NCBI RefSeq assembly: GCF_023612095.1
Contig: NZ_CP086235.1
Coordinates: 4,158,501 to 4,222,500 of the forward strand
Direction of reading: 5' to 3'
Length of the DNA stretch: 64,000 nt
DNA from: Cytobacillus firmus
GTDB taxonomy: Bacteria; Bacillota; Bacilli; Bacillales; Cytobacillaceae
How positions within the stretch are numbered: the first letter of the stretch is position 1; each line of letters begins with the position of its first letter. The notes below the pieces were generated by a model. The model worked only from the letters and a program-made list of their open reading frames with translations, searched no databases and was not told the DNA's origin. Positions 1 to 64,000 of the stretch are shown here, piece by piece. Made by a program: the position numbers and the translations under genes.

Positions 1-93
1 ACTGTATTAAGAGAAAGCCTCACCCGACTTGTGAATGATTTTGATGAAATTGCCATTCCCGACCACGGAAAATATGTAGACGGGGAACGCTAG
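1..93 (+). CDS. C-terminal fragment of an unidentified protein
   Basis: An open frame runs from the window edge to TAG at 91-93 and gives the last 30 residues of a protein ending in DHGKYVDGER. It is followed within a few bases by a good intrinsic terminator, which supports this being a real gene end. I do not recognise the family from this tail, and the start lies outside the window. Confidence 0.6.
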   Translation, partial: TVLRESLTRLVNDFDEIAIPDHGKYVDGER

Positions 94-96
94 ATA

Positions 97-137
97 AAAA
101 GCAAGGTCCAGCAATATGACTGGATCTTGCTTTTTTG
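97..137 (+). terminator. Intrinsic terminator after the partial gene
   Basis: AAAAGCAAG(G)TCCAG and CTGGA(T)CTTGCTTTT form a stem of about 15 bp with one G-U pair around an 8-nt loop, running into a T tract. It follows the TAG at 91-93. Confidence 0.85.
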
Positions 138-204
138 ATGTTTAAAACACTTAAATAAAGGAAGAGTATAAAAAACGAATTTTAATAGTTCAGGAGGTTC
201 ATAT

Positions 205-552
205 ATGCATCTTGAAAATTTTACAGGAAAAAAGATTCAAATAAAATTCAAGAACTTTCCAAATGATCTCGTCGGCTCCATTACAGGCATTTTTCAGCCT
301 GATGAGTGGTACCTTGTTAAACTGATCAAAACAGAAAACATGGGAATCTGGGTCGAGAACCCTTGCTTCAAGCGAACAATGGTGCAAAAAGAAGACGGAA
401 CCAACATTCCGGAAGAACAGCAAAAAGAAGAAGATTGCGTCACCCATTTTCTGATCCGCTGGGATTACATCAGCTCTGTCATTACCTTCCCGGACAAGAC
501 GACCCTCGGTGTTGATAAGAAAGCCAAATTAATAGGTTTTCAGCCCTCTTAA
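205..552 (+). CDS. Conserved-type small hypothetical protein (115 aa)
   Basis: The 115-residue soluble protein has no signal peptide or membrane segment. It is rich in aromatic residues and beta-prone segments (for example GSITGIFQPDEWYLVKL near residues 30-46), so a small beta-barrel fold is possible, but I recognise no family. A strong AGGAGG lies 7 nt before the ATG and a terminator follows directly, so it is a well-formed single-gene unit. Function is unknown. Confidence 0.75.
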   Translation: MHLENFTGKKIQIKFKNFPNDLVGSITGIFQPDEWYLVKLIKTENMGIWVENPCFKRTMVQKEDGTNIPEEQQKEEDCVTHFLIRWDYISSVITFPDKTTLGVDKKAKLIGFQPS

Positions 553-562
553 TAGATAGATG

Positions 563-595
563 TTCCCCGGTGCCTAACACCCGGGGGATTTTTTA
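563..595 (+). terminator. Intrinsic terminator
   Basis: TCCCCCGG-type stem (CCCCGG / CCGGGG) with the loop TGCCTAACA, followed by ATTTTTTATT. It sits 10 nt after the stop of the 115-aa gene. Confidence 0.85.
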
Positions 596-666
596 TTAGA
601 AAAGTTCCCCTTTATAGACTATGATATATTTACCGACTTTTCAAAAAATAATACGGAGGCATACAC

Positions 667-1628
667 ATGACAAAAAGAACCTGTATCATTACACATGCTC
701 TGGAACCCTCACAGCTTGAAAAAATAAAAGAAATCATTCCCGATTGGGAGCTCATTTCCGGCAAGGATTCCGCAAACTGGCAAAATGAAATGAAAAAAGC
801 CGAAATCATCGCCGGCTGGAAAAAGGAGCTTAAAGAGATGGTTCTCGAGGGGACAGCAAACTCCGCTGGTTCCAATCCTGGAGTGCAGGTGTCGATTCCC
901 TCCCCCTGGCAGAAATGGAATCACAGGACATCCAGATTACGAGCGCCAATGGTGTACATGCCAACCCTATTTCTGAAACCATTTTCGCTCTCATGCTCGG
1001 GCTCACCCGCAAAATCCATACATATGTAAAAAATCAGCAAGCAAAAGTATGGCACCATTCCGGATTAAAACTCGAAATACATAATAAAACCATCGGACTG
1101 ATTGGCACAGGAGCCATCGGAAAAGAAACGGCCAGGATTGCCAAAGGATTCGGCATGAAGGTGATCGGAGTCCGCCACTCCGGAAGCCCTGAAGAATATT
1201 TTGATGAAATGTATATGTCCGGACAGCTGAACGATGTGCTTCCTCAATGTGACTATGTTGTGGTCACCCTTCCGCTTACACAGGAAACCCGGCAGCTATT
1301 CGGCGCCGAACAGTTTTCCCTCATGAAGGATTCTGCCTTCTTCATCAATATCGGCCGGGGTGAGATTGTAAAGGAAAGAGATTTGATCGACGCACTGCAG
1401 AACGGACTGATTGCCGGTGCAGGGCTTGATGTATTTGAAAAAGAACCGCTTTCTGAAAACAGCCCGCTATGGGAGCTTGATAATGTCATCGTTACTCCGC
1501 ACACAGCCGGATCGACAGAACACTATACCAAACGTGTAATTGAAGATATATTTATTCCCAATTTAAAAGAGTATATAAAAAGCGGTAAACCAGGCATTAA
1601 TCTCGTTGATTATCAAAAGGGATATTAA
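667..1628 (+). CDS. D-2-hydroxyacid dehydrogenase family protein, frame broken by a 1-nt deletion
   Basis: This is an NAD-dependent D-isomer 2-hydroxyacid (phosphoglycerate-type) dehydrogenase. Frame 1 carries the N-terminal part from ATG 667 (GGAGG upstream); the rest reads in another frame from about 852. Adding one G to the GGGG run at 849-852 joins EGDSKLRWFQSW to the downstream frame and gives a normal protein of about 320 residues. The Rossmann motif GTGAIG is near corrected residue 147. The catalytic Arg (INIGRGE), Glu (GLDVFEKEP) and His (TPHTAGS) are all present. The substrate cannot be told. Either the gene is a recent pseudogene or the base is missing through sequencing error; the second is likelier because seven other genes here show the same lesion. 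Confidence 0.85.
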
Positions 1629-1639
1629 TAGAGAGGGCA

Positions 1640-1690
1640 GGTGACAGGCACCTATACCACTTTGTCTAACTGGTATAGGTACCTGTCACC
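1640..1690. repeat. Near-perfect inverted repeat between convergent genes
   Basis: GGTGACAGG(c)ACCTATACCA at 1640-1659 pairs with TGGTATAGGT(a)CCTGTCACC at 1671-1690, about 19 of 20 positions, with an 11-nt loop. It lies between the convergent dehydrogenase and EamA genes. The GTGACAGGCACC core resembles a dispersed intergenic motif I have seen in Bacillus genomes (memory, not searched). There is no T tract, so it is not a classical terminator. Confidence 0.8.
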
Positions 1691-1698
1691 AGATTACG

Positions 1699-2622
1699 TT
1701 ACATATACCGGCTACTTTCTTTTCTCCGCTTCCTGAATACTAAATCCTCCAATGCTCCAGATCCTGAAAGGACACCTCCCACAATGAGAACCAGCCCAAG
1801 CAAGTGGTTGATGGTGATAACTTCACCAAGGATCAGCGCCGATCCTGCCAGTGAGAAGAAGGTGTTCAGGTTTAAAAATATACTGGCTTCTGCCGGCCCG
1901 ATATTACGGATGGCTGTGTTATATACCATATGGCCGACAGCTGTTGCCAATACGGCAGATGCGGCAAATGCAGCCCAAACATGGGCAGGAGCTTCCGCTA
2001 GGCCCTTAAGCCCGCCAGGTTCCATTACGCCCGCCAGTCCAAACAGGATCACTCCTCCAAAAACCAGCATATAGCCTGTCAGCAATCGCGGATCAAGCGT
2101 TTTCGAGGCCTTGCTGATCACAATGAAGCTAAGAGCCTGTGATAGAATGGACAGGAACACAAAGAAATCGCCCGGAGTTAAGCTCGATACCCCTTTATTT
2201 CCTGAAAGAACAATAAAAGTCATGCCTGCACCGCCAAGCAGAAAACCAAGCACCTGGATGCCTGTAGGCTTGTGTCGCAGCAGAATGGAAGACAGTATCG
2301 CTGTCAAAAGAGGACCCGCACCTAATATAAGCCCTCCATTCACCGCACTTGTCCCCGTCAGGCCTATTGCCAGAAAAAGATGGTGGCTGACAACACTCAG
2401 AAGGCCGCCAAAAACAATGTACAAGATCTCCCTCACGCTCGGCTTCCTCACTTTTCCCATTATGCCTAATATTAAAAACACCGTTATGCCTGCAGTTAAT
2501 ATTCGCAGAGATGTAATCGAAACCGGAGGAAAATAACTGACAAGAATCTTAATTATGCTTACATTCAATCCCCACACAGCCATGATGGAAGTGAGCAGAA
2601 TGTATATTTTTATGTTCTTCAC
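1699..2622 (-). CDS. EamA/DMT-family transporter
   Basis: This is a polytopic inner-membrane protein of the drug/metabolite transporter superfamily with two EamA halves and about ten hydrophobic helices. Diagnostic segments include the start (YILLTSIMAVWGLNVS), the mid-repeat LFLAIGLTGTSAV and the C-terminal EASIFLNLNTFFSLAGSALILGE. Such proteins usually export small metabolites; the substrate cannot be predicted. I chose GTG at 2622 because AGAAGGA lies 5 nt upstream. In-frame ATGs at 2655 and 2667 lack a Shine-Dalgarno and would add non-hydrophobic residues. It is convergent with the dehydrogenase gene. Confidence 0.88.
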   Translation of the reverse strand: MKNIKIYILLTSIMAVWGLNVSIIKILVSYFPPVSITSLRILTAGITVFLILGIMGKVRKPSVREILYIVFGGLLSVVSHHLFLAIGLTGTSAVNGGLILGAGPLLTAILSSILLRHKPTGIQVLGFLLGGAGMTFIVLSGNKGVSSLTPGDFFVFLSILSQALSFIVISKASKTLDPRLLTGYMLVFGGVILFGLAGVMEPGGLKGLAEAPAHVWAAFAASAVLATAVGHMVYNTAIRNIGPAEASIFLNLNTFFSLAGSALILGEVITINHLLGLVLIVGGVLSGSGALEDLVFRKRRKESSRYM

Positions 2623-2787
2623 ATCGATCCTTCTTTCCAAAAAATCCACATTCATAATTTGTATCATTTTATCATATTTAAAATGGGAATATGTCTATTT
2701 AAAGCTTTAAAAAGCGAAAGTGAACAGACATAAAAAACACCCCTTCTGGACAAAATAACCATCAGCAGAATGAAGGGAGGGACCTGT

Positions 2788-2868
2788 TTGTCATCCACTC
2801 AAGATAAATTCTTCAAAAAGCTAGTTGCTATTTTTCGATGGATGAACAAACGTGAAACACACAAGTAA
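2788..2868 (+). CDS. Putative 26-aa basic microprotein
   Basis: A TTG start at 2788 preceded by AAGGGAGGG at 7-nt spacing opens a 26-codon frame ending at TAA 2866-2868. The product begins MSSTQDKFFKKLVAIF and is basic and amphipathic (six Lys, two Arg, FKKLVAIFRW core). A hairpin shared with the opposite aminopeptidase gene follows at once and would terminate it. I do not recognise the family. The strong ribosome binding site and clean gene end argue for a real product, but conservation is untested. Confidence 0.45.
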   Translation: MSSTQDKFFKKLVAIFRWMNKRETHK

Positions 2869-2905
2869 AAGAGCAGCCTCCCATCAAAGGAACGGCTGCT
2901 CTTCT
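2868..2905. terminator. Bidirectional terminator hairpin
   Basis: AGAGCAGCC and GGCTGCTCT form a 9-bp stem between the 26-aa ORF (plus) and the aminopeptidase gene (minus). T-rich sequence follows on both strands. Confidence 0.75.
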
Positions 2906-2907
2906 GC

Positions 2908-4302
2908 TTATTTTACATCTAACTCGTGAACCATCTCAGGTGCTGCTTTCATTTTATGCTTCTTTTTCGGCTTAGGGCCCATGTTATCAAAACGCGCCTT
3001 ATCATAAATGGCGGCACCCACAATTTCTGCTACATCCTGAAGCTTTTCCTTGCTGATTTTATCAATTGTATCTTCTGGAGAATGGTACCACGGCTCAGTA
3101 GGGCTGTGAATGAATAATGCGGCCGGGATGCCCGCTTCCGCGAATGGAACATGATCACTTCTGCCGCCCTGATATACTGGTGTCGGCTCACCGTTCAGCC
3201 TTTCACTTGATGATTGTGATAGCTCTGTTACCAGATTTTCTTTTCCATCCAATGTCATCATCACTAAATCGCCTGCATCCTTGCTTCCAACCATATCAAG
3301 ATTAAAGTTCGCAATCGTCCTGCTGATCTCATCGTCAGAAAGACTGTCAACATAATGATAGGATCCAATCAATCCCAGCTCCTCTGCTCCGAATGTAACG
3401 AAGCGGATTTCTGTATCAGTCGGAATATCCTTAAACACCCGTGCCAGTTCTATAGTCATCGCTGTTCCGGAAGCATCGTCATTCGCCCCAGGCGCACCGG
3501 CTACAGAATCATGGTGTGAACCGACTACAATAATGTCATCGTTCGCTTTCTTTTTGTTGGTGGGTTTCTTTGTGGCAATCACGTTATGGGAAACTTTTTC
3601 TCCTGCCTCCGCACCTTCAATGGTCAGGGAAGCTGTTAAGGTTTCACCGCTCTCCAGCAAAGCAAGAATGGCCTCACCTTCAGCTTTTGACAGGGCTAAG
3701 GCCGGAACATACTCTTCATTATGCTCTCCAAGCGTGCCGCTCAACGGACCCTCTGAGTTATTAAAAACAATTACACCTGCAGCTCCTTTTTCAGCTGCAT
3801 TTAGTACTTTCTCAGCAAAAGAAATGGAACCTCGCTGAATTAGGGCAATTTTGCCTGTGAGATCAGCACCTTCCAGTTCTTCGACTGTGCCCAGACCGGC
3901 AAATGTCAGCTCCCCGCTCACATCCCCATTGACTGAATAGGTAAAGGGTCTTGGCTGAAGTTCTCCTTCATAGCCGTCAATGGTCACTTCCATACTGCTT
4001 GGAGGTGTATATCCATAAAACGTGAATGGCTGAATCTCCGTTTCATAGCCATAGGACTCGAACTGGCTTTTAATATACTGAACCGCGTTATACTCCGATT
4101 CCGTACCGGCTACACGCGGGGTTTGTGAAAGATAATCAATATTATTATAGATATTTTGTGCATTAATTTTATTGACTACCTTCTTATCGAATACATTTAC
4201 CGGCTGGTTCTGTTTTGCTGGCTGTGCAAAAGCTGCTTGTGCTCCCACTGCCCCAAAAACAAGAGTTGAAGCTAATGCCACTTTTAAAATTGGTTTCCTC
4301 AT
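2908..4302 (-). CDS. ywaD: Secreted M28-family aminopeptidase with PA domain (YwaD-like)
   Basis: This is a double-zinc aminopeptidase exported by the Sec pathway; it removes N-terminal residues from peptides outside the cell. Residues 1-26 form a signal peptide ending AQAAFA. A protease-associated (PA) domain spans about residues 120-230. The M28 catalytic domain follows, with metal and catalytic motifs VGSHHDSV (near 264), GANDDASGTA, FGAEELGLIGS, LDMVGS and GGRSDHVPF. The length of 464 matches B. subtilis YwaD. Start ATG 4302 has GGAGG 6 nt upstream. It stands alone, with its own terminator. Family assignment is firm; the gene name is by resemblance. Confidence 0.93.
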   Translation of the reverse strand: MRKPILKVALASTLVFGAVGAQAAFAQPAKQNQPVNVFDKKVVNKINAQNIYNNIDYLSQTPRVAGTESEYNAVQYIKSQFESYGYETEIQPFTFYGYTPPSSMEVTIDGYEGELQPRPFTYSVNGDVSGELTFAGLGTVEELEGADLTGKIALIQRGSISFAEKVLNAAEKGAAGVIVFNNSEGPLSGTLGEHNEEYVPALALSKAEGEAILALLESGETLTASLTIEGAEAGEKVSHNVIATKKPTNKKKANDDIIVVGSHHDSVAGAPGANDDASGTAMTIELARVFKDIPTDTEIRFVTFGAEELGLIGSYHYVDSLSDDEISRTIANFNLDMVGSKDAGDLVMMTLDGKENLVTELSQSSSERLNGEPTPVYQGGRSDHVPFAEAGIPAALFIHSPTEPWYHSPEDTIDKISKEKLQDVAEIVGAAIYDKARFDNMGPKPKKKHKMKAAPEMVHELDVK

Positions 4303-4458
4303 CTAGTACCTCCAATAGAATAATAGATTCCGCTCATTAAATATTATAATGTTTCGAAAACTCTTATAAGGGTACAAGATACCAGAAGCCCGTAGGTACA
4401 AAAATCTATATTTTGGATATATTGCTATTTTTAGTAAATTCCTAATAGGAAGAATAGA

Positions 4459-4491
4459 CAAAAAGAAGGCTGCTCCATGCAAGCCTTCTCC
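4459..4491 (-). terminator. Intrinsic terminator of the FAD protein gene
   Basis: On the minus strand GAGAAGGCTT-type arms (AGAAGGCT / AGCCTTCT) form a stem ending in TTTTTGTC, 5 nt after the stop at 4496. Confidence 0.8.
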
Positions 4492-4495
4492 CATT

Positions 4496-5056
4496 CTATT
4501 TCATTAAATCATGGTCCACATAACGCTCGCCGTTCAATTCACTGATTACGTTAATCGCCACTTTCGCACCGTCTCCAGCTGTAATGATTGTATGGACGCT
4601 GACTCCTGCAATAGTTCCGGCTGCCCAAATGCCATCAACATTCGTCTTTCCGTCAGCATCAGCATCCAGAACCGTTTTAATGCGAGGCTCAGTCCCTGCT
4701 TTAGTCTTCAATCCGGCTTTTTCAGCTAAATCAGTTGAAAGACCCGCTGCTATAATCACATGTTTCGCTGAGTATGATTTTTCTCCTGCTGTTACAGTAA
4801 AACCAGTTTCAGCTTTTTCAATGTTATCAACCGTTCCTTCTGTGATCTCTGCCCCAAACTTAACAGCTTGCTTTTTGCCTGTTTCAATGAGTTCCGGACC
4901 AGTGATTTCCATAACACCATAATGATTTTCAACCCATGCCCGTTTAGTAATGCTTTTATCATTATCCACAACTACTACCTTCTTGCCCGCTTTGGCGGCA
5001 AATAGCGCAGCACTTGCACCGGCAGGACCTGCACCCACAATTAAAATATCAAACAT
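4496..5056 (-). CDS. Short FAD-binding oxidoreductase, thioredoxin-reductase-like
   Basis: The protein has 186 residues, against about 310 for thioredoxin reductase. The N-terminus has the FAD dinucleotide motif VGAGPAGASAAL (residues 7-18). The C-terminus has the second FAD motif, here VDGIWAAGTIAG, followed by an HTIITAGDGAKVA segment. The central NADPH domain with the CxxC redox pair is absent, so this is a single-FAD-domain protein rather than a working thioredoxin reductase. It probably needs a partner or another electron donor (inference). GGAGG lies 9 nt before ATG 5056, and the gene is monocistronic. The frame is clean throughout, so the short size is not a truncation by frameshift. 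Confidence 0.85.
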   Translation of the reverse strand: MFDILIVGAGPAGASAALFAAKAGKKVVVVDNDKSITKRAWVENHYGVMEITGPELIETGKKQAVKFGAEITEGTVDNIEKAETGFTVTAGEKSYSAKHVIIAAGLSTDLAEKAGLKTKAGTEPRIKTVLDADADGKTNVDGIWAAGTIAGVSVHTIITAGDGAKVAINVISELNGERYVDHDLMK

Positions 5057-5148
5057 CCATACTTCCTCCTTTAACCCATTATTTACTTATAGTTTATCTA
5101 AGTTAATAATAATTGTAAAATAATGTGATTTGAGGAAAATGGTTCATT

Positions 5149-5379
5149 TTAGTCTTCATCTTTGATATCCCGGTCCTCCGGTATCGGCTCATTTAAAATT
5201 TCCTCTACCATTTCTCTGTATTTTTTCACCTGCTTAAGATGGGCATTAAACTGTTCCTTGTATACTAAATACTGTTCTCCATCATAAATGGCGCGTATTT
5301 TCTTTTGCTGAATCAGGCTTTCTACGTATGGCTCAGAGTAAGATAAATACTCTGCGGTTTCTTTAATGGTCAGATACAT
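5149..5379 (-). CDS. Excisionase-family helix-turn-helix protein
   Basis: A 76-residue protein whose N-terminal half (YLTIKETAEYLSYSEPYVESLIQ) is the winged HTH_17/excisionase fold. The C-terminal half is a charged helix rich in Glu and Lys ending EDRDIKDED. Proteins of this class bind DNA and act as excisionases or small transcription regulators. No integrase or phage gene is nearby, so a chromosomal regulator is more likely. AAGGGAAG precedes ATG 5379. Targets are unknown. Confidence 0.82.
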   Translation of the reverse strand: MYLTIKETAEYLSYSEPYVESLIQQKKIRAIYDGEQYLVYKEQFNAHLKQVKKYREMVEEILNEPIPEDRDIKDED

Positions 5380-5583
5380 GCTTGTTCTTCCCTTTCTTTC
5401 CTTTTTAATATGATTTTACTAGTTTCCTGGCACTAGAAGACTCTGGTAAAATCATATAAAATAGAATCTATGAATAATGTTCATATGCAACCTGTATATT
5501 CTATTATTATACGCGAAAAATACAAATTTGACTGATTTCCATCTTTTTTTCAGCCAAATAGAGAAAAGGAGAAATATAAGCTA

Positions 5584-7241
5584 ATGAATAAAAAAAGGTA
5601 TTGGGCTTATATGTGATCATCAGCCTTATTTGGGTATTCGGAACGAATTATCTTTTGCATATGCTTGAGCCTTCTTCTCTTGTCAGTTTTCTATTCAGAG
5701 CAAAAGAATTTCTGTACATCATCGCTACAGGGTGGCTGCTCTATTATTTTATTGGCAAAAGAGATGAGCTCAGCGCCTCAAGAGAAGATGAAAAGCGCCT
5801 TTCCACTTTAATCAATTCAATGGTGGACTTTGTTAATTTCAAAGACGGTCAAGGCCGCTGGATTGAGTCTAATGAATTTGGACTTAAACTATTCAATCTC
5901 GAAAACGTCGATTATAAAGGCAAGAAGGACTCTGAGCTGGCCGAGTACACTGATTTTTATGCAGATGCACTTCGCTACTGCGAAACTTCAGATGAAGAAA
6001 CCTGGAGAAACGGTAAAATTACCCGCCTTGAAGAGGTTATTCCTTTGCCTGATGGAACCGAAAAAACGTTCGATACAATTAAAGTACCGCTATTCCATGC
6101 AGACGGAAGCCGCAAAGGACTGGTTATTATCGGCCGGGACATTACAGAAAGAAAGCATGTGGAGAAGCTTCTTGCTGAAAGCCAGCAGCAATATAAATCA
6201 CTGTTTGAATATAATACCGAGATTGTCTTTATGACAGACCTTCACGGCACACTTACGAAAGTTAATCCACAATTCAAAGCCGTGACAGGATACAGCCCTG
6301 ATGAAACATTGGGCAAAAAAATCAATGAAATCATACCTGTCCCTTATAAAATGAAGGCCATAAAGGATTTTACAGACATCCTGGAGGATAAACAGCCAAA
6401 GACCTGTGAGTTTGAGTTCAATCATAAAGATGGAAGCAAACTCACTATTCAATGCACTGCCCTTCCGCTTATTGTGAACGGCCAAATTGCCGGAGTTATC
6501 GGATATGGAAAAGATGTGACAAAGCTCCGTCAGGCTGAAGAAAGACTCCGCCGCACCGAAAAGCTTTCTGTGGTTGGCGAGCTTTCTGCAAGTGTGGCAC
6601 ATGAAATCAGAAACCCTCTGACATCTTTAAAAGGCTTTGTGCAGCTGATGCAGCTGGAAGATGAAAAGCATCAGTTCTATTATCAGATCATGCAGGAAGA
6701 ACTCGACCGGATCAACCATATTGTCGGCGAGCTTCTGCTCCTTGCCAAGCCTCAGGACATTTGTTTTACAAAGGCAGATGTTCAAAAAATCCTGTTTAAT
6801 GTCATTTCGCTTTTAAAAACTGAAGCCAGCATGCACAATGTCCAGATTGAATTTCTGTTAAAATCGGATGTGTTTATGATTGAATGTGAACCCAATCAGC
6901 TAAAGCAGCTTTTTATTAATATCATAAAAAATGCCATCGAGGCATCTAAAGATGGCGGCAAAGTAACCGTTACACTTCTGGCGGATGACCACCAGCTGAC
7001 TATCCTGGTTAAGGATACCGGCTGCGGCATGTCGGAAGATCGCCTGAATAAAATCGGTGAACCTTTTTATTCTTCCAAGGAGAAGGGAACAGGTCTCGGG
7101 CTCACAGTCAGCTTTAAGATTGTCCAATCCCATAATGGTTCCATTCATTTCAATAGTGAGAAAGAGAAAGGAACAGAAGCTGTCATCAAGCTTCCTGTAA
7201 GGAAACAAACACCTGCTCCTGAAACTGAATTAACCGTTTAA
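5584..7241 (+). CDS. Membrane PAS-domain sensor histidine kinase (sporulation-kinase type); start region frameshifted
   Basis: Numbering is from TTG 5601. Two transmembrane helices (residues 4-20 and about 35-53) come first, then two PAS domains (about 60-185 and 195-315), a HisKA dimerisation helix with SVAHEIRNPLTSLKGF (phospho-His near residue 334), and a HATPase domain with N box NIIKNAIEAS, G1 VKDTGCGMS and G2 GTGLGLTVS. No response regulator is adjacent, as for KinA-KinE, which feed Spo0F. The uninterrupted frame starts only at TTG 5601, which lacks a ribosome site. ATG 5584, downstream of AAAGGAG, is out of frame by one base. One more A in the A7 run at 5590-5596 would join them as MNKKKVLGLYVIIS. 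Sequencing error, slippage or real start decay remain open. Confidence 0.85.
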
Positions 7242-7248
7242 ACAGCAA

Positions 7249-7290
7249 AAGAGCGATGTTCAATCAAACGTTTGATTGAACATCGCTCTT
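7249..7290. terminator. Perfect 42-bp palindrome, bidirectional terminator
   Basis: Two 21-nt arms (7249-7269 and 7270-7290) are exact reverse complements centred on AAAC|GTTT. They are flanked by A-rich and T-rich sequence and separate the convergent kinase and telA genes. Confidence 0.9.
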
Positions 7291-7293
7291 CTT

Positions 7294-8460
7294 TTAATTC
7301 CCCTTAATCTCCAGCAGCTTTACTCTTAAGTTATTTTCCATATTAGCCAGGTCGTGTTCTGCCTGCCGGCGCTTATTCCTGCCTTCTTCCTGGATCCTTA
7401 AGGTTTCTTCAAGAGTAGAGATCAAATTCTCCTGTGTTTTCTTTAACGTTTCGATATCGACAAGGCCCCGCTCATTTTCACGTGCCGTTTCTATTGTATT
7501 CACTTTAAGCATCTCCGCATTTTTTAATAGAAGATCATTTGTGGTTTTTGAAACCTTCTTCTGGGCTTCGACTGCATGGCGCTGGCGTAGCAGTGTCAAG
7601 GCAATGGCCACCTGATTTTTCCAAAGCGGGATGGCAGTCATGATGGAAGACTGGATTTTTTCAACCAATGCCTGATTGGTATTCTGTATCAGGCGGATCT
7701 GCGGCGCACTTTGAATCGTTATTTCACGGCTCAGCTTCAAGTCATAAAGGCGCTTATCCAGGCGATCGGCAAACTGGATCATATCGTTTACTTCCTGGAA
7801 TTTCATCTGATCATTTGACTCTTCTGCCTTCTTTTTCAGCTCGGGAATCGTCTTTTCATGAAGCTCCTCAAGCTTTAGTTCTCCAGCTGCAATATAAACA
7901 TTTAACGCATGAAAATACTCTTTATTATTATCATAGAGCTTATCTAACATGACAATGTCGGAAAGAAGCGCATTCTTGCTTCTCTCCAATTTGACGCTGA
8001 TGCGGTCGATTTGAGCTCCTGTTTTCTGATATTTGGACAAGACTTCCTGAACAGAACCCGAAATCTTTCCGAACATACGCGCAAAAAAGGATGATTTCTC
8101 CGGCTTCAGCTCATCCGGATTCACATCGCTGAATTTTTTCATCAGATCATTAATAATCGTCCCTACTTCACCAACGTCCTTTTTCTGAACATGCTCAAGC
8201 ATAGTATGGGAGAACGATAACAGCTTTGATTGAGCTGGTGTTCCGTAAGAGATCATTGCCTGATGATTGGCCGGATCGATTTGCTTTGCAAGCTGATAGG
8301 CCTTTTCGCGGTTTTCTTCCGGAATTACATCTATCAGCCTTGTCCGCTTTTCCGATTGCAGCGGCGAGGAAGCAGGCTGCTGATTTTCCCCAAAAGGATC
8401 TGCCAGCAAATCCTCCATTAAATCAGTGTTTTTTAACAGGGATGGTTTTTCTTCAGTCAT
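7294..8460 (-). CDS. Toxic anion resistance protein TelA family (YaaN-like)
   Basis: A 388-residue cytoplasmic, highly helical protein of the TelA (PF05816) family, rich in coiled-coil. Characteristic stretches are [16 protein letters not shown] residues near 80, the [24 protein letters not shown] core near 155-175, and the terminal [16 protein letters not shown]. TelA proteins are linked to tellurite and envelope-stress tolerance, but the biochemistry is unsettled. The start ATG overlaps the stop of xpaC by 4 nt (ATGA), so the two are translationally coupled. The same xpaC-yaaN order occurs in B. subtilis. Confidence 0.9.
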
Positions 8461-9113
8461 TTTAATCTCCTGCTTTCATCATGAATTCTTGATTCTTTTA
8501 TCTTCTCAATCGAATTCCTGGCAACATCAATTTCAAGATGAAGCTGATCAATATCTTCCGCGATAACCCGGTGAAGATCTTCCTCCACATGATGGGTAAG
8601 TGCATCAAGTGTACGTCTCGTTTCCTGGAGGGACTGATCCAGTTCACGCGATTTTCTCGGCTGGGAAGATAGAAAGACATACTTTTCCGCCAGCTCCACA
8701 GCAGAATCCAAATGGGAAAAATAAAACTGCTCCGCCTGATAAAACCGTTTCGGCTCATTTCTGGTCAGTCTGTAAATCCTCCTCGTCACCCTCATGAACT
8801 CCATGCGCTGCTTCAGCGTCGGGAAATGACGAATCGAGAACATCGCTTTATGCAGACGGGTTATTTTGCGGCGCGCCTCATCAAGATTTCGCTTTATATA
8901 TTGGTATTCCCTTTTCGTCAATCCATGCTTTTTCAAAAAGCGGCGGCGCTGAATCAATCCCCCGGCCCAATAAGTGAGCAGCCCGGCTCCAGCTCCATAA
9001 ACCCCTGACAGAAAAAATGTTTGCCCGAAAGCAAAGTAACTGGCCAGCCAGACACTGACAGACAACGGAACAGCCGTCAGCAGGCGAAAAGCAAATGCTA
9101 AAAAGGAATTCAT
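8457..9113 (-). CDS. xpaC: XpaC-family protein (5-bromo-4-chloroindolyl phosphate hydrolysis)
   Basis: A 218-residue protein with two N-terminal membrane segments (about residues 5-30 and 33-50), then a long basic helical cytoplasmic domain ([21 protein letters not shown] and onward) and a coiled-coil C-terminus. XpaC was named for apparent phosphatase activity on X-phos; no classical phosphatase motif is visible, so the enzymatic label is historical. It is the first gene of the xpaC-telA operon and probably acts with the TelA-like protein at the membrane (inference). ATG 9113. Confidence 0.87.
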
Positions 9114-9330
9114 ATTTATCGACTCCTACTCATAGTCCTACTTATTTATACGTAATTGATAAACCTAAAGTTTCATCCCCAGACATCTTTCACAAAAAAG
9201 GCATATATCCTTAGATCTATTAAAACACTTTTAAAAAACTTCTCAAGTTATACGATACAAAATAACACGATTGCCCGCCATAGACCACAAAAGTAATCCT
9301 TGCTAAGACCTGAGACGTATTTCTGTAAAA

Positions 9331-9365
9331 AAAGCACCTGCGGAAATTTTCCCGCAGGTGCTTTA
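9331..9365 (-). terminator. Intrinsic terminator of the C39-peptidase gene
   Basis: Arms AAAGCACCTGCGG and C(C)GCAGGTGCTTT form a 12-13-bp stem around AAATTTTC. The A run at 9327-9333 becomes a T tract on the minus strand. Confidence 0.88.
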
Positions 9366-9368
9366 CGG

Positions 9369-10472
9369 CTATTTAACCGCCAATGCACGCTTGCCCATGG
9401 CATTGTAGATCTTAATGAACTTCTCTTTTGGCATTTTAACATCTTTTTTAACAGCTTCACTGTCATTAAAATAAACATAATCGGCATCCACACCGGTTAC
9501 GACAATACAGTGCAGAGGTGTCGGTGCACTGATTGTTTTGCCGGCAGGCGTTTTCCAGGTTCTTTTATTCGGCATTTCATGGCTGATTGTAAACCATGCC
9601 AGGACAGGGTTACCCTCTGAAACAGCCTTTTCTATTTCTGAGAAATCTTTTCCGGTCAGATTTACACCGCCTGGACGATACTGGTCAAGCAGCTTTTTCA
9701 ACGGCCCCGGGTTTATCGTATGGCCGTTGCCAAAAGGTGTTCCAACGAACCCGACATCAGGGTCCCCCCAGGTTTTAATCGACCCGTCTGCATTTCTTAC
9801 CAGCTTGGTTGAGTCATATGGCATCTTTTTTGCCAGTGTGGTTTTGCTGACGTTCACTCCATAAAATTTCAGTGCCATTGCAAGGGAAGTGACTTCACAT
9901 CCGCTTGGCAGCTCCGGCCGCTGGGCAATGAGCGGCACATTAATCTTGGACAGGCGGGCATCACTGGCTTTCACATAATCACCGCTGACATAACCCGTTC
10001 CGCCATTGTAGGAAATTTTATACCAGCCATTGCTTTCCTTATGTATAACATTCAATACAGATCCGTTCTTCAAGGACCCTATTTTCCCATAATTTGTACC
10101 CGGACCTTTCCGGACATTTAATGACGTAGCATCCACCCGGTAAAGCTTTTCACTTGTTTTGACATACTGGCCGCTGACATAGCCTGTTTTGCCATTGTAG
10201 TTAATTTTGTACCAGCCGTTTGCAAGTCGTTCAATCGCCTGAATACTGCTTCCTTGGGCCAGGCTCCCAATCCGGCTGTAATTTGTTCCCGGACCGGAAC
10301 GGACATTCAGACTGGTTGCATCCACTGTGTAAGTAGCGGAAGCCGCTTCTGCCACTGCCTCGTTTGAAAAGCTCGGAATTGACGGCGACAAGACTCCTCC
10401 TGCCAAAATAGCTGCAGCAACAGTCCCTTTTAATATAGCTCTGTTTCCATATGAACCTCTTAAGATTGCCAT
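9369..10472 (-). CDS. Secreted SH3-domain C39-like cysteine peptidase
   Basis: The protein has 367 residues. A long N-terminal export signal (basic start, hydrophobic segment ILKGTVAAAILAGGVLS, cut after about residue 43) is followed by two bacterial SH3 domains (about 46-108 and 110-168), each with SLNVR(S/K)GPGTNY and GYVSG(Q/D)YVK. A C39_2 peptidase domain follows. Its likely catalytic residues are Cys in LPSGCEVTSLAM, His in PLHCIVVTG and Asp in YFNDSE. SH3 domains probably hold it to the cell wall; the substrate is unknown. It is monocistronic. Confidence 0.9.
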   Translation of the reverse strand: MAILRGSYGNRAILKGTVAAAILAGGVLSPSIPSFSNEAVAEAASATYTVDATSLNVRSGPGTNYSRIGSLAQGSSIQAIERLANGWYKINYNGKTGYVSGQYVKTSEKLYRVDATSLNVRKGPGTNYGKIGSLKNGSVLNVIHKESNGWYKISYNGGTGYVSGDYVKASDARLSKINVPLIAQRPELPSGCEVTSLAMALKFYGVNVSKTTLAKKMPYDSTKLVRNADGSIKTWGDPDVGFVGTPFGNGHTINPGPLKKLLDQYRPGGVNLTGKDFSEIEKAVSEGNPVLAWFTISHEMPNKRTWKTPAGKTISAPTPLHCIVVTGVDADYVYFNDSEAVKKDVKMPKEKFIKIYNAMGKRALAVK

Positions 10473-10729
10473 ATACTTTCCTCCATATCCTTAAATCGAT
10501 TCTGTCGAATTTTGCGGACTACTCTAAAAATAAAGATTCGTAAACTTCAAGTCTACCTCTTTGGGACTGGAAAAATTTTATTGATTCTAATGAATCAGTT
10601 TTTATTTGCTTATTTAGCAGAGTCAGTATATTTGGCATCTGTATATATTCCTTTTTGAAAATGTTTATTTATAAAAAATGCAGGGAATAAGCTCTTGTAC
10701 TAATTTATTTACATCTTGGAGGAAGCATA

Positions 10730-12643
10730 ATGAATAAGCACTATTTTTATATAGTTATTTTATTAATAGGATCGATTGTATTTCCTTCCTCAGGATATGC
10801 AGAGCATTTGATTGGGAAGGAAAATAAGGTTGTGGTGATTTCCTTTGATGGAATGAGAAACGATCTGACAAAAGAGTTTGTAAAGGACGGCAAGCTTCCT
10901 CATATTAAGTCACTTATGGAGAACGGAGTGGCCGCCAAGGATTCCAAAACCGTAACCCCCTCGCTGACCGCACCATCACATGCGGCCATTGCTTCAGGTG
11001 CCGCTCCATCAGAAACCGGCATGGTCAGCAATAAATGGCAGGATCCCACCAAGGAATTGGCCAATGGAGAAAGCGCTTTTCATCAGCCGCTTGATAAAAG
11101 CCCGCTTTGGGCAGAAGCCAAAAAGAATGGTAAAACAACGGCCACTGTGCTGTTTCCCGGATCAAACCCTGATGCAGGCGAACAGGCTGATTATGCAGTT
11201 TATTATGGTGAAACCTGGGCAGAGAGCTCACTGGATAAGCTTCAGTTCAAAAAAACAGAGAGCTGGAAGCACACCGAAAAAAGCTTTAGCCCTGTGAAGG
11301 AATCTATAGTGAAGCTGCCATTGAAAAAAGCAAAGAATAAAGAGATTTACATTTTAGCTTTAGACACTTCGGATGATGGAAAAACCAACTATAACCGCTT
11401 CATTTTTTCAAAAAACCGTTCGGCAGACTCCAAAGATGTTATCGTCAATGCCAATGAGTGGGGATCAATCCCTGTTGAAGCGGACGGTGAATCTGCAGGA
11501 TTTTGGTTTAAGCTGAAGACTGATGCCAGCCTTGAGAAAGCGAGCATTTACCGGACTGCTGTTACATCAGCACTCATTGAAGGTCCGGAAGGGTTTGAAG
11601 AGGAGCTGCTATCGGAATTCGGCTTTTTCCCCGTTCAGGATGATACAGAGGCTTTTGAAAAAAAGTGGATTACACGGGAAGAGTACGAAGAAATCGGTTC
11701 GCGTTTTGTACACTGGGCAACTGATGTGTCTCTTTATATTAAAGAAAAATACCAGCCCGATCTGCTGATGTTTTATACACCTCAGATTGATTATGAATCA
11801 CATCATTTCCTGCTGACTGATCCGCGGCAGCCCGGGTACTCAGAGGAAAATTCCAAAAGACATTCGAAATACATTGAATGGGCCTATAAGCTTGCAGATA
11901 ATGTCGTGGGACAGACGATGGACAGCCTTAGCGAAGAAGACCACCTTCTTGTGGTATCTGATCACGGCATGGAGCCAGTCCACACCATTCTTGCTCCAAA
12001 CACACTTCTGAAAGAAGCAGGTCTTTTAAAAACAGATAAAAAAGGCAAAGTGGATGAGGAGAACTCCAAAGCAATGGCTGTAGCCAGCGGGTCAGCTGCC
12101 CAAATATATCTGAATGAAAACCTCACCAAAAGAGAAAAGGAAAAGGCTGCAGACCAAGTAGTGAAGCTCTTTAGCGAATATAAAATCAAACCCAAATTTA
12201 AGACAAAAATTCTAAAGGGCTATTTAGGTGAAGCCGGTGGTTTTCTCGCCGAAGGAAAGTTCAGCCAATTTAATCAAACGGCAAAGCAATTTTCCAATTA
12301 CCTTTTCAGGAAACAAGAAAAGCCTTATCAGATTGCCTATGATAACAATAAAGAGAATAAGCACCCTAACCAGGGAGACATATTGCTGCTTGGTGCAAGT
12401 GGCTATATGATGGGCAGCAGCTTAACAGGCCCCCAAATGCCGGCAATAGAACTTGGCAGCCATGGCGGCAATCCTGACCGGAAAGAACTCAAGGCGGTAT
12501 TCTTTGCACAGGGTCCTTCTTTTAAAAGTAACAGCGGAATTGGTTCGATTACCACACTGGATATCGCCCCGACCGTTTATAAACTGCTGGAGATACCTGC
12601 TCCTGACTTTTTGGAGGGTGAAGTTCTGAAAGATGCATTTTAA
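10730..12643 (+). CDS. Secreted alkaline-phosphatase-superfamily phosphodiesterase
   Basis: A 637-residue exported enzyme of the type I phosphodiesterase/nucleotide pyrophosphatase group. The signal peptide covers residues 1-24 (ends SSGYA). Metal-site motifs are VISFDGMRND (near 37), the nucleophile Thr in TPSLTAPSHAAIASG (near 80), DYESHH, SDHGME (near 407) and ELGSHGGNPD (near 575). It should hydrolyse phosphodiesters or phosphomonoesters outside the cell; the exact substrate is unclear. GGAGG lies 8 nt before ATG 10730. An insertion domain between the first two metal motifs and DYESHH (about 120-345) is unlike the core and may set specificity. Confidence 0.88.
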   Translation: MNKHYFYIVILLIGSIVFPSSGYAEHLIGKENKVVVISFDGMRNDLTKEFVKDGKLPHIKSLMENGVAAKDSKTVTPSLTAPSHAAIASGAAPSETGMVSNKWQDPTKELANGESAFHQPLDKSPLWAEAKKNGKTTATVLFPGSNPDAGEQADYAVYYGETWAESSLDKLQFKKTESWKHTEKSFSPVKESIVKLPLKKAKNKEIYILALDTSDDGKTNYNRFIFSKNRSADSKDVIVNANEWGSIPVEADGESAGFWFKLKTDASLEKASIYRTAVTSALIEGPEGFEEELLSEFGFFPVQDDTEAFEKKWITREEYEEIGSRFVHWATDVSLYIKEKYQPDLLMFYTPQIDYESHHFLLTDPRQPGYSEENSKRHSKYIEWAYKLADNVVGQTMDSLSEEDHLLVVSDHGMEPVHTILAPNTLLKEAGLLKTDKKGKVDEENSKAMAVASGSAAQIYLNENLTKREKEKAADQVVKLFSEYKIKPKFKTKILKGYLGEAGGFLAEGKFSQFNQTAKQFSNYLFRKQEKPYQIAYDNNKENKHPNQGDILLLGASGYMMGSSLTGPQMPAIELGSHGGNPDRKELKAVFFAQGPSFKSNSGIGSITTLDIAPTVYKLLEIPAPDFLEGEVLKDAF

Positions 12644-12647
12644 TTAA

Positions 12648-12692
12648 AAACACGGCCTTGCTATATGCTGCAAGGCCGTGTTTCATTTTTGA
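12648..12692. terminator. Bidirectional terminator
   Basis: AAACACGGCCTTG at 12648-12660 and CAAGGCCGTGTTT at 12671-12683 form a perfect 13-bp stem, followed by TTTTT on the plus strand and preceded by A-rich sequence. It lies between convergent genes. Confidence 0.9.
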
Positions 12693-12727
12693 AAAAAACC
12701 CACCCCTAATGAGATGAGCAGAACAAA

Positions 12728-14191
12728 CTATATACAATCCAATTCTACAGTTACTGTAGTTCCTTCACCTATAAAACTATCGATAGTCATCAGCCCCTGG
12801 TGTTCCTGTATAATTTTGTTGCTGACCGTGAGCCCCAGACCGATTCCTTTATCTTTTGTTGTATAAAAAGGTGTCCCAAGATGCTTCAGCATTTCATCAT
12901 CAATGCCTGCTCCTTCATCTGCAAAAGCAATCCTTACACGCCCGCGCTCTATTTGCTGCATGCTGATATATACATTTCCGCCATTCGGCATAGCTTCAAT
13001 CGCATTTTTTAAAAAGTTCACAAACACTTGCTTCAGCTGAGGAGGTGAACATAATAGCATGATATCATTCTCACTATGTTTGAGATGAATCTGGACATTA
13101 TGAAGCAGAGCCTGCGGATGAAGCACCTTAATCGTGCTTTCCAGAATGGACATTAAGTTCCCTTTCTCAAACTCGATTGCCTGAGGCTTTGCCAAAGACA
13201 TGAACTCATTGACAATGATATCAATTCGATCCAGCTCTTCCATAATAATGGATAGATAATTATCCTGCTTTTCCTGATTAATGCTTGATTGGAGCAGTTT
13301 TGAAAAACCTTTTAGAGAAGTCAGCGGGTTCCTGATTTCGTGGGCAACCCCTGCTGCAAGCTGTCCGATAATGGAAAGGCGATCCAAATTCCGCAAAACA
13401 GCATCATTATTCACTCTGTCTGTTATGTTTCTGCCTACTGCCACAAATAATTCAATTTCGCCCCTGTCGTTGAAAATAGGGGAAATGCTAGTCTCCACGA
13501 AAACGACATCACCATTTGCCGTATTCACTTTTGTCTCAAGGAGCTGTGGCTCTCCTGTTTCAAGCAGGTTTTGAGAGACTTTGTTAAACTTTTCTCTCTC
13601 TTCCTCGGAATATATGATAGTGGTACAGGACTTCCCCACAAGCTGCACCGGCGAATACCCCAATACATTTTCGTGAGATGGGGATGCATAAATCACCGTT
13701 TGTTCTCTAGTGAAGACCTTGATCATATCTGTTGTATTCTTCGTAATCAAATCGTACAGTTCCCTGGTTTTTCTTAATTCCCTCTCCATGCTTTTAAACT
13801 CTGTCATATCCCGGAATATAGCCAAAACGGCAATGATTTTTCCCTTGGAATTTCTGAAAGGAGAATAGGAAACCGATATATCCAGAATCGAACCATCCTG
13901 ATGATAGCGCTGTGTGATCACATTGCTGTATACCTTCCCAAGCTTGACCAGTTTTATTATCCCCTTCACTTCTTCCGGGTTCTGAAAATCGGTAAACTTC
14001 CTGCCGATAACCTGCGCTTCGGTATAACCAAAAATCACCGTATACATATGATTAACCCTTATAAAACGGTTTTCCATATCTATGATGGCTACCCCATCTG
14101 CCGTACAGTTCAGGAACAAATCAAGCAATTCATCAGGATTGGAATAAATCGATTCACCATCATTACCTAGGATCGGGAAATCATTGACCAT
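12728..14191 (-). CDS. Soluble PAS-domain sensor histidine kinase (sporulation-kinase type)
   Basis: About 487 residues with no membrane segment. Two PAS domains (about 20-130, with GVAIIDMENRFIRVN, and 145-260) precede a HisKA helix with GVAHEIRNPLTSLKGFSK (phospho-His near 284) and a HATPase domain with NFLKNAIEAM, ADEGAGID and GIGLGLTVS. The kinase core closely resembles that of the membrane kinase at 5.6-7.2 kb, so the two are paralogues. No response regulator is adjacent, and a KinA/KinE-like role in Spo0F phosphorylation is likely. ATG 14191 has GGGGTG upstream; an in-frame GTG at 14200 is an alternative start. Confidence 0.9.
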   Translation of the reverse strand: MVNDFPILGNDGESIYSNPDELLDLFLNCTADGVAIIDMENRFIRVNHMYTVIFGYTEAQVIGRKFTDFQNPEEVKGIIKLVKLGKVYSNVITQRYHQDGSILDISVSYSPFRNSKGKIIAVLAIFRDMTEFKSMERELRKTRELYDLITKNTTDMIKVFTREQTVIYASPSHENVLGYSPVQLVGKSCTTIIYSEEEREKFNKVSQNLLETGEPQLLETKVNTANGDVVFVETSISPIFNDRGEIELFVAVGRNITDRVNNDAVLRNLDRLSIIGQLAAGVAHEIRNPLTSLKGFSKLLQSSINQEKQDNYLSIIMEELDRIDIIVNEFMSLAKPQAIEFEKGNLMSILESTIKVLHPQALLHNVQIHLKHSENDIMLLCSPPQLKQVFVNFLKNAIEAMPNGGNVYISMQQIERGRVRIAFADEGAGIDDEMLKHLGTPFYTTKDKGIGLGLTVSNKIIQEHQGLMTIDSFIGEGTTVTVELDCI

Positions 14192-14272
14192 TAACCTCAC
14201 CCCATTAAATAACTCTATAAACTATATTTTACAGAATTATATGAAAAAAAGCATGAGGATTCTTTAGAACTC

Positions 14273-14304
14273 AAAAAAAAGCAGCTTTCCCTCCGGTCAG
14301 CTGC
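14273..14304 (-). terminator. Intrinsic terminator overlapping the rlmCD stop
   Basis: On the minus strand GCAGCT and AGCTGC (6 bp) around a 12-nt loop are followed by eight T residues. The rlmCD TGA (14297-14299) lies within this hairpin. Confidence 0.75.
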
Positions 14305-15679
14305 CCTCTATCCATTCCAATCCCGCGACTGCTTCACAATGCATAGTCTGCGGGAACATGTCCACAGGCTGCACTTCAATGGTTTTATATCCGCCATCTT
14401 CCAAAATACGCAGATCCCTTGCCAATGTTCCCGGATTGCAGGATACATAGACGACTTTCTTTGGCTTCATGCTTAAAATAGTTTTCAAAAGAGCCTCATC
14501 ACAGCCTTTGCGCGGCGGGTCAACGACCAGCACATCTGCTGTGTTCCCTTTTTTGTACCATTCAGGAATTACTTCTTCTGCTTTCCCGACTGCAAATGAA
14601 GCATTTGTCATCCGGTTCAATTCCGCATTCCTCTTCGCATCCTCAATGGCTTCCGGCACGATTTCAACTCCGAACACTTCTTTTGCCTTCTGTGCCAGGA
14701 AAAGAGAAATGGTGCCAATTCCGCAGTATGCATCGATAACCTTTTCTTCTCCGCTCAAATTCGCATATTCCAGTGCCTTATCATATAAAACCTTTGTTTG
14801 CTCTGGATTCACCTGATAAAAGGAGCGGGCGGAAATCGCAAATTGGATATCGCCAATAAAATCATAGATCACTTCTTCGCCCCAGAGAACTCGTGTAACT
14901 TCTCCCATGATCACATTTGTCTTCCGCGAATTCACATTCTGGACGATGGATTTAACACCTTTGATACTTGCTGCAATCTCTTCCACAATCTTTTGCTTAT
15001 TCGGGAGCTCGTTCGTCCTTGTAACAAGGACAATCATCACTTCGCCTGTCACAAGACCATAGCGCGCCATCACGTGGCGGAGCTCACCTTTATGCCTGCC
15101 TTCATCATAAGCTCGGACACCATAGCGACCGCAAATTTCCTTTACCTTTTGAACAACCTCATCATTTTTTTCCTGCTGAATGAGACATTCCTTCATATCG
15201 ATGATCTGGTGGGTGCGCTGCTGGTAAAATCCGCCGATCAGACCGCCTTCCTGCTCGCCAATCGGAACCTGCGCTTTATTTCTGTAGCGCCATGGATTCT
15301 TCATGCCTAGAACCGGATGCACCTTGACGCCCTCTAGTTTACCAATTCTCTCCAGTACATCTCTGACCTGTTTTTCCTTGGCGAGAAGCTGGCCTTCATA
15401 GCTCAGGTGCTGCAGCTGACATCCTCCGCACTCCTTATAAATCGGGCAGGGTGCTTCCACACGGTATGGGCTGCTTTCATAGGTCTCAATCAAGCGCCCA
15501 AACCCATATCCCTTATTCACCTTTATTACTTTGACTTTTGCCCTCTCACCCGGAAGTCCATCGGGCACAAATAACGGGTAGCCGTCAACCTTTGCCACCC
15601 CTGCCCCTTCATGGGTCAAATCCTCAAATGTCACATCTATATAATCATTTTTTTGCACAGGTAATGTTCTGCTCATCAT
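14297..15679 (-). CDS. rlmCD: 23S rRNA (uracil-C5)-methyltransferase RlmCD
   Basis: This SAM-dependent RumA/TrmA-family enzyme makes m5U at U747 and U1939 in the 23S rRNA of Bacillus. The N-terminal TRAM domain spans about residues 5-65. A [4Fe-4S] cluster motif [14 protein letters not shown] lies near 79-92, with a later Cys in MKECLIQQ. The methyltransferase domain has the SAM motif [27 protein letters not shown], and the catalytic Cys in [13 protein letters not shown]. Length 460 matches B. subtilis YefA. The ATG is preceded by AAGGA. It lies between dagK and a kinase gene, close to its B. subtilis context. Confidence 0.95.
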
Positions 15680-15769
15680 TTTCTTCCTTTTCAGCTTAAT
15701 TCCGTGACCTATTTTGACTAGACAGATTGTATCACAAAATAGGGTTAAATACGAAATGGATATCTTTCA

Positions 15770-15935
15770 GATCCTTTGCATACCCCTCAGCATGTCTATT
15801 TGCAGAAACGAATCCTGTATTTGCATTTTTCCCAGTCCATTTGCAGGATTCTCCTGTCTATGTGCTCTTTCACACTTCTATTTGCAGTAAAACTTTTCTA
15901 TTTGCATCGTTCACAACTTCTTGTGTTACTGCAAA
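15770..15935. repeat. Degenerate tandem array, 20-21 nt period, core TCTATTTGCA
   Basis: TTTGCA cores start at 15775, 15799, 15820, 15840, 15861 (as TGTGCT), 15881 and 15901. Spacing is 24, 21, 20, 21, 20 and 20 nt, and a weaker unit lies at about 15921. Each core is usually part of TCTATTTGCA(G/T), and the 10-11-nt spacers between cores are unrelated. It lies in the 290-nt spacer between dagK and rlmCD, where I see no gene. Two other arrays with the same period occur in the window. Confidence 0.85.
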
Positions 15936-15970
15936 ATAAAAGCCCGCTCTGTAATAGAGCGGACCTCCTA

Positions 15971-16905
15971 TTATTCATGGGAGCTTTCCCAATCTGTCGG
16001 GCGGTCTTCCTCACGAATCTGATCGATAGGAACAAATACTTCCAAATGCCTGTACAGATTTACGAATTCGGCAGGAAGAAGCCCGCCAAATTCACCGTCA
16101 AGATTGAGCTGTACCTTCTCTTTGGATTGCACTTTAATGCGGTTTGCCTGCGTGTAGATGACATTCGGATCCTTTACATGCTCCCCCGAACTGCCATTGT
16201 CGCGATCCGGATAAAATCGGCGAGATTGGTTTTCTTTAAGATCAGCAGGGAGAATAGTCCGTCATTAATACAGGAATCCGGCGCAAGTTTTTCAAAACCG
16301 CCGACTGAATTTGTCAGACCGACAAGGAAAAGCATGGCTTCACCCTCAAAGATTTTCCCGTCAAACTCAATGCTGACTTCAGTTGAACGGAAGGAAGGCA
16401 GCATTTCAATTCCCTTAAGGTAATAGGCAAGCTGGCCAATCATGGTTTTAAGCTTGCTTGGCACCTCGTAAGTCAGCTCTGTCAGCCTTCCTCCGCCAGC
16501 GATATTAATAAAATATTTATCATTAATGCGGCCAATATCAACAGGAATGGTATCCCCTTTTACAATAATATCCGCTGCCGCTTCCACATCTCTTGGAATA
16601 TGGAGTGCACGGGCAAAATCATTAGTTGTGCCCATTGGGATAATGCCGAGGCGCGGACGGTAATCCTGTTCAGCGAGTCCATTTACAACCTCGTTAATCG
16701 TGCCGTCACCGCCTGCTGCAACGACCAGGTCGAATCTGCGTTCAACAGCTGTCCGGGCAGCTTTAATGGCATCCCCTTCACCTGTGGTAGCATGGCATGA
16801 CGTTTCATAGCCAGCTGTCTCCAATTTCTGCAAAACCTCTGCTAAATGTCTTTTAAAAATTTCCCGGCCTGAAGTCGGGTTATAAATAATTCTTGCTCTT
16901 TTCAT
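15971..16905 (-). CDS. dagK: Diacylglycerol kinase DagK, frame broken by a 1-nt deletion
   Basis: This soluble DgkB-type kinase phosphorylates diacylglycerol, recycling the lipid released by lipoteichoic acid synthesis. The N-terminal motif VAAGGDGTINEVVNGLA (near residues 61-77) is diagnostic. The open frame stops at 16174 after 243 residues. Inserting one G in the G run (plus-strand CCCCC, 16183-16187) restores AVRGEHVKDPNVIYTQANR and continues to TAA at 15971, giving about 311 residues, the family length. DgkB is essential in B. subtilis, so a true knockout is unlikely and a sequencing error is the best explanation. Confidence 0.9.
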
Positions 16906-17064
16906 AGCCCATCATCCTATTATTGAAATATCTAAACTTAATACTTTTCATTCCATCTTTTTACATCATAGCGAATAGTCCGCGGCTTAGCAATTTTCAC
17001 AGCTAACCGTTTCTATTCTATTCACTTCCTGGTGTTTTCACAAGTGGACAGATGCACAAATGAA

Positions 17065-17157
17065 TTATACCCTCATTAAGCAAAAAAGTATCGTAATTAA
17101 GTTATATTTCTTGGCCAGGTGCTTCAAATCAGCATTATCCAGGATGAGGTTAAGCAT
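17065..17157 (-). CDS. Possible 30-aa ORF coupled to the TetR gene (doubtful)
   Basis: The TAA of the TetR-family gene overlaps an ATG (TAATG, 17155-17159) that opens a 30-codon frame, MLNLILDNADLKHL and on, ending at 17065. The stop-start overlap would allow translational coupling. The nearby AGGAG is only 2 nt from the ATG, and the product matches nothing I know. It may be a chance frame or the remnant of a lost downstream gene. Confidence 0.2.
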   Translation of the reverse strand: MLNLILDNADLKHLAKKYNLITILFCLMRV

Positions 17158-17774
17158 TACTCCTGTTTGAGGTCCTGCAAAACAAGGCTCTTAACGTAGT
17201 CAATAATGGTTCTATATGGATATTCTTCATTAATTACTCTATGAAGCATTGCCCCGTCCATAAAAGTCCAAAACAATCCTGCTACATGGTTTGGATCTGC
17301 ATCGGAACGGAATTCCCCGGTGTTCTGTCCTTCCTCCATAATATCTGTTATCAGCTTTAAAAAGAACTTCTTTCCACGCTCATTCAGGATTCGATTCAGG
17401 TTCTCATCTCTTGAGGAATGCAGCGTAAATTCCAGCTGCACAGTTATTCTATCTTTCCGTTCCTGGCTGAATGGGCTCATATCCCTGTACAAGTCAAACA
17501 GGTATTCAAGTTTCTCTTCTGCGGAGGAGAACATCGATATTTTCTCTGCAAGTCTTGCATTAGCTGATTCTGTCTGCTCATTCAACAGCTCCAGATAGAT
17601 TTCTTCCTTGCTTTTAAAATAATTATAGATAGCTCCCTTGCTGATTCCTGAATAAGCGACAATATCATCTATGGTCGCTGCCTGAAATCCTTTTTTGGCA
17701 AAGCAGGCCAAGGCGCCCGACAGGATCTCTTTCTTTTTTTTCCGTTTATATTCCTCTGATACGATTGGCGGCAA
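17157..17774 (-). CDS. TetR/AcrR-family transcriptional regulator
   Basis: A 205-residue dimeric repressor. The N-terminal HTH (residues 13-60) has the typical GFQAATIDDIVAYSGISKGAIYNYFKSKEEI. The C-terminal helical ligand domain includes GLFWTFMDGAMLHRVI near 168. The closest B. subtilis type is YfiR-like, but the ligand and targets are unknown. The start is TTG 17774, chosen because GGAGGGA lies 7 nt upstream and the product then begins MPPIVSEEYKRKKK. The small gene at 17824-18081 lies 50 nt upstream on the same strand and may be cotranscribed. Confidence 0.9.
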   Translation of the reverse strand: MPPIVSEEYKRKKKKEILSGALACFAKKGFQAATIDDIVAYSGISKGAIYNYFKSKEEIYLELLNEQTESANARLAEKISMFSSAEEKLEYLFDLYRDMSPFSQERKDRITVQLEFTLHSSRDENLNRILNERGKKFFLKLITDIMEEGQNTGEFRSDADPNHVAGLFWTFMDGAMLHRVINEEYPYRTIIDYVKSLVLQDLKQE

Positions 17775-17823
17775 TTCTGTCCCTCCAAGGCATTTGATTT
17801 ATTCTCTTTTAGTTATTAATTTA

Positions 17824-18081
17824 TCAGCAGCACTTCCGGCTGATTTCACTACTTTTCAGAATTTCTTCTGAATACAGGCTGGCATGTTCACTCGTGATTT
17901 CCGTATTTTCCTCAGCCAATCCCGCTTTTATCAAGTCTTCTTTCATTTTAGCGAGAAATAAATCTCTGATAGCTGCTGAACGGCACGGCTGCATTTGCGC
18001 TGCCAAATCCCAAATCCATTGCTCAAGATGTACACTCTTGCTCTTTTTTTGCATTTCCTGCGGAACCTGCCTTCTTCCCAT
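17824..18081 (-). CDS. Small hypothetical protein (85 aa)
   Basis: I do not recognise this protein. It starts MGRRQVPQEMQKKSKSV, is predicted helical and soluble, has a WIWDLAAQMQPCRSAAIRDLF segment in two parts near 23-43, and ends in a Cys pair (SRKCC). ATG 18081 was chosen because GGGGAG lies 8 nt upstream; GTG 18090 is an in-frame alternative without usable spacing. It lies 50 nt upstream of the TetR gene on the same strand, so the two may form an operon. Confidence 0.65.
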   Translation of the reverse strand: MGRRQVPQEMQKKSKSVHLEQWIWDLAAQMQPCRSAAIRDLFLAKMKEDLIKAGLAEENTEITSEHASLYSEEILKSSEISRKCC

Positions 18082-18198
18082 ATCTCCCACTCCCCAGGTA
18101 TTGTATTAAAATAAACTGATTGGTCTTTTTATTGTAAGTAACTTTATATGAATTTTCAAATTTTTTCATTTAAAAAAACTCCTAACTTCCGTTAAGAG

Positions 18199-18557
18199 TT
18201 ACTCCTGATCTATTTGATTTTTCTCCCGGTACATGGTTACTAATCCCCCAATGAGCATAAAGCCGGCAAAGGCAAGAGGAAACCAGCGCTCAAACAAAGA
18301 GCCTTTAGTTGGCAGCCCACTCTGTTCCTTAGAAGCTTCTTCGGGAATTTCGCCTGTAATCTGAGCCATGACAAGAGTTGTAAAGTCCTCTTCCCCGGCA
18401 TTGCCGGCAAAGAGTCCTCCTCCTCGTCCATCGCTTCAAGGTACACTTCCAGACATTGATCACATATATATAGATGATTTTCATAGAGTTCACGCTCAGG
18501 TTCAGAAAGTTCATTTTTTGCATATTTCCGCCATTCCTCCAATGAAAAATGCTCCAT
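18199..18557 (-). CDS. Zinc-finger anti-sigma-like membrane protein, frame broken by a 1-nt deletion
   Basis: The start ATG 18557 follows GGAAGGAGATGA. The N-terminal domain has the zinc-binding anti-sigma pattern H-x3-C-x2-C (ENHLYICDQCLEVYLEAM, near residues 26-43). The open frame goes off after AMPG. Adding one G at the CCCC run 18393-18396 restores GEEDFTTLVMAQITGEIP and a single transmembrane helix (WFPLAFAGFMLIGGLVTMY), ending at TAA 18199; total about 119 residues. The layout of cytosolic zinc finger plus one membrane helix is that of anti-sigma factors for ECF sigma factors, yet no sigma factor gene is adjacent. Function is inferred from domain layout. Confidence 0.75.
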
Positions 18558-18920
18558 GAAAATCATCTCCTTCCAAAGTTCCTTACAGGTTGTGCTTTGA
18601 AACACAAATAATATCCTGCAGGGTATTATTTTTATCAAACATATCCTTATAACTATTCGAATTACATGTTATCTTTTTGAGTGCCGAAACAATCATAATT
18701 TAGAGAATGGAATAATTCAATACCTTACTTATAATAATCTCTCACTAAATAAGTTACAGAATTTTCTATTCTGGATAATGATTAATTCTCCCTCTTCACT
18801 AAACCATTATATGGTAAACTGTAAGCGATGACTACATGCAGAGGAGGCTAGTAAAAATTTTTCAAATAATGGACAACTCTAATTAACAACTGAATATATT
18901 GATGAAAAAGGATGAATACG
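18558..18920. other. AT-rich divergent spacer between the zinc-finger gene and plsY
   Basis: There is no gene in this stretch. It should hold both promoters, but I see no convincing -35/-10 pair. A small palindrome, CAGAAT-TTTCT-ATTCTG, lies at 18757-18773. A GAGGAGG at 18841-18847 looks like a ribosome site but has no start codon at useful distance; only MDNSN could be read from ATG 18874. Confidence 0.5.
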
Positions 18921-19547
18921 ATGACTCTTCTTATTTACCTGGCAGCATACTTAATAGGATCAATTCCTACTGCCTTATTATTTGGCAGATTTGCCTTTGG
19001 AATTGACATTCGTGATCATGGCAGCAATAATCCTGGTGCGACTAATACATTAAGGGTTCTTGGCAAAAAAGCGGCTATCGTGGTTCTGCTGGTCGATGTG
19101 GGCAAGGGTGCCGCCGCTGCGGCAATTCCTGTCATTCTGAATGCTGAAGCTGATCCGCTAATAGTCGGGATGGTCGCAGTTGCCGGCCACTGCTTTCCGA
19201 TCTTTGCAGGATTCCGCGGAGGAAAAGCCATCGCAACCACAGCTGGCGTATTGATTGCTGCAAATATCTGGATGTTTTTAATCGCCTATATTTCTTTTGT
19301 GGCTGTCATTTTCCTGACCAAGTATGTTTTTTTCGGCTCTTTATCGGTGGGTGCATCCTTGCTTGTCTATTCCTTATTTACTGAAGGCACTGAACATGAA
19401 CTTATCTTTTCTATTTTCTTATTATTTCTGATTTTCCTGCATCGCTCAAACATTAAGAACTTTATTGATAATAATGAGCCTAAAATCAATGATAAGCGCT
19501 TAAAAGATGACCGCATCCCTCCAAGAGATGATAAAAAGCGAGCCTGA
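18921..19547 (+). CDS. plsY: Glycerol-3-phosphate acyltransferase PlsY
   Basis: This membrane enzyme transfers acyl groups from acyl-phosphate to sn-glycerol-3-phosphate, the first step of phospholipid synthesis in Firmicutes. It has about five transmembrane helices and the three family motifs: HGSNNPGATNTLRVLG (near 34-49), GHCFPIFAGFRGGKAIATT (near 90-108) and the late LLFLIFLHRSNIKNF. The C-terminus is a charged tail. ATG 18921 has AAGGA 8 nt upstream; the ATG at 18912 is too close to that site. Single gene with its own terminator. Confidence 0.95.
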   Translation: MTLLIYLAAYLIGSIPTALLFGRFAFGIDIRDHGSNNPGATNTLRVLGKKAAIVVLLVDVGKGAAAAAIPVILNAEADPLIVGMVAVAGHCFPIFAGFRGGKAIATTAGVLIAANIWMFLIAYISFVAVIFLTKYVFFGSLSVGASLLVYSLFTEGTEHELIFSIFLLFLIFLHRSNIKNFIDNNEPKINDKRLKDDRIPPRDDKKRA

Positions 19548-19550
19548 TTG

Positions 19551-19578
19551 AAACCCGTATCTGCATTCGGGTTTTTTA
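19551..19578 (+). terminator. Intrinsic terminator of plsY
   Basis: AAACCCG and CGGGTTT (7 bp) with a 10-nt loop, then TTTATT. It lies 4 nt after the plsY stop. Confidence 0.8.
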
Positions 19579-19647
19579 TTATTTTTCACATATAAGCAGC
19601 TCTTTAAGCAAAACCTTTGAATAAAGTGCGTTCAAAGGAGCTTACAT

Positions 19648-20307
19648 ATGTTCTTGATCTTAAAAATAGCGAGTCTTTACTTAATCACTATCATGATTAT
19701 GAGACTGATGGGGAAATCTACGATTATCCAGATGACACCTTATGACCTTGTCGCCATTATTATCGTTGGCACAGTTGCTTCTGAGCCTCTCATTAGCACA
19801 GAATACTTGCCGACATTAATAGCATTGGCCATTCTTGTGGGCCTCCACATTCTTTTCTCATATTTGACTTTAAACCAGATTGGCAACCGTTTTTTTCTTG
19901 GTGAGCCGACGATGCTGATTAAAAATGGGGAAATCCTTGAAGACAATCTGGAGAAGTCCCATCTTTCCATGTCTCAGCTGCTGTCCATCTTAAGAAGCAA
20001 AGGCTACCCCAAGATTGCGGATGTTGATTACGCTATTCTCGAGCCAATCGGTGAAGTGAGCATCATCCCGAAAGTGGCCAATACGCCTGTAACAGTTGAG
20101 CATTTAAAGATCCCTATTCAGGATGAGGGGCTCCCGATTGCAGTGATTGTGGATGGCAGGATTCAATCGCGTAATCTCGAGCTGCTCGGACAGACTAAGG
20201 ATTGGCTATTAGACCAGCTTCGAAAAAACCATTTGAATGAGAAAGAGATTATGTACGCTTATGTGAATGAAAAGTCAAAGAAATTGAATATAAACAGACG
20301 CAGATAA
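19648..20307 (+). CDS. DUF421-family membrane protein (YetF/YcaP type)
   Basis: A 219-residue protein with three N-terminal membrane helices (about 4-20, 33-50 and 56-76) followed by two small cytoplasmic DUF421 modules. Family signatures are RLMGKSTIIQMTPYDLVAIIIVG, EPTMLIKNGEILEDNL and SMSQLLSILRSKGYPKIADVDYAILEP. In Bacillus such proteins are often sporulation or germination associated, but the biochemical role is unknown. AAAGGAG lies 8 nt before ATG 19648. Confidence 0.9.
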   Translation: MFLILKIASLYLITIMIMRLMGKSTIIQMTPYDLVAIIIVGTVASEPLISTEYLPTLIALAILVGLHILFSYLTLNQIGNRFFLGEPTMLIKNGEILEDNLEKSHLSMSQLLSILRSKGYPKIADVDYAILEPIGEVSIIPKVANTPVTVEHLKIPIQDEGLPIAVIVDGRIQSRNLELLGQTKDWLLDQLRKNHLNEKEIMYAYVNEKSKKLNINRRR

Positions 20308-20415
20308 TTTTCTAAAATAGGTTTAGGGTTTGAAGCTGAGGGTATATAAAATTGGTTACTTACTAGACAAATAAAAGTGATTTAACTATACATATCAATA
20401 TCAGGGGGTAATGGT

Positions 20416-21441
20416 ATGACAGAAAATAGCCTAGTGCTTGAAACGAAAATTGATGGTTTTGATTTTAATTGGGACCTTGAAAAAGGTCTGTTTAATTTTG
20501 AAGGCGATGATGCGGTCTTATTTTGGATAAAATCCGCCATGAAAAGCTTCTTCGATACTATTGAAGAGATCTCTGGAAAGGAAACTTCCAGCATTGTACT
20601 TGAGACCACCGGCTTCAGGCAGGGAATGGTAGTAGGAACATTCTTCAAGGATTTAGGACTTCCCATAGAAGAAGTGGCCAATATCATCCCCAGAATATAT
20701 GCTTCTGCCGGCTGGGGAAAATATATCATTACTGATTTAGATCCTGCTGCGAAAACCGCCAGGGTCAGAGCACTTGACAGCTGGGAATATAAGATTAACA
20801 AAGAACAAGGGAAAAACGAGTCTGGAACATTCCTGCCGGGACATTTTGCAGGAATCTTTTCCGCTGTGTTTGGCACAAGCCTTTGGTATAAAAAGGCAGC
20901 AGACCAGTTGGCCGGACAGGACTATACAGAGCTGGATTACTTCCCTTCAAGCGTTACTGTTGAGGAAAATATACACGCTTTAGCGAGGCGCGAAGAATCA
21001 AAAAAAATCAGCGAGCTTGAAAAGTTAGTGGAGGACCGGACGATTGAATTAAAACAGCTTGTTAAAGAAATCTCTTCACCGGTTATTCCTGTCCTTGATG
21101 GAATTGTTGTTGTTCCTCTTTTGGGAAGATATGATGAATTCCGCTCTGAAGAACTCGTCGATAAAACTCTTCATAGCCTTCCGAAGCACCAGGCAGATTG
21201 CCTAATCCTGGACTTGACCGGGTTAAATCAGTCCATCAGTGCCTATACGGTGGAATTCTTAAGCAAACTGGCTGCTGCAGCTAATCTGATCGGCACCGAA
21301 ACGATCCTGGTTGGCATTTCTCCGGAACTTGGCACTAAAATTACGGAAACGAATTTTAACCTCTCTAAATTTAACTGCTTCACAAACCTGCAGCACGGCA
21401 TTTATTACGCTCTTTCCAAAAAAGGCAGGAAAATCTTTTAA
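20416..21441 (+). CDS. STAS-domain protein with a novel N-terminal sensor-like region
   Basis: The protein has 341 residues. The C-terminal part (about 220-335) is a STAS domain of RsbR type, starting with the linker EISSPVIPVLDGIVVVPLLGRYD and continuing with DCLILDLTGLNQ. The middle has a short coiled coil (KKISELEKLVEDRTIELKQLV). The N-terminal 190 residues resemble a V4R-like ligand module more than the globin-like RsbR domain, an assignment I hold weakly. RsbR paralogues build stressosomes that sense stress. The gene is alone, not in an rsb operon. GGGGGT precedes ATG 20416. Confidence 0.8.
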   Translation: MTENSLVLETKIDGFDFNWDLEKGLFNFEGDDAVLFWIKSAMKSFFDTIEEISGKETSSIVLETTGFRQGMVVGTFFKDLGLPIEEVANIIPRIYASAGWGKYIITDLDPAAKTARVRALDSWEYKINKEQGKNESGTFLPGHFAGIFSAVFGTSLWYKKAADQLAGQDYTELDYFPSSVTVEENIHALARREESKKISELEKLVEDRTIELKQLVKEISSPVIPVLDGIVVVPLLGRYDEFRSEELVDKTLHSLPKHQADCLILDLTGLNQSISAYTVEFLSKLAAAANLIGTETILVGISPELGTKITETNFNLSKFNCFTNLQHGIYYALSKKGRKIF

Positions 21442-21447
21442 TCATAC

Positions 21448-21486
21448 AAAAAGCTGACTTCGCATTGGACGTAAGTCAGCTTTTTG
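21448..21486 (+). terminator. Intrinsic terminator
   Basis: AAAAAGCTGACTT and AAGTCAGCTTTTT form a perfect 13-bp stem with a 12-nt loop, directly after the STAS gene. Confidence 0.9.
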
Positions 21487-21579
21487 GGTTGTTTTTATGG
21501 CTGCATTCGTAAATTCAGTGAGGATTTGATTTTTTATGTTCGCTCAGCGTTTTTTATGTGCCTTCAGGACCGGTGGCTC

Positions 21580-22344
21580 CTATTTCTCTGCCTGCACTTT
21601 CTTAGGCGCCCCCCTATATTTCGCTTCGCGCAGCTCCAGCGCGTAGGCCTCAAGATTCGGCATTCCCATATCTTTGGCAATACTGATTTCTTTCTCAATA
21701 TCATATGGAACCCTGACAATCTCGATGGAAAAAGGCGCAGCCTCTTTTGATAAGTATTCCCCATGCAAAATTGCATAGGTAGCATGAGGGATATCAAGGG
21801 AGTTTCCGACGCTTCCCGCGTTGAATAGTGTCTTTTGCGGATGAATCGGTTCAACCAGGGCTGCGTGAATATCCCCGTACCCGATAACATCCGGAATCCT
21901 GCCTTCCTCTCCGGCAGTAATATTCTCTGTATTCTCGAACATAGCCAGTTTTTCTTCATGCGAATCCCTCATCGGCACAACCCGGTGATAGATGCTTTTG
22001 GCTGAAGCATGGTAGAGTCTGATATATTTTCCGCTCATATAAAAATCGTGATGGAACGGAAGCGTGGCTAAGTAGGACAGGGCCTCTTCACCCAGCTGTC
22101 TCTGATGCCACTGCCCCTCTTCAAAATCCAGCGGCTTCTGCATAAAGTCATCCCAGTTCCCAAGGAGGACCACTTCACAGGTCTCTTTAATCCATTCAAC
22201 AGCTTTTAGAGAATTGGGTCCTTTTCCTATTAAGTCACCAAGGCAAAAAATATTCTCTATTCCGCGTTCACGGATATTGTCCAGAACAGCCTCCAGAGCG
22301 GTGATATTTCCATGAATATCAGATATTACGGCTACTTTTCCCAT
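21580..22344 (-). CDS. Calcineurin-like metallophosphoesterase (YfcE/Ap4A-hydrolase type)
   Basis: A 254-residue cytosolic dinuclear metal phosphoesterase. Metal motifs in order: ISDIHGN (residues 6-12), CLGDLIGKGP (near 34), LLGNWDD (near 60), and later YGDIHAA and NAGSVGNS in place of the usual GH(T)H-type motif. The substrate is not evident; homologues act on cyclic or dinucleotide phosphates. The true start is ATG 22344, preceded by AAGGAGGAGA; the 24 in-frame residues upstream are spurious. Divergent from ppaC. Confidence 0.88.
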   Translation of the reverse strand: MGKVAVISDIHGNITALEAVLDNIRERGIENIFCLGDLIGKGPNSLKAVEWIKETCEVVLLGNWDDFMQKPLDFEEGQWHQRQLGEEALSYLATLPFHHDFYMSGKYIRLYHASAKSIYHRVVPMRDSHEEKLAMFENTENITAGEEGRIPDVIGYGDIHAALVEPIHPQKTLFNAGSVGNSLDIPHATYAILHGEYLSKEAAPFSIEIVRVPYDIEKEISIAKDMGMPNLEAYALELREAKYRGAPKKVQAEK

Positions 22345-22509
22345 GTTTGTCTCCTCCTTACTTTTTTTATATTTCTCCAAAACACTCAAGCTTCCTCCAA
22401 CAATTGAAAAAAACAAAATTTGATTTTTCCCCGTACCGCCATTACATTAGAAATATGGTAAAATAACAGCATGCAAAAACCAACATTACATATAGAAGGA
22501 GTAGGAATT

Positions 22510-23442
22510 ATGTCAAAAGTATTTGTATTCGGACACAAAAACCCTGACACTGACTCAATCTGTTCAGCACTTGCTTATGCAGAATTAAAAAACAAATTAG
22601 GCGTTGATGCAGAGCCAATCCGCCTGGGCAAGGTAAATGAGGAAACACAATATGCCCTGGATTATTTTAAGACTGAAGCTCCCCGGCTTGTTGAAGCAGT
22701 ATCCAAGGAAGCGGGCGAAGTAATTCTTGTAGACCACAACGAATTCCAGCAAAGCGCTGATGATATCAGAGATGTGAAAATCCTGGAGGTTATTGACCAC
22801 CACCGCATTGCGAATTTTGAAACAAGCGATCCGCTTTACTACCGTGCAGAGCCTGTTGGCTGTACAGCAACCATTCTGAACAAAATGTACAAAGAAAACG
22901 GAGTGGAAATCAGCAAGGAAACTGCTGGCCTTATGCTTTCTGCCATCATTTCCGATTCCCTGCTGTTCAAATCTCCAACATGCACAGACCAGGACGTTGC
23001 AGCAGCACGCGAACTTGCTGAAATTGCGGGAGTAAACGCTGAAGAATATGGTCTGGAAATGCTGAAAGCAGGAGCAGACTTAAGCAAGAAGAGTGTGAAA
23101 GAGCTAATCTCCCTTGACGCAAAGGAATTCCAAATGGGAAGCTATAAAACAGAAATCGCTCAGGTTAATGCTGTGGACCTGAATGACGTACTAAGCCGCC
23201 AGGAAGAATTGGAAGCTGTAATTACTGAAAACATTAACAACAAAGAGCTGGATCTTTTTGTTTTTGTTTTAACTGATATCCTTAACAACGACTCAGTTGC
23301 CATTTCTCTTGGCAAAGAAGCTGCAGCAGTTGAAAAAGCTTATGATGTAACACTTGAAAACAACAGTGCCGTATTGAAGGGCGTTGTTTCACGCAAAAAG
23401 CAAATTGTACCGCCTCTTACAAACGTATTGGCCGGCAAATAA
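22510..23442 (+). CDS. ppaC: Manganese-dependent inorganic pyrophosphatase
   Basis: Family II (DHH/DHHA2) pyrophosphatase, hydrolysing PPi to two phosphates in the cytoplasm. Motifs: [18 protein letters not shown] (residues 6-23), LVDHNE (near 75), [10 protein letters not shown] (near 96), and the C-terminal [10 protein letters not shown], where the RKKQ Lys/Arg bind substrate. The length of 310 matches B. subtilis PpaC (309). ATG 22510 follows AGAAGGAG; the 13 upstream in-frame residues are not needed. A complex set of hairpins follows. Confidence 0.96.
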
Positions 23443-23452
23443 AGTGAAACTT

Positions 23453-23488
23453 CAATCAGTGGGGGTTTTCTTTATCCCCCACTGATTG
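23453..23488 (+). terminator. Hairpin after ppaC
   Basis: CAATCAGTGGGGG and CCCCCACTGATTG form a perfect 13-bp stem with a 10-nt loop, 10 nt after the ppaC stop. The T tract afterwards is weak (TTAGTTG), so it may stabilise the mRNA rather than terminate. Confidence 0.75.
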
Positions 23489-23511
23489 TTAGTTGAACCA
23501 ATCGGGCCTTT

Positions 23512-23583
23512 ACGGGCAGTTTGACCCCCACTTATCCTCCGTTGATTCTTTCTGAGTCTTCAAGTGGGGGTCTTACTGCCCGT
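23512..23583. repeat. Long bipartite inverted repeat
   Basis: ACGGGCAG-TTTG-ACCCCCACTT (23512-23533) is complementary to AAGTGGGGGT-CTTA-CTGCCCGT (23562-23583). That is 18 paired bases interrupted by a symmetrical 4-nt internal loop, with a 28-nt apex. The CCCCCACT core repeats that of the hairpin immediately upstream. Confidence 0.85.
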
Positions 23584-23602
23584 TAGACTGCGATAAGACA
23601 GA

Positions 23603-23632
23603 AGCAGTGCCCACTTAGCACTGCTTTTTATT
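23603..23632 (+). terminator. Intrinsic terminator
   Basis: AGCAGTGC and GCACTGCT (8 bp) with loop CCACTTA, then TTTTATTT. It reads out the ppaC side and touches the stop of the convergent nitronate monooxygenase gene. Confidence 0.85.
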
Positions 23633-24695
23633 TATCCAATAATTCTTCTGTCCCATCAACAAGCATGGTCATCAGTTCCTTCACTGTCACCTCTTCAGCC
23701 ATTCCCACTCCCTGACCGGCCCATAATGACATAAACTCCGGCCGCTCAAGCTTCGCTGCATGCTTCCGGATAGGCGCTGTCATATCATTCTGCAATGGAT
23801 AAGGCAACGGCTGCACACCTTTCATTTCTTCCATGAACCTGTTGCGGATCCCTCTTGCAGTCTTTCCTGAGAATGCTTTCGTCACAGCTGTCTGGTCATT
23901 CCCTGCATTTAATAGAGCTCGCTTATACAACCCGTGAGCCCCGCTTTCCCTGCATGTAAGAAAGGCCGTTCCAAGCTGGACTCCTTCTGCCCCTAGGATC
24001 ATGGCCGCAGCTATACCCCGGGCATCCATGATCCCCCCTGCTGCAGCCACAGGACAGCTTACTGCATCTGCCGCTTGCGGTATGAGAGCCATGGAACCGA
24101 TCATTCCGCTTTCTTCCTTGTGAAAAGTTCCGCGGTGTCCCCCTGCTTCTGACCCCTGAACAACAATTATATCTGCGCCCGCCTCTTCCCATTCCACTGC
24201 CTCATTGACATTCGTTGCGGTTCCAATAATCATCGTAGCCTGTTTCTTTAATTCCGAAATGATGGCCGAATCAGGTATGCCAAACGTAAAGCTGCAGGCA
24301 GGCACACGTTCTTCCATCAAAACATCAAGCTGTTTTTTGTATAAAGCAGCATAATCCTTGTTCGGAAGAGCTGGTTTTCCCGCCATACCAAGCTCACTGC
24401 TGTATCGTTCAAGCACATTCCCCATGCTGCTGATGTCCTCTGCATCCGCCGAAGCCTCACTATCCGGAACAAAGAGATTGACGCCAAATGGCTGATCAGT
24501 CAATTTCTGAATCTGTTTTATATTTTCTCTTATTTCAACCGGACTCATATAGCCTGCACCCATATTTCCAAGCCCGCCGCAATTTGATACCTCGCTGATT
24601 AATTGCGGCGTTGTCATCCCTCCAGCCATGGGAGCCTGGAAAATAGGGTATTTTATATCCAGTTTAGCGGTGATGGAATTCCGGTTCCAGTCCAT
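23628..24695 (-). CDS. Nitronate monooxygenase / NPD family flavoprotein
   Basis: A 355-residue FMN-dependent TIM-barrel protein of the 2-nitropropane dioxygenase family (YrpB/FabK relatives). It should oxidise nitronates such as propionate 3-nitronate; an enoyl-ACP-reductase-like role is less likely. Motifs: PIFQAPMAGGMTTPQLISEVSNCGGLG (residues 17 onward), VVQGSEAGGHRG (near 185, flavin and catalytic His), AAGGIMDARGIAAAMILGAEGVQLGTAF (near 218). ATG 24695. It lies 19 nt after a thioredoxin-like gene on the same strand, and the two probably form an operon. Confidence 0.9.
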   Translation of the reverse strand: MDWNRNSITAKLDIKYPIFQAPMAGGMTTPQLISEVSNCGGLGNMGAGYMSPVEIRENIKQIQKLTDQPFGVNLFVPDSEASADAEDISSMGNVLERYSSELGMAGKPALPNKDYAALYKKQLDVLMEERVPACSFTFGIPDSAIISELKKQATMIIGTATNVNEAVEWEEAGADIIVVQGSEAGGHRGTFHKEESGMIGSMALIPQAADAVSCPVAAAGGIMDARGIAAAMILGAEGVQLGTAFLTCRESGAHGLYKRALLNAGNDQTAVTKAFSGKTARGIRNRFMEEMKGVQPLPYPLQNDMTAPIRKHAAKLERPEFMSLWAGQGVGMAEEVTVKELMTMLVDGTEELLDK

Positions 24696-24714
24696 TTAAA
24701 ACACCCTTCCCACT

Positions 24715-25275
24715 CTATTTTTCCGTAACAAGAGCATCTATTATACTATCAGCAACCGTATGCCAAATCTTAGAATCCTCCTGATAGGAAGCGGTTAATC
24801 TCCTGTACATGCTCATTTGTTTTTCCTTAAAGTCCTCAGCTTCCTGTGGAGGGAGCTTGCTTCTTTCCCCATCCACCAATTCCTGAATCTGTTTGGCACG
24901 CGGTCCCCAAACAGCAAATTCATCCCCTTCTTTTTCTATAAAGATATAAATAGGTATCGCTCTGGATGTTCCGTTAGTCAAATACTGGTCCATAAGCTCA
25001 AGGTTCTGATCTCTCAAAACAAAACGGACTTCCATGCCGGTTTCCTCTGCGATTTTTAATAGAATCGGATTATTCAGCATGGCGTCACCGCACCAATCCT
25101 CAGTCAGTGCAATTACCTTCATGCCAATGTCCTTAAACTCTGATAATCTTGTTTTTTCGTCATCGGATAATGAAAAGCGATTATAGATTTTATTCATCTC
25201 TTCTTTGTTAACTTGCATGGATTCTATATAATTCTGCGGACTTAGACCCTTCGCAAACCAATCCATTAATACCAT
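24715..25275 (-). CDS. Thioredoxin-family protein with single active-site cysteine
   Basis: A 186-residue cytosolic protein with a thioredoxin fold (about residues 45-150). The usual CxxC site is replaced by WCGD (in LTEDWCGDAM, near residue 60), so one redox cysteine remains, as in the Thioredoxin_9 group. The cis-Pro loop appears as SRAIPIYIF. It may act as a monothiol redox or bacillithiol-linked protein, but there is no direct evidence. GGGAGTGGG precedes ATG 25275. It is upstream of, and probably cotranscribed with, the nitronate monooxygenase gene. Confidence 0.83.
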   Translation of the reverse strand: MVLMDWFAKGLSPQNYIESMQVNKEEMNKIYNRFSLSDDEKTRLSEFKDIGMKVIALTEDWCGDAMLNNPILLKIAEETGMEVRFVLRDQNLELMDQYLTNGTSRAIPIYIFIEKEGDEFAVWGPRAKQIQELVDGERSKLPPQEAEDFKEKQMSMYRRLTASYQEDSKIWHTVADSIIDALVTEK

Positions 25276-25404
25276 AAACCCACTCCCTTTTTTCGATTTC
25301 TTTAGTGTTTATTCTTTACCATCCGCTTTCATTCCTGCATTTGCTGTAGCACTTTGTAAAACTGAATCTTTTCCTGGGAAATAGGGATTATTTTTGTCGA
25401 ATAT

Positions 25405-25432
25405 AAGAAAAGCTGATGGATTCCCATCAGCT
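25405..25432 (-). terminator. Intrinsic terminator of gatCAB
   Basis: On the minus strand AGCTGATGG and CCATCAGCT (9 bp) around a 4-nt loop are followed by TTTTCTTAT, just after the gatB stop at 25439. Confidence 0.88.
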
Positions 25433-25438
25433 CACCTC

Positions 25439-26866
25439 TTATCTTTTCTGTATTTCCTGCTGCAATAATTTGTTAACAAGCGGCGGGTTAGCCTGTCCTT
25501 TTGTGGCCTTCATAATCTGGCCGACCAGGAAGCCGATTGCTTTTTGCTTTCCATTTTTGAAGTCCTCGATGGATTGCGGGTTCGCATCGAGCGTTTCACC
25601 GATAATTTTAAGAAGTGCGCCTTCGTCCGAAATTTGGACAAGGCCTTTTTCTTTTACGATTGTTTCCGGGTCTCCGCCATTTTCAACCAGCTCTTTGAAT
25701 ACTGTTTTGGCAATTTTGGAAGAGATCGTGCCGTTTTCGATCAGCTTAATCATGCCTGCAAGTCCCTCAGGTGTCAAAGCTATATCGGTCAGCTCTTTTT
25801 GTTCAGCATTCAAGTAAGCTGACAATTCACCCATTACCCAGTTGGAAGCCTGTTTGGCGTCTGCTCCTTTGTTCACAGCCGCTTCAAAGAAATCAGATGT
25901 TTCTTTTGTGACTGTCAGAACAGCTGCATCATAAGCCGGGAGCCCAAGTTCTTCAATATAACGGTTCTTTCTTTGGTCCGGAAGCTCAGGAATCTCTGCA
26001 CGGATGCGGTCTTTCCACTCTTCATCAATATGGATATCCAGTAAATCAGGTTCTGGGAAATAACGATAATCATCCGAACCTTCTTTTACCCTCATTAGGA
26101 TCGTTTTATTGGTTGCTTCATCATAGCGCAATGTTTCCTGCTGGATTGTTCCGCCAGAACTTAGAACCTCTTCCTGCCTCTTCTCCTCGTACTCGAGCCC
26201 TTTGCGGACAAAGTTAAACGAGTTCAGGTTCTTCAGCTCTGTCTTTGTGCCAAATTCCTCCTGGCCGACAGGACGAAGGGAGATATTCGCATCACAGCGA
26301 AGTGAACCCTCCTCCATTTTACAGTCAGAAACGCCAGTATACTGGATGATGGACTTTAGTTTCTCCAAATATGCGTATGCTTCATTAGGTGTGCGGATAT
26401 CCGGTTCAGAAACAATCTCGATCAGAGGAGTACCCTGGCGGTTATAGTCTACTAGTGAATAACCTTTAGCATGAGACAGCTTGCCTGCATCCTCTTCAAG
26501 ATGAATACGCGTAATGCCGATTTTTTTCTTATAGCCGTCTACTTCAATCTCGATCCAGCCATGTTCACCAATGGGCTTATCGAATTGCGAAATCTGGTAG
26601 GCTTTAGGATTATCCGGGTAAAAATAATTTTTTCGGTCAAATTTTGTAACAGGTGCGATTTCACAGTTCAGCGCCATCGCAGCTTTCATTCCGAATTCAA
26701 CTGCTTTTTTATTAATGACTGGCAGTACTCCAGGATAGCCGAGATCGACGACTGTTGTGTTGGAGTTCGGCTCTGCCCCAAAATGGTTAGGGCTTGCCGA
26801 GAATATTTTTGAATCTGTTTTTAGCTCAACATGGACTTCAAGTCCGATTACCGTTTCGTATTTCAT
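25439..26866 (-). CDS. gatB: Asp/Glu-tRNA(Asn/Gln) amidotransferase subunit GatB
   Basis: GatB binds the misacylated tRNA and activates the carboxylate with ATP inside the GatCAB complex. The N-terminal signature [21 protein letters not shown], the [14 protein letters not shown] and [19 protein letters not shown] segments, and the C-terminal YqeY-like tail ([18 protein letters not shown]) are all present. The length of 475 is normal (B. subtilis 476). It is the last gene of gatC-gatA-gatB, 11 nt after gatA. Confidence 0.97.
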
Positions 26867-26877
26867 GAATTTCCCCC

Positions 26878-28338
26878 TTACAATCCCGGTTTTTGCTTAT
26901 GGAATTCTGTAGCCTGTTCAAAAGCATGCGCTACGCGGTAAACTGTGCTTTCATCAAAATGCTTTCCGATAATCTGAAGGCCAAGCGGCAATCCATCCGC
27001 GAATCCGCAAGGTACACTGATTCCAGGCACCCCGGCAAGGTTTACTGGAATGGTCAGAATATCATTTGCATACATAGTCAGAGGATCAGACGTATTTTCA
27101 CCAATCTTAAAGGCAGGAGTTGGCGCTGTCGGTCCAATAATGACATCATACTTATCAAAAACATTTTCAAAATCCTGTTTAATCAGCGTACGCACCTTTT
27201 GTGCCTTTTTATAGTAGGCATCGTAGTAGCCAGAGCTTAAAGCAAATGTTCCAAGCATAATGCGGCGTTTTACTTCATCCCCAAAGCCTTCTGCACGGGT
27301 CTTTTTGTATAAATCGATTAAACTTTCAGGATCCGCTGTTCTATAGCCATAGCGTACCCCATCAAAGCGCGCCAGGTTTGCCGATGCCTCAGAGGAGGAC
27401 AGCAGATAATAGGTTGCCAGTGCATATTTGGAATGCGGAAGAGAAACTTCCTCCCATGTTGCCCCCAGTTTTTCCAACACCTTCAGGGCATCCAGCACTG
27501 ACTGGCGCACATCTTCATCTACACCTTCAGCCAAATATTCTTTTGGTACGGCGATTCTCAGGCCTTTAGCATCGCCAGTTAAGTTTTCTGCATAGCTTGG
27601 CACCTCAACATTTGCTGAAGTAGAATCCATTGGGTCAACACCTGAAATAGCCTGAAGCAGATAGGCGTTATCTTCAACTGTGCGGGTAATAGGTCCAATC
27701 TGGTCCAAAGAGGATGCAAATGCAATCAGTCCGAAACGGGATACTCTTCCATATGTAGGCTTTAACCCAACAACTCCGCAATAAGAAGCAGGCTGTCTGA
27801 TTGAGCCGCCTGTATCTGATCCAAGAGAAAATAATACCTCTCCTGCAGCAACAGAAGCAGCAGAGCCGCCGGAAGACCCGCCGGGAACTCTTTCAAGATT
27901 CCAGGGATTTCGGGTTACCTGAAAACCTGAGTTCTCATTGGATGATCCCATTGCAAATTCATCCATATTCAGTTTGCCGATTGTAATGGTTTCAGCATTA
28001 TGTAATTTGGATGCAGCCGTTGCGTCATAAATCGGGTCAAAGTTCTCAAGAATTTTACTCGCACTTGTTGTGCGCAGACCCTTCGTTACGATGTTATCCT
28101 TTACTCCAATCGGCATACCGAACAAGAGGCCTTTTGCTTCGTCCGTTCCGATTTTTCCATCCATTCTCTTTGCTGCTTCACGGGCTCTTTCTTCATCAAG
28201 CGTCAAGAAAGCCTGTACTTTGTCCTCCACTTCACCGATTCGCTTGTACGATTCACTGACAAGATCGGTAACCGTTATTTCTTTTTTATGTAAAAGCTGA
28301 TGAAGCTCAGATACCTTATGATCAAATAAACTCACCAT
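26878..28338 (-). CDS. gatA: Asp/Glu-tRNA(Asn/Gln) amidotransferase subunit GatA
   Basis: The amidase-signature subunit, which releases ammonia from glutamine for transamidation. The catalytic Ser-cisSer-Lys triad sits in [11 protein letters not shown] (Lys near 78) and [16 protein letters not shown] with [15 protein letters not shown] (near 152-185). The product is 486 residues, normal for the family. ATG 28338, preceded by GGAGGGG, is the real start; the six upstream in-frame residues overlap gatC and are not needed. The gap to gatC is 10 nt. Confidence 0.97.
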
Positions 28339-28348
28339 TTTCCCCTCC

Positions 28349-28639
28349 CTACTCAATGATAGACGGCACTTTTATATAGCCATCCTGATGTTCCGGCGCA
28401 TTTTTCAAAACTTCTTCCTGTGGAAGCCCTTTATTCGCCTTATCTTCTCTCAATACATTTTTCATATCAAGAACATGGGATGTTGGTTCAACATGATCTG
28501 TATCAAGCTCATTCAAAAGCTCTGCAAATGAAATCATTTTATCCAGCTGTTCCGTATATGCAACAGCTTCCTCTTCAGTCATCGCAAGTCGCGCCAAATG
28601 TGCAACATGCCTAACCTGATCGATTGAAATTCTCGACAT
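28349..28639 (-). CDS. gatC: Asp/Glu-tRNA(Asn/Gln) amidotransferase subunit GatC
   Basis: The 96-residue GatC subunit wraps around GatA and stabilises the complex. Family features: [20 protein letters not shown] near the start, [20 protein letters not shown] in the middle, and [17 protein letters not shown] at the end. ATG 28639 has GGAGGTGG at 7 nt; 13 in-frame upstream residues are discarded. First gene of the gatCAB operon. Confidence 0.96.
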
Positions 28640-28833
28640 TAATGCCACCTCCAAAATTTGAATACTGTCAATGCACAATTATTATGATCATACCAAACTT
28701 TCGCGCGTTAAAGCAACACGCGAGAGCGGGCTGAATTAGCAATTATCTGCTTATTTTACCATGAGTTGAGGGGGAATTGTGGATTTGCTTCTTTCCTTTA
28801 GCCGTCAAGTGAAAATTGCAGCTGTTATTCCCC

Positions 28834-28864
28834 CAAAAATAGAGCAGCGCCGCAGACGCTGCTC
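28834..28864 (-). terminator. Intrinsic terminator of the YueI-like gene
   Basis: GAGCAGCG and CGCTGCTC (8 bp) with a 7-nt loop are followed on the minus strand by TATTTTTGGG. The stem overlaps the stop codon at 28863. Confidence 0.8.
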
Positions 28865-29297
28865 ATTTCCGCTTAAATAGTTTGGCAAACAGGCCGCCTT
28901 TTTTCGCCTTTTTCGTCTCTGCTTTGACCGTTTGCCTCTTCACAAATATTTCCGGTTTATCAATTGCATAGTCATAGGCCAGAACCAGCCCAATCTCAGA
29001 ATTATGTTCTTTGTTGGTAACGATTGTATATTCGACCTTATATCCTGAAGCCAGTTTTATATATTTTGATAAATAGGAGTAGTTCATATTTCCATTCAGA
29101 TAAAGATGAGCTTTGCTGTTGGCTTTAAGTGCTTCTTCCACCTGAGGATAGGTTCCATCCTCCCTCATCTGCGGCTGCTTCAAGGCAATGACCACCCTCT
29201 CCCGAAGCGAGCCAAGAAACTTGCGGCGCTCATCCGGATTGGTCTGTTTTTGCCCATAAATCCCCTGTTGAAGATAATCATCTATATTGTCAGCCAA
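28863..29297 (-). CDS. YueI-family protein (DUF1694)
   Basis: A 144-residue cytosolic protein of the YueI/DUF1694 family, of unknown biochemical role. Characteristic segments are VDDYLQQGIYG-like at the start, FLGSLRERVVIALKQPQM (near 27-44), AHLYLNGNMNYSYLSKYIKLA and EIGLVLAYDYAIDKPEIFV. The C-terminus is a Lys-rich tail (KKAKKGGLFAKLFKRK). The start is TTG 29297 with GGAGG 8 nt upstream. Monocistronic. Confidence 0.88.
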   Translation of the reverse strand: MADNIDDYLQQGIYGQKQTNPDERRKFLGSLRERVVIALKQPQMREDGTYPQVEEALKANSKAHLYLNGNMNYSYLSKYIKLASGYKVEYTIVTNKEHNSEIGLVLAYDYAIDKPEIFVKRQTVKAETKKAKKGGLFAKLFKRK

Positions 29298-29420
29298 TTG
29301 TACATCCTCCGTCCTTATTTGACCTCAATGCCTTCATTGTATTCAGTATTATGCCCTATTTCAAATTTTGCCTATATAATATGTATGTTTTCGACAGAGG
29401 TACTGTGCTTGCCTGATAAG

Positions 29421-29452
29421 CAAAAAATACCTCCCTTCCAAGGAAGAGAGGT
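29421..29452 (-). terminator. Intrinsic terminator of aceA
   Basis: ACCTCTCTTCC and GGAAGGGAGGT (11 bp with one G-U) around TT are followed on the minus strand by ATTTTTTG, about 50 nt beyond the aceA stop. Confidence 0.85.
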
Positions 29453-29502
29453 GTAAATTAGGAGAATATACAAGATAAAAATCAAGTTACATAGGGTAGA
29501 AA

Positions 29503-30792
29503 CTAGGCATCCTGCTTTTCAGTGAACTGTTCTTCCTCGGTTGATCCTTTTAAAGCGGTTGTCGAGGAAGTCCCTCCAGTAATGACCATTGAAACCTGGT
29601 CGAAATAGCCGGTGCCTACTTCACGCTGATGCCTTGTCGCCGTGTAGCCATGTGTTTCGCTGGCAAATTCAGCCTGCTGCAGTTCAGAATATGCAGCCAT
29701 TCCGCGGTCTTTATAGCCGCGAGCCAATTCAAACATGCTATGGTTCAAAGCATGGAATCCTGCTAAAGTAACGAACTGGAACTTGTAGCCCATTTTGCCG
29801 AGCTCCACCTGGAATTTTGCAATCGTTTCGTCATCGAGCTTTTTCTTCCAGTTAAATGAAGGAGAGCAGTTATACGCTAACAGCTTGCCAGGGAATTTTT
29901 CATGAATGGCTTCAGCAAAGCGCCTAGCCTCATCAAGATCAGGTTCAGATGTTTCACACCATACCAGATCAGCATAAGGAGCATACGCCAATCCCCGAGC
30001 GATCGATTGGTCGAGTCCTGGTTTTGTGCGGAAGAAACCTTCAGGAGTGCGTTCCCCCGTAATAAAAGGTGCATCATATGGATCTACATCGCTTGTAATC
30101 AAGTCGGCCGCGTTAGCATCAGTCCGGGCGACAATAACTGTCGGCACTCCCATAACATCCGCTGCCAGCCTTGCAGATATTAAATTCTTAACAGCGGTCT
30201 GCGTTGGAAGCAATACCTTTCCGCCAAGATGGCCGCATTTCTTTTCAGAAGAAAGCTGGTCCTCGAAGTGTACCCCGCCGGCACCCGATTCAATCATGCC
30301 TTTCATAAGTTCAAATACATTCAGCTGGCCGCCGAACCCTGCCTCAGCATCTGCTACAATTGGAGCAAACCAGTCAATGGAATGATCACCTTCCATATGA
30401 TGAATCTGGTCAGCACGCTGTAGTGCCTGATTAATTCTTTTTACTACACTTGGAACGCTGTTGGCTGGATACAGGCTTTGATCCGGGTACATATTTCCGG
30501 ACAGGTTCGCATCGGCAGCAACCTGCCAGCCGCTTAAGTAAATGGCCTTCAGCCCAGCCTTAACCTGCTGAACAGCCTGGTTTCCCGTTAACGCCCCTAA
30601 TGCATTGACGAAATCTTCTTCATTCACAAGCTTCCATAACTTCTCTGCACCACGGCGAGCTAATGTATGTTCGATATCAATTGATCCTCTTAACTTAATG
30701 ACTTCCTCAGCGGTGTACGGTCTTTCTACTCCATTCCAGCGTTCATCCATTTCCCAGCTTTCCTGCAGCTGACGCACTCTTTCATCTGCCAT
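29503..30792 (-). CDS. aceA: Isocitrate lyase
   Basis: Cleaves isocitrate to glyoxylate and succinate in the glyoxylate bypass, allowing growth on acetate or fatty acids. A TIM-barrel enzyme of 429 residues with the signature [14 protein letters not shown] (catalytic Cys near 190) and metal or substrate motifs [18 protein letters not shown] and [14 protein letters not shown] 30792 follows AAGGAGG. It is a single gene: malate synthase (aceB), usually next to aceA in Bacillus species that have the bypass, is not in this window. B. subtilis 168 lacks this gene. Confidence 0.96.
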
Positions 30793-30857
30793 TTGTTTAA
30801 ATCCTCCTTTTAATTTAGAAAAATCATCACTTCAGCAAGATCCCGGCTGCAAAATAC

Positions 30858-30923
30858 TCTGTAACATAACAGAACTAAAAATGTAATCCCGTTATATTAT
30901 AAGTCTATGTTGTTATAAAACAA
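30858..30923 (-). promoter_or_regulatory. Putative aceA promoter and operator-like palindrome
   Basis: On the minus strand a TTGTTT (-35, 30918-30923) and a perfect TATAAT (-10, 30896-30901) are spaced by 16 nt. About 20 nt downstream lies TCTGT-N6-ACAGA (30858-30873). Related TTATATTATAA and TATTATATAACAG stretches surround the promoter. A repressor site is plausible but the regulator is unknown. Confidence 0.5.
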
Positions 30924-31098
30924 TTAAATATCTGTGTTTGTATTATATAACAGTAAATTCGGAATGGGAACCCATTAATTAAAAAATTTAAAATTTACTG
31001 AATAAAACATCCCGCTTCTTTTCATCTTCACCCTCTGTGCTATGATATAGAGATTAGTTGTGGTTATTAAATCATCCTGATGGATGAAAGGAGAATTT

Positions 31099-31938
31099 AT
31101 GGTAGATAAAAATCAATCTTTATATAATTATCTAGTTGAAAAGGCCCCCGAAATGACAAAGGATTGGAGAAGTTTTCAGGTCGTAAAGGCTGGTTCCGAC
31201 TATTCCTCCGATGCCCCTCCCGAAAGGGCAAGGAAAGTTGAGGAGCAAAATACAAAGTATTTCAGGACTGTAGCAAAATCGCTGCTTCAGACAGAAGAAG
31301 AAATGAAGGAAACGATAGCCAACTGGACAAAGCAGACGTCCGCTGATCGGGTTAAATCCAGAACCTCCCTTGTTGAGGTTCAGAGAAATCTTTCGATATT
31401 CCGAAAGGTTTATTGGATGCATATAAAACGTTTTGCCGAAACTGCCGATTTGAATATTAAAACAGAGGATATTTTTCATTGGCAGGAAGTTATTGATTAT
31501 ACACTGGATTATGTAATGGAAACCTTCACTGAAAACTTTATGGATATATTGCTGAGCAGATTAAGCGCACAATCAATATTAATAAAAGAACTGAGCACGC
31601 CGGTTATCCCGCTTTCCTCAGAAGTTGGGCTGCTGCCGATCATTGGGGATATTGATACAGAACGGGCCAAATTTATTATGGAATCTACTTTGCAGCAGAG
31701 CGTAAAGCTGGGGATCACTCATTTAATCATTGACCTTTCGGGTGTCATCATGGTCGACACAATGGTTGCGCACCAAATCTTCAAAGTTATTAGTTCTTTA
31801 AAACTGATCGGTATTCAGTCAACTTTGCTTAGCATCCGTCCTGAAGTTGCCCAGACAGCCATTCAACTGGGAATTGACTTTAAGGAAATAACCACTGAAA
31901 ATTCTTTGGGAAAAGTATTTAGAAAATTAAACATATAA
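31099..31938 (+). CDS. RsbR-like STAS-domain protein
   Basis: A 279-residue protein with an N-terminal globin-like RsbR_N region (about 1-150, all helical, including FRKVYWMHIKRFAETADL) and a C-terminal STAS domain (about 165-275) starting ELSTPVIPLSSEVGLLPIIGDID. RsbR_N proteins form stressosomes with RsbS and RsbT and respond to stress or light. The Thr/Ser phosphosite region IIDLSGVIMVDTMVAHQ is present. It lies alone, divergent from aceA. ATG 31099, with AAAGGAG 6 nt upstream, is preferred to the in-frame ATG at 31084. Confidence 0.87.
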   Translation: MVDKNQSLYNYLVEKAPEMTKDWRSFQVVKAGSDYSSDAPPERARKVEEQNTKYFRTVAKSLLQTEEEMKETIANWTKQTSADRVKSRTSLVEVQRNLSIFRKVYWMHIKRFAETADLNIKTEDIFHWQEVIDYTLDYVMETFTENFMDILLSRLSAQSILIKELSTPVIPLSSEVGLLPIIGDIDTERAKFIMESTLQQSVKLGITHLIIDLSGVIMVDTMVAHQIFKVISSLKLIGIQSTLLSIRPEVAQTAIQLGIDFKEITTENSLGKVFRKLNI

Positions 31939-31946
31939 TTTCTTAA

Positions 31947-31977
31947 GAGACCTATGAACAGTTAGGTCTTTTTTTAT
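31947..31977 (+). terminator. Intrinsic terminator
   Basis: AGACCTA and TAGGTCT (7 bp) with an 8-nt loop, then seven T. It follows the RsbR-like gene. Confidence 0.82.
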
Positions 31978-32026
31978 TTAGGCTCTTTTCGTATAAATTG
32001 TTGTTTTTCGTTTATCAATGTTGTCC

Positions 32027-32155
32027 GTTGATTTCCGCTCCAGGATGCTCCCTTTCCACGGGGCGGGCGGTGAGCCTCCTCGACGCTGCGCGTCTGTGGG
32101 GTCTCACCTGTCCCGCTACTCCCGTAGGAGTCTCGCACCTTCCACTCCAATCAAC
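32027..32155. repeat. Bacillaceae-type intergenic repeat, copy 1 (129 bp)
   Basis: The element is bounded by GTTGATT (32027) and AATCAAC (32149-32155) and carries GC-rich inner segments including TTTCCGCTCC, GTGAGCCTCCTCG and GGGGTCTCACC. It matches the copy at 43516-43638 in order and orientation of blocks. From memory this family is dispersed in many Bacillus genomes; it encodes nothing. It can fold as a long imperfect hairpin. Confidence 0.85.
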
Positions 32156-32348
32156 TCAGTAAATATAATATAAATAGCAACAATCTTTGCGAAAACAGCC
32201 TTTATTTATCATAAAAAAACCCTTCCCCTCGCCAACTTAATTTTATTAATTTAGATGAATAGATATGTTGATATATGAGATATAACAGCAAATTAATGCG
32301 AAATAAAGTATTTTTATACATTTATAACTTAGTAGATTTTCAGAATTT

Positions 32349-32377
32349 TTGTCTCTCACCCTTTATTATGTTATGAT
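32349..32377 (+). promoter_or_regulatory. Putative sigma-A promoter of the putP operon
   Basis: TTGTCT (32349-32354) and TATGAT (32372-32377) are separated by exactly 17 nt, about 140 nt upstream of the small accessory ORF. No clear sigma-B element was found. Confidence 0.5.
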
Positions 32378-32515
32378 AATTAACGTCTTTTCAAAACGGA
32401 CCTTTCCCCGGAATGTTTTTTCCGCAAATAAAAAACTGTATGCTACTGTATAAAAAGGTTTTTTTTCAACCAATAATTTAATGGGGACAATAAGAGAAAA
32501 TGGAGGGGTGAACAA

Positions 32516-32620
32516 ATGGATTTCACTATGGCAACGTGGTTTTGGCTTCTAGTTCCAATGCCATTATTGATCGTACTATCGGGCATAACTCTATTTACTG
32601 AAAAAGGAGAGGATAAATAA
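32516..32620 (+). CDS. Symporter small accessory protein (34 aa)
   Basis: A 34-codon ORF starting MDFTMATWFWLLVP, with one transmembrane helix (residues 6-27) and a charged tail TEKGEDK. GGAGGGG lies 7 nt before its ATG, and its TAA is 2 nt from the putP ATG, so translation is likely coupled. Very short membrane ORFs placed directly before sodium:solute symporters are known as symporter small accessory proteins. The role is probably assembly or regulation of the transporter (family inference). It is below the size most gene finders report. Confidence 0.8.
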   Translation: MDFTMATWFWLLVPMPLLIVLSGITLFTEKGEDK

Positions 32621-32622
32621 AC

Positions 32623-34092
32623 ATGGATATAAATATACCAACGTTAACATCAATAATAATCTATCTGGTCGGCATGCTGCTGATTGGTGTGCTTGCAGCC
32701 AGAATGACTAAAGATTTATCTGATTATGTATTAGGCGGCCGAGGGCTTGGACCGGGTGTTGCAGCCTTGAGTGCAGGGGCATCCGATATGAGTGGATGGC
32801 TGATGCTTGGATTGCCCGGTGCCGTATATTTAGGCGGTATGGGAGAGATTTGGCTTCCAATTGGATTGTCTGTCGGCGCATATTTAAATTGGCAGTTTGT
32901 GGCCAGACCACTGCGTGTTTACACGGAAGTAGCCAATGATTCTATTACAGTACCCGGTTATTTTGAAAACCGATTCCACGATACTTCAAAAATATTGCGT
33001 GTTGTTTCGGCAATTGTTATTTTAATCTTTTTCACTTTCTATACTTCATCCAGCCTTGTCGGCGGTGCCATCTTGTTAGAGAACTCATTTGGGATGGATT
33101 ACACACTCGCACTTTGGGTTGGTGCTGCTGTAATTTTGTCATACACATTGTTTGGCGGGTTCCTTGCAGCCAGCTGGACAGATTTCGTTCAAGGGATTTT
33201 AATGTTCCTTGCCATGATTATTATACCGATCATTGCCATTCAGGAGCTTGGCGGATGGAATGAAACGATGCAGAAAATCGGATCTATTGATACTTCTTAT
33301 TTAGATGTCTATTCCGGTGCCACTTTTGTTAGTGTAGTTTCACTATTAGCATGGGGATTAGGTTATTTTGGACAGCCTCATATCCTTGTCCGCTTTATGG
33401 GATTAAGATCTACCAATGATGTTCCAAAAGCACGTTTTATCGGTATGACCTGGATGATTATTTCCTTATTCGGAGCTCTATTTGTAGGTTTTGCAGGTAT
33501 CGCATATTTTGCAGATTCTCCGCTGGCCAATTCCGAAACCGTGTTTATCGTGTTTTCACAAGTGCTATTTAATCCTTGGGTAGCTGGATTTTTATTAGCA
33601 GCCATTCTCTCAGCAATCATGAGCACAGTTGACTCTCAATTGCTCGTTTCTTCAAGTGCATTGGCACAGGATTTCTATAAATCCATCTTCAGAAGAAATG
33701 CTTCCCAAAAGGAAGAAATGATTGTTGGCAGAATTGCTGTACTGGGCATTGCCATAATTGCCATTTTCCTAGGCTATAACCCTGACAGCAAGGTGTTGGA
33801 GCTTGTCAGCTATGCCTGGGCCGGATTTGGTGCAGCCTTTGGGCCTGTCATCATTCTCAGCCTGTTCTGGAAACGCATGACGCGTAATGGCGCACTGGCA
33901 GGCATAATTGTTGGTGCTGTAACAGTAATTGCTTGGGCACAGCTTACCGGCGGACTGTTTGATCTGTATGAACTGGCGCCTGGCTTCCTATTTGCAGTTC
34001 TGGCGATTATCGTTGTCAGCCTTCTGGATAAGGCACCATCAGCAGAAGTTCAGGAACAGTACGATCAATATAAATCTGTTCTTAAAAAATAA
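32623..34092 (+). CDS. putP: Sodium/proline symporter (PutP/OpuE)
   Basis: A 489-residue sodium:solute symporter (SSS family) with about 13 membrane helices. Proline-type signatures are LGGRGLGPGVAALSAGASDMSGWLMLGLPG in parts (near 37-66), the TDFVQGILMF segment (near 188) and LLAAILSAIMSTVDSQLLVSSSALAQD (Na+ site Ser/Thr near 340). It imports proline as nutrient or osmoprotectant; the B. subtilis gene at this place is opuE. pncA and rocA lie next door, so a catabolic role with RocA is also likely. Confidence 0.93.
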   Translation: MDINIPTLTSIIIYLVGMLLIGVLAARMTKDLSDYVLGGRGLGPGVAALSAGASDMSGWLMLGLPGAVYLGGMGEIWLPIGLSVGAYLNWQFVARPLRVYTEVANDSITVPGYFENRFHDTSKILRVVSAIVILIFFTFYTSSSLVGGAILLENSFGMDYTLALWVGAAVILSYTLFGGFLAASWTDFVQGILMFLAMIIIPIIAIQELGGWNETMQKIGSIDTSYLDVYSGATFVSVVSLLAWGLGYFGQPHILVRFMGLRSTNDVPKARFIGMTWMIISLFGALFVGFAGIAYFADSPLANSETVFIVFSQVLFNPWVAGFLLAAILSAIMSTVDSQLLVSSSALAQDFYKSIFRRNASQKEEMIVGRIAVLGIAIIAIFLGYNPDSKVLELVSYAWAGFGAAFGPVIILSLFWKRMTRNGALAGIIVGAVTVIAWAQLTGGLFDLYELAPGFLFAVLAIIVVSLLDKAPSAEVQEQYDQYKSVLKK

Positions 34093-34098
34093 GTGAAG

Positions 34099-34130
34099 AA
34101 ACCCTCTTCCTATGCGGAGAGGGTTTTTTG
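34099..34130 (+). terminator. Intrinsic terminator of putP
   Basis: AAACCCTCT and AGAGGGTTT (9 bp) around TCCTATGCGG, then TTTTGT, 7 nt after the putP stop. Confidence 0.88.
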
Positions 34131-34193
34131 TATTTTCCCATACAGGAATAGCCTTTAGCTTGTGGTTGCCGGAGAAATATAATGAAGGCATTA

Positions 34194-34745
34194 TTAAATT
34201 ACTTCCGCTCCAAGGGTGTTTGCAAAATGCCTTAAAGCCCACTCATGGCCCTCCTGGTCAAAGGATGCGACAGCATCTTTATAAACCACAATCCTAAAGC
34301 CCTTATTATAAGCATCAACAGCTGTATGCAGGACGCAAATGTCTGTGCATACACCTGCCAGGTGCACTTCCTCTATGCCGCGTTCTCTCAGTTTTATTTC
34401 CAGGTCGGTTCCTGCGAATGCGGAATATCTGGTTTTATTCATGAAATAAACATTTTCAGCGTCCTTGTTCGTTTCAAAAACCCGCTGCAATGAACCGTAA
34501 AGATTTCTCCCTTCCGTGTTTCTGATATTGTGAGGGGGAAATAAATTCGTTTCCGGGTGATGGGTGTCTCCTTTATCATGAACATCAATGGCAAAAACAG
34601 TGTAATGCCCGCTTGCGATAAACTCTTGTGTGAGCTCTGAGATTTTCTTTTCCAAGAGCTGTCCAGGCCTGCTGCATGTCAGGGCACCGTCTTCAGCAAC
34701 AAAGTCATTTGTGTAATCAATATTGATCAGGGCTTTAATTGGCAC
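34194..34745 (-). CDS. pncA: Nicotinamidase (isochorismatase family)
   Basis: Hydrolyses nicotinamide to nicotinate in NAD salvage. It closely follows B. subtilis YueJ/PncA: Asp in LINIDYTNDFV, metal His in HPETNLFPPHN, Lys in MNKTRYSAFAGT and the nucleophilic Cys in LAGVCTDICVLH. From GTG 34745 the product is 183 residues, the family length, and GGAGTGA lies 7 nt upstream. A longer in-frame start at 34808 would add 21 residues of unrelated character. It is convergent with putP and downstream of rocA. Confidence 0.9.
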   Translation of the reverse strand: MPIKALINIDYTNDFVAEDGALTCSRPGQLLEKKISELTQEFIASGHYTVFAIDVHDKGDTHHPETNLFPPHNIRNTEGRNLYGSLQRVFETNKDAENVYFMNKTRYSAFAGTDLEIKLRERGIEEVHLAGVCTDICVLHTAVDAYNKGFRIVVYKDAVASFDQEGHEWALRHFANTLGAEVI

Positions 34746-34810
34746 TTTTTCATCACTCCAATCTGCAGTTCTTCTTTCATCATATACCTCAGCGGACTGA
34801 ATATCCAACT

Positions 34811-34840
34811 AAAAAAAGAACAGCAACCAAGTTGCTGTTC
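34811..34840 (-). terminator. Intrinsic terminator of rocA
   Basis: GAACAGCAAC and GTTGCTGTTC (10 bp) around TTG are followed on the minus strand by seven T. It separates rocA from pncA. Confidence 0.9.
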
Positions 34841-34861
34841 CCGCCTCCGAATGGAGATCTA

Positions 34862-36409
34862 TTAGTACATTTCAGAAGTAGTCTTCGCCTGCATGTGCAG
34901 AAGAATGTAGTCAGGACCGCCCGCTTTAGAATCGGTTCCGGACATGTTGAATCCGCCGAATGGCTGGTATCCAACGATCGCACCTGTACAGCCGCGGTTG
35001 AAGTATAGGTTTCCAACATGGAAATCTTCACGCGCTTTTTGGATGTGCTCACGGTTCTGTGTGATCACCGCTCCTGTTAAGCCGTACTCCGTGTTGTTGG
35101 CAATTTCAAGCGCATGGTCGAAATCTTTTGCCTTTGTGAAGCCAACGACCGGCCCGAAGATTTCTTCCTGCATTAAACGTGCATCCGGTGCAAGGTCAGC
35201 GAATACAGTCGGTTTGATGAAGAAGCCTTTTGAATTGTCCCCTTCTCCGCCTGTCATCAGCTTGCCTTCTTCTTTGCCGATTTCAATGTAGCTCATGATC
35301 TTGTCAAATGCGCCCTGGTCTATGACAGGACCCATGTAATTGCTTTGGTCTTCAGGGTTGCCCTGTGTTAATTCGTTCGTCAGTTCAACCACACGGTTCA
35401 GAACTTGATCGTATACATCTTCTACGATCACCGCACGGGAGCAGGCAGAGCACTTCTGGCCGGAGAATCCGAACGCAGATGCCACGATGGAAGTCGCCGC
35501 CAATTCAAGGTCTGCTTCTTTGTCGACAACGATTGTATCCTTGCCGCCCATTTCAGCGATGACGCGCTTCAGCCAGATTTGGCCATCGTTTAATTTAGAT
35601 GCGCGCTCGTTGATGCGAAGACCAACATCGCGTGAACCTGTGAATGAGATGAAGCGAGTATCTTTATGGTCAACCAGGTAGTCGCCCACTTCTGCACCGC
35701 TGCCCGGCACGAAGTTTAGAACGCCCTTTGGAAGGCCTGCTTCTTCCATTACTTCAACAAATTTCGCAGCCACAACCGGTGTTGTAGAAGCTGGTTTTAA
35801 TAGAACAGTGTTTCCTGCCACGATCGCAGCAACAGTTGTGCCGGCCATGATGGCAAGCGGGAAGTTCCAAGGAGAGATGATGATGCCCACTCCCAATGGA
35901 ATGTAATCATAACGGTTATATTCATTCGGACGGCTGTTGACTGGAACACCGTCTTTGATTTCTAAGATTTGACGTGCATAGTACTCAAGGAAGTCAATCG
36001 CTTCCGCAGTATCAGCATCTGCCTCGTTCCAAGGCTTTCCTGCTTCTTTTGTTAAAAGGGCAGAGAACTCATGCTTGCGGCGGCGGATAATTGCAGCAGC
36101 TTTGAATAAAACATCTGCGCGTGTTTCCGGCTTCACTTTTCTCCATGTTTTGAATGCTTCCACAGCAGCCTGCATCGCTTTTTCCGCAAGCTCGCGGTTT
36201 GCCTTTGAAACACGGCCCACTACTTCTTCTTTATTAGAAGGATTGATTGATACAATTTTATCTTCAGTAGAAATGCGCTCTCCGCCAATTAAAAGATCAT
36301 AATCCTGGCCCAAATAGCTTTCTACAGTTTGTAAACCCTTTAAATATGCTTCACGATGTTCTTCTTCTTTAAAGTTCGTGAATGGCTCATGCTTATAAGG
36401 TTGTACCAT
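34862..36409 (-). CDS. rocA: L-glutamate gamma-semialdehyde (1-pyrroline-5-carboxylate) dehydrogenase
   Basis: Oxidises P5C/glutamate semialdehyde to glutamate with NAD, the last step of proline and arginine breakdown. An aldehyde dehydrogenase of 515 residues, the same length as B. subtilis RocA. Motifs: [20 protein letters not shown] (near 165), FTGSRDVG (near 248), the catalytic Glu in [13 protein letters not shown] and the catalytic Cys in [11 protein letters not shown] (near 320). ATG 36409 has AGGAGG upstream; the eight in-frame residues before it are not needed. A cre-like site lies in its promoter. Confidence 0.95.
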
Positions 36410-36499
36410 TTTTACCGCCTCCTGAGTATACAAATATCAAACGCCAGATAGTAGCGCCCCGTCCTGCTCTAAACATGCTGAACAAGGACTGCCATTCTC

Positions 36500-36514
36500 T
36501 TAAAACGTTTTCAT
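36500..36514 (-). promoter_or_regulatory. cre-like CcpA site at the rocA promoter
   Basis: ATGAAAACGTTTTAA (minus strand) matches the CcpA consensus WTGNAARCGNWWWCA at 14 of 15 positions. It starts about 10 nt downstream of the -10, a position suited to repression by preferred carbon sources. Confidence 0.65.
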
Positions 36515-36523
36515 CCAAAGACT

Positions 36524-36584
36524 ATATTAACATGAAAATAACATTATCTTCAAACATTCTCCGCTGATGTTATATATTAACATC
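36524..36584 (-). promoter_or_regulatory. Putative rocA promoter with upstream palindrome
   Basis: On the minus strand TTGAAG (36548-36553) and TAATAT (36524-36529, with an upstream TG) are spaced by 18 nt. A perfect palindrome GATGTTA-TATAT-TAACATC at 36566-36584 ends about 13 nt upstream of the -35, where an activator could bind. The regulator is unknown. Confidence 0.5.
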
Positions 36585-36693
36585 TAAAGAGCGAAATTGC
36601 GGCTTCTCTTAGAAGGATAAGGAGTTGAAGGCTTATGGTTCAGGGTTGGATAAAACTGTTATATATATTTTTTAGTACTGTTCTCTTAAAACA

Positions 36694-36730
36694 CAAAAAC
36701 CCAGAAGGTGCTTCTCATGCACTTCTGGGT
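36694..36730 (-). terminator. Intrinsic terminator of camS
   Basis: ACCCAGAAG(T)GC and GC(A)CCTTCTGGGT form a stem of about 11 bp, followed on the minus strand by TTTTTGTG. It lies 11 nt beyond the camS stop. Confidence 0.82.
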
Positions 36731-36740
36731 ACCTGGTTTT

Positions 36741-37910
36741 CTAATGATAGATATGGACAAAAGGTTCACTTTGGTCTGCTTTCCGGACTACAATCGCTTC
36801 CGGGCCGTTGACTGATGAGATGTTTACCTGGACTGAGATGTATTCAGGGAAGTGTTTGACAACAAGCCCTGTTACATATTGGGTAAACCCAATACCTTCT
36901 GCTTTCCCATAGAATTGGATTGGGATATCAATGTTGATTTCCTGCAATTGGTCCTGGGCATAGAAAGCCTTCCCGATAACTCCATTGAAGTTAGGGAAGT
37001 ATGTTTCCACATCCTGTTTAAAGTTAAGAAAAGCGGTTAAATCATCACGATGATTTTTTTCGGCTGCGCTTGAAGGGAACAGAACATATTTCTCGCTGAT
37101 CTTTTCCCATCCGCCCAGCTTATTGCTTCCTTTGTCTGCCTTAGCATATGCAAAAAAGCTTCCCGGCACAACCGAAGTCCTTGCCTGCTGTTCAAACAAA
37201 GCAATGGTTACCGGCACATCCTTCAGACCCTTGATTTGCCGTATTCTCTGAAGGACTTCTTCAGCCATCTTTTTGCCTTCCTGTTCAAGAACAGCCCGTT
37301 TAATATCTGTCTCAAAAGTAGCACCATATTGCTCCTTCTGATAATAATGAACAGAGTTCATGGCAAGACCTATCACAACTCCGCCAAGACCCACTTTTCC
37401 ATCATCGTTTTTCAGCAGATAGTTGTGCTCAAGTATATGTGCCAGGTATATCGGGCTTTTTTCATTATTTTTATCAATATCTCCGCCATCGGCAATCATT
37501 GGATTTAAGCCAATGTTGTCTTCCGCTTTCAGCTCGCGTTCCTTCAGCTGATCGTCAGTGAATTTGCGGTTCAGCCACGCCTGAACTGTTCCTCTTTTTA
37601 AATACTGGCCTTCCTGGAATAAGTATTTATCCGGATCAAATGAGTTTTGTGCCACACGCATTAGTCCTGTCTCAAATTCATTAATATCATATTTAGTGCT
37701 GATATTATTGACCACAAGACCTCTGGACTCACTTGGTTCAAATGGCAGCAGCGTTCGATAATACTTGTCTGAAATTTTATAGTTCGGAATGATTGCCTTA
37801 TCCTTTTCGTTCTTGTCTTCCTGAACAACTTCCTCCTGCTTATTAAAATTAGGCGCACAGCCAGCAAGAAGAAGGGTCAGGGATAAAGCAAGCATCATGA
37901 GTTTTTTCAC
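36741..37910 (-). CDS. yerH: CamS-family lipoprotein (YerH, sex pheromone precursor family)
   Basis: A 389-residue lipoprotein: signal peptide ending LLLAGC with the lipidated Cys at residue 18. The mature protein shows the CamS signatures TKYDINEFETGLMRVAQNSF and GNFNGVIGKAFYAQ-like YFPNFNGVIGKAF. In Staphylococcus and Enterococcus the signal peptide is cut to give peptide pheromones; in Bacillus the function is unknown. Start is GTG 37910 with GAGGGTG upstream. It follows ligA by 15 nt, in the conserved pcrB-pcrA-ligA-yerH cluster. Confidence 0.93.
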   Translation of the reverse strand: MKKLMMLALSLTLLLAGCAPNFNKQEEVVQEDKNEKDKAIIPNYKISDKYYRTLLPFEPSESRGLVVNNISTKYDINEFETGLMRVAQNSFDPDKYLFQEGQYLKRGTVQAWLNRKFTDDQLKERELKAEDNIGLNPMIADGGDIDKNNEKSPIYLAHILEHNYLLKNDDGKVGLGGVVIGLAMNSVHYYQKEQYGATFETDIKRAVLEQEGKKMAEEVLQRIRQIKGLKDVPVTIALFEQQARTSVVPGSFFAYAKADKGSNKLGGWEKISEKYVLFPSSAAEKNHRDDLTAFLNFKQDVETYFPNFNGVIGKAFYAQDQLQEINIDIPIQFYGKAEGIGFTQYVTGLVVKHFPEYISVQVNISSVNGPEAIVVRKADQSEPFVHIYH

Positions 37911-37925
37911 GGAGCTTACACCCTC

Positions 37926-42205
<4,280 letters not shown>

Positions 42206-42282
42206 TCCTTCTCTTCACCACCATAGAAACATATGTTCTTATACTCTATTTTATCTTGTTTGCTGAGCATCAGCAACCTGAA

Positions 42283-42969
42283 TTACGCACGAGCGGCTTC
42301 GACTGTGGCCAATGCAGCCTGCAAATCATCATAAATAACATTTCCGACCACAATGACGTCCGCATGCTCGGCCATTTCTTTTGCCTGTCCTGCACTCAGG
42401 ATGCCTCCTCCGTAAAATAATACGGTATCTTCAAGCGTATTTTTCACCTCTGAGACCACTTCTGGATCTCCGTACTTTCCGCTGTATTCGAGATAGAAGA
42501 TGGGCAGGCGGAACATTTTCTCGGCCATCATGGCATAGGCTCTTACCTCATCAAGAGATAAATCTGTACGTGAATTGGTGACTTGCGCGGCTTTACATTC
42601 TTCATTCAGAATGCAATAGCCCTGAACAAGGATTTCTTCCCAATTCATAATATCCCCATATTCTTTTACAGCTTCCTGATGAAGGCCTGTAACCCACTTT
42701 ACATCCCGGCTGTTAAGGACTGTCGGGATAAAATACAGGTCAAAGCCCGGTGTAACTGAATCAATGGACGAAACCTCCAGCACACAGGGAACCGTGTATC
42801 TGCGGATGCGGGCCATTAAATCCAGCACCTTCTCCACTGTGATCCCGTCTGTGCCGCCCACAATAATCGCATCGGTCCCTGACTCGCAAATTTTCTCCAG
42901 GTCTTCATCTGATATATTTTTATCCGGATCGAGCTTGAATACATGGCTCCATTCGCGAACATCATACAT
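42283..42969 (-). CDS. pcrB: Heptaprenylglyceryl phosphate synthase PcrB
   Basis: A TIM-barrel prenyltransferase that joins heptaprenyl diphosphate to sn-glycerol-1-phosphate. The product is 228 residues and follows B. subtilis PcrB closely: [17 protein letters not shown] at the start, [36 protein letters not shown] and the phosphate-binding LFYGGGI and [12 protein letters not shown] 42969 has GGAGG at 9 nt; the eight residues before it belong to no homologue. It is immediately upstream of pcrA. Confidence 0.96.
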
Positions 42970-43084
42970 GCAAAATTGCCTCCATTCTATCATTCCATTT
43001 CATCATTATATCATTTAAGATTGGGAATAAAAAATATAAGCAGGATGTAAGAATGGGGTGGAAAAATATTAATAGAAGACAAAG

Positions 43085-43114
43085 AAAAAACCGCGGGAAC
43101 ATCCCCATCGGTTT
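43085..43114 (-). terminator. Possible terminator after yerC
   Basis: On the minus strand AAACCG and CGGTTT (6 bp) with a 15-nt loop are followed by TTTTTCTTT, 16 nt after the yerC stop. The stem is short. Confidence 0.6.
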
Positions 43115-43129
43115 AAGCAAAACGAATAT

Positions 43130-43438
43130 TTACGCTTTTTCAGCTTCTTCTTCTTTGATTCTTTCCAATGCCATTTCATAGGCATCATTTCCATAGTTGA
43201 GGCAGCGTTTTACACGTGAAATGGTTGCCGTGCTGGCACCTGTATCTGTTTCGATTTTATGGTAGGTTTTACCTTCGCGAAGCATGCGTGCCACTTCCAG
43301 GCGCTGTGCCAGGGATTGTATTTCGTTCACTGTACATAAGTCGTCAAAGAATCGGTAGCACTCCTCAAGGTCTTTTAAAGATAATACTGACTTAAATAAC
43401 TGATCCAGTTCTTTGCCTCTTAGCTTATCAATTTGCAT
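43130..43438 (-). CDS. yerC: YerC/YecD-family TrpR-like DNA-binding protein
   Basis: A 102-residue all-helical protein of the TrpR-like YerC/YecD family. The helix-turn-helix lies at REGKTYHKIETDTGASTATISRVKRCL (near 54-80), with the dimer part before it (DDLCTVNEIQSLAQRLEVARML). The homologue sits at the same place in B. subtilis, where its targets are not well described. It has a charged tail RIKEEEAEKA. ATG 43438 has AAGGGG upstream at a slightly long distance. Confidence 0.94.
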   Translation of the reverse strand: MQIDKLRGKELDQLFKSVLSLKDLEECYRFFDDLCTVNEIQSLAQRLEVARMLREGKTYHKIETDTGASTATISRVKRCLNYGNDAYEMALERIKEEEAEKA

Positions 43439-43515
43439 ATATTTGCATACCCCTTTATTGTAATAGTTTTAAATTAAGGTTCTTGTTAAAAATTTTCCTG
43501 CATGAACTCTGCCCC

Positions 43516-43638
43516 GTTGATTTCCGCTGCGGACACTTGCTTTCCGCGGGAGGAATGAGAGCCTCCTCGGCTTCGCCTGTGGGGTCTCTCACTTTCCTCA
43601 CTTCCCGCAGGAGTCAAGTGCCCTCCGCTCCAATCAAC
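43516..43638. repeat. Bacillaceae-type intergenic repeat, copy 2 (123 bp)
   Basis: Same family and orientation as 32027-32155: GTTGATTTCCGCT at the left, CTTTCCGCGGG, GAGCCTCCTCG, GGGGTCTC, and CCGCTCCAATCAAC at the right. It lies between yerB and yerC, which are adjacent without it in B. subtilis. Confidence 0.85.
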
Positions 43639-43679
43639 TCAGAGAATAGATTAAATTAGCGATTTTATAGTTACAGAAT

Positions 43680-44734
43680 CTAATTTTTAGCTTCAAAGGA
43701 AACCGTTTGCTCAAGGCCCGGGTTTGATGGAACGATGTTGATCCATGTTTTCCCCGGAACCAGGCCAGTCTGCTGGCCGTTTAAGACAGGAAGAATTCGC
43801 CCGTCAATATTTTCCCACTGCACCTCTGTCACTTTTCCTTCTTGAAGGAGATATCCTTTTCCCCAGAAGTTAAGTTAATATCACGGCGGCCTGCGCTGTC
43901 AACCACTTGATGGTCTGCTTCTGCAATGAAAATGTTATCGAGTAATGCAGGTTCCCCGGATTTGTAGTCAGCTGTAAGCTCGCCATTGGAATATCTTTTG
44001 TATTTCTCAAGTCCTGCATCATATTCATAGATAACATTGAATAATTCATTGTCCAGGTAGGAGATCATGGCAGAGTCAGCTTTCTCTCCCTGAATGGCCT
44101 TTACCTCTTCCTTTGACAGGAACTTAAGAGATTTCGGTTCATCTTCCATTGCATAATTTTTTTCTTTTGCACCCTTCAGGACATTGTCAAAAGAAATATA
44201 GGAATTATGCGGAGCCTTTCTGAAGCTTTCCCTTTTAAACAGGGTACCGTCATACTGCATTCCGTTGAGGTTATCTACATACCCCTGATCCAGCAGCTCT
44301 TTGGCCTCCGGACTGTAGCCGTGGGCAATGTAGAGGCTGTCATAGCCTTTGGCCAGCTCAATATAATAATCCCTGGAACTTCTGACAGGCCCTATCATTT
44401 CGGGCCGCTCACTTTGAAAAATAGCAAGAAAACGAGTCACGTCCCCTTCTGCCAGCATTTCATAGACGACATCAGCCTGGTTAAGCCCTGATTGCGGACG
44501 GGCTTTCGGATGATTATTGATCATCACCGCTACAGCTCTTCCATTTACTTCGGTTTCCGATCCGGAGCCTGTGAGCGGATATTGAAATGGAAGTTCTTTT
44601 TCAGAGCTGACACCTTTTGTGGCTTCTTCCGCTTTTTCCGTCTCCTGCTTTGCCGGCTCCTCTGCTTTTTCTTTACTGCATCCAGAAACGAGAAGCATTG
44701 CCGCTGCTGATACAGCTATCCATCTTTTTAACAT
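43680..44734 (-). CDS. yerB: DUF3048-family lipoprotein YerB, frame broken by a 1-nt deletion
   Basis: A lipoprotein (lipobox LLVSGC, Cys at residue 19) with an acidic linker and the DUF3048 domain (AVMINNHPKARPQSGLNQADVVYEM; FQSERPEMIGPVRSSRDYYIELA). The open frame ends at 43829 after TSGEKDISFKKEK. One more G at the CCCC run 43861-43864 restores TSGGKGYLLQEGKVTEVQWE and the usual C-terminal domain through to TAG at 43680, about 351 residues. Function is unknown; the yerA-yerB-yerC order is conserved. Confidence 0.88.
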
Positions 44735-44827
44735 TTTCCACCCCGTGTGATTTTTGCTTTTGATGCGGATTCTATGTTAGCTCCCTTGAGCAGTTTTAAT
44801 CTCTATCTATTATACCTCTTTCATATT

Positions 44828-46569
44828 TTAACGCATTATCGTTGGAAAGAGTACCGTTTTATTCATGACATCATACATTCCCTGCTGGGTAATCCTGATA
44901 TAAGGCAGATGGGTTGAAGAGAAAAAGAGCAGCGTGTACATTGGATCTTCATGTCGATAACCTTGATCACGCAAATAATGCACAAGCTGTTTTTCTTCCT
45001 GTATTAATTCCTCCACATTTTTATGGGACATGATACCTTTTAAGCGGAGCTCCATCTCCTGGACAATCCTTCCCCCTTCAGATATGACAATGCCTCCGCC
45101 AATTTCTTTCAGCCGGTTAAAAGCATTCAGCATTTCCTGTTTGCTTTTGCCGATCAAGATGATGTCACCGGTATTGGAAAATGAACTTGCCATTCCATCC
45201 AGGCTCTTAGAGAAGCCTTTTAATATGGTATTGATGCGCCAGTTTCCATTCCGGTCAATAAGCATGAAGAAACATTCATCATGGTCTTTTCCCAGCTCTT
45301 CGGATGATACATCAATTGTGATGGAGTATGGCTTCGTAATAACAGCATTCTCAAGCTTTATCCCGAAAGGCATGGAGAATTGCATATCATCAGCTGTCAG
45401 CTCCCAATCAATAGCCAGCGGTTCAAAGCCGTATTCTTCCCATGCCACAGGCTTATAGGCATGCAGGTTCTCACCGTCTCTCTTCACCCATTCCCCTTTG
45501 GCAATAACAGAGATTGGAGTTGGTTCGTTTTCATCTTTGAGGAAATTGATATTGGCAACCCTCCCTGTCGCAATGGAGCCATGTAAATAATCGATTCCAT
45601 AATGACGGGCCACATTAATGGTTGCCATATTATACGCATCAATAACCGGCACTCCTTTTTCTATGGCAATGCGGATCATATGGTCAATGATTCCCTGCTC
45701 ATAAAAAGAAGAAAAGGAACCGTCTGTTGTTAAGACCATCCGATCATATTGATCAATACCCATTTCATTCATTTCCTCCAATAAAACCGGCAGATCCGGA
45801 CGGATGGAAGAATATCTGAGAGATACGGTATATCCCTGTAAAAGGCGATTATAGACATCCTTTCCTGTCATTGACTCATGATCACAATCAGCACCAAGCA
45901 GCATAAGCTTTGCCAGCGTCTTTTCGGATGCCCCGGAAAATGGCCTTCAATCTTTTTCCTCATCCGCTTTGTTTCCTGAATCCAATGAAGCATCATATCA
46001 TCGCCATCCAATAGCTTCGGCCAGCCTGTCAGCTCACCTCCCTGAAGCACCGCATCATGTTCTAGCCACGATTTAACGTTTCCATGGGAAAACACAGATT
46101 CTTCGCGCTGGATCTCTGTTTGAGCATCAAATCGGCACCACCAATAGGTTGTTGCAGGCATGTTTCTCATTTCCTTTAAAAAAGAAAACGCTTTCTTTTT
46201 ATCCTGCTGTAAAGCAAGCACCATGTTGTCATTAATCAGGGTTGTTGTCCCAAACTGCGATGCATAGCTCGCCAGGGAATGGGGATTATATAATTGAAAT
46301 GGATGGGCATGCGGCTCAATATATCCGGGTACGAGCGTAAGTCCTGTACAATCAATGACCTCGCACTGATCTGTTTTTTCCGGCAGCTTTTCGCCCACAT
46401 AAACAATACGGTCGCCATAAATCCATACATTTGCTGTTATCCATTTGCGAAGCGCCTGATTCAGATAACGCGCGTCCTTAAGTAATATCGTCGGTGAAAG
46501 TTTTCCGTCCAATACGGAAACATGTTCACGCAAGTGCCTGTTTTTCCAACGGTAACGCTGTTCCAGCAC
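44828..46569 (-). CDS. yerA: Adenine deaminase-like amidohydrolase YerA, frame broken by a 1-nt deletion
   Basis: A metal-dependent amidohydrolase of the adenine deaminase family. The N-terminal ORF (45868-46569) has the HxH metal motif in GYIEPHAHPFQL (near residue 87). The C-terminal ORF (44828-45904) has GADCDHESMTGKDVY, VIDAYNMATINVARHYG and the terminal FFSSTHLPYIRITQQGMYD. Adding one G at the CCCC run 45931-45934 joins them as EGHFPGASEKTLAKLMLLG; total about 580 residues, as in B. subtilis YerA. GTG 46569 has GGGAGGGAG upstream. Whether it truly deaminates adenine is not proven for YerA. Confidence 0.88.
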
Positions 46570-46764
46570 TATACTCCCTCCCTTGTTGACATCTATATAT
46601 AAAAGACTCTGTTTTTAGTATGAATACAATGAGTTAAATGGCTTTATATCAATAAAGAAAGCCCTTTCATTTGCTCTTGTTTTACTATAGTAACATATTT
46701 CACTGTTTAACGCATTAAAGAATCAGTAAAAGATTGTAAAAATTTCGTGAAAGTGGTGGGACCT

Positions 46765-47058
46765 ATGCATGTAAAATCAAATATCGGCATTGTAAATGCC
46801 TTAATACGCATAACAGTCGGACTAACGGTACTGGCCTGGAGCACTTCAAAGCTTGTGAAGAGGCCTTGGAGGGACTCATATCTTGTGATGGCCATGCTTG
46901 GAGGCATGAAAGTGGCTGAGGGGATTGTCCGCTTTTGCCCATTGACAGCTCTTTTTGAAAGAGGCCAGGACATGGTTCAGGAAAAGAGAGGAAATCACAA
47001 TAATAATAATAATAATAATGAGGCTGTTGAGGAGATTCTGCCTTATAATCCGTCTTAA
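46765..47058 (+). CDS. DUF2892 (YgaP-like) membrane protein with Asn tract
   Basis: A 97-residue protein of the DUF2892 inner-membrane family: short N-terminus MHVKSNIGIVNALIRITVG, hydrophobic helices at about 10-27 and 40-57, and the family end CPLTALF (near 60). The C-terminal tail holds a run of Asn encoded mainly by (AAT)n. The family has no assigned activity. ATG 46765 has GGTGGG upstream; GTG 46747 is an in-frame alternative. Tail-to-tail with the purD side, head-to-head with yerA. Confidence 0.83.
   Translation: MHVKSNIGIVNALIRITVGLTVLAWSTSKLVKRPWRDSYLVMAMLGGMKVAEGIVRFCPLTALFERGQDMVQEKRGNHNNNNNNNEAVEEILPYNPS
46999..47021 (+). repeat. Trinucleotide microsatellite (AAT)n inside the DUF2892 gene
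   Basis: CAC is followed by about seven AAT units encoding consecutive Asn residues in the soluble tail. Changes in copy number would keep the frame. Confidence 0.85.
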
Positions 47059-47365
47059 GAAAAGCGGAAGCGCCTTGCCCACGAAGGAACGCAGACTAAG
47101 AACGCCACGTCCTGTGGCAACGTCTGCATGACCCCCATCCTGGGGGCCTCAAGCACAAGACGTTCCTCCCGGAAAGGCGTCCTTTGCCTTTTTGGGAGGA
47201 GTGTAGGAAATGTGGAGGCGACTGCCCAGGGACGACAGGCATAAGACGGTTCCTGTAAGAAGGCGTTTTTCCTTCTGAAAGGAAACGGCTTATGACCCCG
47301 AGTCCCTAGGAGCCGCAACTAGACAAGCTTGTGACCTCGAGGGGGTAGGCGCTGGAGCTAGACAG
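47059..47365 (+). repeat. Complex GC-rich intergenic repeat (GCGGAAGCGCC family), left of purD
   Basis: About 300 bp with no gene. It begins AAAGCGGAAGCGCC and ends GGCGCTGGAGCTAGACAG. An inner block (GAACGCAGACTAAGA, GCCACGTCCTGTGGCAACG, CATGACCCCCATCCTGGG) reappears reversed at 48945-49010. Its middle holds further short inverted repeats (CTTATG/CATAAG, AAGGCGTTTTTCCTTC). The ends match a repeat family I know from Bacillus intergenic regions. Confidence 0.8.
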
Positions 47366-47397
47366 TTCTCGAAGTGCAAAGATATAATTCAATGTTT

Positions 47398-47427
47398 AAA
47401 AAATACAGCCCCTATTTGGGGGCTGTA
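47398..47427 (-). terminator. Terminator of the purine operon
   Basis: On the minus strand TACAGCCCC and GGGGCTGTA (9 bp) with a 6-nt loop are followed by TTTTTT. It lies about 110 nt past the purD stop, inside the upstream region of the 37-aa ORF. Confidence 0.85.
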
Positions 47428-47448
47428 CTATAGAAAGGAGCTGACAAT

Positions 47449-48829
<1,381 letters not shown>

Positions 48830-49155
48830 TCAGCTTCCGTTTTTCGTATTGTTTAGCTACAGCGCCTAGGAGCTCGAGGTCATAAGCCAATCTGTCAAAA
48901 AGGTAAAGAGCCACCTTTCCAACAGCTCGTCTTATGCTTGAGGCTCCCAGGATGGGAGTCATGTAGACGTTGCCACAGGACGTGGCGCTCTTAGTCTGCG
49001 TTCCTCCTATCGAGGCGCTTCCGCTTTTCTTTTGTCCAGCTACAGCGCCTCAGGGGCTCGAGGTCATAAGCCAATCTGTCAAAAAGGTAAAGAGCCACCT
49101 TTCCGACAGCTCGTCTTATGCTTGTCGCCCCTGATCGAGGCGCTTCCGCTTTTCG
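48830..49155 (-). repeat. Two tandem copies of the GCGGAAGCGCC-family repeat between purH and purD
   Basis: Copy one (about 48850-49031) and copy two (about 49033-49155) share GCTACAGCGCCT, GCTCGAGGTCATAAGCC, a 9-bp stem around AGAG (AAAAAGGTAAAGAGCCACCTTTC) and GAGGCGCTTCCGCTTTTC. Copy one also carries an extra block (GTCATGTAGACGTTGCCACAGGACGTGGC) found reversed left of purD. No gene is present. It separates two co-transcribed genes. Confidence 0.85.
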
Positions 49156-49156
49156 T

Positions 49157-50692
49157 TTAATGTTTAAAGTGCCTTACGCCGGTAAAGACCATGGCAATTC
49201 CGTACTCGTCGGCCTTTTTGATGGAGTCTTCATCACGGATGGAGCCCCCCGGCTGGATGATGGCTGTGATGCCTGCTTTGGCTGCGACTTCAACGGTATC
49301 GTTCATTGGGAAAAAGGCATCCGATGCCATTACGGCTCCGTTTGCTTTTTCTCCTGCCTGTTCAAGCGCAATTTTGGCAGAGCCAACGCGGTTCATCTGC
49401 CCGGCACCAACTCCAAGTGTCATGTTTGCATCATTGACGACTATCGCATTGGATTTCACATGCTTGACGACTTTCCAGCCTAGCTTAAGTGCTTTCCACT
49501 CTTCTTCTGTCGGCTCCCTCTTTGTTGCTACTTTTACTTCGGCATCTTCAAGAGTGAATAGATCATATTCCTGCGTCAGCAAGCCGCCTTCAATAGCGGA
49601 CAATCTCATCTCCGCTTTCTTTTTGCCTTCAAAAGGAATGGTCAGCAGGCGCAGATTCTTTTTCCCTTTTAAAATTTCAAGCGCTTCATCTGAGAAGGAT
49701 GGCGCAATAATGATCTCAAGGAAGATCTCATAAAGCTTATTAGCTGTATCTGCATCTACTTCCCTGTTTAAGGCAATGATTCCGCCGAAAATTGAAACAG
49801 GGTCAGCTGCGAAAGCTTTTGAAAAAGCATCAAATACATTTTCTCCGGTCCCCACACCGCAAGGATTCATATGCTTAACAGCAACGGCTGCAGGCTCTGA
49901 GAATTCTTTTACAATTTGGAGAGCTGCATCTGCATCGTTGATATTGTTGTAGGATAATTCCTTGCCGTGGAGCTGTTCAGCGTTCGCAATCGAAAATTCA
50001 GAACCAAGCGGCTTACGGTAAAACGCAGCACTTTGATGCGGATTCTCCCCGTATCTCAATGTTTGCTTCAATTCATAAGTAACCGTTAATTTTTCAGGCG
50101 TTTCTTCATTTGCCAAATCTGTCATATATTCAGCGATCATCGCATCATAGGCAGCTGTGTGGCGGAATACCTTCGCAGCAAGCCTGCGGCGGGTTTCCTT
50201 TTGAACCTCTCCGGTTTCTTTCAGCTGTGAAAGAACTGTTTCATAATCGACAGGATCCACCACAACCGTTACATATTCATGGTTCTTGGCGGAAGCACGC
50301 AGCATGGACGGGCCGCCGATATCAATATTCTCTATCGCATCCTCTACTGTCACATCCGGTTTAGCTATGGTTTGCTGGAACGGATACAAATTCACGCACA
50401 CAACCTGGATAGGCTGGATCCCATGCTCCTCAAGCTGCTGCTTGTGGGCTGGTTCGCCATGCTTAGCCAGCAGTCCGCCATGTATCATTGGATTTAATGT
50501 TTTCACACGTCCTTCCAGGATTTCCGGAAAGCCTGTCACATCGCTTACGCCGATAACAGGAACCCCACTCTCTTCAAGCGCTTTTTTGGTACCGCCTGTT
50601 GAAATAATTTCGAAACCCAGTTCGCTTAGCTGCCGGGCAAATTCTGTGATGCCATTTTTGTCGGAAACACTGATTAATGCACGTTTCTTCAT
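49157..50692 (-). CDS. purH: Bifunctional AICAR transformylase / IMP cyclohydrolase
   Basis: Catalyses the last two steps to IMP. A 511-residue fusion: N-terminal MGS-like cyclohydrolase ([32 protein letters not shown]) and C-terminal transformylase ([26 protein letters not shown] with catalytic Lys-His; [35 protein letters not shown]). ATG 50692 is preceded by GGGGGAG. It follows purN by 34 nt. Confidence 0.98.
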
Positions 50693-50726
50693 GTTCGCTC
50701 CCCCTGACTCTGTTGAATGATATACT

Positions 50727-51308
50727 TTAACACTCTACCATTTTAGCATAGAAAAGATTTTGCAAAACCTGCGGATAAAGTTTGTGCTCGACTTCATGTA
50801 TCTTCTTTTGAAGGCTTTCAAGCGTTTCACCAGCATTTATATCAACTGGCGCTTGAGCAATAATCGGCCCAGTATCCATACCTTCATCGACAAAATGAAC
50901 CGTCACACCGCTTACCTTCACATTGGCAGATAACGCCTGGCCAATTGCATCCTTACCTGGAAAAGCGGGAAGAAGAGAAGGATGGATATTAATAATCCTG
51001 CCTTCAAACTCTTTCAAAAGCGTCGGGCCAATCAGTCTCATATAGCCTGCGAGAATAATATACTCGGCGCCGCTCTCCTGCAGCCTTTGCAAAATCGCTC
51101 TTTCATACTCTGCTTTGCCGGCATAGTCTTTAGCTGAAAAAACAAACTGCGGAACTTGTTCGTTTTGTGCACGTTCAATGCTGTATGCACCTGGCCGATC
51201 ACAGACAAACAAGACAATCTCAGCCTGCAACTCACCTTTTTTTACAGCATCAGCAATGGCCTGAAAGTTCGTTCCGCTTCCGGAAGCAAACACTGCTATT
51301 TTTTTCAT
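50727..51308 (-). CDS. purN: Phosphoribosylglycinamide formyltransferase (folate-dependent)
   Basis: Adds a formyl group from 10-formyl-THF to GAR. 193 residues with the family motifs [16 protein letters not shown] (near 5-20), [16 protein letters not shown] (near 86), [16 protein letters not shown] (catalytic Asn-His) and [19 protein letters not shown] (catalytic Asp). ATG 51308 has GGAGG 5 nt upstream. It begins 13 nt after purM. Confidence 0.97.
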
Positions 51309-51321
51309 GACTTCCTCCAAG

Positions 51322-52347
51322 TTACAGAATTTCGATTCCTTCCTGACCCGTTACTGTCCCCATCAGATAGGCATTTTCGCCCATTTCATTAAAGTAGGCG
51401 ATCAGTTCATCAGCAATTTCTTTATCTGCTGCAATCACCATGCCTGTTCCCATATTAAAAATGTTGTACATTTCTTTGCGTTCCAGTCCGCCGATCTTCT
51501 CCATCACCGTGAACACAGGCGGCACTTCCCAATTGCTTTCAGTAAGCTGGGCGCCAAGACCTTCAGGCAGCATGCGCGGGATATTTTCAATAAATCCGCC
51601 GCCTGTAATATGTGCCATACCCTTCAGCTTGAACTGCTTCATAGCTGACAGAAGCGGCTTTACGTAAATTTTTGTCGGGCGAAGCAGCTCTTCCCCTAAA
51701 GTGCAGCCTAATTCTTCTACATGCTCTGTTAAGGACATATTCGCTTTTTCAAAAAACAGCTTTCTGACAAGTGAGTAGCCATTGCTGTGAATCCCGCTGG
51801 AGGCAAGACCGATCAGCACATCTCCTGCCTTGATGTCCGCACCATTAATCAGGTTCGATTTTTCACAGGCACCGACAGCAAATCCGGCAAGGTCATATTC
51901 TTCCACACTGTACATGCCAGGCATTTCGGCTGTTTCACCGCCTACAAGTGCACATCCAGCCTGTTCGCAGCCATCCGCGATGCCTTTCACAATCGCTTCA
52001 ATCCGTTCAGGCGCTGCTTTTCCGCAGGCGATATAATCTAAGAAATAAAGAGGCTCTGCTCCCTGTACGACAATATCATTTACGCACATGGCGACAGCAT
52101 CAACCCCAATGGTGTCATGCTTATCCATCATAAAAGCGAGCATCAGCTTCGTGCCGACACCATCTGTACCTGAAACTAAAACCGGTTCCTTCAGGTTCAG
52201 TTCTGAAAGATCGAACATGCCGCCAAATCCGCCTAAACCGCCAAGTACACCAGGACGCATCGTCTTCTGTACGTGTTTTTTCATGCGGGAAACTGCTTCA
52301 TAGCCAGCTTCAATATCAACTCCGGCCTGTTTATATGCATTTGCCAT
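51322..52347 (-). CDS. purM: Phosphoribosylformylglycinamidine cyclo-ligase
   Basis: AIR synthetase, converting FGAM to AIR with ATP. 341 residues: [16 protein letters not shown] at the start, [15 protein letters not shown] (near 60), [23 protein letters not shown] (near 93), [12 protein letters not shown] and the late THITGGG-type [18 protein letters not shown] 52347 has GAGGTG at 7 nt. A 128-nt spacer with a 21-nt repeat array separates it from purF, unlike the overlaps elsewhere in the operon. Confidence 0.97.
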
Positions 52348-52374
52348 TCCTTTTCACCTCATGGTTGGAAAAAT

Positions 52375-52475
52375 AAAGGCCGATTTTGTATTTTATCGGC
52401 CAACATTGTGCTTTTACCGGTCAAAATTGATGATTCACCGGCCGAAAAGAACAAAATACCGGCTGATTTTTATAT
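52375..52475. repeat. Degenerate tandem array, 21-nt period, core ACCGGCC, in the pur operon
   Basis: Cores ATCGGCC, ACCGGTC, ACCGGCC and ACCGGCT occur with (T/C)CGG at 52396, 52417, 52438 and 52459, exactly 21 nt apart, and a weaker AAAGGCC unit at about 52375. Inter-core sequence is AT-rich and unrelated. The array fills the only sizeable gap between purF and purM and will be present in the pur mRNA. Confidence 0.85.
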
Positions 52476-53873
52476 TTACACCTTTTCATATGGGTGCAAA
52501 GTGCTCGGATAAATCTCCGTCGGGTACTGGCCTGTAAAGCATGCCAGGCATTGTCCGTCTTTTCGGCCGATTGCTTTGACCATACCCTCTGTACTTAAAA
52601 AGGTAAGTGTGTCCGCACCAATGATTTCTCTTATTTCCTCAACAGAATGATTGCCGGCAATCAGTTCTTCCTTTGTCGATGTATCGATCCCATAGAAGCA
52701 TGGATTCTTAATCGGCGGTGAGCTGATCAACACATGCACCTCAGTCGCACCAGCTTCCTTCAGCATGGTAACGATCCGTCTGCTTGTTGTTCCGCGGACG
52801 ATCGAGTCATCCACCATGATGACTCTCTTGCCTTCTACCACTCCGCGTACCGGAGACAGCTTCATTTTCACACCCTGCTCACGCAGCGACTGGGATGGCT
52901 GGATAAATGTGCGTCCCACATAGCGGTTTTTAATCAGGCCCATCTCGTATGGAATGCCCGACGCTTCAGCATAGCCAATCGCAACCGATATGCTGGAATC
53001 CGGCACTCCCGTAACAACATCACCTTCAATTGGCACTTCAAGAGCCAGCTGCTTTCCAAGGTTTTTCCGGGCTGTATGCACATTGATTCCGTTGATATTG
53101 CTGTCCGGACGGGAGAAATATACATATTCCATCGTGCACATGGCAATATTAGAGGCCATGGCAAACATCTCTGACCGGAATCCATTGTCGTCAATAATCA
53201 GCAGTTCTCCCGGAAGAATATCGCGGATATACTCTGCACCGACCACATCAAAAGCACAGGTTTCAGATGCAACCGCATAAGCATCACCAATTTTGCCAAG
53301 TGAGAGCGGCCTCATGCCGTTCGGGTCCAATGCAACCATCAGCTCTGTTTCGGTCATGATCAGAAAAGCATAAGCTCCTTTAATCATGGATAAAGCATTT
53401 TTGACACGGTCCTTAAGTGAAGAGAAGCCTGCACGCTTAATCAAGTGCGCCAGCACCTCTGTATCCGAGCTCGTTTGAAAAATGCTGCCCTGCCCTTCAA
53501 GCTGATGCTTCAAGGCAGTCGCATTCACCAGGTTTCCGTTATGGCAAAGAGCAAGACTGCCGCTTTGTGAGTTGAACAAGAGAGGCTGGACATTTTCATA
53601 TCCGCCCCCGCCGGCAGTCGCATAGCGAACATGTCCGATCGCTGCTTTTCCTTCCAGCTCCTTCATGGCATCTGCTGTGAAAATTTCCGTTACAAGTCCT
53701 TCACCTTTCATGCCTTTCAGCTTTTTGCCATCGGTAACAACCATTCCTGTTCCTTCCTGGCCTCGGTGCTGCAGGCTGTGAAGCCCGTAATACGTGATTT
53801 GGGAGGCATCCTGATGCCCCCAGATTCCAAAAACACCGCACTCTTCATTCAATCCTCTTATTTCAGCAAGCAT
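52476..53873 (-). CDS. purF: Amidophosphoribosyltransferase
   Basis: Commits PRPP to purine synthesis, making phosphoribosylamine from glutamine. The propeptide [11 protein letters not shown] precedes the catalytic Cys (ECGVFGIWG, near residue 12), followed by the Ntn amidotransferase domain and a PRTase domain with the PRPP loop [18 protein letters not shown] (near 345-362). The C-terminal Cys residues ([21 protein letters not shown]) fit the [4Fe-4S] cluster of the Bacillus enzyme. 465 residues. It overlaps purL by 16 nt. Confidence 0.98.
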
Positions 53874-56074
53874 GGAATAGCTCCTTTCCAGGCCTGCTTT
53901 AGAACCTCAACCTGTTCGGCAAGCAGTAGGCCCTCTTCATTGGAGAGATATAGTACAGGTGCTTCTGTTACTTCACCAATTAGTGTCGCATCTACTAAAT
54001 TTTCAAAAGCTTCCTGATCTTCTTTTTTTACAGATAGCAAGAAACGGGATTGTGATTCACTGAATAAAGCTGAAGTCGCATTTCCTGTTACCTTGATATC
54101 CGCTCCCAGACCTTTTGAACCGATCAGGCTTTCCGCAGCAGCTACAGCCAGCCCGCCTTCTGCCACATCATGGGCAGATGCTACAAGTCCCGAACGAATG
54201 GCTTTTAAAATTTGCTCCTGTGCCTTTTCCTCTTTTTCGAGATCAAGTGCAGGCGCTTTTCCGAAGATCTTTCCGTATGTCATCTTCTGCAGCTCACTGC
54301 CGCCGAATTCATCCTTTGTTTCGCCTACCAGATAAATTAAGTCCCCAGCTGCTTTAAAAGATTGTGTTGTCACATGGTCAATGTCTTCTACAAGCCCGAC
54401 CATTCCGATGACAGGTGTCGGGTAGATCGCTGTTCCATTTGTTTCGTTATATAAAGAGACGTTTCCGCCGATAACTGGTGTATCCAATGTGCGGCATGCT
54501 TCACTGATTCCGTCTGCCGCTTTTTCAATCTGCCAGAAGATTTCAGGCTTCTCCGGATTTCCGAAGTTCAGATTATCCGTGATCGCCAATGGCTGACCGC
54601 CGGAGCAAATGATATTTCTTGCCGCTTCTGCAACAGCTATTTTTCCGCCTGTTTCAGGGTCAAGATACATATACCGTGAATTACAGTCTGTTGTCATAGC
54701 CAATCCTTTGCGGGTGCCGCGGATGCGGATGACAGCTGCATCTGATCCAGGTGCTACTACTGTATTGGTGCGAACCATATAGTCGTATTGGTCATAAACC
54801 CATTCCTTGCTGGCGATTGTCGGCTGCTGGAGAAGCTTTACCAATGTTTCTTTATAATCTTCAACCGCAGGAATTTCATTTTCCATCGCCTGGAATTCAC
54901 GGAAATACTCAGGCTCGCTTGATGGCTTATGATAAACTGGCGCATCCTCTGCAAGTGCATCTACTGGAAGCTCTGCCACTACTTCCCCCTGATGAGTAAG
55001 GCGGAGCATTTTATCATCCGTTACCTTGCCGACAGAAACGGCTTCCAGGCCATATTTTGAAAATAAATCCACAATCTCCTGTTCGCGTCCTTTTTTCACG
55101 ACAATCAGCATTCTCTCCTGAGACTCGGAAAGCATCATTTCATATGCTGTCATACCTGTTTCCCTTTGAGGAACAAGGTCAAGATTCATTTCAATCCCTG
55201 ATCCCGCTTTGCTGGCCATTTCAGCAGAAGAGCTTGTCAAACCTGCAGCTCCCATATCCTGAATGCCGACTAGTGCGTCAGACTGTACCAGTTCAAGACA
55301 TGCCTCCAGCAGAAGCTTTTCCATGAATGGATCGCCAACCTGTACCGCCGGGCGTTTTGATTCTGATTGGTCTGTCAGTTCTTCAGATGCAAAAGTAGCA
55401 CCATGGATACCATCACGGCCCGTTTTCGCGCCAACATACATAACGGTGTTGCCTACTCCATGGGCCTGGCCTTTTTTAATGTCTTTATGGTCGATTAAGC
55501 CGACACACATCGCGTTAACAAGCGGATTTCCTTCATAGGAAGAATCAAACTGCACTTCTCCCCCAACTGTAGGAATGCCAATGCAGTTTCCGTAGCCCGC
55601 AATGCCTGCGACTACTTCTTTAAAAAGGTACCGTACACGAGGAGAATCCAATTCTCCAAAGCGTAAAGAGTTGAGGAGTGCGACCGGTCTTGCGCCCATT
55701 GAAAATACATCGCGGATAATCCCGCCGACACCTGTTGCTGCCCCCTGGTAAGGCTCGATTGCAGAAGGGTGATTGTGGCTTTCGATTTTAAACACAACTG
55801 CTTGCCCATCGCCGATATCAACAATTCCAGCTCCTTCCCCTGGTCCCTGAAGTACTTTCTCTCCTGTTGTCGGGAACTTGCTTAAAACGGGCTTTGAGTT
55901 TTTATAGCTGCAATGCTCTGACCACATAACCGAAAACAAACCGATTTCTGTGTAATTTGGCAAACGCCCGATAATCTTTTCAATCATCGCAAATTCGTCA
56001 TCAGACAAACCCATTTCTTTGTATACCTTCTGTGCCTTTAACTGTTCCGGACTTGGCTCAAGCATTAACGACAT
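53858..56074 (-). CDS. purL: Phosphoribosylformylglycinamidine synthase subunit PurL
   Basis: The large ATPase subunit of FGAM synthase in the PurSQL complex. 738 residues with [17 protein letters not shown] (near 50), [27 protein letters not shown] (near 93), [18 protein letters not shown] and the second PurM-like half with [17 protein letters not shown] (near 637). ATG 56074 has GGAGGGA upstream and overlaps the end of purQ by 17 nt, so translation is coupled. Confidence 0.98.
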
Positions 56075-56744
56075 ATGCTTCCCTCCATTGTTTTACGATT
56101 GATTGAAAAAGTTTCAGGCCATCTGCTCCCCCTAAAAGCTCATCAACAGCTCTCTCAGGGTGCGGCATCATACCGAGCACATTTCCTTTTTCATTGACAA
56201 TACCTGCAATGTTTTCCAGGCTGCCATTTGGATTTGTTTCATTATAAGTAAAGACAATCTGATTATTTGCCTTTAAAGCTGCAAGAGTTGCTTCATCACA
56301 ATAATAGTTTCCTTCGCCATGAGCGATTGGAATATTAATTACTTCATCCTTCTCGTATGCAGATGAAAACATAGTTTCGTTGTTTTCAACCTTCAGCTCC
56401 ACCGTACGGCAGATGAATTTCAGGCTGTCGTTTCTTCTCATTGCTCCCGGCAGAAGACCTGCTTCAAGCAGAATTTGAAAACCGTTGCAGACACCGAGAA
56501 CCGGCTTGCCTTCCTCAGCCGCTTTCACTACTTCTTTCATGACATTGCTGAAGCGGGCAACAGCACCCGAACGAAGATAATCTCCGTAAGAAAAACCTCC
56601 TGGAAGAAGAATTCCGTCATATTCGTCTAAGCTTTCCGCGTCATGCCAGACATATTCGGCTTCCGCTCCAAGCTCATCCTTTACTGCATGGTACATATCG
56701 ATGTCACAATTGGACCCTGGAAATACGATCACAGCGAACTTCAC
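56058..56744 (-). CDS. purQ: Phosphoribosylformylglycinamidine synthase subunit PurQ
   Basis: The class I glutaminase subunit, which supplies ammonia to PurL. 228 residues: [17 protein letters not shown] at the start, [17 protein letters not shown], the catalytic Cys in [20 protein letters not shown] (near 86), and His-Glu in [12 protein letters not shown] (near 200). Start is GTG 56744 overlapping the purS stop (GTGA). Confidence 0.98.
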
Positions 56745-56994
56745 TGAGCAACAGCCTCCTCGATTTCAAAGCGGTAATCTTCAATCACAACGTTAGCCAA
56801 TAAGCGCTCACACATTTCCTTCACAGCTTCTTCTACAGGACGGTCGCTTTTTTCCACTGTCAGCTCCATATATTTTCCTATGCGCACATCAGAAACTTCG
56901 CTGTAGTTCATGGAATGCAGAGAGTTTTTACAACTGTTCCTTGAGGATCTAGAACACTTTCTCTTAATGTGACGAAAACTTTTACTTTGTACAT
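56741..56994 (-). CDS. purS: Phosphoribosylformylglycinamidine synthase subunit PurS, frame broken by a 1-nt deletion
   Basis: PurS bridges PurL and PurQ and channels ammonia. ATG 56994 (GGGAGG 9 nt upstream, overlapping the purC stop) reads [19 protein letters not shown], then runs into a stop at CIP. One extra A at the T5 run (plus strand 56925-56929) restores [27 protein letters not shown] in parts and reaches TGA 56741, giving 84 residues, the family length. With PurQ and PurL intact, the loss is more likely a sequencing error than a real mutation, which would make the cell a purine auxotroph. Confidence 0.87.
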
Positions 56995-57707
56995 ACTGTT
57001 TGGCCTCCCAGTCTCGCTAAAATATTTTCATATGCATCCGTTAAATTTCCAAGGTCCCTGCGGAAAACGTCTTTATCCAATTTTTCATTTGTTTCAATAT
57101 CCCAAAGCCTGCAGGTATCTGGAGAAATCTCATCAGCCAGCAAAATTTGGCCTGATTCATCTTTACCAAACTCCAGCTTGAAATCTACTAGTTTAATGCC
57201 CAGGTCTTTGAAAAAATCTTTTAATACGGCATTAACCTGTAGTGCTTTTTCCTGTAAAAGGGCAACTTCCTGCTTATCAGCCAATTGAAGAACTTCAATA
57301 TGATCTTCTGTCAGCAGCGGATCACCAAGCTCATCATCTTTGTAGTAGAACTCAACAATTGGTCTTGATAATTCTTTCCCTTCTTCAACTCCCAATCTCT
57401 TAGAAAAGCTCCCCGCCGCAACATTGCGGACCACTGTTTCGAGCGGAATGATATCCACTTTTTTCACAAGCTGTTCTGTCTCCGAAAGCTTTTTAATAAA
57501 ATGTGAACCAATCCCCAGCTCCTGAAGCTTTGAAAATAGCAAACTGGTAATCTCATTATTCAGCCGGCCCTTGCCGCAGATGCTCGCTTTTTTCTCCCCA
57601 TTAAAGGCTGTTGCAGAATCTTTATATTCAATCCAGACAATATTTTCATCGTTTGTCCTATATACCTTTTTGGCTTTGCCTTCGTATAACAATGCTCCTT
57701 TTTCCAT
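56982..57707 (-). CDS. purC: Phosphoribosylaminoimidazole-succinocarboxamide synthase
   Basis: SAICAR synthetase, coupling CAIR to aspartate with ATP. 241 residues with LLYEGKAKKVYRT (near 6), AFNGEKKASICGKGRLNNEITS (near 34), IIPLETVVRNVAAGSFSKR (near 75), VDFKLEFGKDESGQILLADEISPDTCRLWD (near 177) in order. ATG 57707 has GGGAGG upstream. It follows purB after a 104-nt spacer with a strong hairpin. Confidence 0.98.
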   Translation of the reverse strand: MEKGALLYEGKAKKVYRTNDENIVWIEYKDSATAFNGEKKASICGKGRLNNEITSLLFSKLQELGIGSHFIKKLSETEQLVKKVDIIPLETVVRNVAAGSFSKRLGVEEGKELSRPIVEFYYKDDELGDPLLTEDHIEVLQLADKQEVALLQEKALQVNAVLKDFFKDLGIKLVDFKLEFGKDESGQILLADEISPDTCRLWDIETNEKLDKDVFRRDLGNLTDAYENILARLGGQTVCTK

Positions 57708-57772
57708 TGCGGAGAGCCTCCCTTATTTAGATAGCGGACTTTATTAATAAGAAGATTGGGAATTTTCCCGAT

Positions 57773-57808
57773 AATAAAGAGGTAAAGACTGCTCTTTACC
57801 TCTTTATT
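57773..57808. repeat. Perfect 15-bp hairpin between purB and purC
   Basis: AATAAAGAGGTAAAG (57773-57787) and CTTTACCTCTTTATT (57794-57808) pair fully around ACTGCT, just after the purB stop. In the direction of pur transcription no T tract follows, so it is probably an mRNA processing or stability element rather than a terminator. The T tract lies on the plus-strand side. Confidence 0.85.
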
Positions 57809-57811
57809 TTT

Positions 57812-59104
57812 TTATAAACCCAGACGGTCAAAAATGGTATCCACATGCTTGATGTGGTAGTTATAGTCAAAGCAGTCATCTATTTCTGCTTCGGATAGCT
57901 TTGATGAAATAGTTTCGTCCTGCTCAATAAGGCTGCGGAATTGTACCTGCTTTTCCCATGCTTCCATGGCTCGCGGCTGAACAGTGTCATATGCCTCTTC
58001 GCGAGTCATGCCCTTGTCAATCAAGGCTAGAAGAACACGCTGAGAGTAAATTAGCCCTAACGTACGGTCCATATTGCGTTTCATGTTTTCAGGGAAAACG
58101 GTTAAGTTCTTAACAATATTCCCAAAGCGGTTCAGCATATAGTTCAGCGCAATCGTTGCATCAGGCAGGATGATTCTTTCAGCTGATGAGTGGGAAATAT
58201 CGCGCTCATGCCATAATGCCACATTTTCATACGCAGTCATCATATAACCGCGGATCACTCTTGCCATACCTGTCATATTTTCTGAACCAATTGGATTGCG
58301 TTTATGCGGCATGGCTGATGATCCCTTTTGGCCTTTCGCGAAAAACTCTTCCACTTCACGCGTTTCGCTTTTTTGCAGACCGCGGATCTCCGTCGCAAAT
58401 TTTTCAATTGAAGTGGCTACAAGTGCAAGCGCACCCATATAATGTGCATGACGGTCACGCTGAAGTGTTTGCGTTGAAATTGGCGCTGGCTGGATGCCCA
58501 GCTTTTCACACACATATTTTTCAACGAACGGATCGATGTTTGCATATGTTCCAACGGCACCAGAGATTTTACCGAACTCTACACCAGCCGCTGCTTCTTT
58601 AAAGCGGTCAAGATTACGCTTCATTTCTTCATACCATAATGCAAGCTTTAAACCGAAAGTAGTTGGCTCAGCATGCACTCCGTGCGTACGGCCCATCATC
58701 ACTGTATGTTTGTGTTCCTGTGCTTTGTTTTTCAGGATTTCCACAAAGCGTTCAATATCTTTTAGAAGAATGTCATTCGCCTGCTTGATTAAGTAAGAAA
58801 GCGCCGTGTCAACGACATCTGTTGACGTAAGCCCGTAGTGAACCCATTTGCGCTCCTCGCCAAGTGTTTCAGATACCGCCCGAGTAAAAGCAACAACATC
58901 ATGTCGTGTTTCCTCTTCGATTTCTTTAATGCGGTCAATATTAAAAGAAGCATTCTCACGGATTTTCTGAACATCTTCTTTCGGAATATCTCCTAATTCA
59001 GCCCAGGCTTCACAGGCAAGAATTTCTACCTCAAGCCAAGCCTGAAAGCGGTTCTCTTCTGTCCAGATAGCTCCCATTTCCGGTCTCGTATAACGTTCAA
59101 TCAT
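57812..59104 (-). CDS. purB: Adenylosuccinate lyase
   Basis: Acts twice in purine synthesis: on SAICAR and on adenylosuccinate. 430 residues of the fumarase/aspartase superfamily: [20 protein letters not shown] at the start, [14 protein letters not shown] (catalytic His near 68), [18 protein letters not shown] (near 137), and the signature [15 protein letters not shown] (catalytic Ser near 262). ATG 59104 has GGAGGA upstream, 3 nt after purK. Confidence 0.98.
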
Positions 59105-59107
59105 GTT

Positions 59108-60261
59108 TTATCCTCCGATCTTTTCCTTCACAGGGGTCCAAATGCCGCTTTTTTCTGCTTCTTCAATTGCCTCTTCGGCTGAGTTCCGCAAAAGCGTGAC
59201 ATGGCCCATCTTGCGTTTATATTTGGCATCCTTTTTTCCGTACAAGTGTATCTTCCAGTCATCCAATTCAGGAATTTTCTCAATTAAAGGCTCCTGGTGC
59301 TCTCCTAGTATGTTTACCATAACAGCTGGTTTTAATAGCTCCGTACTGCCAAGCGGCCAATTGCAAACCGCACGGATGTGCTGTTCAAACTGGGAGGTTT
59401 CGCAAGCTTCAATGGAATAATGGCCTGAGTTATGCGGACGAGGCGCAAGCTCGTTAATGTAAATCTGACCGTCTTTTGTCAGAAACATTTCGACTGCCAA
59501 TGTACCGACAAGGCTTAAAGCTTCTGCCAGCTGATTTGCTGCCTTTACTGCCCGTTCCTCAGCATCAGCTGTGATCATGGCCGGCACAATGGTCTGGTGC
59601 AGAATGTTTTCTTTATGAACATTTTCCCCGACTGGGAATACCGCTTTTTCCCCGAAATATTCCGACAGATAATAACCGATATTTCCTTTTCGAAAGCGAT
59701 CCATTTTTCAAGGACACACTCGCCATTCTCTAGGAGCTGTGCAGCTTTCTTAATATCCTGCCCGCTCTTTATCACAACTTGCCCTTTTCCGTCATATCCG
59801 CCTCTGGAAGTCTTTAATACGGCTGGATAGCCAAGCTTTTCTATATTATCATAAATGCCTTTTTCAGTCGTAATGACCGCATATGGCGCTACCTCGCAGC
59901 CGGCTTTTTGGATGGCTGCTTTTTCCTTTGTCCGGTCCTGGGTAATCTCCAGCACCGTGCTCCCCTGGGGGACGTATGCATTTGCACATAGCCACTCAAG
60001 AGCTTCCGCACTGATATTTTCAAACTCATAAGTGACAACATCACTCACTTTTGCCAGCTCTTTTATAGAATCTAAATGTCCGTATTCGCCAATGATTTTA
60101 ATATCCGCAACCTGGCCGCAGGGAGAATCTTCTGCCGGATCCAAAACGGCAATCCTGAAGCCATTTGCCTTGGCTGCCAGGGCCATCATTCTGCCAAGCT
60201 GCCCCCCGCCAATAATTCCAATTGTTTGTCCGGGTAAAATGGTTGTTTTAGACAAGTTCAT
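59108..60261 (-). CDS. purK: N5-carboxyaminoimidazole ribonucleotide synthase PurK, frame broken by a 1-nt deletion
   Basis: An ATP-grasp enzyme that carboxylates AIR to N5-CAIR. The N-terminal part from ATG 60261 has [18 protein letters not shown] and the ATP-grasp segment [17 protein letters not shown]. After [12 protein letters not shown] the frame shifts. Adding one G at the CCCC run 59650-59653 restores [21 protein letters not shown] and the C-terminal part with [16 protein letters not shown], ending at 59108; about 384 residues in all. It overlaps the end of purE by 14 nt. As for purS, error is likelier than true loss. Confidence 0.9.
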
Positions 60262-60736
60262 CACTGCTTTCCAGTACTTCCTGTTTTGTTTTATCTCTTT
60301 TTGACTGAAGACGTTCTGCAATGGCTGTATCAAAAGCGCCAAGGATTTCTGCTGCCAGCAATCCGGCGTTAGTGGCTCCTGCTTTTCCAATCGCAACCGT
60401 TGCAACCGGAACGCCGCCGGGCATCTGAACAATGGACAGCAATGAATCCAGTCCGTTTAGAGCCTTTGATTGCACTGGTACTCCAATTACAGGAAGTGTC
60501 GTTTTCGCAGCTACCATTCCAGGCAGGTGCGCCGCTCCGCCTGCACCCGCAATAATAACCTTAATGCCTCTGTCCCTTGCCTGCTCAGCATATTCAAACA
60601 TTAGGTCTGGAGTCCGATGGGCTGAAACAACCTTCTTTTCAAAAGAAATTTCAAGCTCTTCCAGAATTCCGCAAGCGTGCTTCATTGTCTCCCAATCTGA
60701 TTTGCTTCCCATAATGACTGCGGCTTGTACGCTCAT
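60248..60736 (-). CDS. purE: N5-carboxyaminoimidazole ribonucleotide mutase
   Basis: Rearranges N5-CAIR to CAIR. 162 residues with the family motifs [15 protein letters not shown] (near 6), [16 protein letters not shown] (near 39), [20 protein letters not shown] (near 65) and [32 protein letters not shown] in order. ATG 60736 has GGAGGA upstream; in-frame residues before it lie in the leader terminator region and are spurious. First gene of the pur operon. Confidence 0.98.
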
Positions 60737-60762
60737 TCCATCTCCTCCAAATCGTCCAATAT

Positions 60763-60816
60763 AAAAAACCCGCACAGACCCTTCTCTTATATGAGAGAAA
60801 GTAATCTGTCCGGGCT
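60763..60816 (-). terminator. Riboswitch-controlled leader terminator of the pur operon
   Basis: On the minus strand CCCG(GA)CAGA and TCTGTGCGGG with an inner AGAGAAG hairpin form a long stem ending in TTTTTT, 27 nt before the purE ATG. It should form when the aptamer binds guanine. Confidence 0.85.
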
Positions 60817-60889
60817 AAAAAGAACCGTTAAGGAAGAAACCTGCAAACGGCAGGGATCATTCCTTCTGCATGCCGGGCATATCATCTTT

Positions 60890-60960
60890 CCCTCATAGTC
60901 CGGCAATTTACGGTTGCCAGGTAGAAACTTATGGGCCCTATTCCCATTATTATACGAGGG
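60890..60960 (-). promoter_or_regulatory. Purine (guanine-class) riboswitch aptamer
   Basis: On the minus strand P1 arms CCTCGTA and TATGAGG enclose the conserved TATAAT-like J1/2, the P2 hairpin, AAGTTTCTACC and the P3 hairpin GGCAACCGTAAATTGCC, then GGACTATG. The specificity base in GGAC(U)AUG is C, indicating guanine/hypoxanthine rather than adenine. It matches the purE leader of B. subtilis by layout. Confidence 0.93.
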
Positions 60961-60988
60961 GGTTATTCACGTTTTATTAACTACCACC

Positions 60989-61018
60989 ATATTAACAACA
61001 TACCTGATATTCTGTCAA
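60989..61018 (-). promoter_or_regulatory. Putative sigma-A promoter of the pur operon
   Basis: TTGACA (minus strand, 61013-61018) and TAATAT (60989-60994) are spaced by 18 nt, about 25 nt before the aptamer. Confidence 0.7.
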
Positions 61019-61027
61019 TTAAAAAAT

Positions 61028-61061
61028 CGAACAATACTAAAAGTCAGACAATTATTGTTCG
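61028..61061. promoter_or_regulatory. Twin inverted PurBoxes (PurR operator)
   Basis: CGAACAAT (61028-61035) and ATTGTTCG (61054-61061) are exact inverted copies 18 nt apart, just upstream of the -35. This matches the paired PurBox layout (core CGAA) bound by Bacillus PurR. The outer box is near the stop of the NETI gene at 61066. Confidence 0.85.
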
Positions 61062-61065
61062 TGTT

Positions 61066-61272
61066 TTAACCATCTGCTCGTTTTGCCTCAAAAACAATTT
61101 GCCGGCCGGCCGGTTCATAATCGACTTTACTGCCTGTCTTAACTTCTTTAAAAATAGGCTTCTCAGTCCTTCTGACAGGTATATATCCAGCCTTTTTGAT
61201 TCTTTCCAGGCATTGGTCAATCGTTTCATTTTCCTGGACTTCGAACGAAATTTTATTCTTGCCTTTGCTCAT
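61066..61272 (-). CDS. NETI-motif-containing protein
   Basis: A 68-residue cytosolic protein with the NETI motif near residue 15 ([25 protein letters not shown]) and the end [14 protein letters not shown]. Function is unknown. It is found next to the DUF2179 gene and purE in many Bacillus genomes. Its ATG overlaps the stop of the DUF2179 gene by 4 nt, so the two are coupled. Confidence 0.92.
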
Positions 61273-61811
61273 TGAGACAACTTTCCTCTCTTAACTGATT
61301 TTACCCAGAAGCCGCCATGAATCGTTTTTGGCTCATAAGCGATGATAAAGGCCTTAGGATCCAGCTCTTTAATCGTCTGATAAAGCTTCAGCTCATATTT
61401 TCTCGGTGTCAGGATCTGCAGGGCCATCCGATCGCCTTCAAGACCATTGGCAGCCCAGTTGGTTACGCCATACCCTTTTTCTCTTAAAGCTTTTGGCAGG
61501 TCTCTATCATATTCCTTTGTAATTACATTTACGGTAATATAGCCAAGAGCCAGCTTCTCTTCAATTTTCATGCCGACAATAACGCCGATTCCATAACCGA
61601 CTGCATAAGCAATTAAATTTTGTATTTCATTCAGGTTATCCAGAACCAGCCCTAGTCCAATCACATAGATAACAACTTCGATGGTGCTTAAAAAAGCTGC
61701 CAGGTAACGCTGTCCCTTAAGCGTCAGAATCATCCTGATGGTAAAAAACGATACATATACGATATTAATAATCAAAATAATAGCGACCATAATAAAACTG
61801 TTTTCCAGCAA
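61269..61811 (-). CDS. yebE: DUF2179 membrane protein (YebE type)
   Basis: A 180-residue protein with three N-terminal membrane helices (about 5-27, 37-56 and 64-82) followed by a cytosolic DUF2179 domain (about 95-175) including [20 protein letters not shown] and [20 protein letters not shown]. Such domains may bind a small ligand; the role is unknown. ATG 61811 follows GGAGG. It is first in a two-gene unit with the NETI gene, as in B. subtilis. Confidence 0.9.
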
Positions 61812-61959
61812 TGCAAGTCCTCCTTCATAGGGGAACTAAGAGGCAAATGAGTGTCCTCTCCCCATTAAGTCACTATTGTACAAAAGAAATTGGCTTTTGA
61901 TAACCTTTTTTCAAAAATTGATTCTTTGTGTATAGGTTATCCTTTTTGGAGTGGGATGA

Positions 61960-62145
61960 AACTGTTTATCTTTTAATGGGTTTTGTATGGAGGAATGAGG
62001 CTCGGACATTTTATCTGGCAGGTTTGGGAGTTTATCTAGCATGTTTGGGGTTTTATCTAACAAGTTCGAAAGTTTATCTAACAAGTTTTCATTTTTATCT
62101 AGCATGTTTTGGAACTTATCTTACATTTGGCAAAATTCATCTACA
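61960..62145. repeat. Degenerate tandem array, exact 21-nt period, core TTTATCTA(A/G)CA
   Basis: TTTATC cores start at 62010, 62031, 62052, 62073, 62094, then CTTATC 62115 and TTCATC 62136: seven units exactly 21 nt apart. A further TTTATC stands at 61965. Each unit is roughly TTTATCTAGCATGTTTGGGAG. On the minus strand one frame reads as LLDKxPN heptads. It fills the spacer between the DUF2179 gene and the 5S rRNA; the rest of that spacer holds only the rrn terminator. Confidence 0.9.
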
Positions 62146-62290
62146 TAAAGAACAGTTTTAACTTTTAAAACAGACGGCAGAATAAGGAGTGGCGCATATA
62201 ATTTGATTCTGGTCGCATATAGCGTAGAAGTGAAGCATATATCTGCCAAAAAGGAAGAGTTCAACTGTTTCAGCTCCTATATTTACACAC

Positions 62291-62318
62291 AAAAAAGAGC
62301 ACCCATCAGGTGCTCTTT
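62291..62318 (-). terminator. Terminator of the rRNA operon
   Basis: On the minus strand AGAGCACC and GGTGCTCT (8 bp) with a 5-nt loop are followed by TTTTTG, just past the 5S rRNA. Confidence 0.9.
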
Positions 62319-62323
62319 CATGT

Positions 62324-62439
<116 letters not shown>

Positions 62440-62522
62440 ACTATTTGATTGAAGAAACTTCGTTCCCTCAAAACTAGATAATGTATGAAGAAGCATTTGC
62501 CGAGTAATAACCAATATAACTT

Positions 62523-64000
<1,478 letters not shown>

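Follow-up and report, generated by a model that had tools for sequence, protein, structure and literature searches.

The window, a 64-kb stretch of Cytobacillus firmus DNA, contains three non-coding arrays of short direct repeats, designated A, B, and C. Array A follows the terminator-like hairpin at the end of a diacylglycerol kinase gene, the last unit of array B forms part of a hairpin, and array C lies 3′ of an rRNA operon. The features are as follows.

15795..15915, minus strand: array A, six units reading TGCAAATAGA plus about 11 nt on the minus strand, partly decayed
15933..15963, minus strand: where the diacylglycerol kinase gene ends, a terminator-like hairpin (intrinsic type) with T-run that immediately precedes array A in the array's sense
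52369..52401, minus strand: hairpin GGCCGAT..ATCGGCC that uses the last unit of array B as its 5′ arm and leads into a T-rich run
52395..52470, minus strand: array B, four TTGGCCGRTAA-like cores with gaps of 21, 21, and 21 nt
62010..62135, minus strand: array C, six units of TGYYAGATAAA plus 10 nt, with five gaps of 21 nt, 3′ of the rRNA operon
62188..62241, minus strand: three extra units with a different, ATATGCG-like core and gaps of about 20 to 21 nt, between the 5S terminator and array C
62295..62319, minus strand: terminator-like hairpin that follows the 5S rRNA gene and, in the array's sense, precedes array C
62324-62440: 5S rRNA gene

On the plus strand, the units of array A (n = 6; gaps of 21, 20, 21, 20, and 20 nt) are TCTATTTGCA-like, those of array B (n = 4) are ACCGGCC-like, and those of array C (n = 6) are TTTATCTAGCA-like. 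Coordinates, cores, and periods were rechecked, and all agreed with the original prediction of three non-coding arrays with a 20- to 21-nt period. Orthologues of array A and counterparts of array C were found in relatives, and array B has one unit less than relatives such as L009. The extra ATATGCG-like units are more distinct at another rRNA operon (L291).

TRF reported a period of 21 for arrays B and C and did not report array A. In a scan of lags 10 to 44, the 21-nt peak was strongest for array C, with 73% identity across 100 nt, and second strongest for array B (48%), and array A had the highest value at lags 20 (48%) and 41 (50%); the values for A and B barely exceed the best at other lags, and the scan by itself is weak for both. 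A chain detector (9-mers, at least four units) was applied to 464 kb of the Cytobacillus genome that included the window. With at most two mismatches, 12 chains were found at lags 20 to 22 (five of them accounted for by two arrays in one stretch and one probably due to chance) versus 0 to 2 at seven other lag sets; with at most one mismatch, there were 8 chains versus 0 to 1. Chains were in excess only near lag 21. Arrays were found at gap 20/21, and none were found at eleven control gaps. Among 678 next-core distances of up to 70 nt, 482 were 20 or 21 nt, 7 were 22 nt, 4 were 19 nt, and a few (23) were 23 to 38 nt, while 62 formed a second group at 40 to 42 nt. A coding repeat, for which 21 nt would equal seven codons, was rejected because gaps of 20 nt break the frame.

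The cores had been described as array specific, but they are not unique to single arrays. Many arrays of the same genome carry core A (80 neighboring pairs genome-wide; control, 0), core C is also present at several rRNA operons and elsewhere, and core B is kept between purF and purM in related species. Many cores share the frame YGC-NN(N)-ATA, and of 193 genomes in the family, 133 have its TCGC-NN-ATA version, in some cases as a single match only. Array specificity did hold for the 2-base slot of the frame, which is near constant within an array: its bases agree in 93.5% of comparisons between neighboring units versus 40% between arrays. The three arrays of the window are a sample of a large class, and cores that seem unique within one window turn out to be samples of a common frame. 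Within one array, only the core is kept and the spacers are nearly unrelated; the same cores recur across many separate arrays carrying different spacers.

Core conservation was examined in orthologous arrays of a few loci, uncorrected for the tree. For two pairs, picked from six loci because their unit numbers matched, 0 of 108 core positions had changed versus 28 of 140 of the rest. Across the window's loci, changes were seen in 30 of 203 core columns versus 51 of 151 others. The small subset B1 runs in the opposite direction (2 of 22 core columns and 0 of 10 spacer columns changed), and core changes are present at locus L157 relative to G042. Whole units were both copied, as seen in identical neighboring units and repeated two-unit blocks, and lost. 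At some orthologous loci the arrays have decayed or disappeared altogether, indicating that single arrays are dispensable.

This turnover agrees with the earlier suggestion of active copying by slippage. It would also fit neutral minisatellites, in which a preferred 20- to 21-nt step of slippage or unequal exchange would spread a seed with no function; bacterial minisatellites (VNTRs) likewise gain and lose tandem units whole. We regard such an origin as unlikely. Core and spacer of a functionless minisatellite should evolve alike, whereas here spacers change more than cores between species, many separate arrays that differ in their spacers carry identical cores, gap lengths are not free to drift, and orientation and gap type are biased (see below). 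Slippage alters unit number, yet by itself it leaves protected cores between random-looking spacers unexplained. The constant repeat, constant spacer length, and array-specific repeat also recall CRISPR. In contrast with CRISPR, core and spacer are only about 10 nt each, there are dozens of loci per genome, and spacers are inherited between species with substitutions. CRISPR arrays take new spacers from invaders, and these bear no relation to the spacers already present; here, new units in relatives repeat existing spacers, and orthologous spacers drift by substitution.

The position of arrays relative to genes was determined for a set of 79 array loci, orthologues included, of which 57 could be classed and 22 could not; genes were called by a simple codon-score script, so gene ends are approximate. 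Arrays lie mostly 3′ of genes. The upstream gene runs in the array's sense at 43 of 57 classed loci, and the 14 exceptions led us to reject an absolute orientation rule. Divergent gaps are avoided (1 of 57 classed loci versus 36 of 160 gaps overall) and convergent gaps are enriched (15 of 57 versus 14 of 160). A replication-strand element was also rejected, since the array is oriented with the upstream gene rather than with the fork at the head-on genes of L148, L154, L159, and L161; the second L108 array fits the fork and not the called gene, and one L152 array and both L158 arrays fit neither. Of the 79 array loci, 29 have a terminator-like hairpin in the array's sense at most 160 nt upstream and 7 have an antisense one; many arrays are therefore probably little transcribed.

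These hairpins weaken, though they do not abolish, the original alternative that each unit is an RNA-binding site. An RNA-level element would act in read-through or intra-operon transcripts, where its units would be sites for an RNA-binding protein, a nuclease, or a small RNA. The orientation of arrays with the upstream gene, which prevails over the fork at the four head-on loci of the window's own genome, is consistent with this reading, as are the arrays that sit inside the pur operon. Folding of seven arrays gave a mixed result: three were more stable than shuffled sequences (z of about −2.3 to −2.6), but the other four had z between −0.96 and 1.74. Moreover, there is no obvious RNA reason for the strict 20- to 21-nt spacing or for the helical A/T modulation described below, and complements of the cores were not enriched nearby at 0 to 1 mismatches. 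Around 122 arrays, exact complements numbered 0 and 0 and those with one mismatch 2 and 2 (shuffled means, 1.5 and 1.6); at two mismatches a weak signal remains, with 30 upstream (shuffled mean, 18; maximum, 31) and 37 downstream (shuffled mean, 20; maximum, 29). Together, these data make an RNA-level element quite unlikely. Array B resembles repeated hairpin 5′ arms, but the scarcity of close complements led us to reject repeated terminator arms as well.

The A/T content within arrays oscillates at 10 to 10.5 bp. The second harmonic corresponding to this oscillation was 0.27 to 0.29 and exceeded all 300 spacer shuffles in which the core was held fixed. Of the original readings, the one that survives the distance distribution, the conservation of cores, and this helical swing is a multi-site binding platform whose cores share one DNA face. 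We consider it an even call that the arrays are DNA-level platforms, phased on one helix face, on which a putative factor binds or wraps DNA where transcription units end. Each platform would hold a site in three to about twenty copies, one every two helical turns and all on the same side of the helix, within the gap that follows a transcription unit. A putative sequence-reading factor would recognize each core (often YGC-NN(N)-ATA) along with an A/T block at a distance of about one turn, and it would bind or wrap the DNA along the array. Whole units would be gained and lost by slippage or unequal exchange; in active arrays, selection would maintain the phase and the cores as spacer letters drifted, and unused arrays would decay. 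With a slot that is constant within each array, either more than one reader or a single reader with several modes would be required. The most likely role for such a factor would be in local topology or insulation at transcription-unit ends.

Plasmid iterons are direct repeats of about 20 to 22 bp that are uniform within an array, differ between arrays, and are phased to one DNA face. They were overlooked in the original statement that no described element combines a constant period with an array-specific core. The arrays share with iterons the spacing, the uniformity, and the one-face phasing. Iterons, however, mark a replication origin beside an initiator gene, whereas the arrays occupy many chromosomal gaps, mostly behind genes, with no origin or initiator gene at the loci examined; a Pfam scan of eight neighboring proteins found no replication initiators among them. 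BLAST, which has limited sensitivity for such short sites, returned no match for an A-type array among 72,556 plasmid or 50,697 phage records and neither a TCGCGGATA-type array nor array C matched any of the 72,556 plasmid records; a plasmid or phage origin was rejected for the arrays queried. The shared build would suit chromosomal iteron decoys titrating the initiators of incoming plasmids, but this is very improbable given the lack of plasmid matches to the arrays queried, and it leaves the location behind genes unexplained.

By analogy, the arrays appear to be built like plasmid iterons and placed like BIME or gyrase sites. As in enterobacterial REP/BIME elements (BIME-2 being gyrase sites; PMC6379681), arrays are interspersed, intergenic, biased to the 3′ sides of genes, enriched in convergent gaps, and possibly linked to supercoiling. 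Unlike the palindromic REP units, which alternate in orientation, array units are non-palindromic direct repeats in the same orientation, with a two-turn period and a variable core slot. A search of a literature library with a set of selected terms found no description of a matching named repeat, and the papers with a matching letter string were judged unrelated from their titles and the beginnings of their abstracts. More tentatively than for the platform itself, we suggest that the arrays may constitute a new class of chromosomal DNA platform. Such platforms, phased at two helical turns and located 3′ of transcription units, would be widespread in the window's family and patchily distributed in other Bacilli; each would have its own 2- to 3-base slot, kept uniform by selection and read by one or more putative factors, and at gene ends they would act as sinks or boundaries for DNA topology. 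A repeat class of this kind, with conserved cores and with many arrays on each chromosome of many genera, points to a yet-unnamed DNA-reading system at gene ends. The arrays offer natural phased substrates for finding its reader and, in Gram-positive bacteria, make it possible to test whether helical phasing is linked to supercoiling and to the ends of transcription units.

In its most concrete version, the platform explanation would make the arrays topoisomerase sites, a counterpart in bacilli of E. coli BIME-2: phased bendable DNA behind transcription units that would serve as strong gyrase sites absorbing positive supercoils. In the E. coli gyrase map, the motif is reported to have phased 10-bp G/C variation and sites to be enriched behind highly transcribed operons (PMC6379681). 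The arrays show such phased variation in their A/T swing, and their avoidance of divergent gaps and enrichment in convergent gaps are likewise consistent with gyrase sites. Gyrase tolerates varied sequence, however, whereas the 9-nt cores here are almost invariant and the slot is array constant, and we find this version improbable. The rRNA operons point both ways: 29 of 39 5S ends, among them all 15 in G068 and G080, are without an array of at least four units, while 10 of 39 carry one, compared with 0 for six control lag pairs.

Three non-coding arrays in the window (A, B and C), each built of units that pair a short core with a spacer at a period of 20-21 nt, were reexamined, and their units, cores and gaps agreed with the original prediction. 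The genes flanking all three have the sense of the - strand, on which the cores are read.

Non-coding arrays in the window
15795-15915, - strand: array A, core TGCAAATAGA, between the rRNA/tRNA uracil methyltransferase gene and the diacylglycerol kinase gene
52395-52470, - strand: array B, TTGGCCGATAAA-like core, in the gap preceding purM, with purF as the other flank by position
62010-62135, - strand: array C, core TGCTAGATAAA, between an rRNA operon and a DUF5698/DUF2179 gene

Chains (runs of 4 or more 9-mers spaced by the lags of a given triple, each differing from the one that follows by no more than 1 mismatch) were counted in 88 loci plus the window (1.70 Mb). Lags 20-22 yielded 31 chains; among them, array C is counted two times, once in the window and once in L001, alongside its L002 orthologue and eight orthologues of array B. 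Ten other lag triples yielded 0 to 5, the value of 5 belonging to lags 18-20, which share lag 20 with the tested set. Within the genome containing the window, the window plus 20 stretches sampled at even intervals (464 kb in all) contained 8 chains at lags 20-22 versus 0 or 1 at seven other triples. Samples of 400 kb gave 7 chains versus 0 to 2 at other triples for genome G068 and 3 versus 0 or 1 at six other triples for G080. The latter genome, from another genus, has a single TCGC-type pair, and its chains showed further cores.

Core A formed 80 neighboring pairs in the window's own genome (gap of 19-22 allowed; control, 0), while core C was found again at several rRNA operons and elsewhere. 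Pairs of TGCAAATA were present in 27 of 61 genomes (own and relatives) and pairs of TGYYAGATA in 19. Across the family Cytobacillaceae, TCGC-NN-ATA pairs with a gap of 20/21 occurred in 133 of 193 genomes and 16 of 25 genera, with up to 156 per genome; a control pattern gave 0 to 4. About 90 of the 193 genomes, counted by hand from the table, had at least 5 pairs, and those with one match may have it by chance. In a sample of 250 genomes from the class Bacilli, 28 had matches, mostly single ones, and the genomes rich in pairs outside the family were G276 (127), G324 (17), G250 (7) and G444 (5). G276 belongs to another family of the class, whereas most families sampled show none or one; convergence, transfer or ancient origin may account for this.

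A search with YGC and ATA fixed and a slot of 2 or 3 free bases between them recovered, at a gap of 20/21, 53 arrays (51 distinct) with 3 or more units, and no array of that length at eleven control gaps. Within 2-base slots, 331 of 354 bases agreed between neighboring units, and agreement between array consensuses was 40%. Spacers of neighboring units agreed at 34 to 36% at positions 12 and 14-16 and at 52% at position 13 (58 comparisons). Arrays outside this frame also exist, e.g., the TATTCGAGAGTAAA, CAACTGTCGTAAA and GATAATAAA types.

Distances between successive YGC-NN-ATA motifs (maximum 70 nt, all loci collected; n = 678) were 21 nt in 323 cases and 20 nt in 159, counts inflated by loci retrieved with gap-limited patterns; 22, 19 and 18 nt accounted for 7, 4 and 3, 23-38 nt for 23 in total, and 40-42 nt for 62. 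Distances of 20-21 nt made up 94 of 127 in own-genome loci, and permuted control motifs gave far smaller peaks at 20/21 nt. The main swing in A/T content along the unit was at the helical period, with an A/T block about one turn away from the core. The second harmonic was 0.293 for 20-mers (134 units) and 0.268 for 21-mers (254 units); the first was 0.084 and 0.072. When core positions 1-8 were left in place and all other positions shuffled, the second harmonic dropped to 0.209 and 0.185, and none of 300 shuffles reached the observed values.

Six loci were compared with a relative, and core and rest counts were taken from the two orthologous pairs with equal unit numbers. Differences numbered 0 among 108 sites at core positions 1-9 and 28 among 140 sites elsewhere in the unit (p = 4e-8), with a bias toward intact cores because units were located by at most 1 core mismatch; altered cores were present between L157 and G042. 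In the window's own, partly decayed loci, variable columns numbered 30 of 203 in cores versus 51 of 151 in spacers (p = 4e-5), while subset B1 showed the opposite trend (2 of 22 versus 0 of 10) and subset B2 consisted of two sequences only, the column counts not being independent of tree shape. Whole units were gained and lost: an array B unit of L009 is missing from the window. Adjacent units were identical in some arrays, G007 showed repeated two-unit blocks, and at several orthologous loci the arrays were short, decayed or different. In long arrays (G007 C1 359736-360840, G042 C19 95-674 and G033 C18 59498-59886), spacers recurred in multi-unit blocks, resembling the higher-order repeats of satellites.

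Flanking genes allowed 57 of 79 array loci (own genome, relatives and named loci, orthologues counted) to be classed. The upstream gene had the array's sense in 43 of 57 (p = 1.5e-4) and the downstream gene in 29 of 57. Gaps were codirectional with the array in 28 cases, convergent in 15, against the array in 13 and divergent in 1; 160 background gaps of 100-1000 nt from a 400-kb sample comprised 110 codirectional, 36 divergent and 14 convergent. Terminator-like hairpins lay within 160 nt upstream of 29 of 79 array loci in sense and 7 in antisense; downstream, the counts were 10 and 21. The GC skew of the own genome switches sign between 157-165 and 185-193 kb, and at four own-genome loci with head-on genes the array followed the gene, not the fork. 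At L108, the second array agreed with the fork and not with the called gene; one L152 array and both L158 arrays matched neither. Five genomes yielded 40 5S matches; of the 39 analyzed, 10 were followed within 700 nt by an array with 4 or more units (G000, 5 of 9; G001, 2 of 8; G061, 3 of 7; G068, 0 of 10; G080, 0 of 5), operon copies not being independent; six control lag pairs gave 0 such arrays. Behind the same rRNA flank, other genera had different cores (L010, L029, L034, L078 and L087; the visible sequence of L034 and L087 does not include the 5S gene).

The arrays resemble plasmid iterons in build and BIMEs in placement. None of three arrays used as queries matched a plasmid collection, one of the three had no match in a phage collection, and the portion of the literature covered by our search held no account of any resembling repeat. 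We regard the arrays as intergenic repeats of the interspersed kind whose build is iteron-like. The strict two-turn spacing, one-turn A/T modulation, better-kept cores and location behind terminators point to recognition at the DNA rather than the RNA level. A core that hardly varies and a slot kept constant within each array would call for a putative sequence reader; that a protein binds the arrays, and what it may do there, we infer. Since an E. coli gyrase map reports phased 10-bp variation of G/C in a motif, together with enrichment downstream of highly transcribed operons (PMC6379681), a topological role at transcription-unit ends is a concrete possibility.

Other features were observed as well. 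A short array with an ATATGCG-like core and a period of 20-21 lies at 62188-62241, in the stretch that separates array C from the 5S terminator, and a six-unit version is present at a different rRNA operon (L291). The diacylglycerol kinase frame (about 15960-16905) is broken, with 243 aa in one frame and the end in another, reflecting either a broken gene or a sequencing error; three relatives checked have a single open 313-aa segment. Two inverted copies of Bacillaceae-1 RNA lie 1.9 kb apart (47080-47146, + strand; 48944-49010, - strand). In the purF-purM gap, a different element (GTCTAGCTCCAGCGCC ... GGCGCTTGCGCTTTTC) stands directly 5′ of purM in L011, L013, L014, L019 and L020, with a shorter form in L022, L024 and L025. 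In some relatives it directly follows array B or replaces it, raising the question of recurrent insertion at one site.
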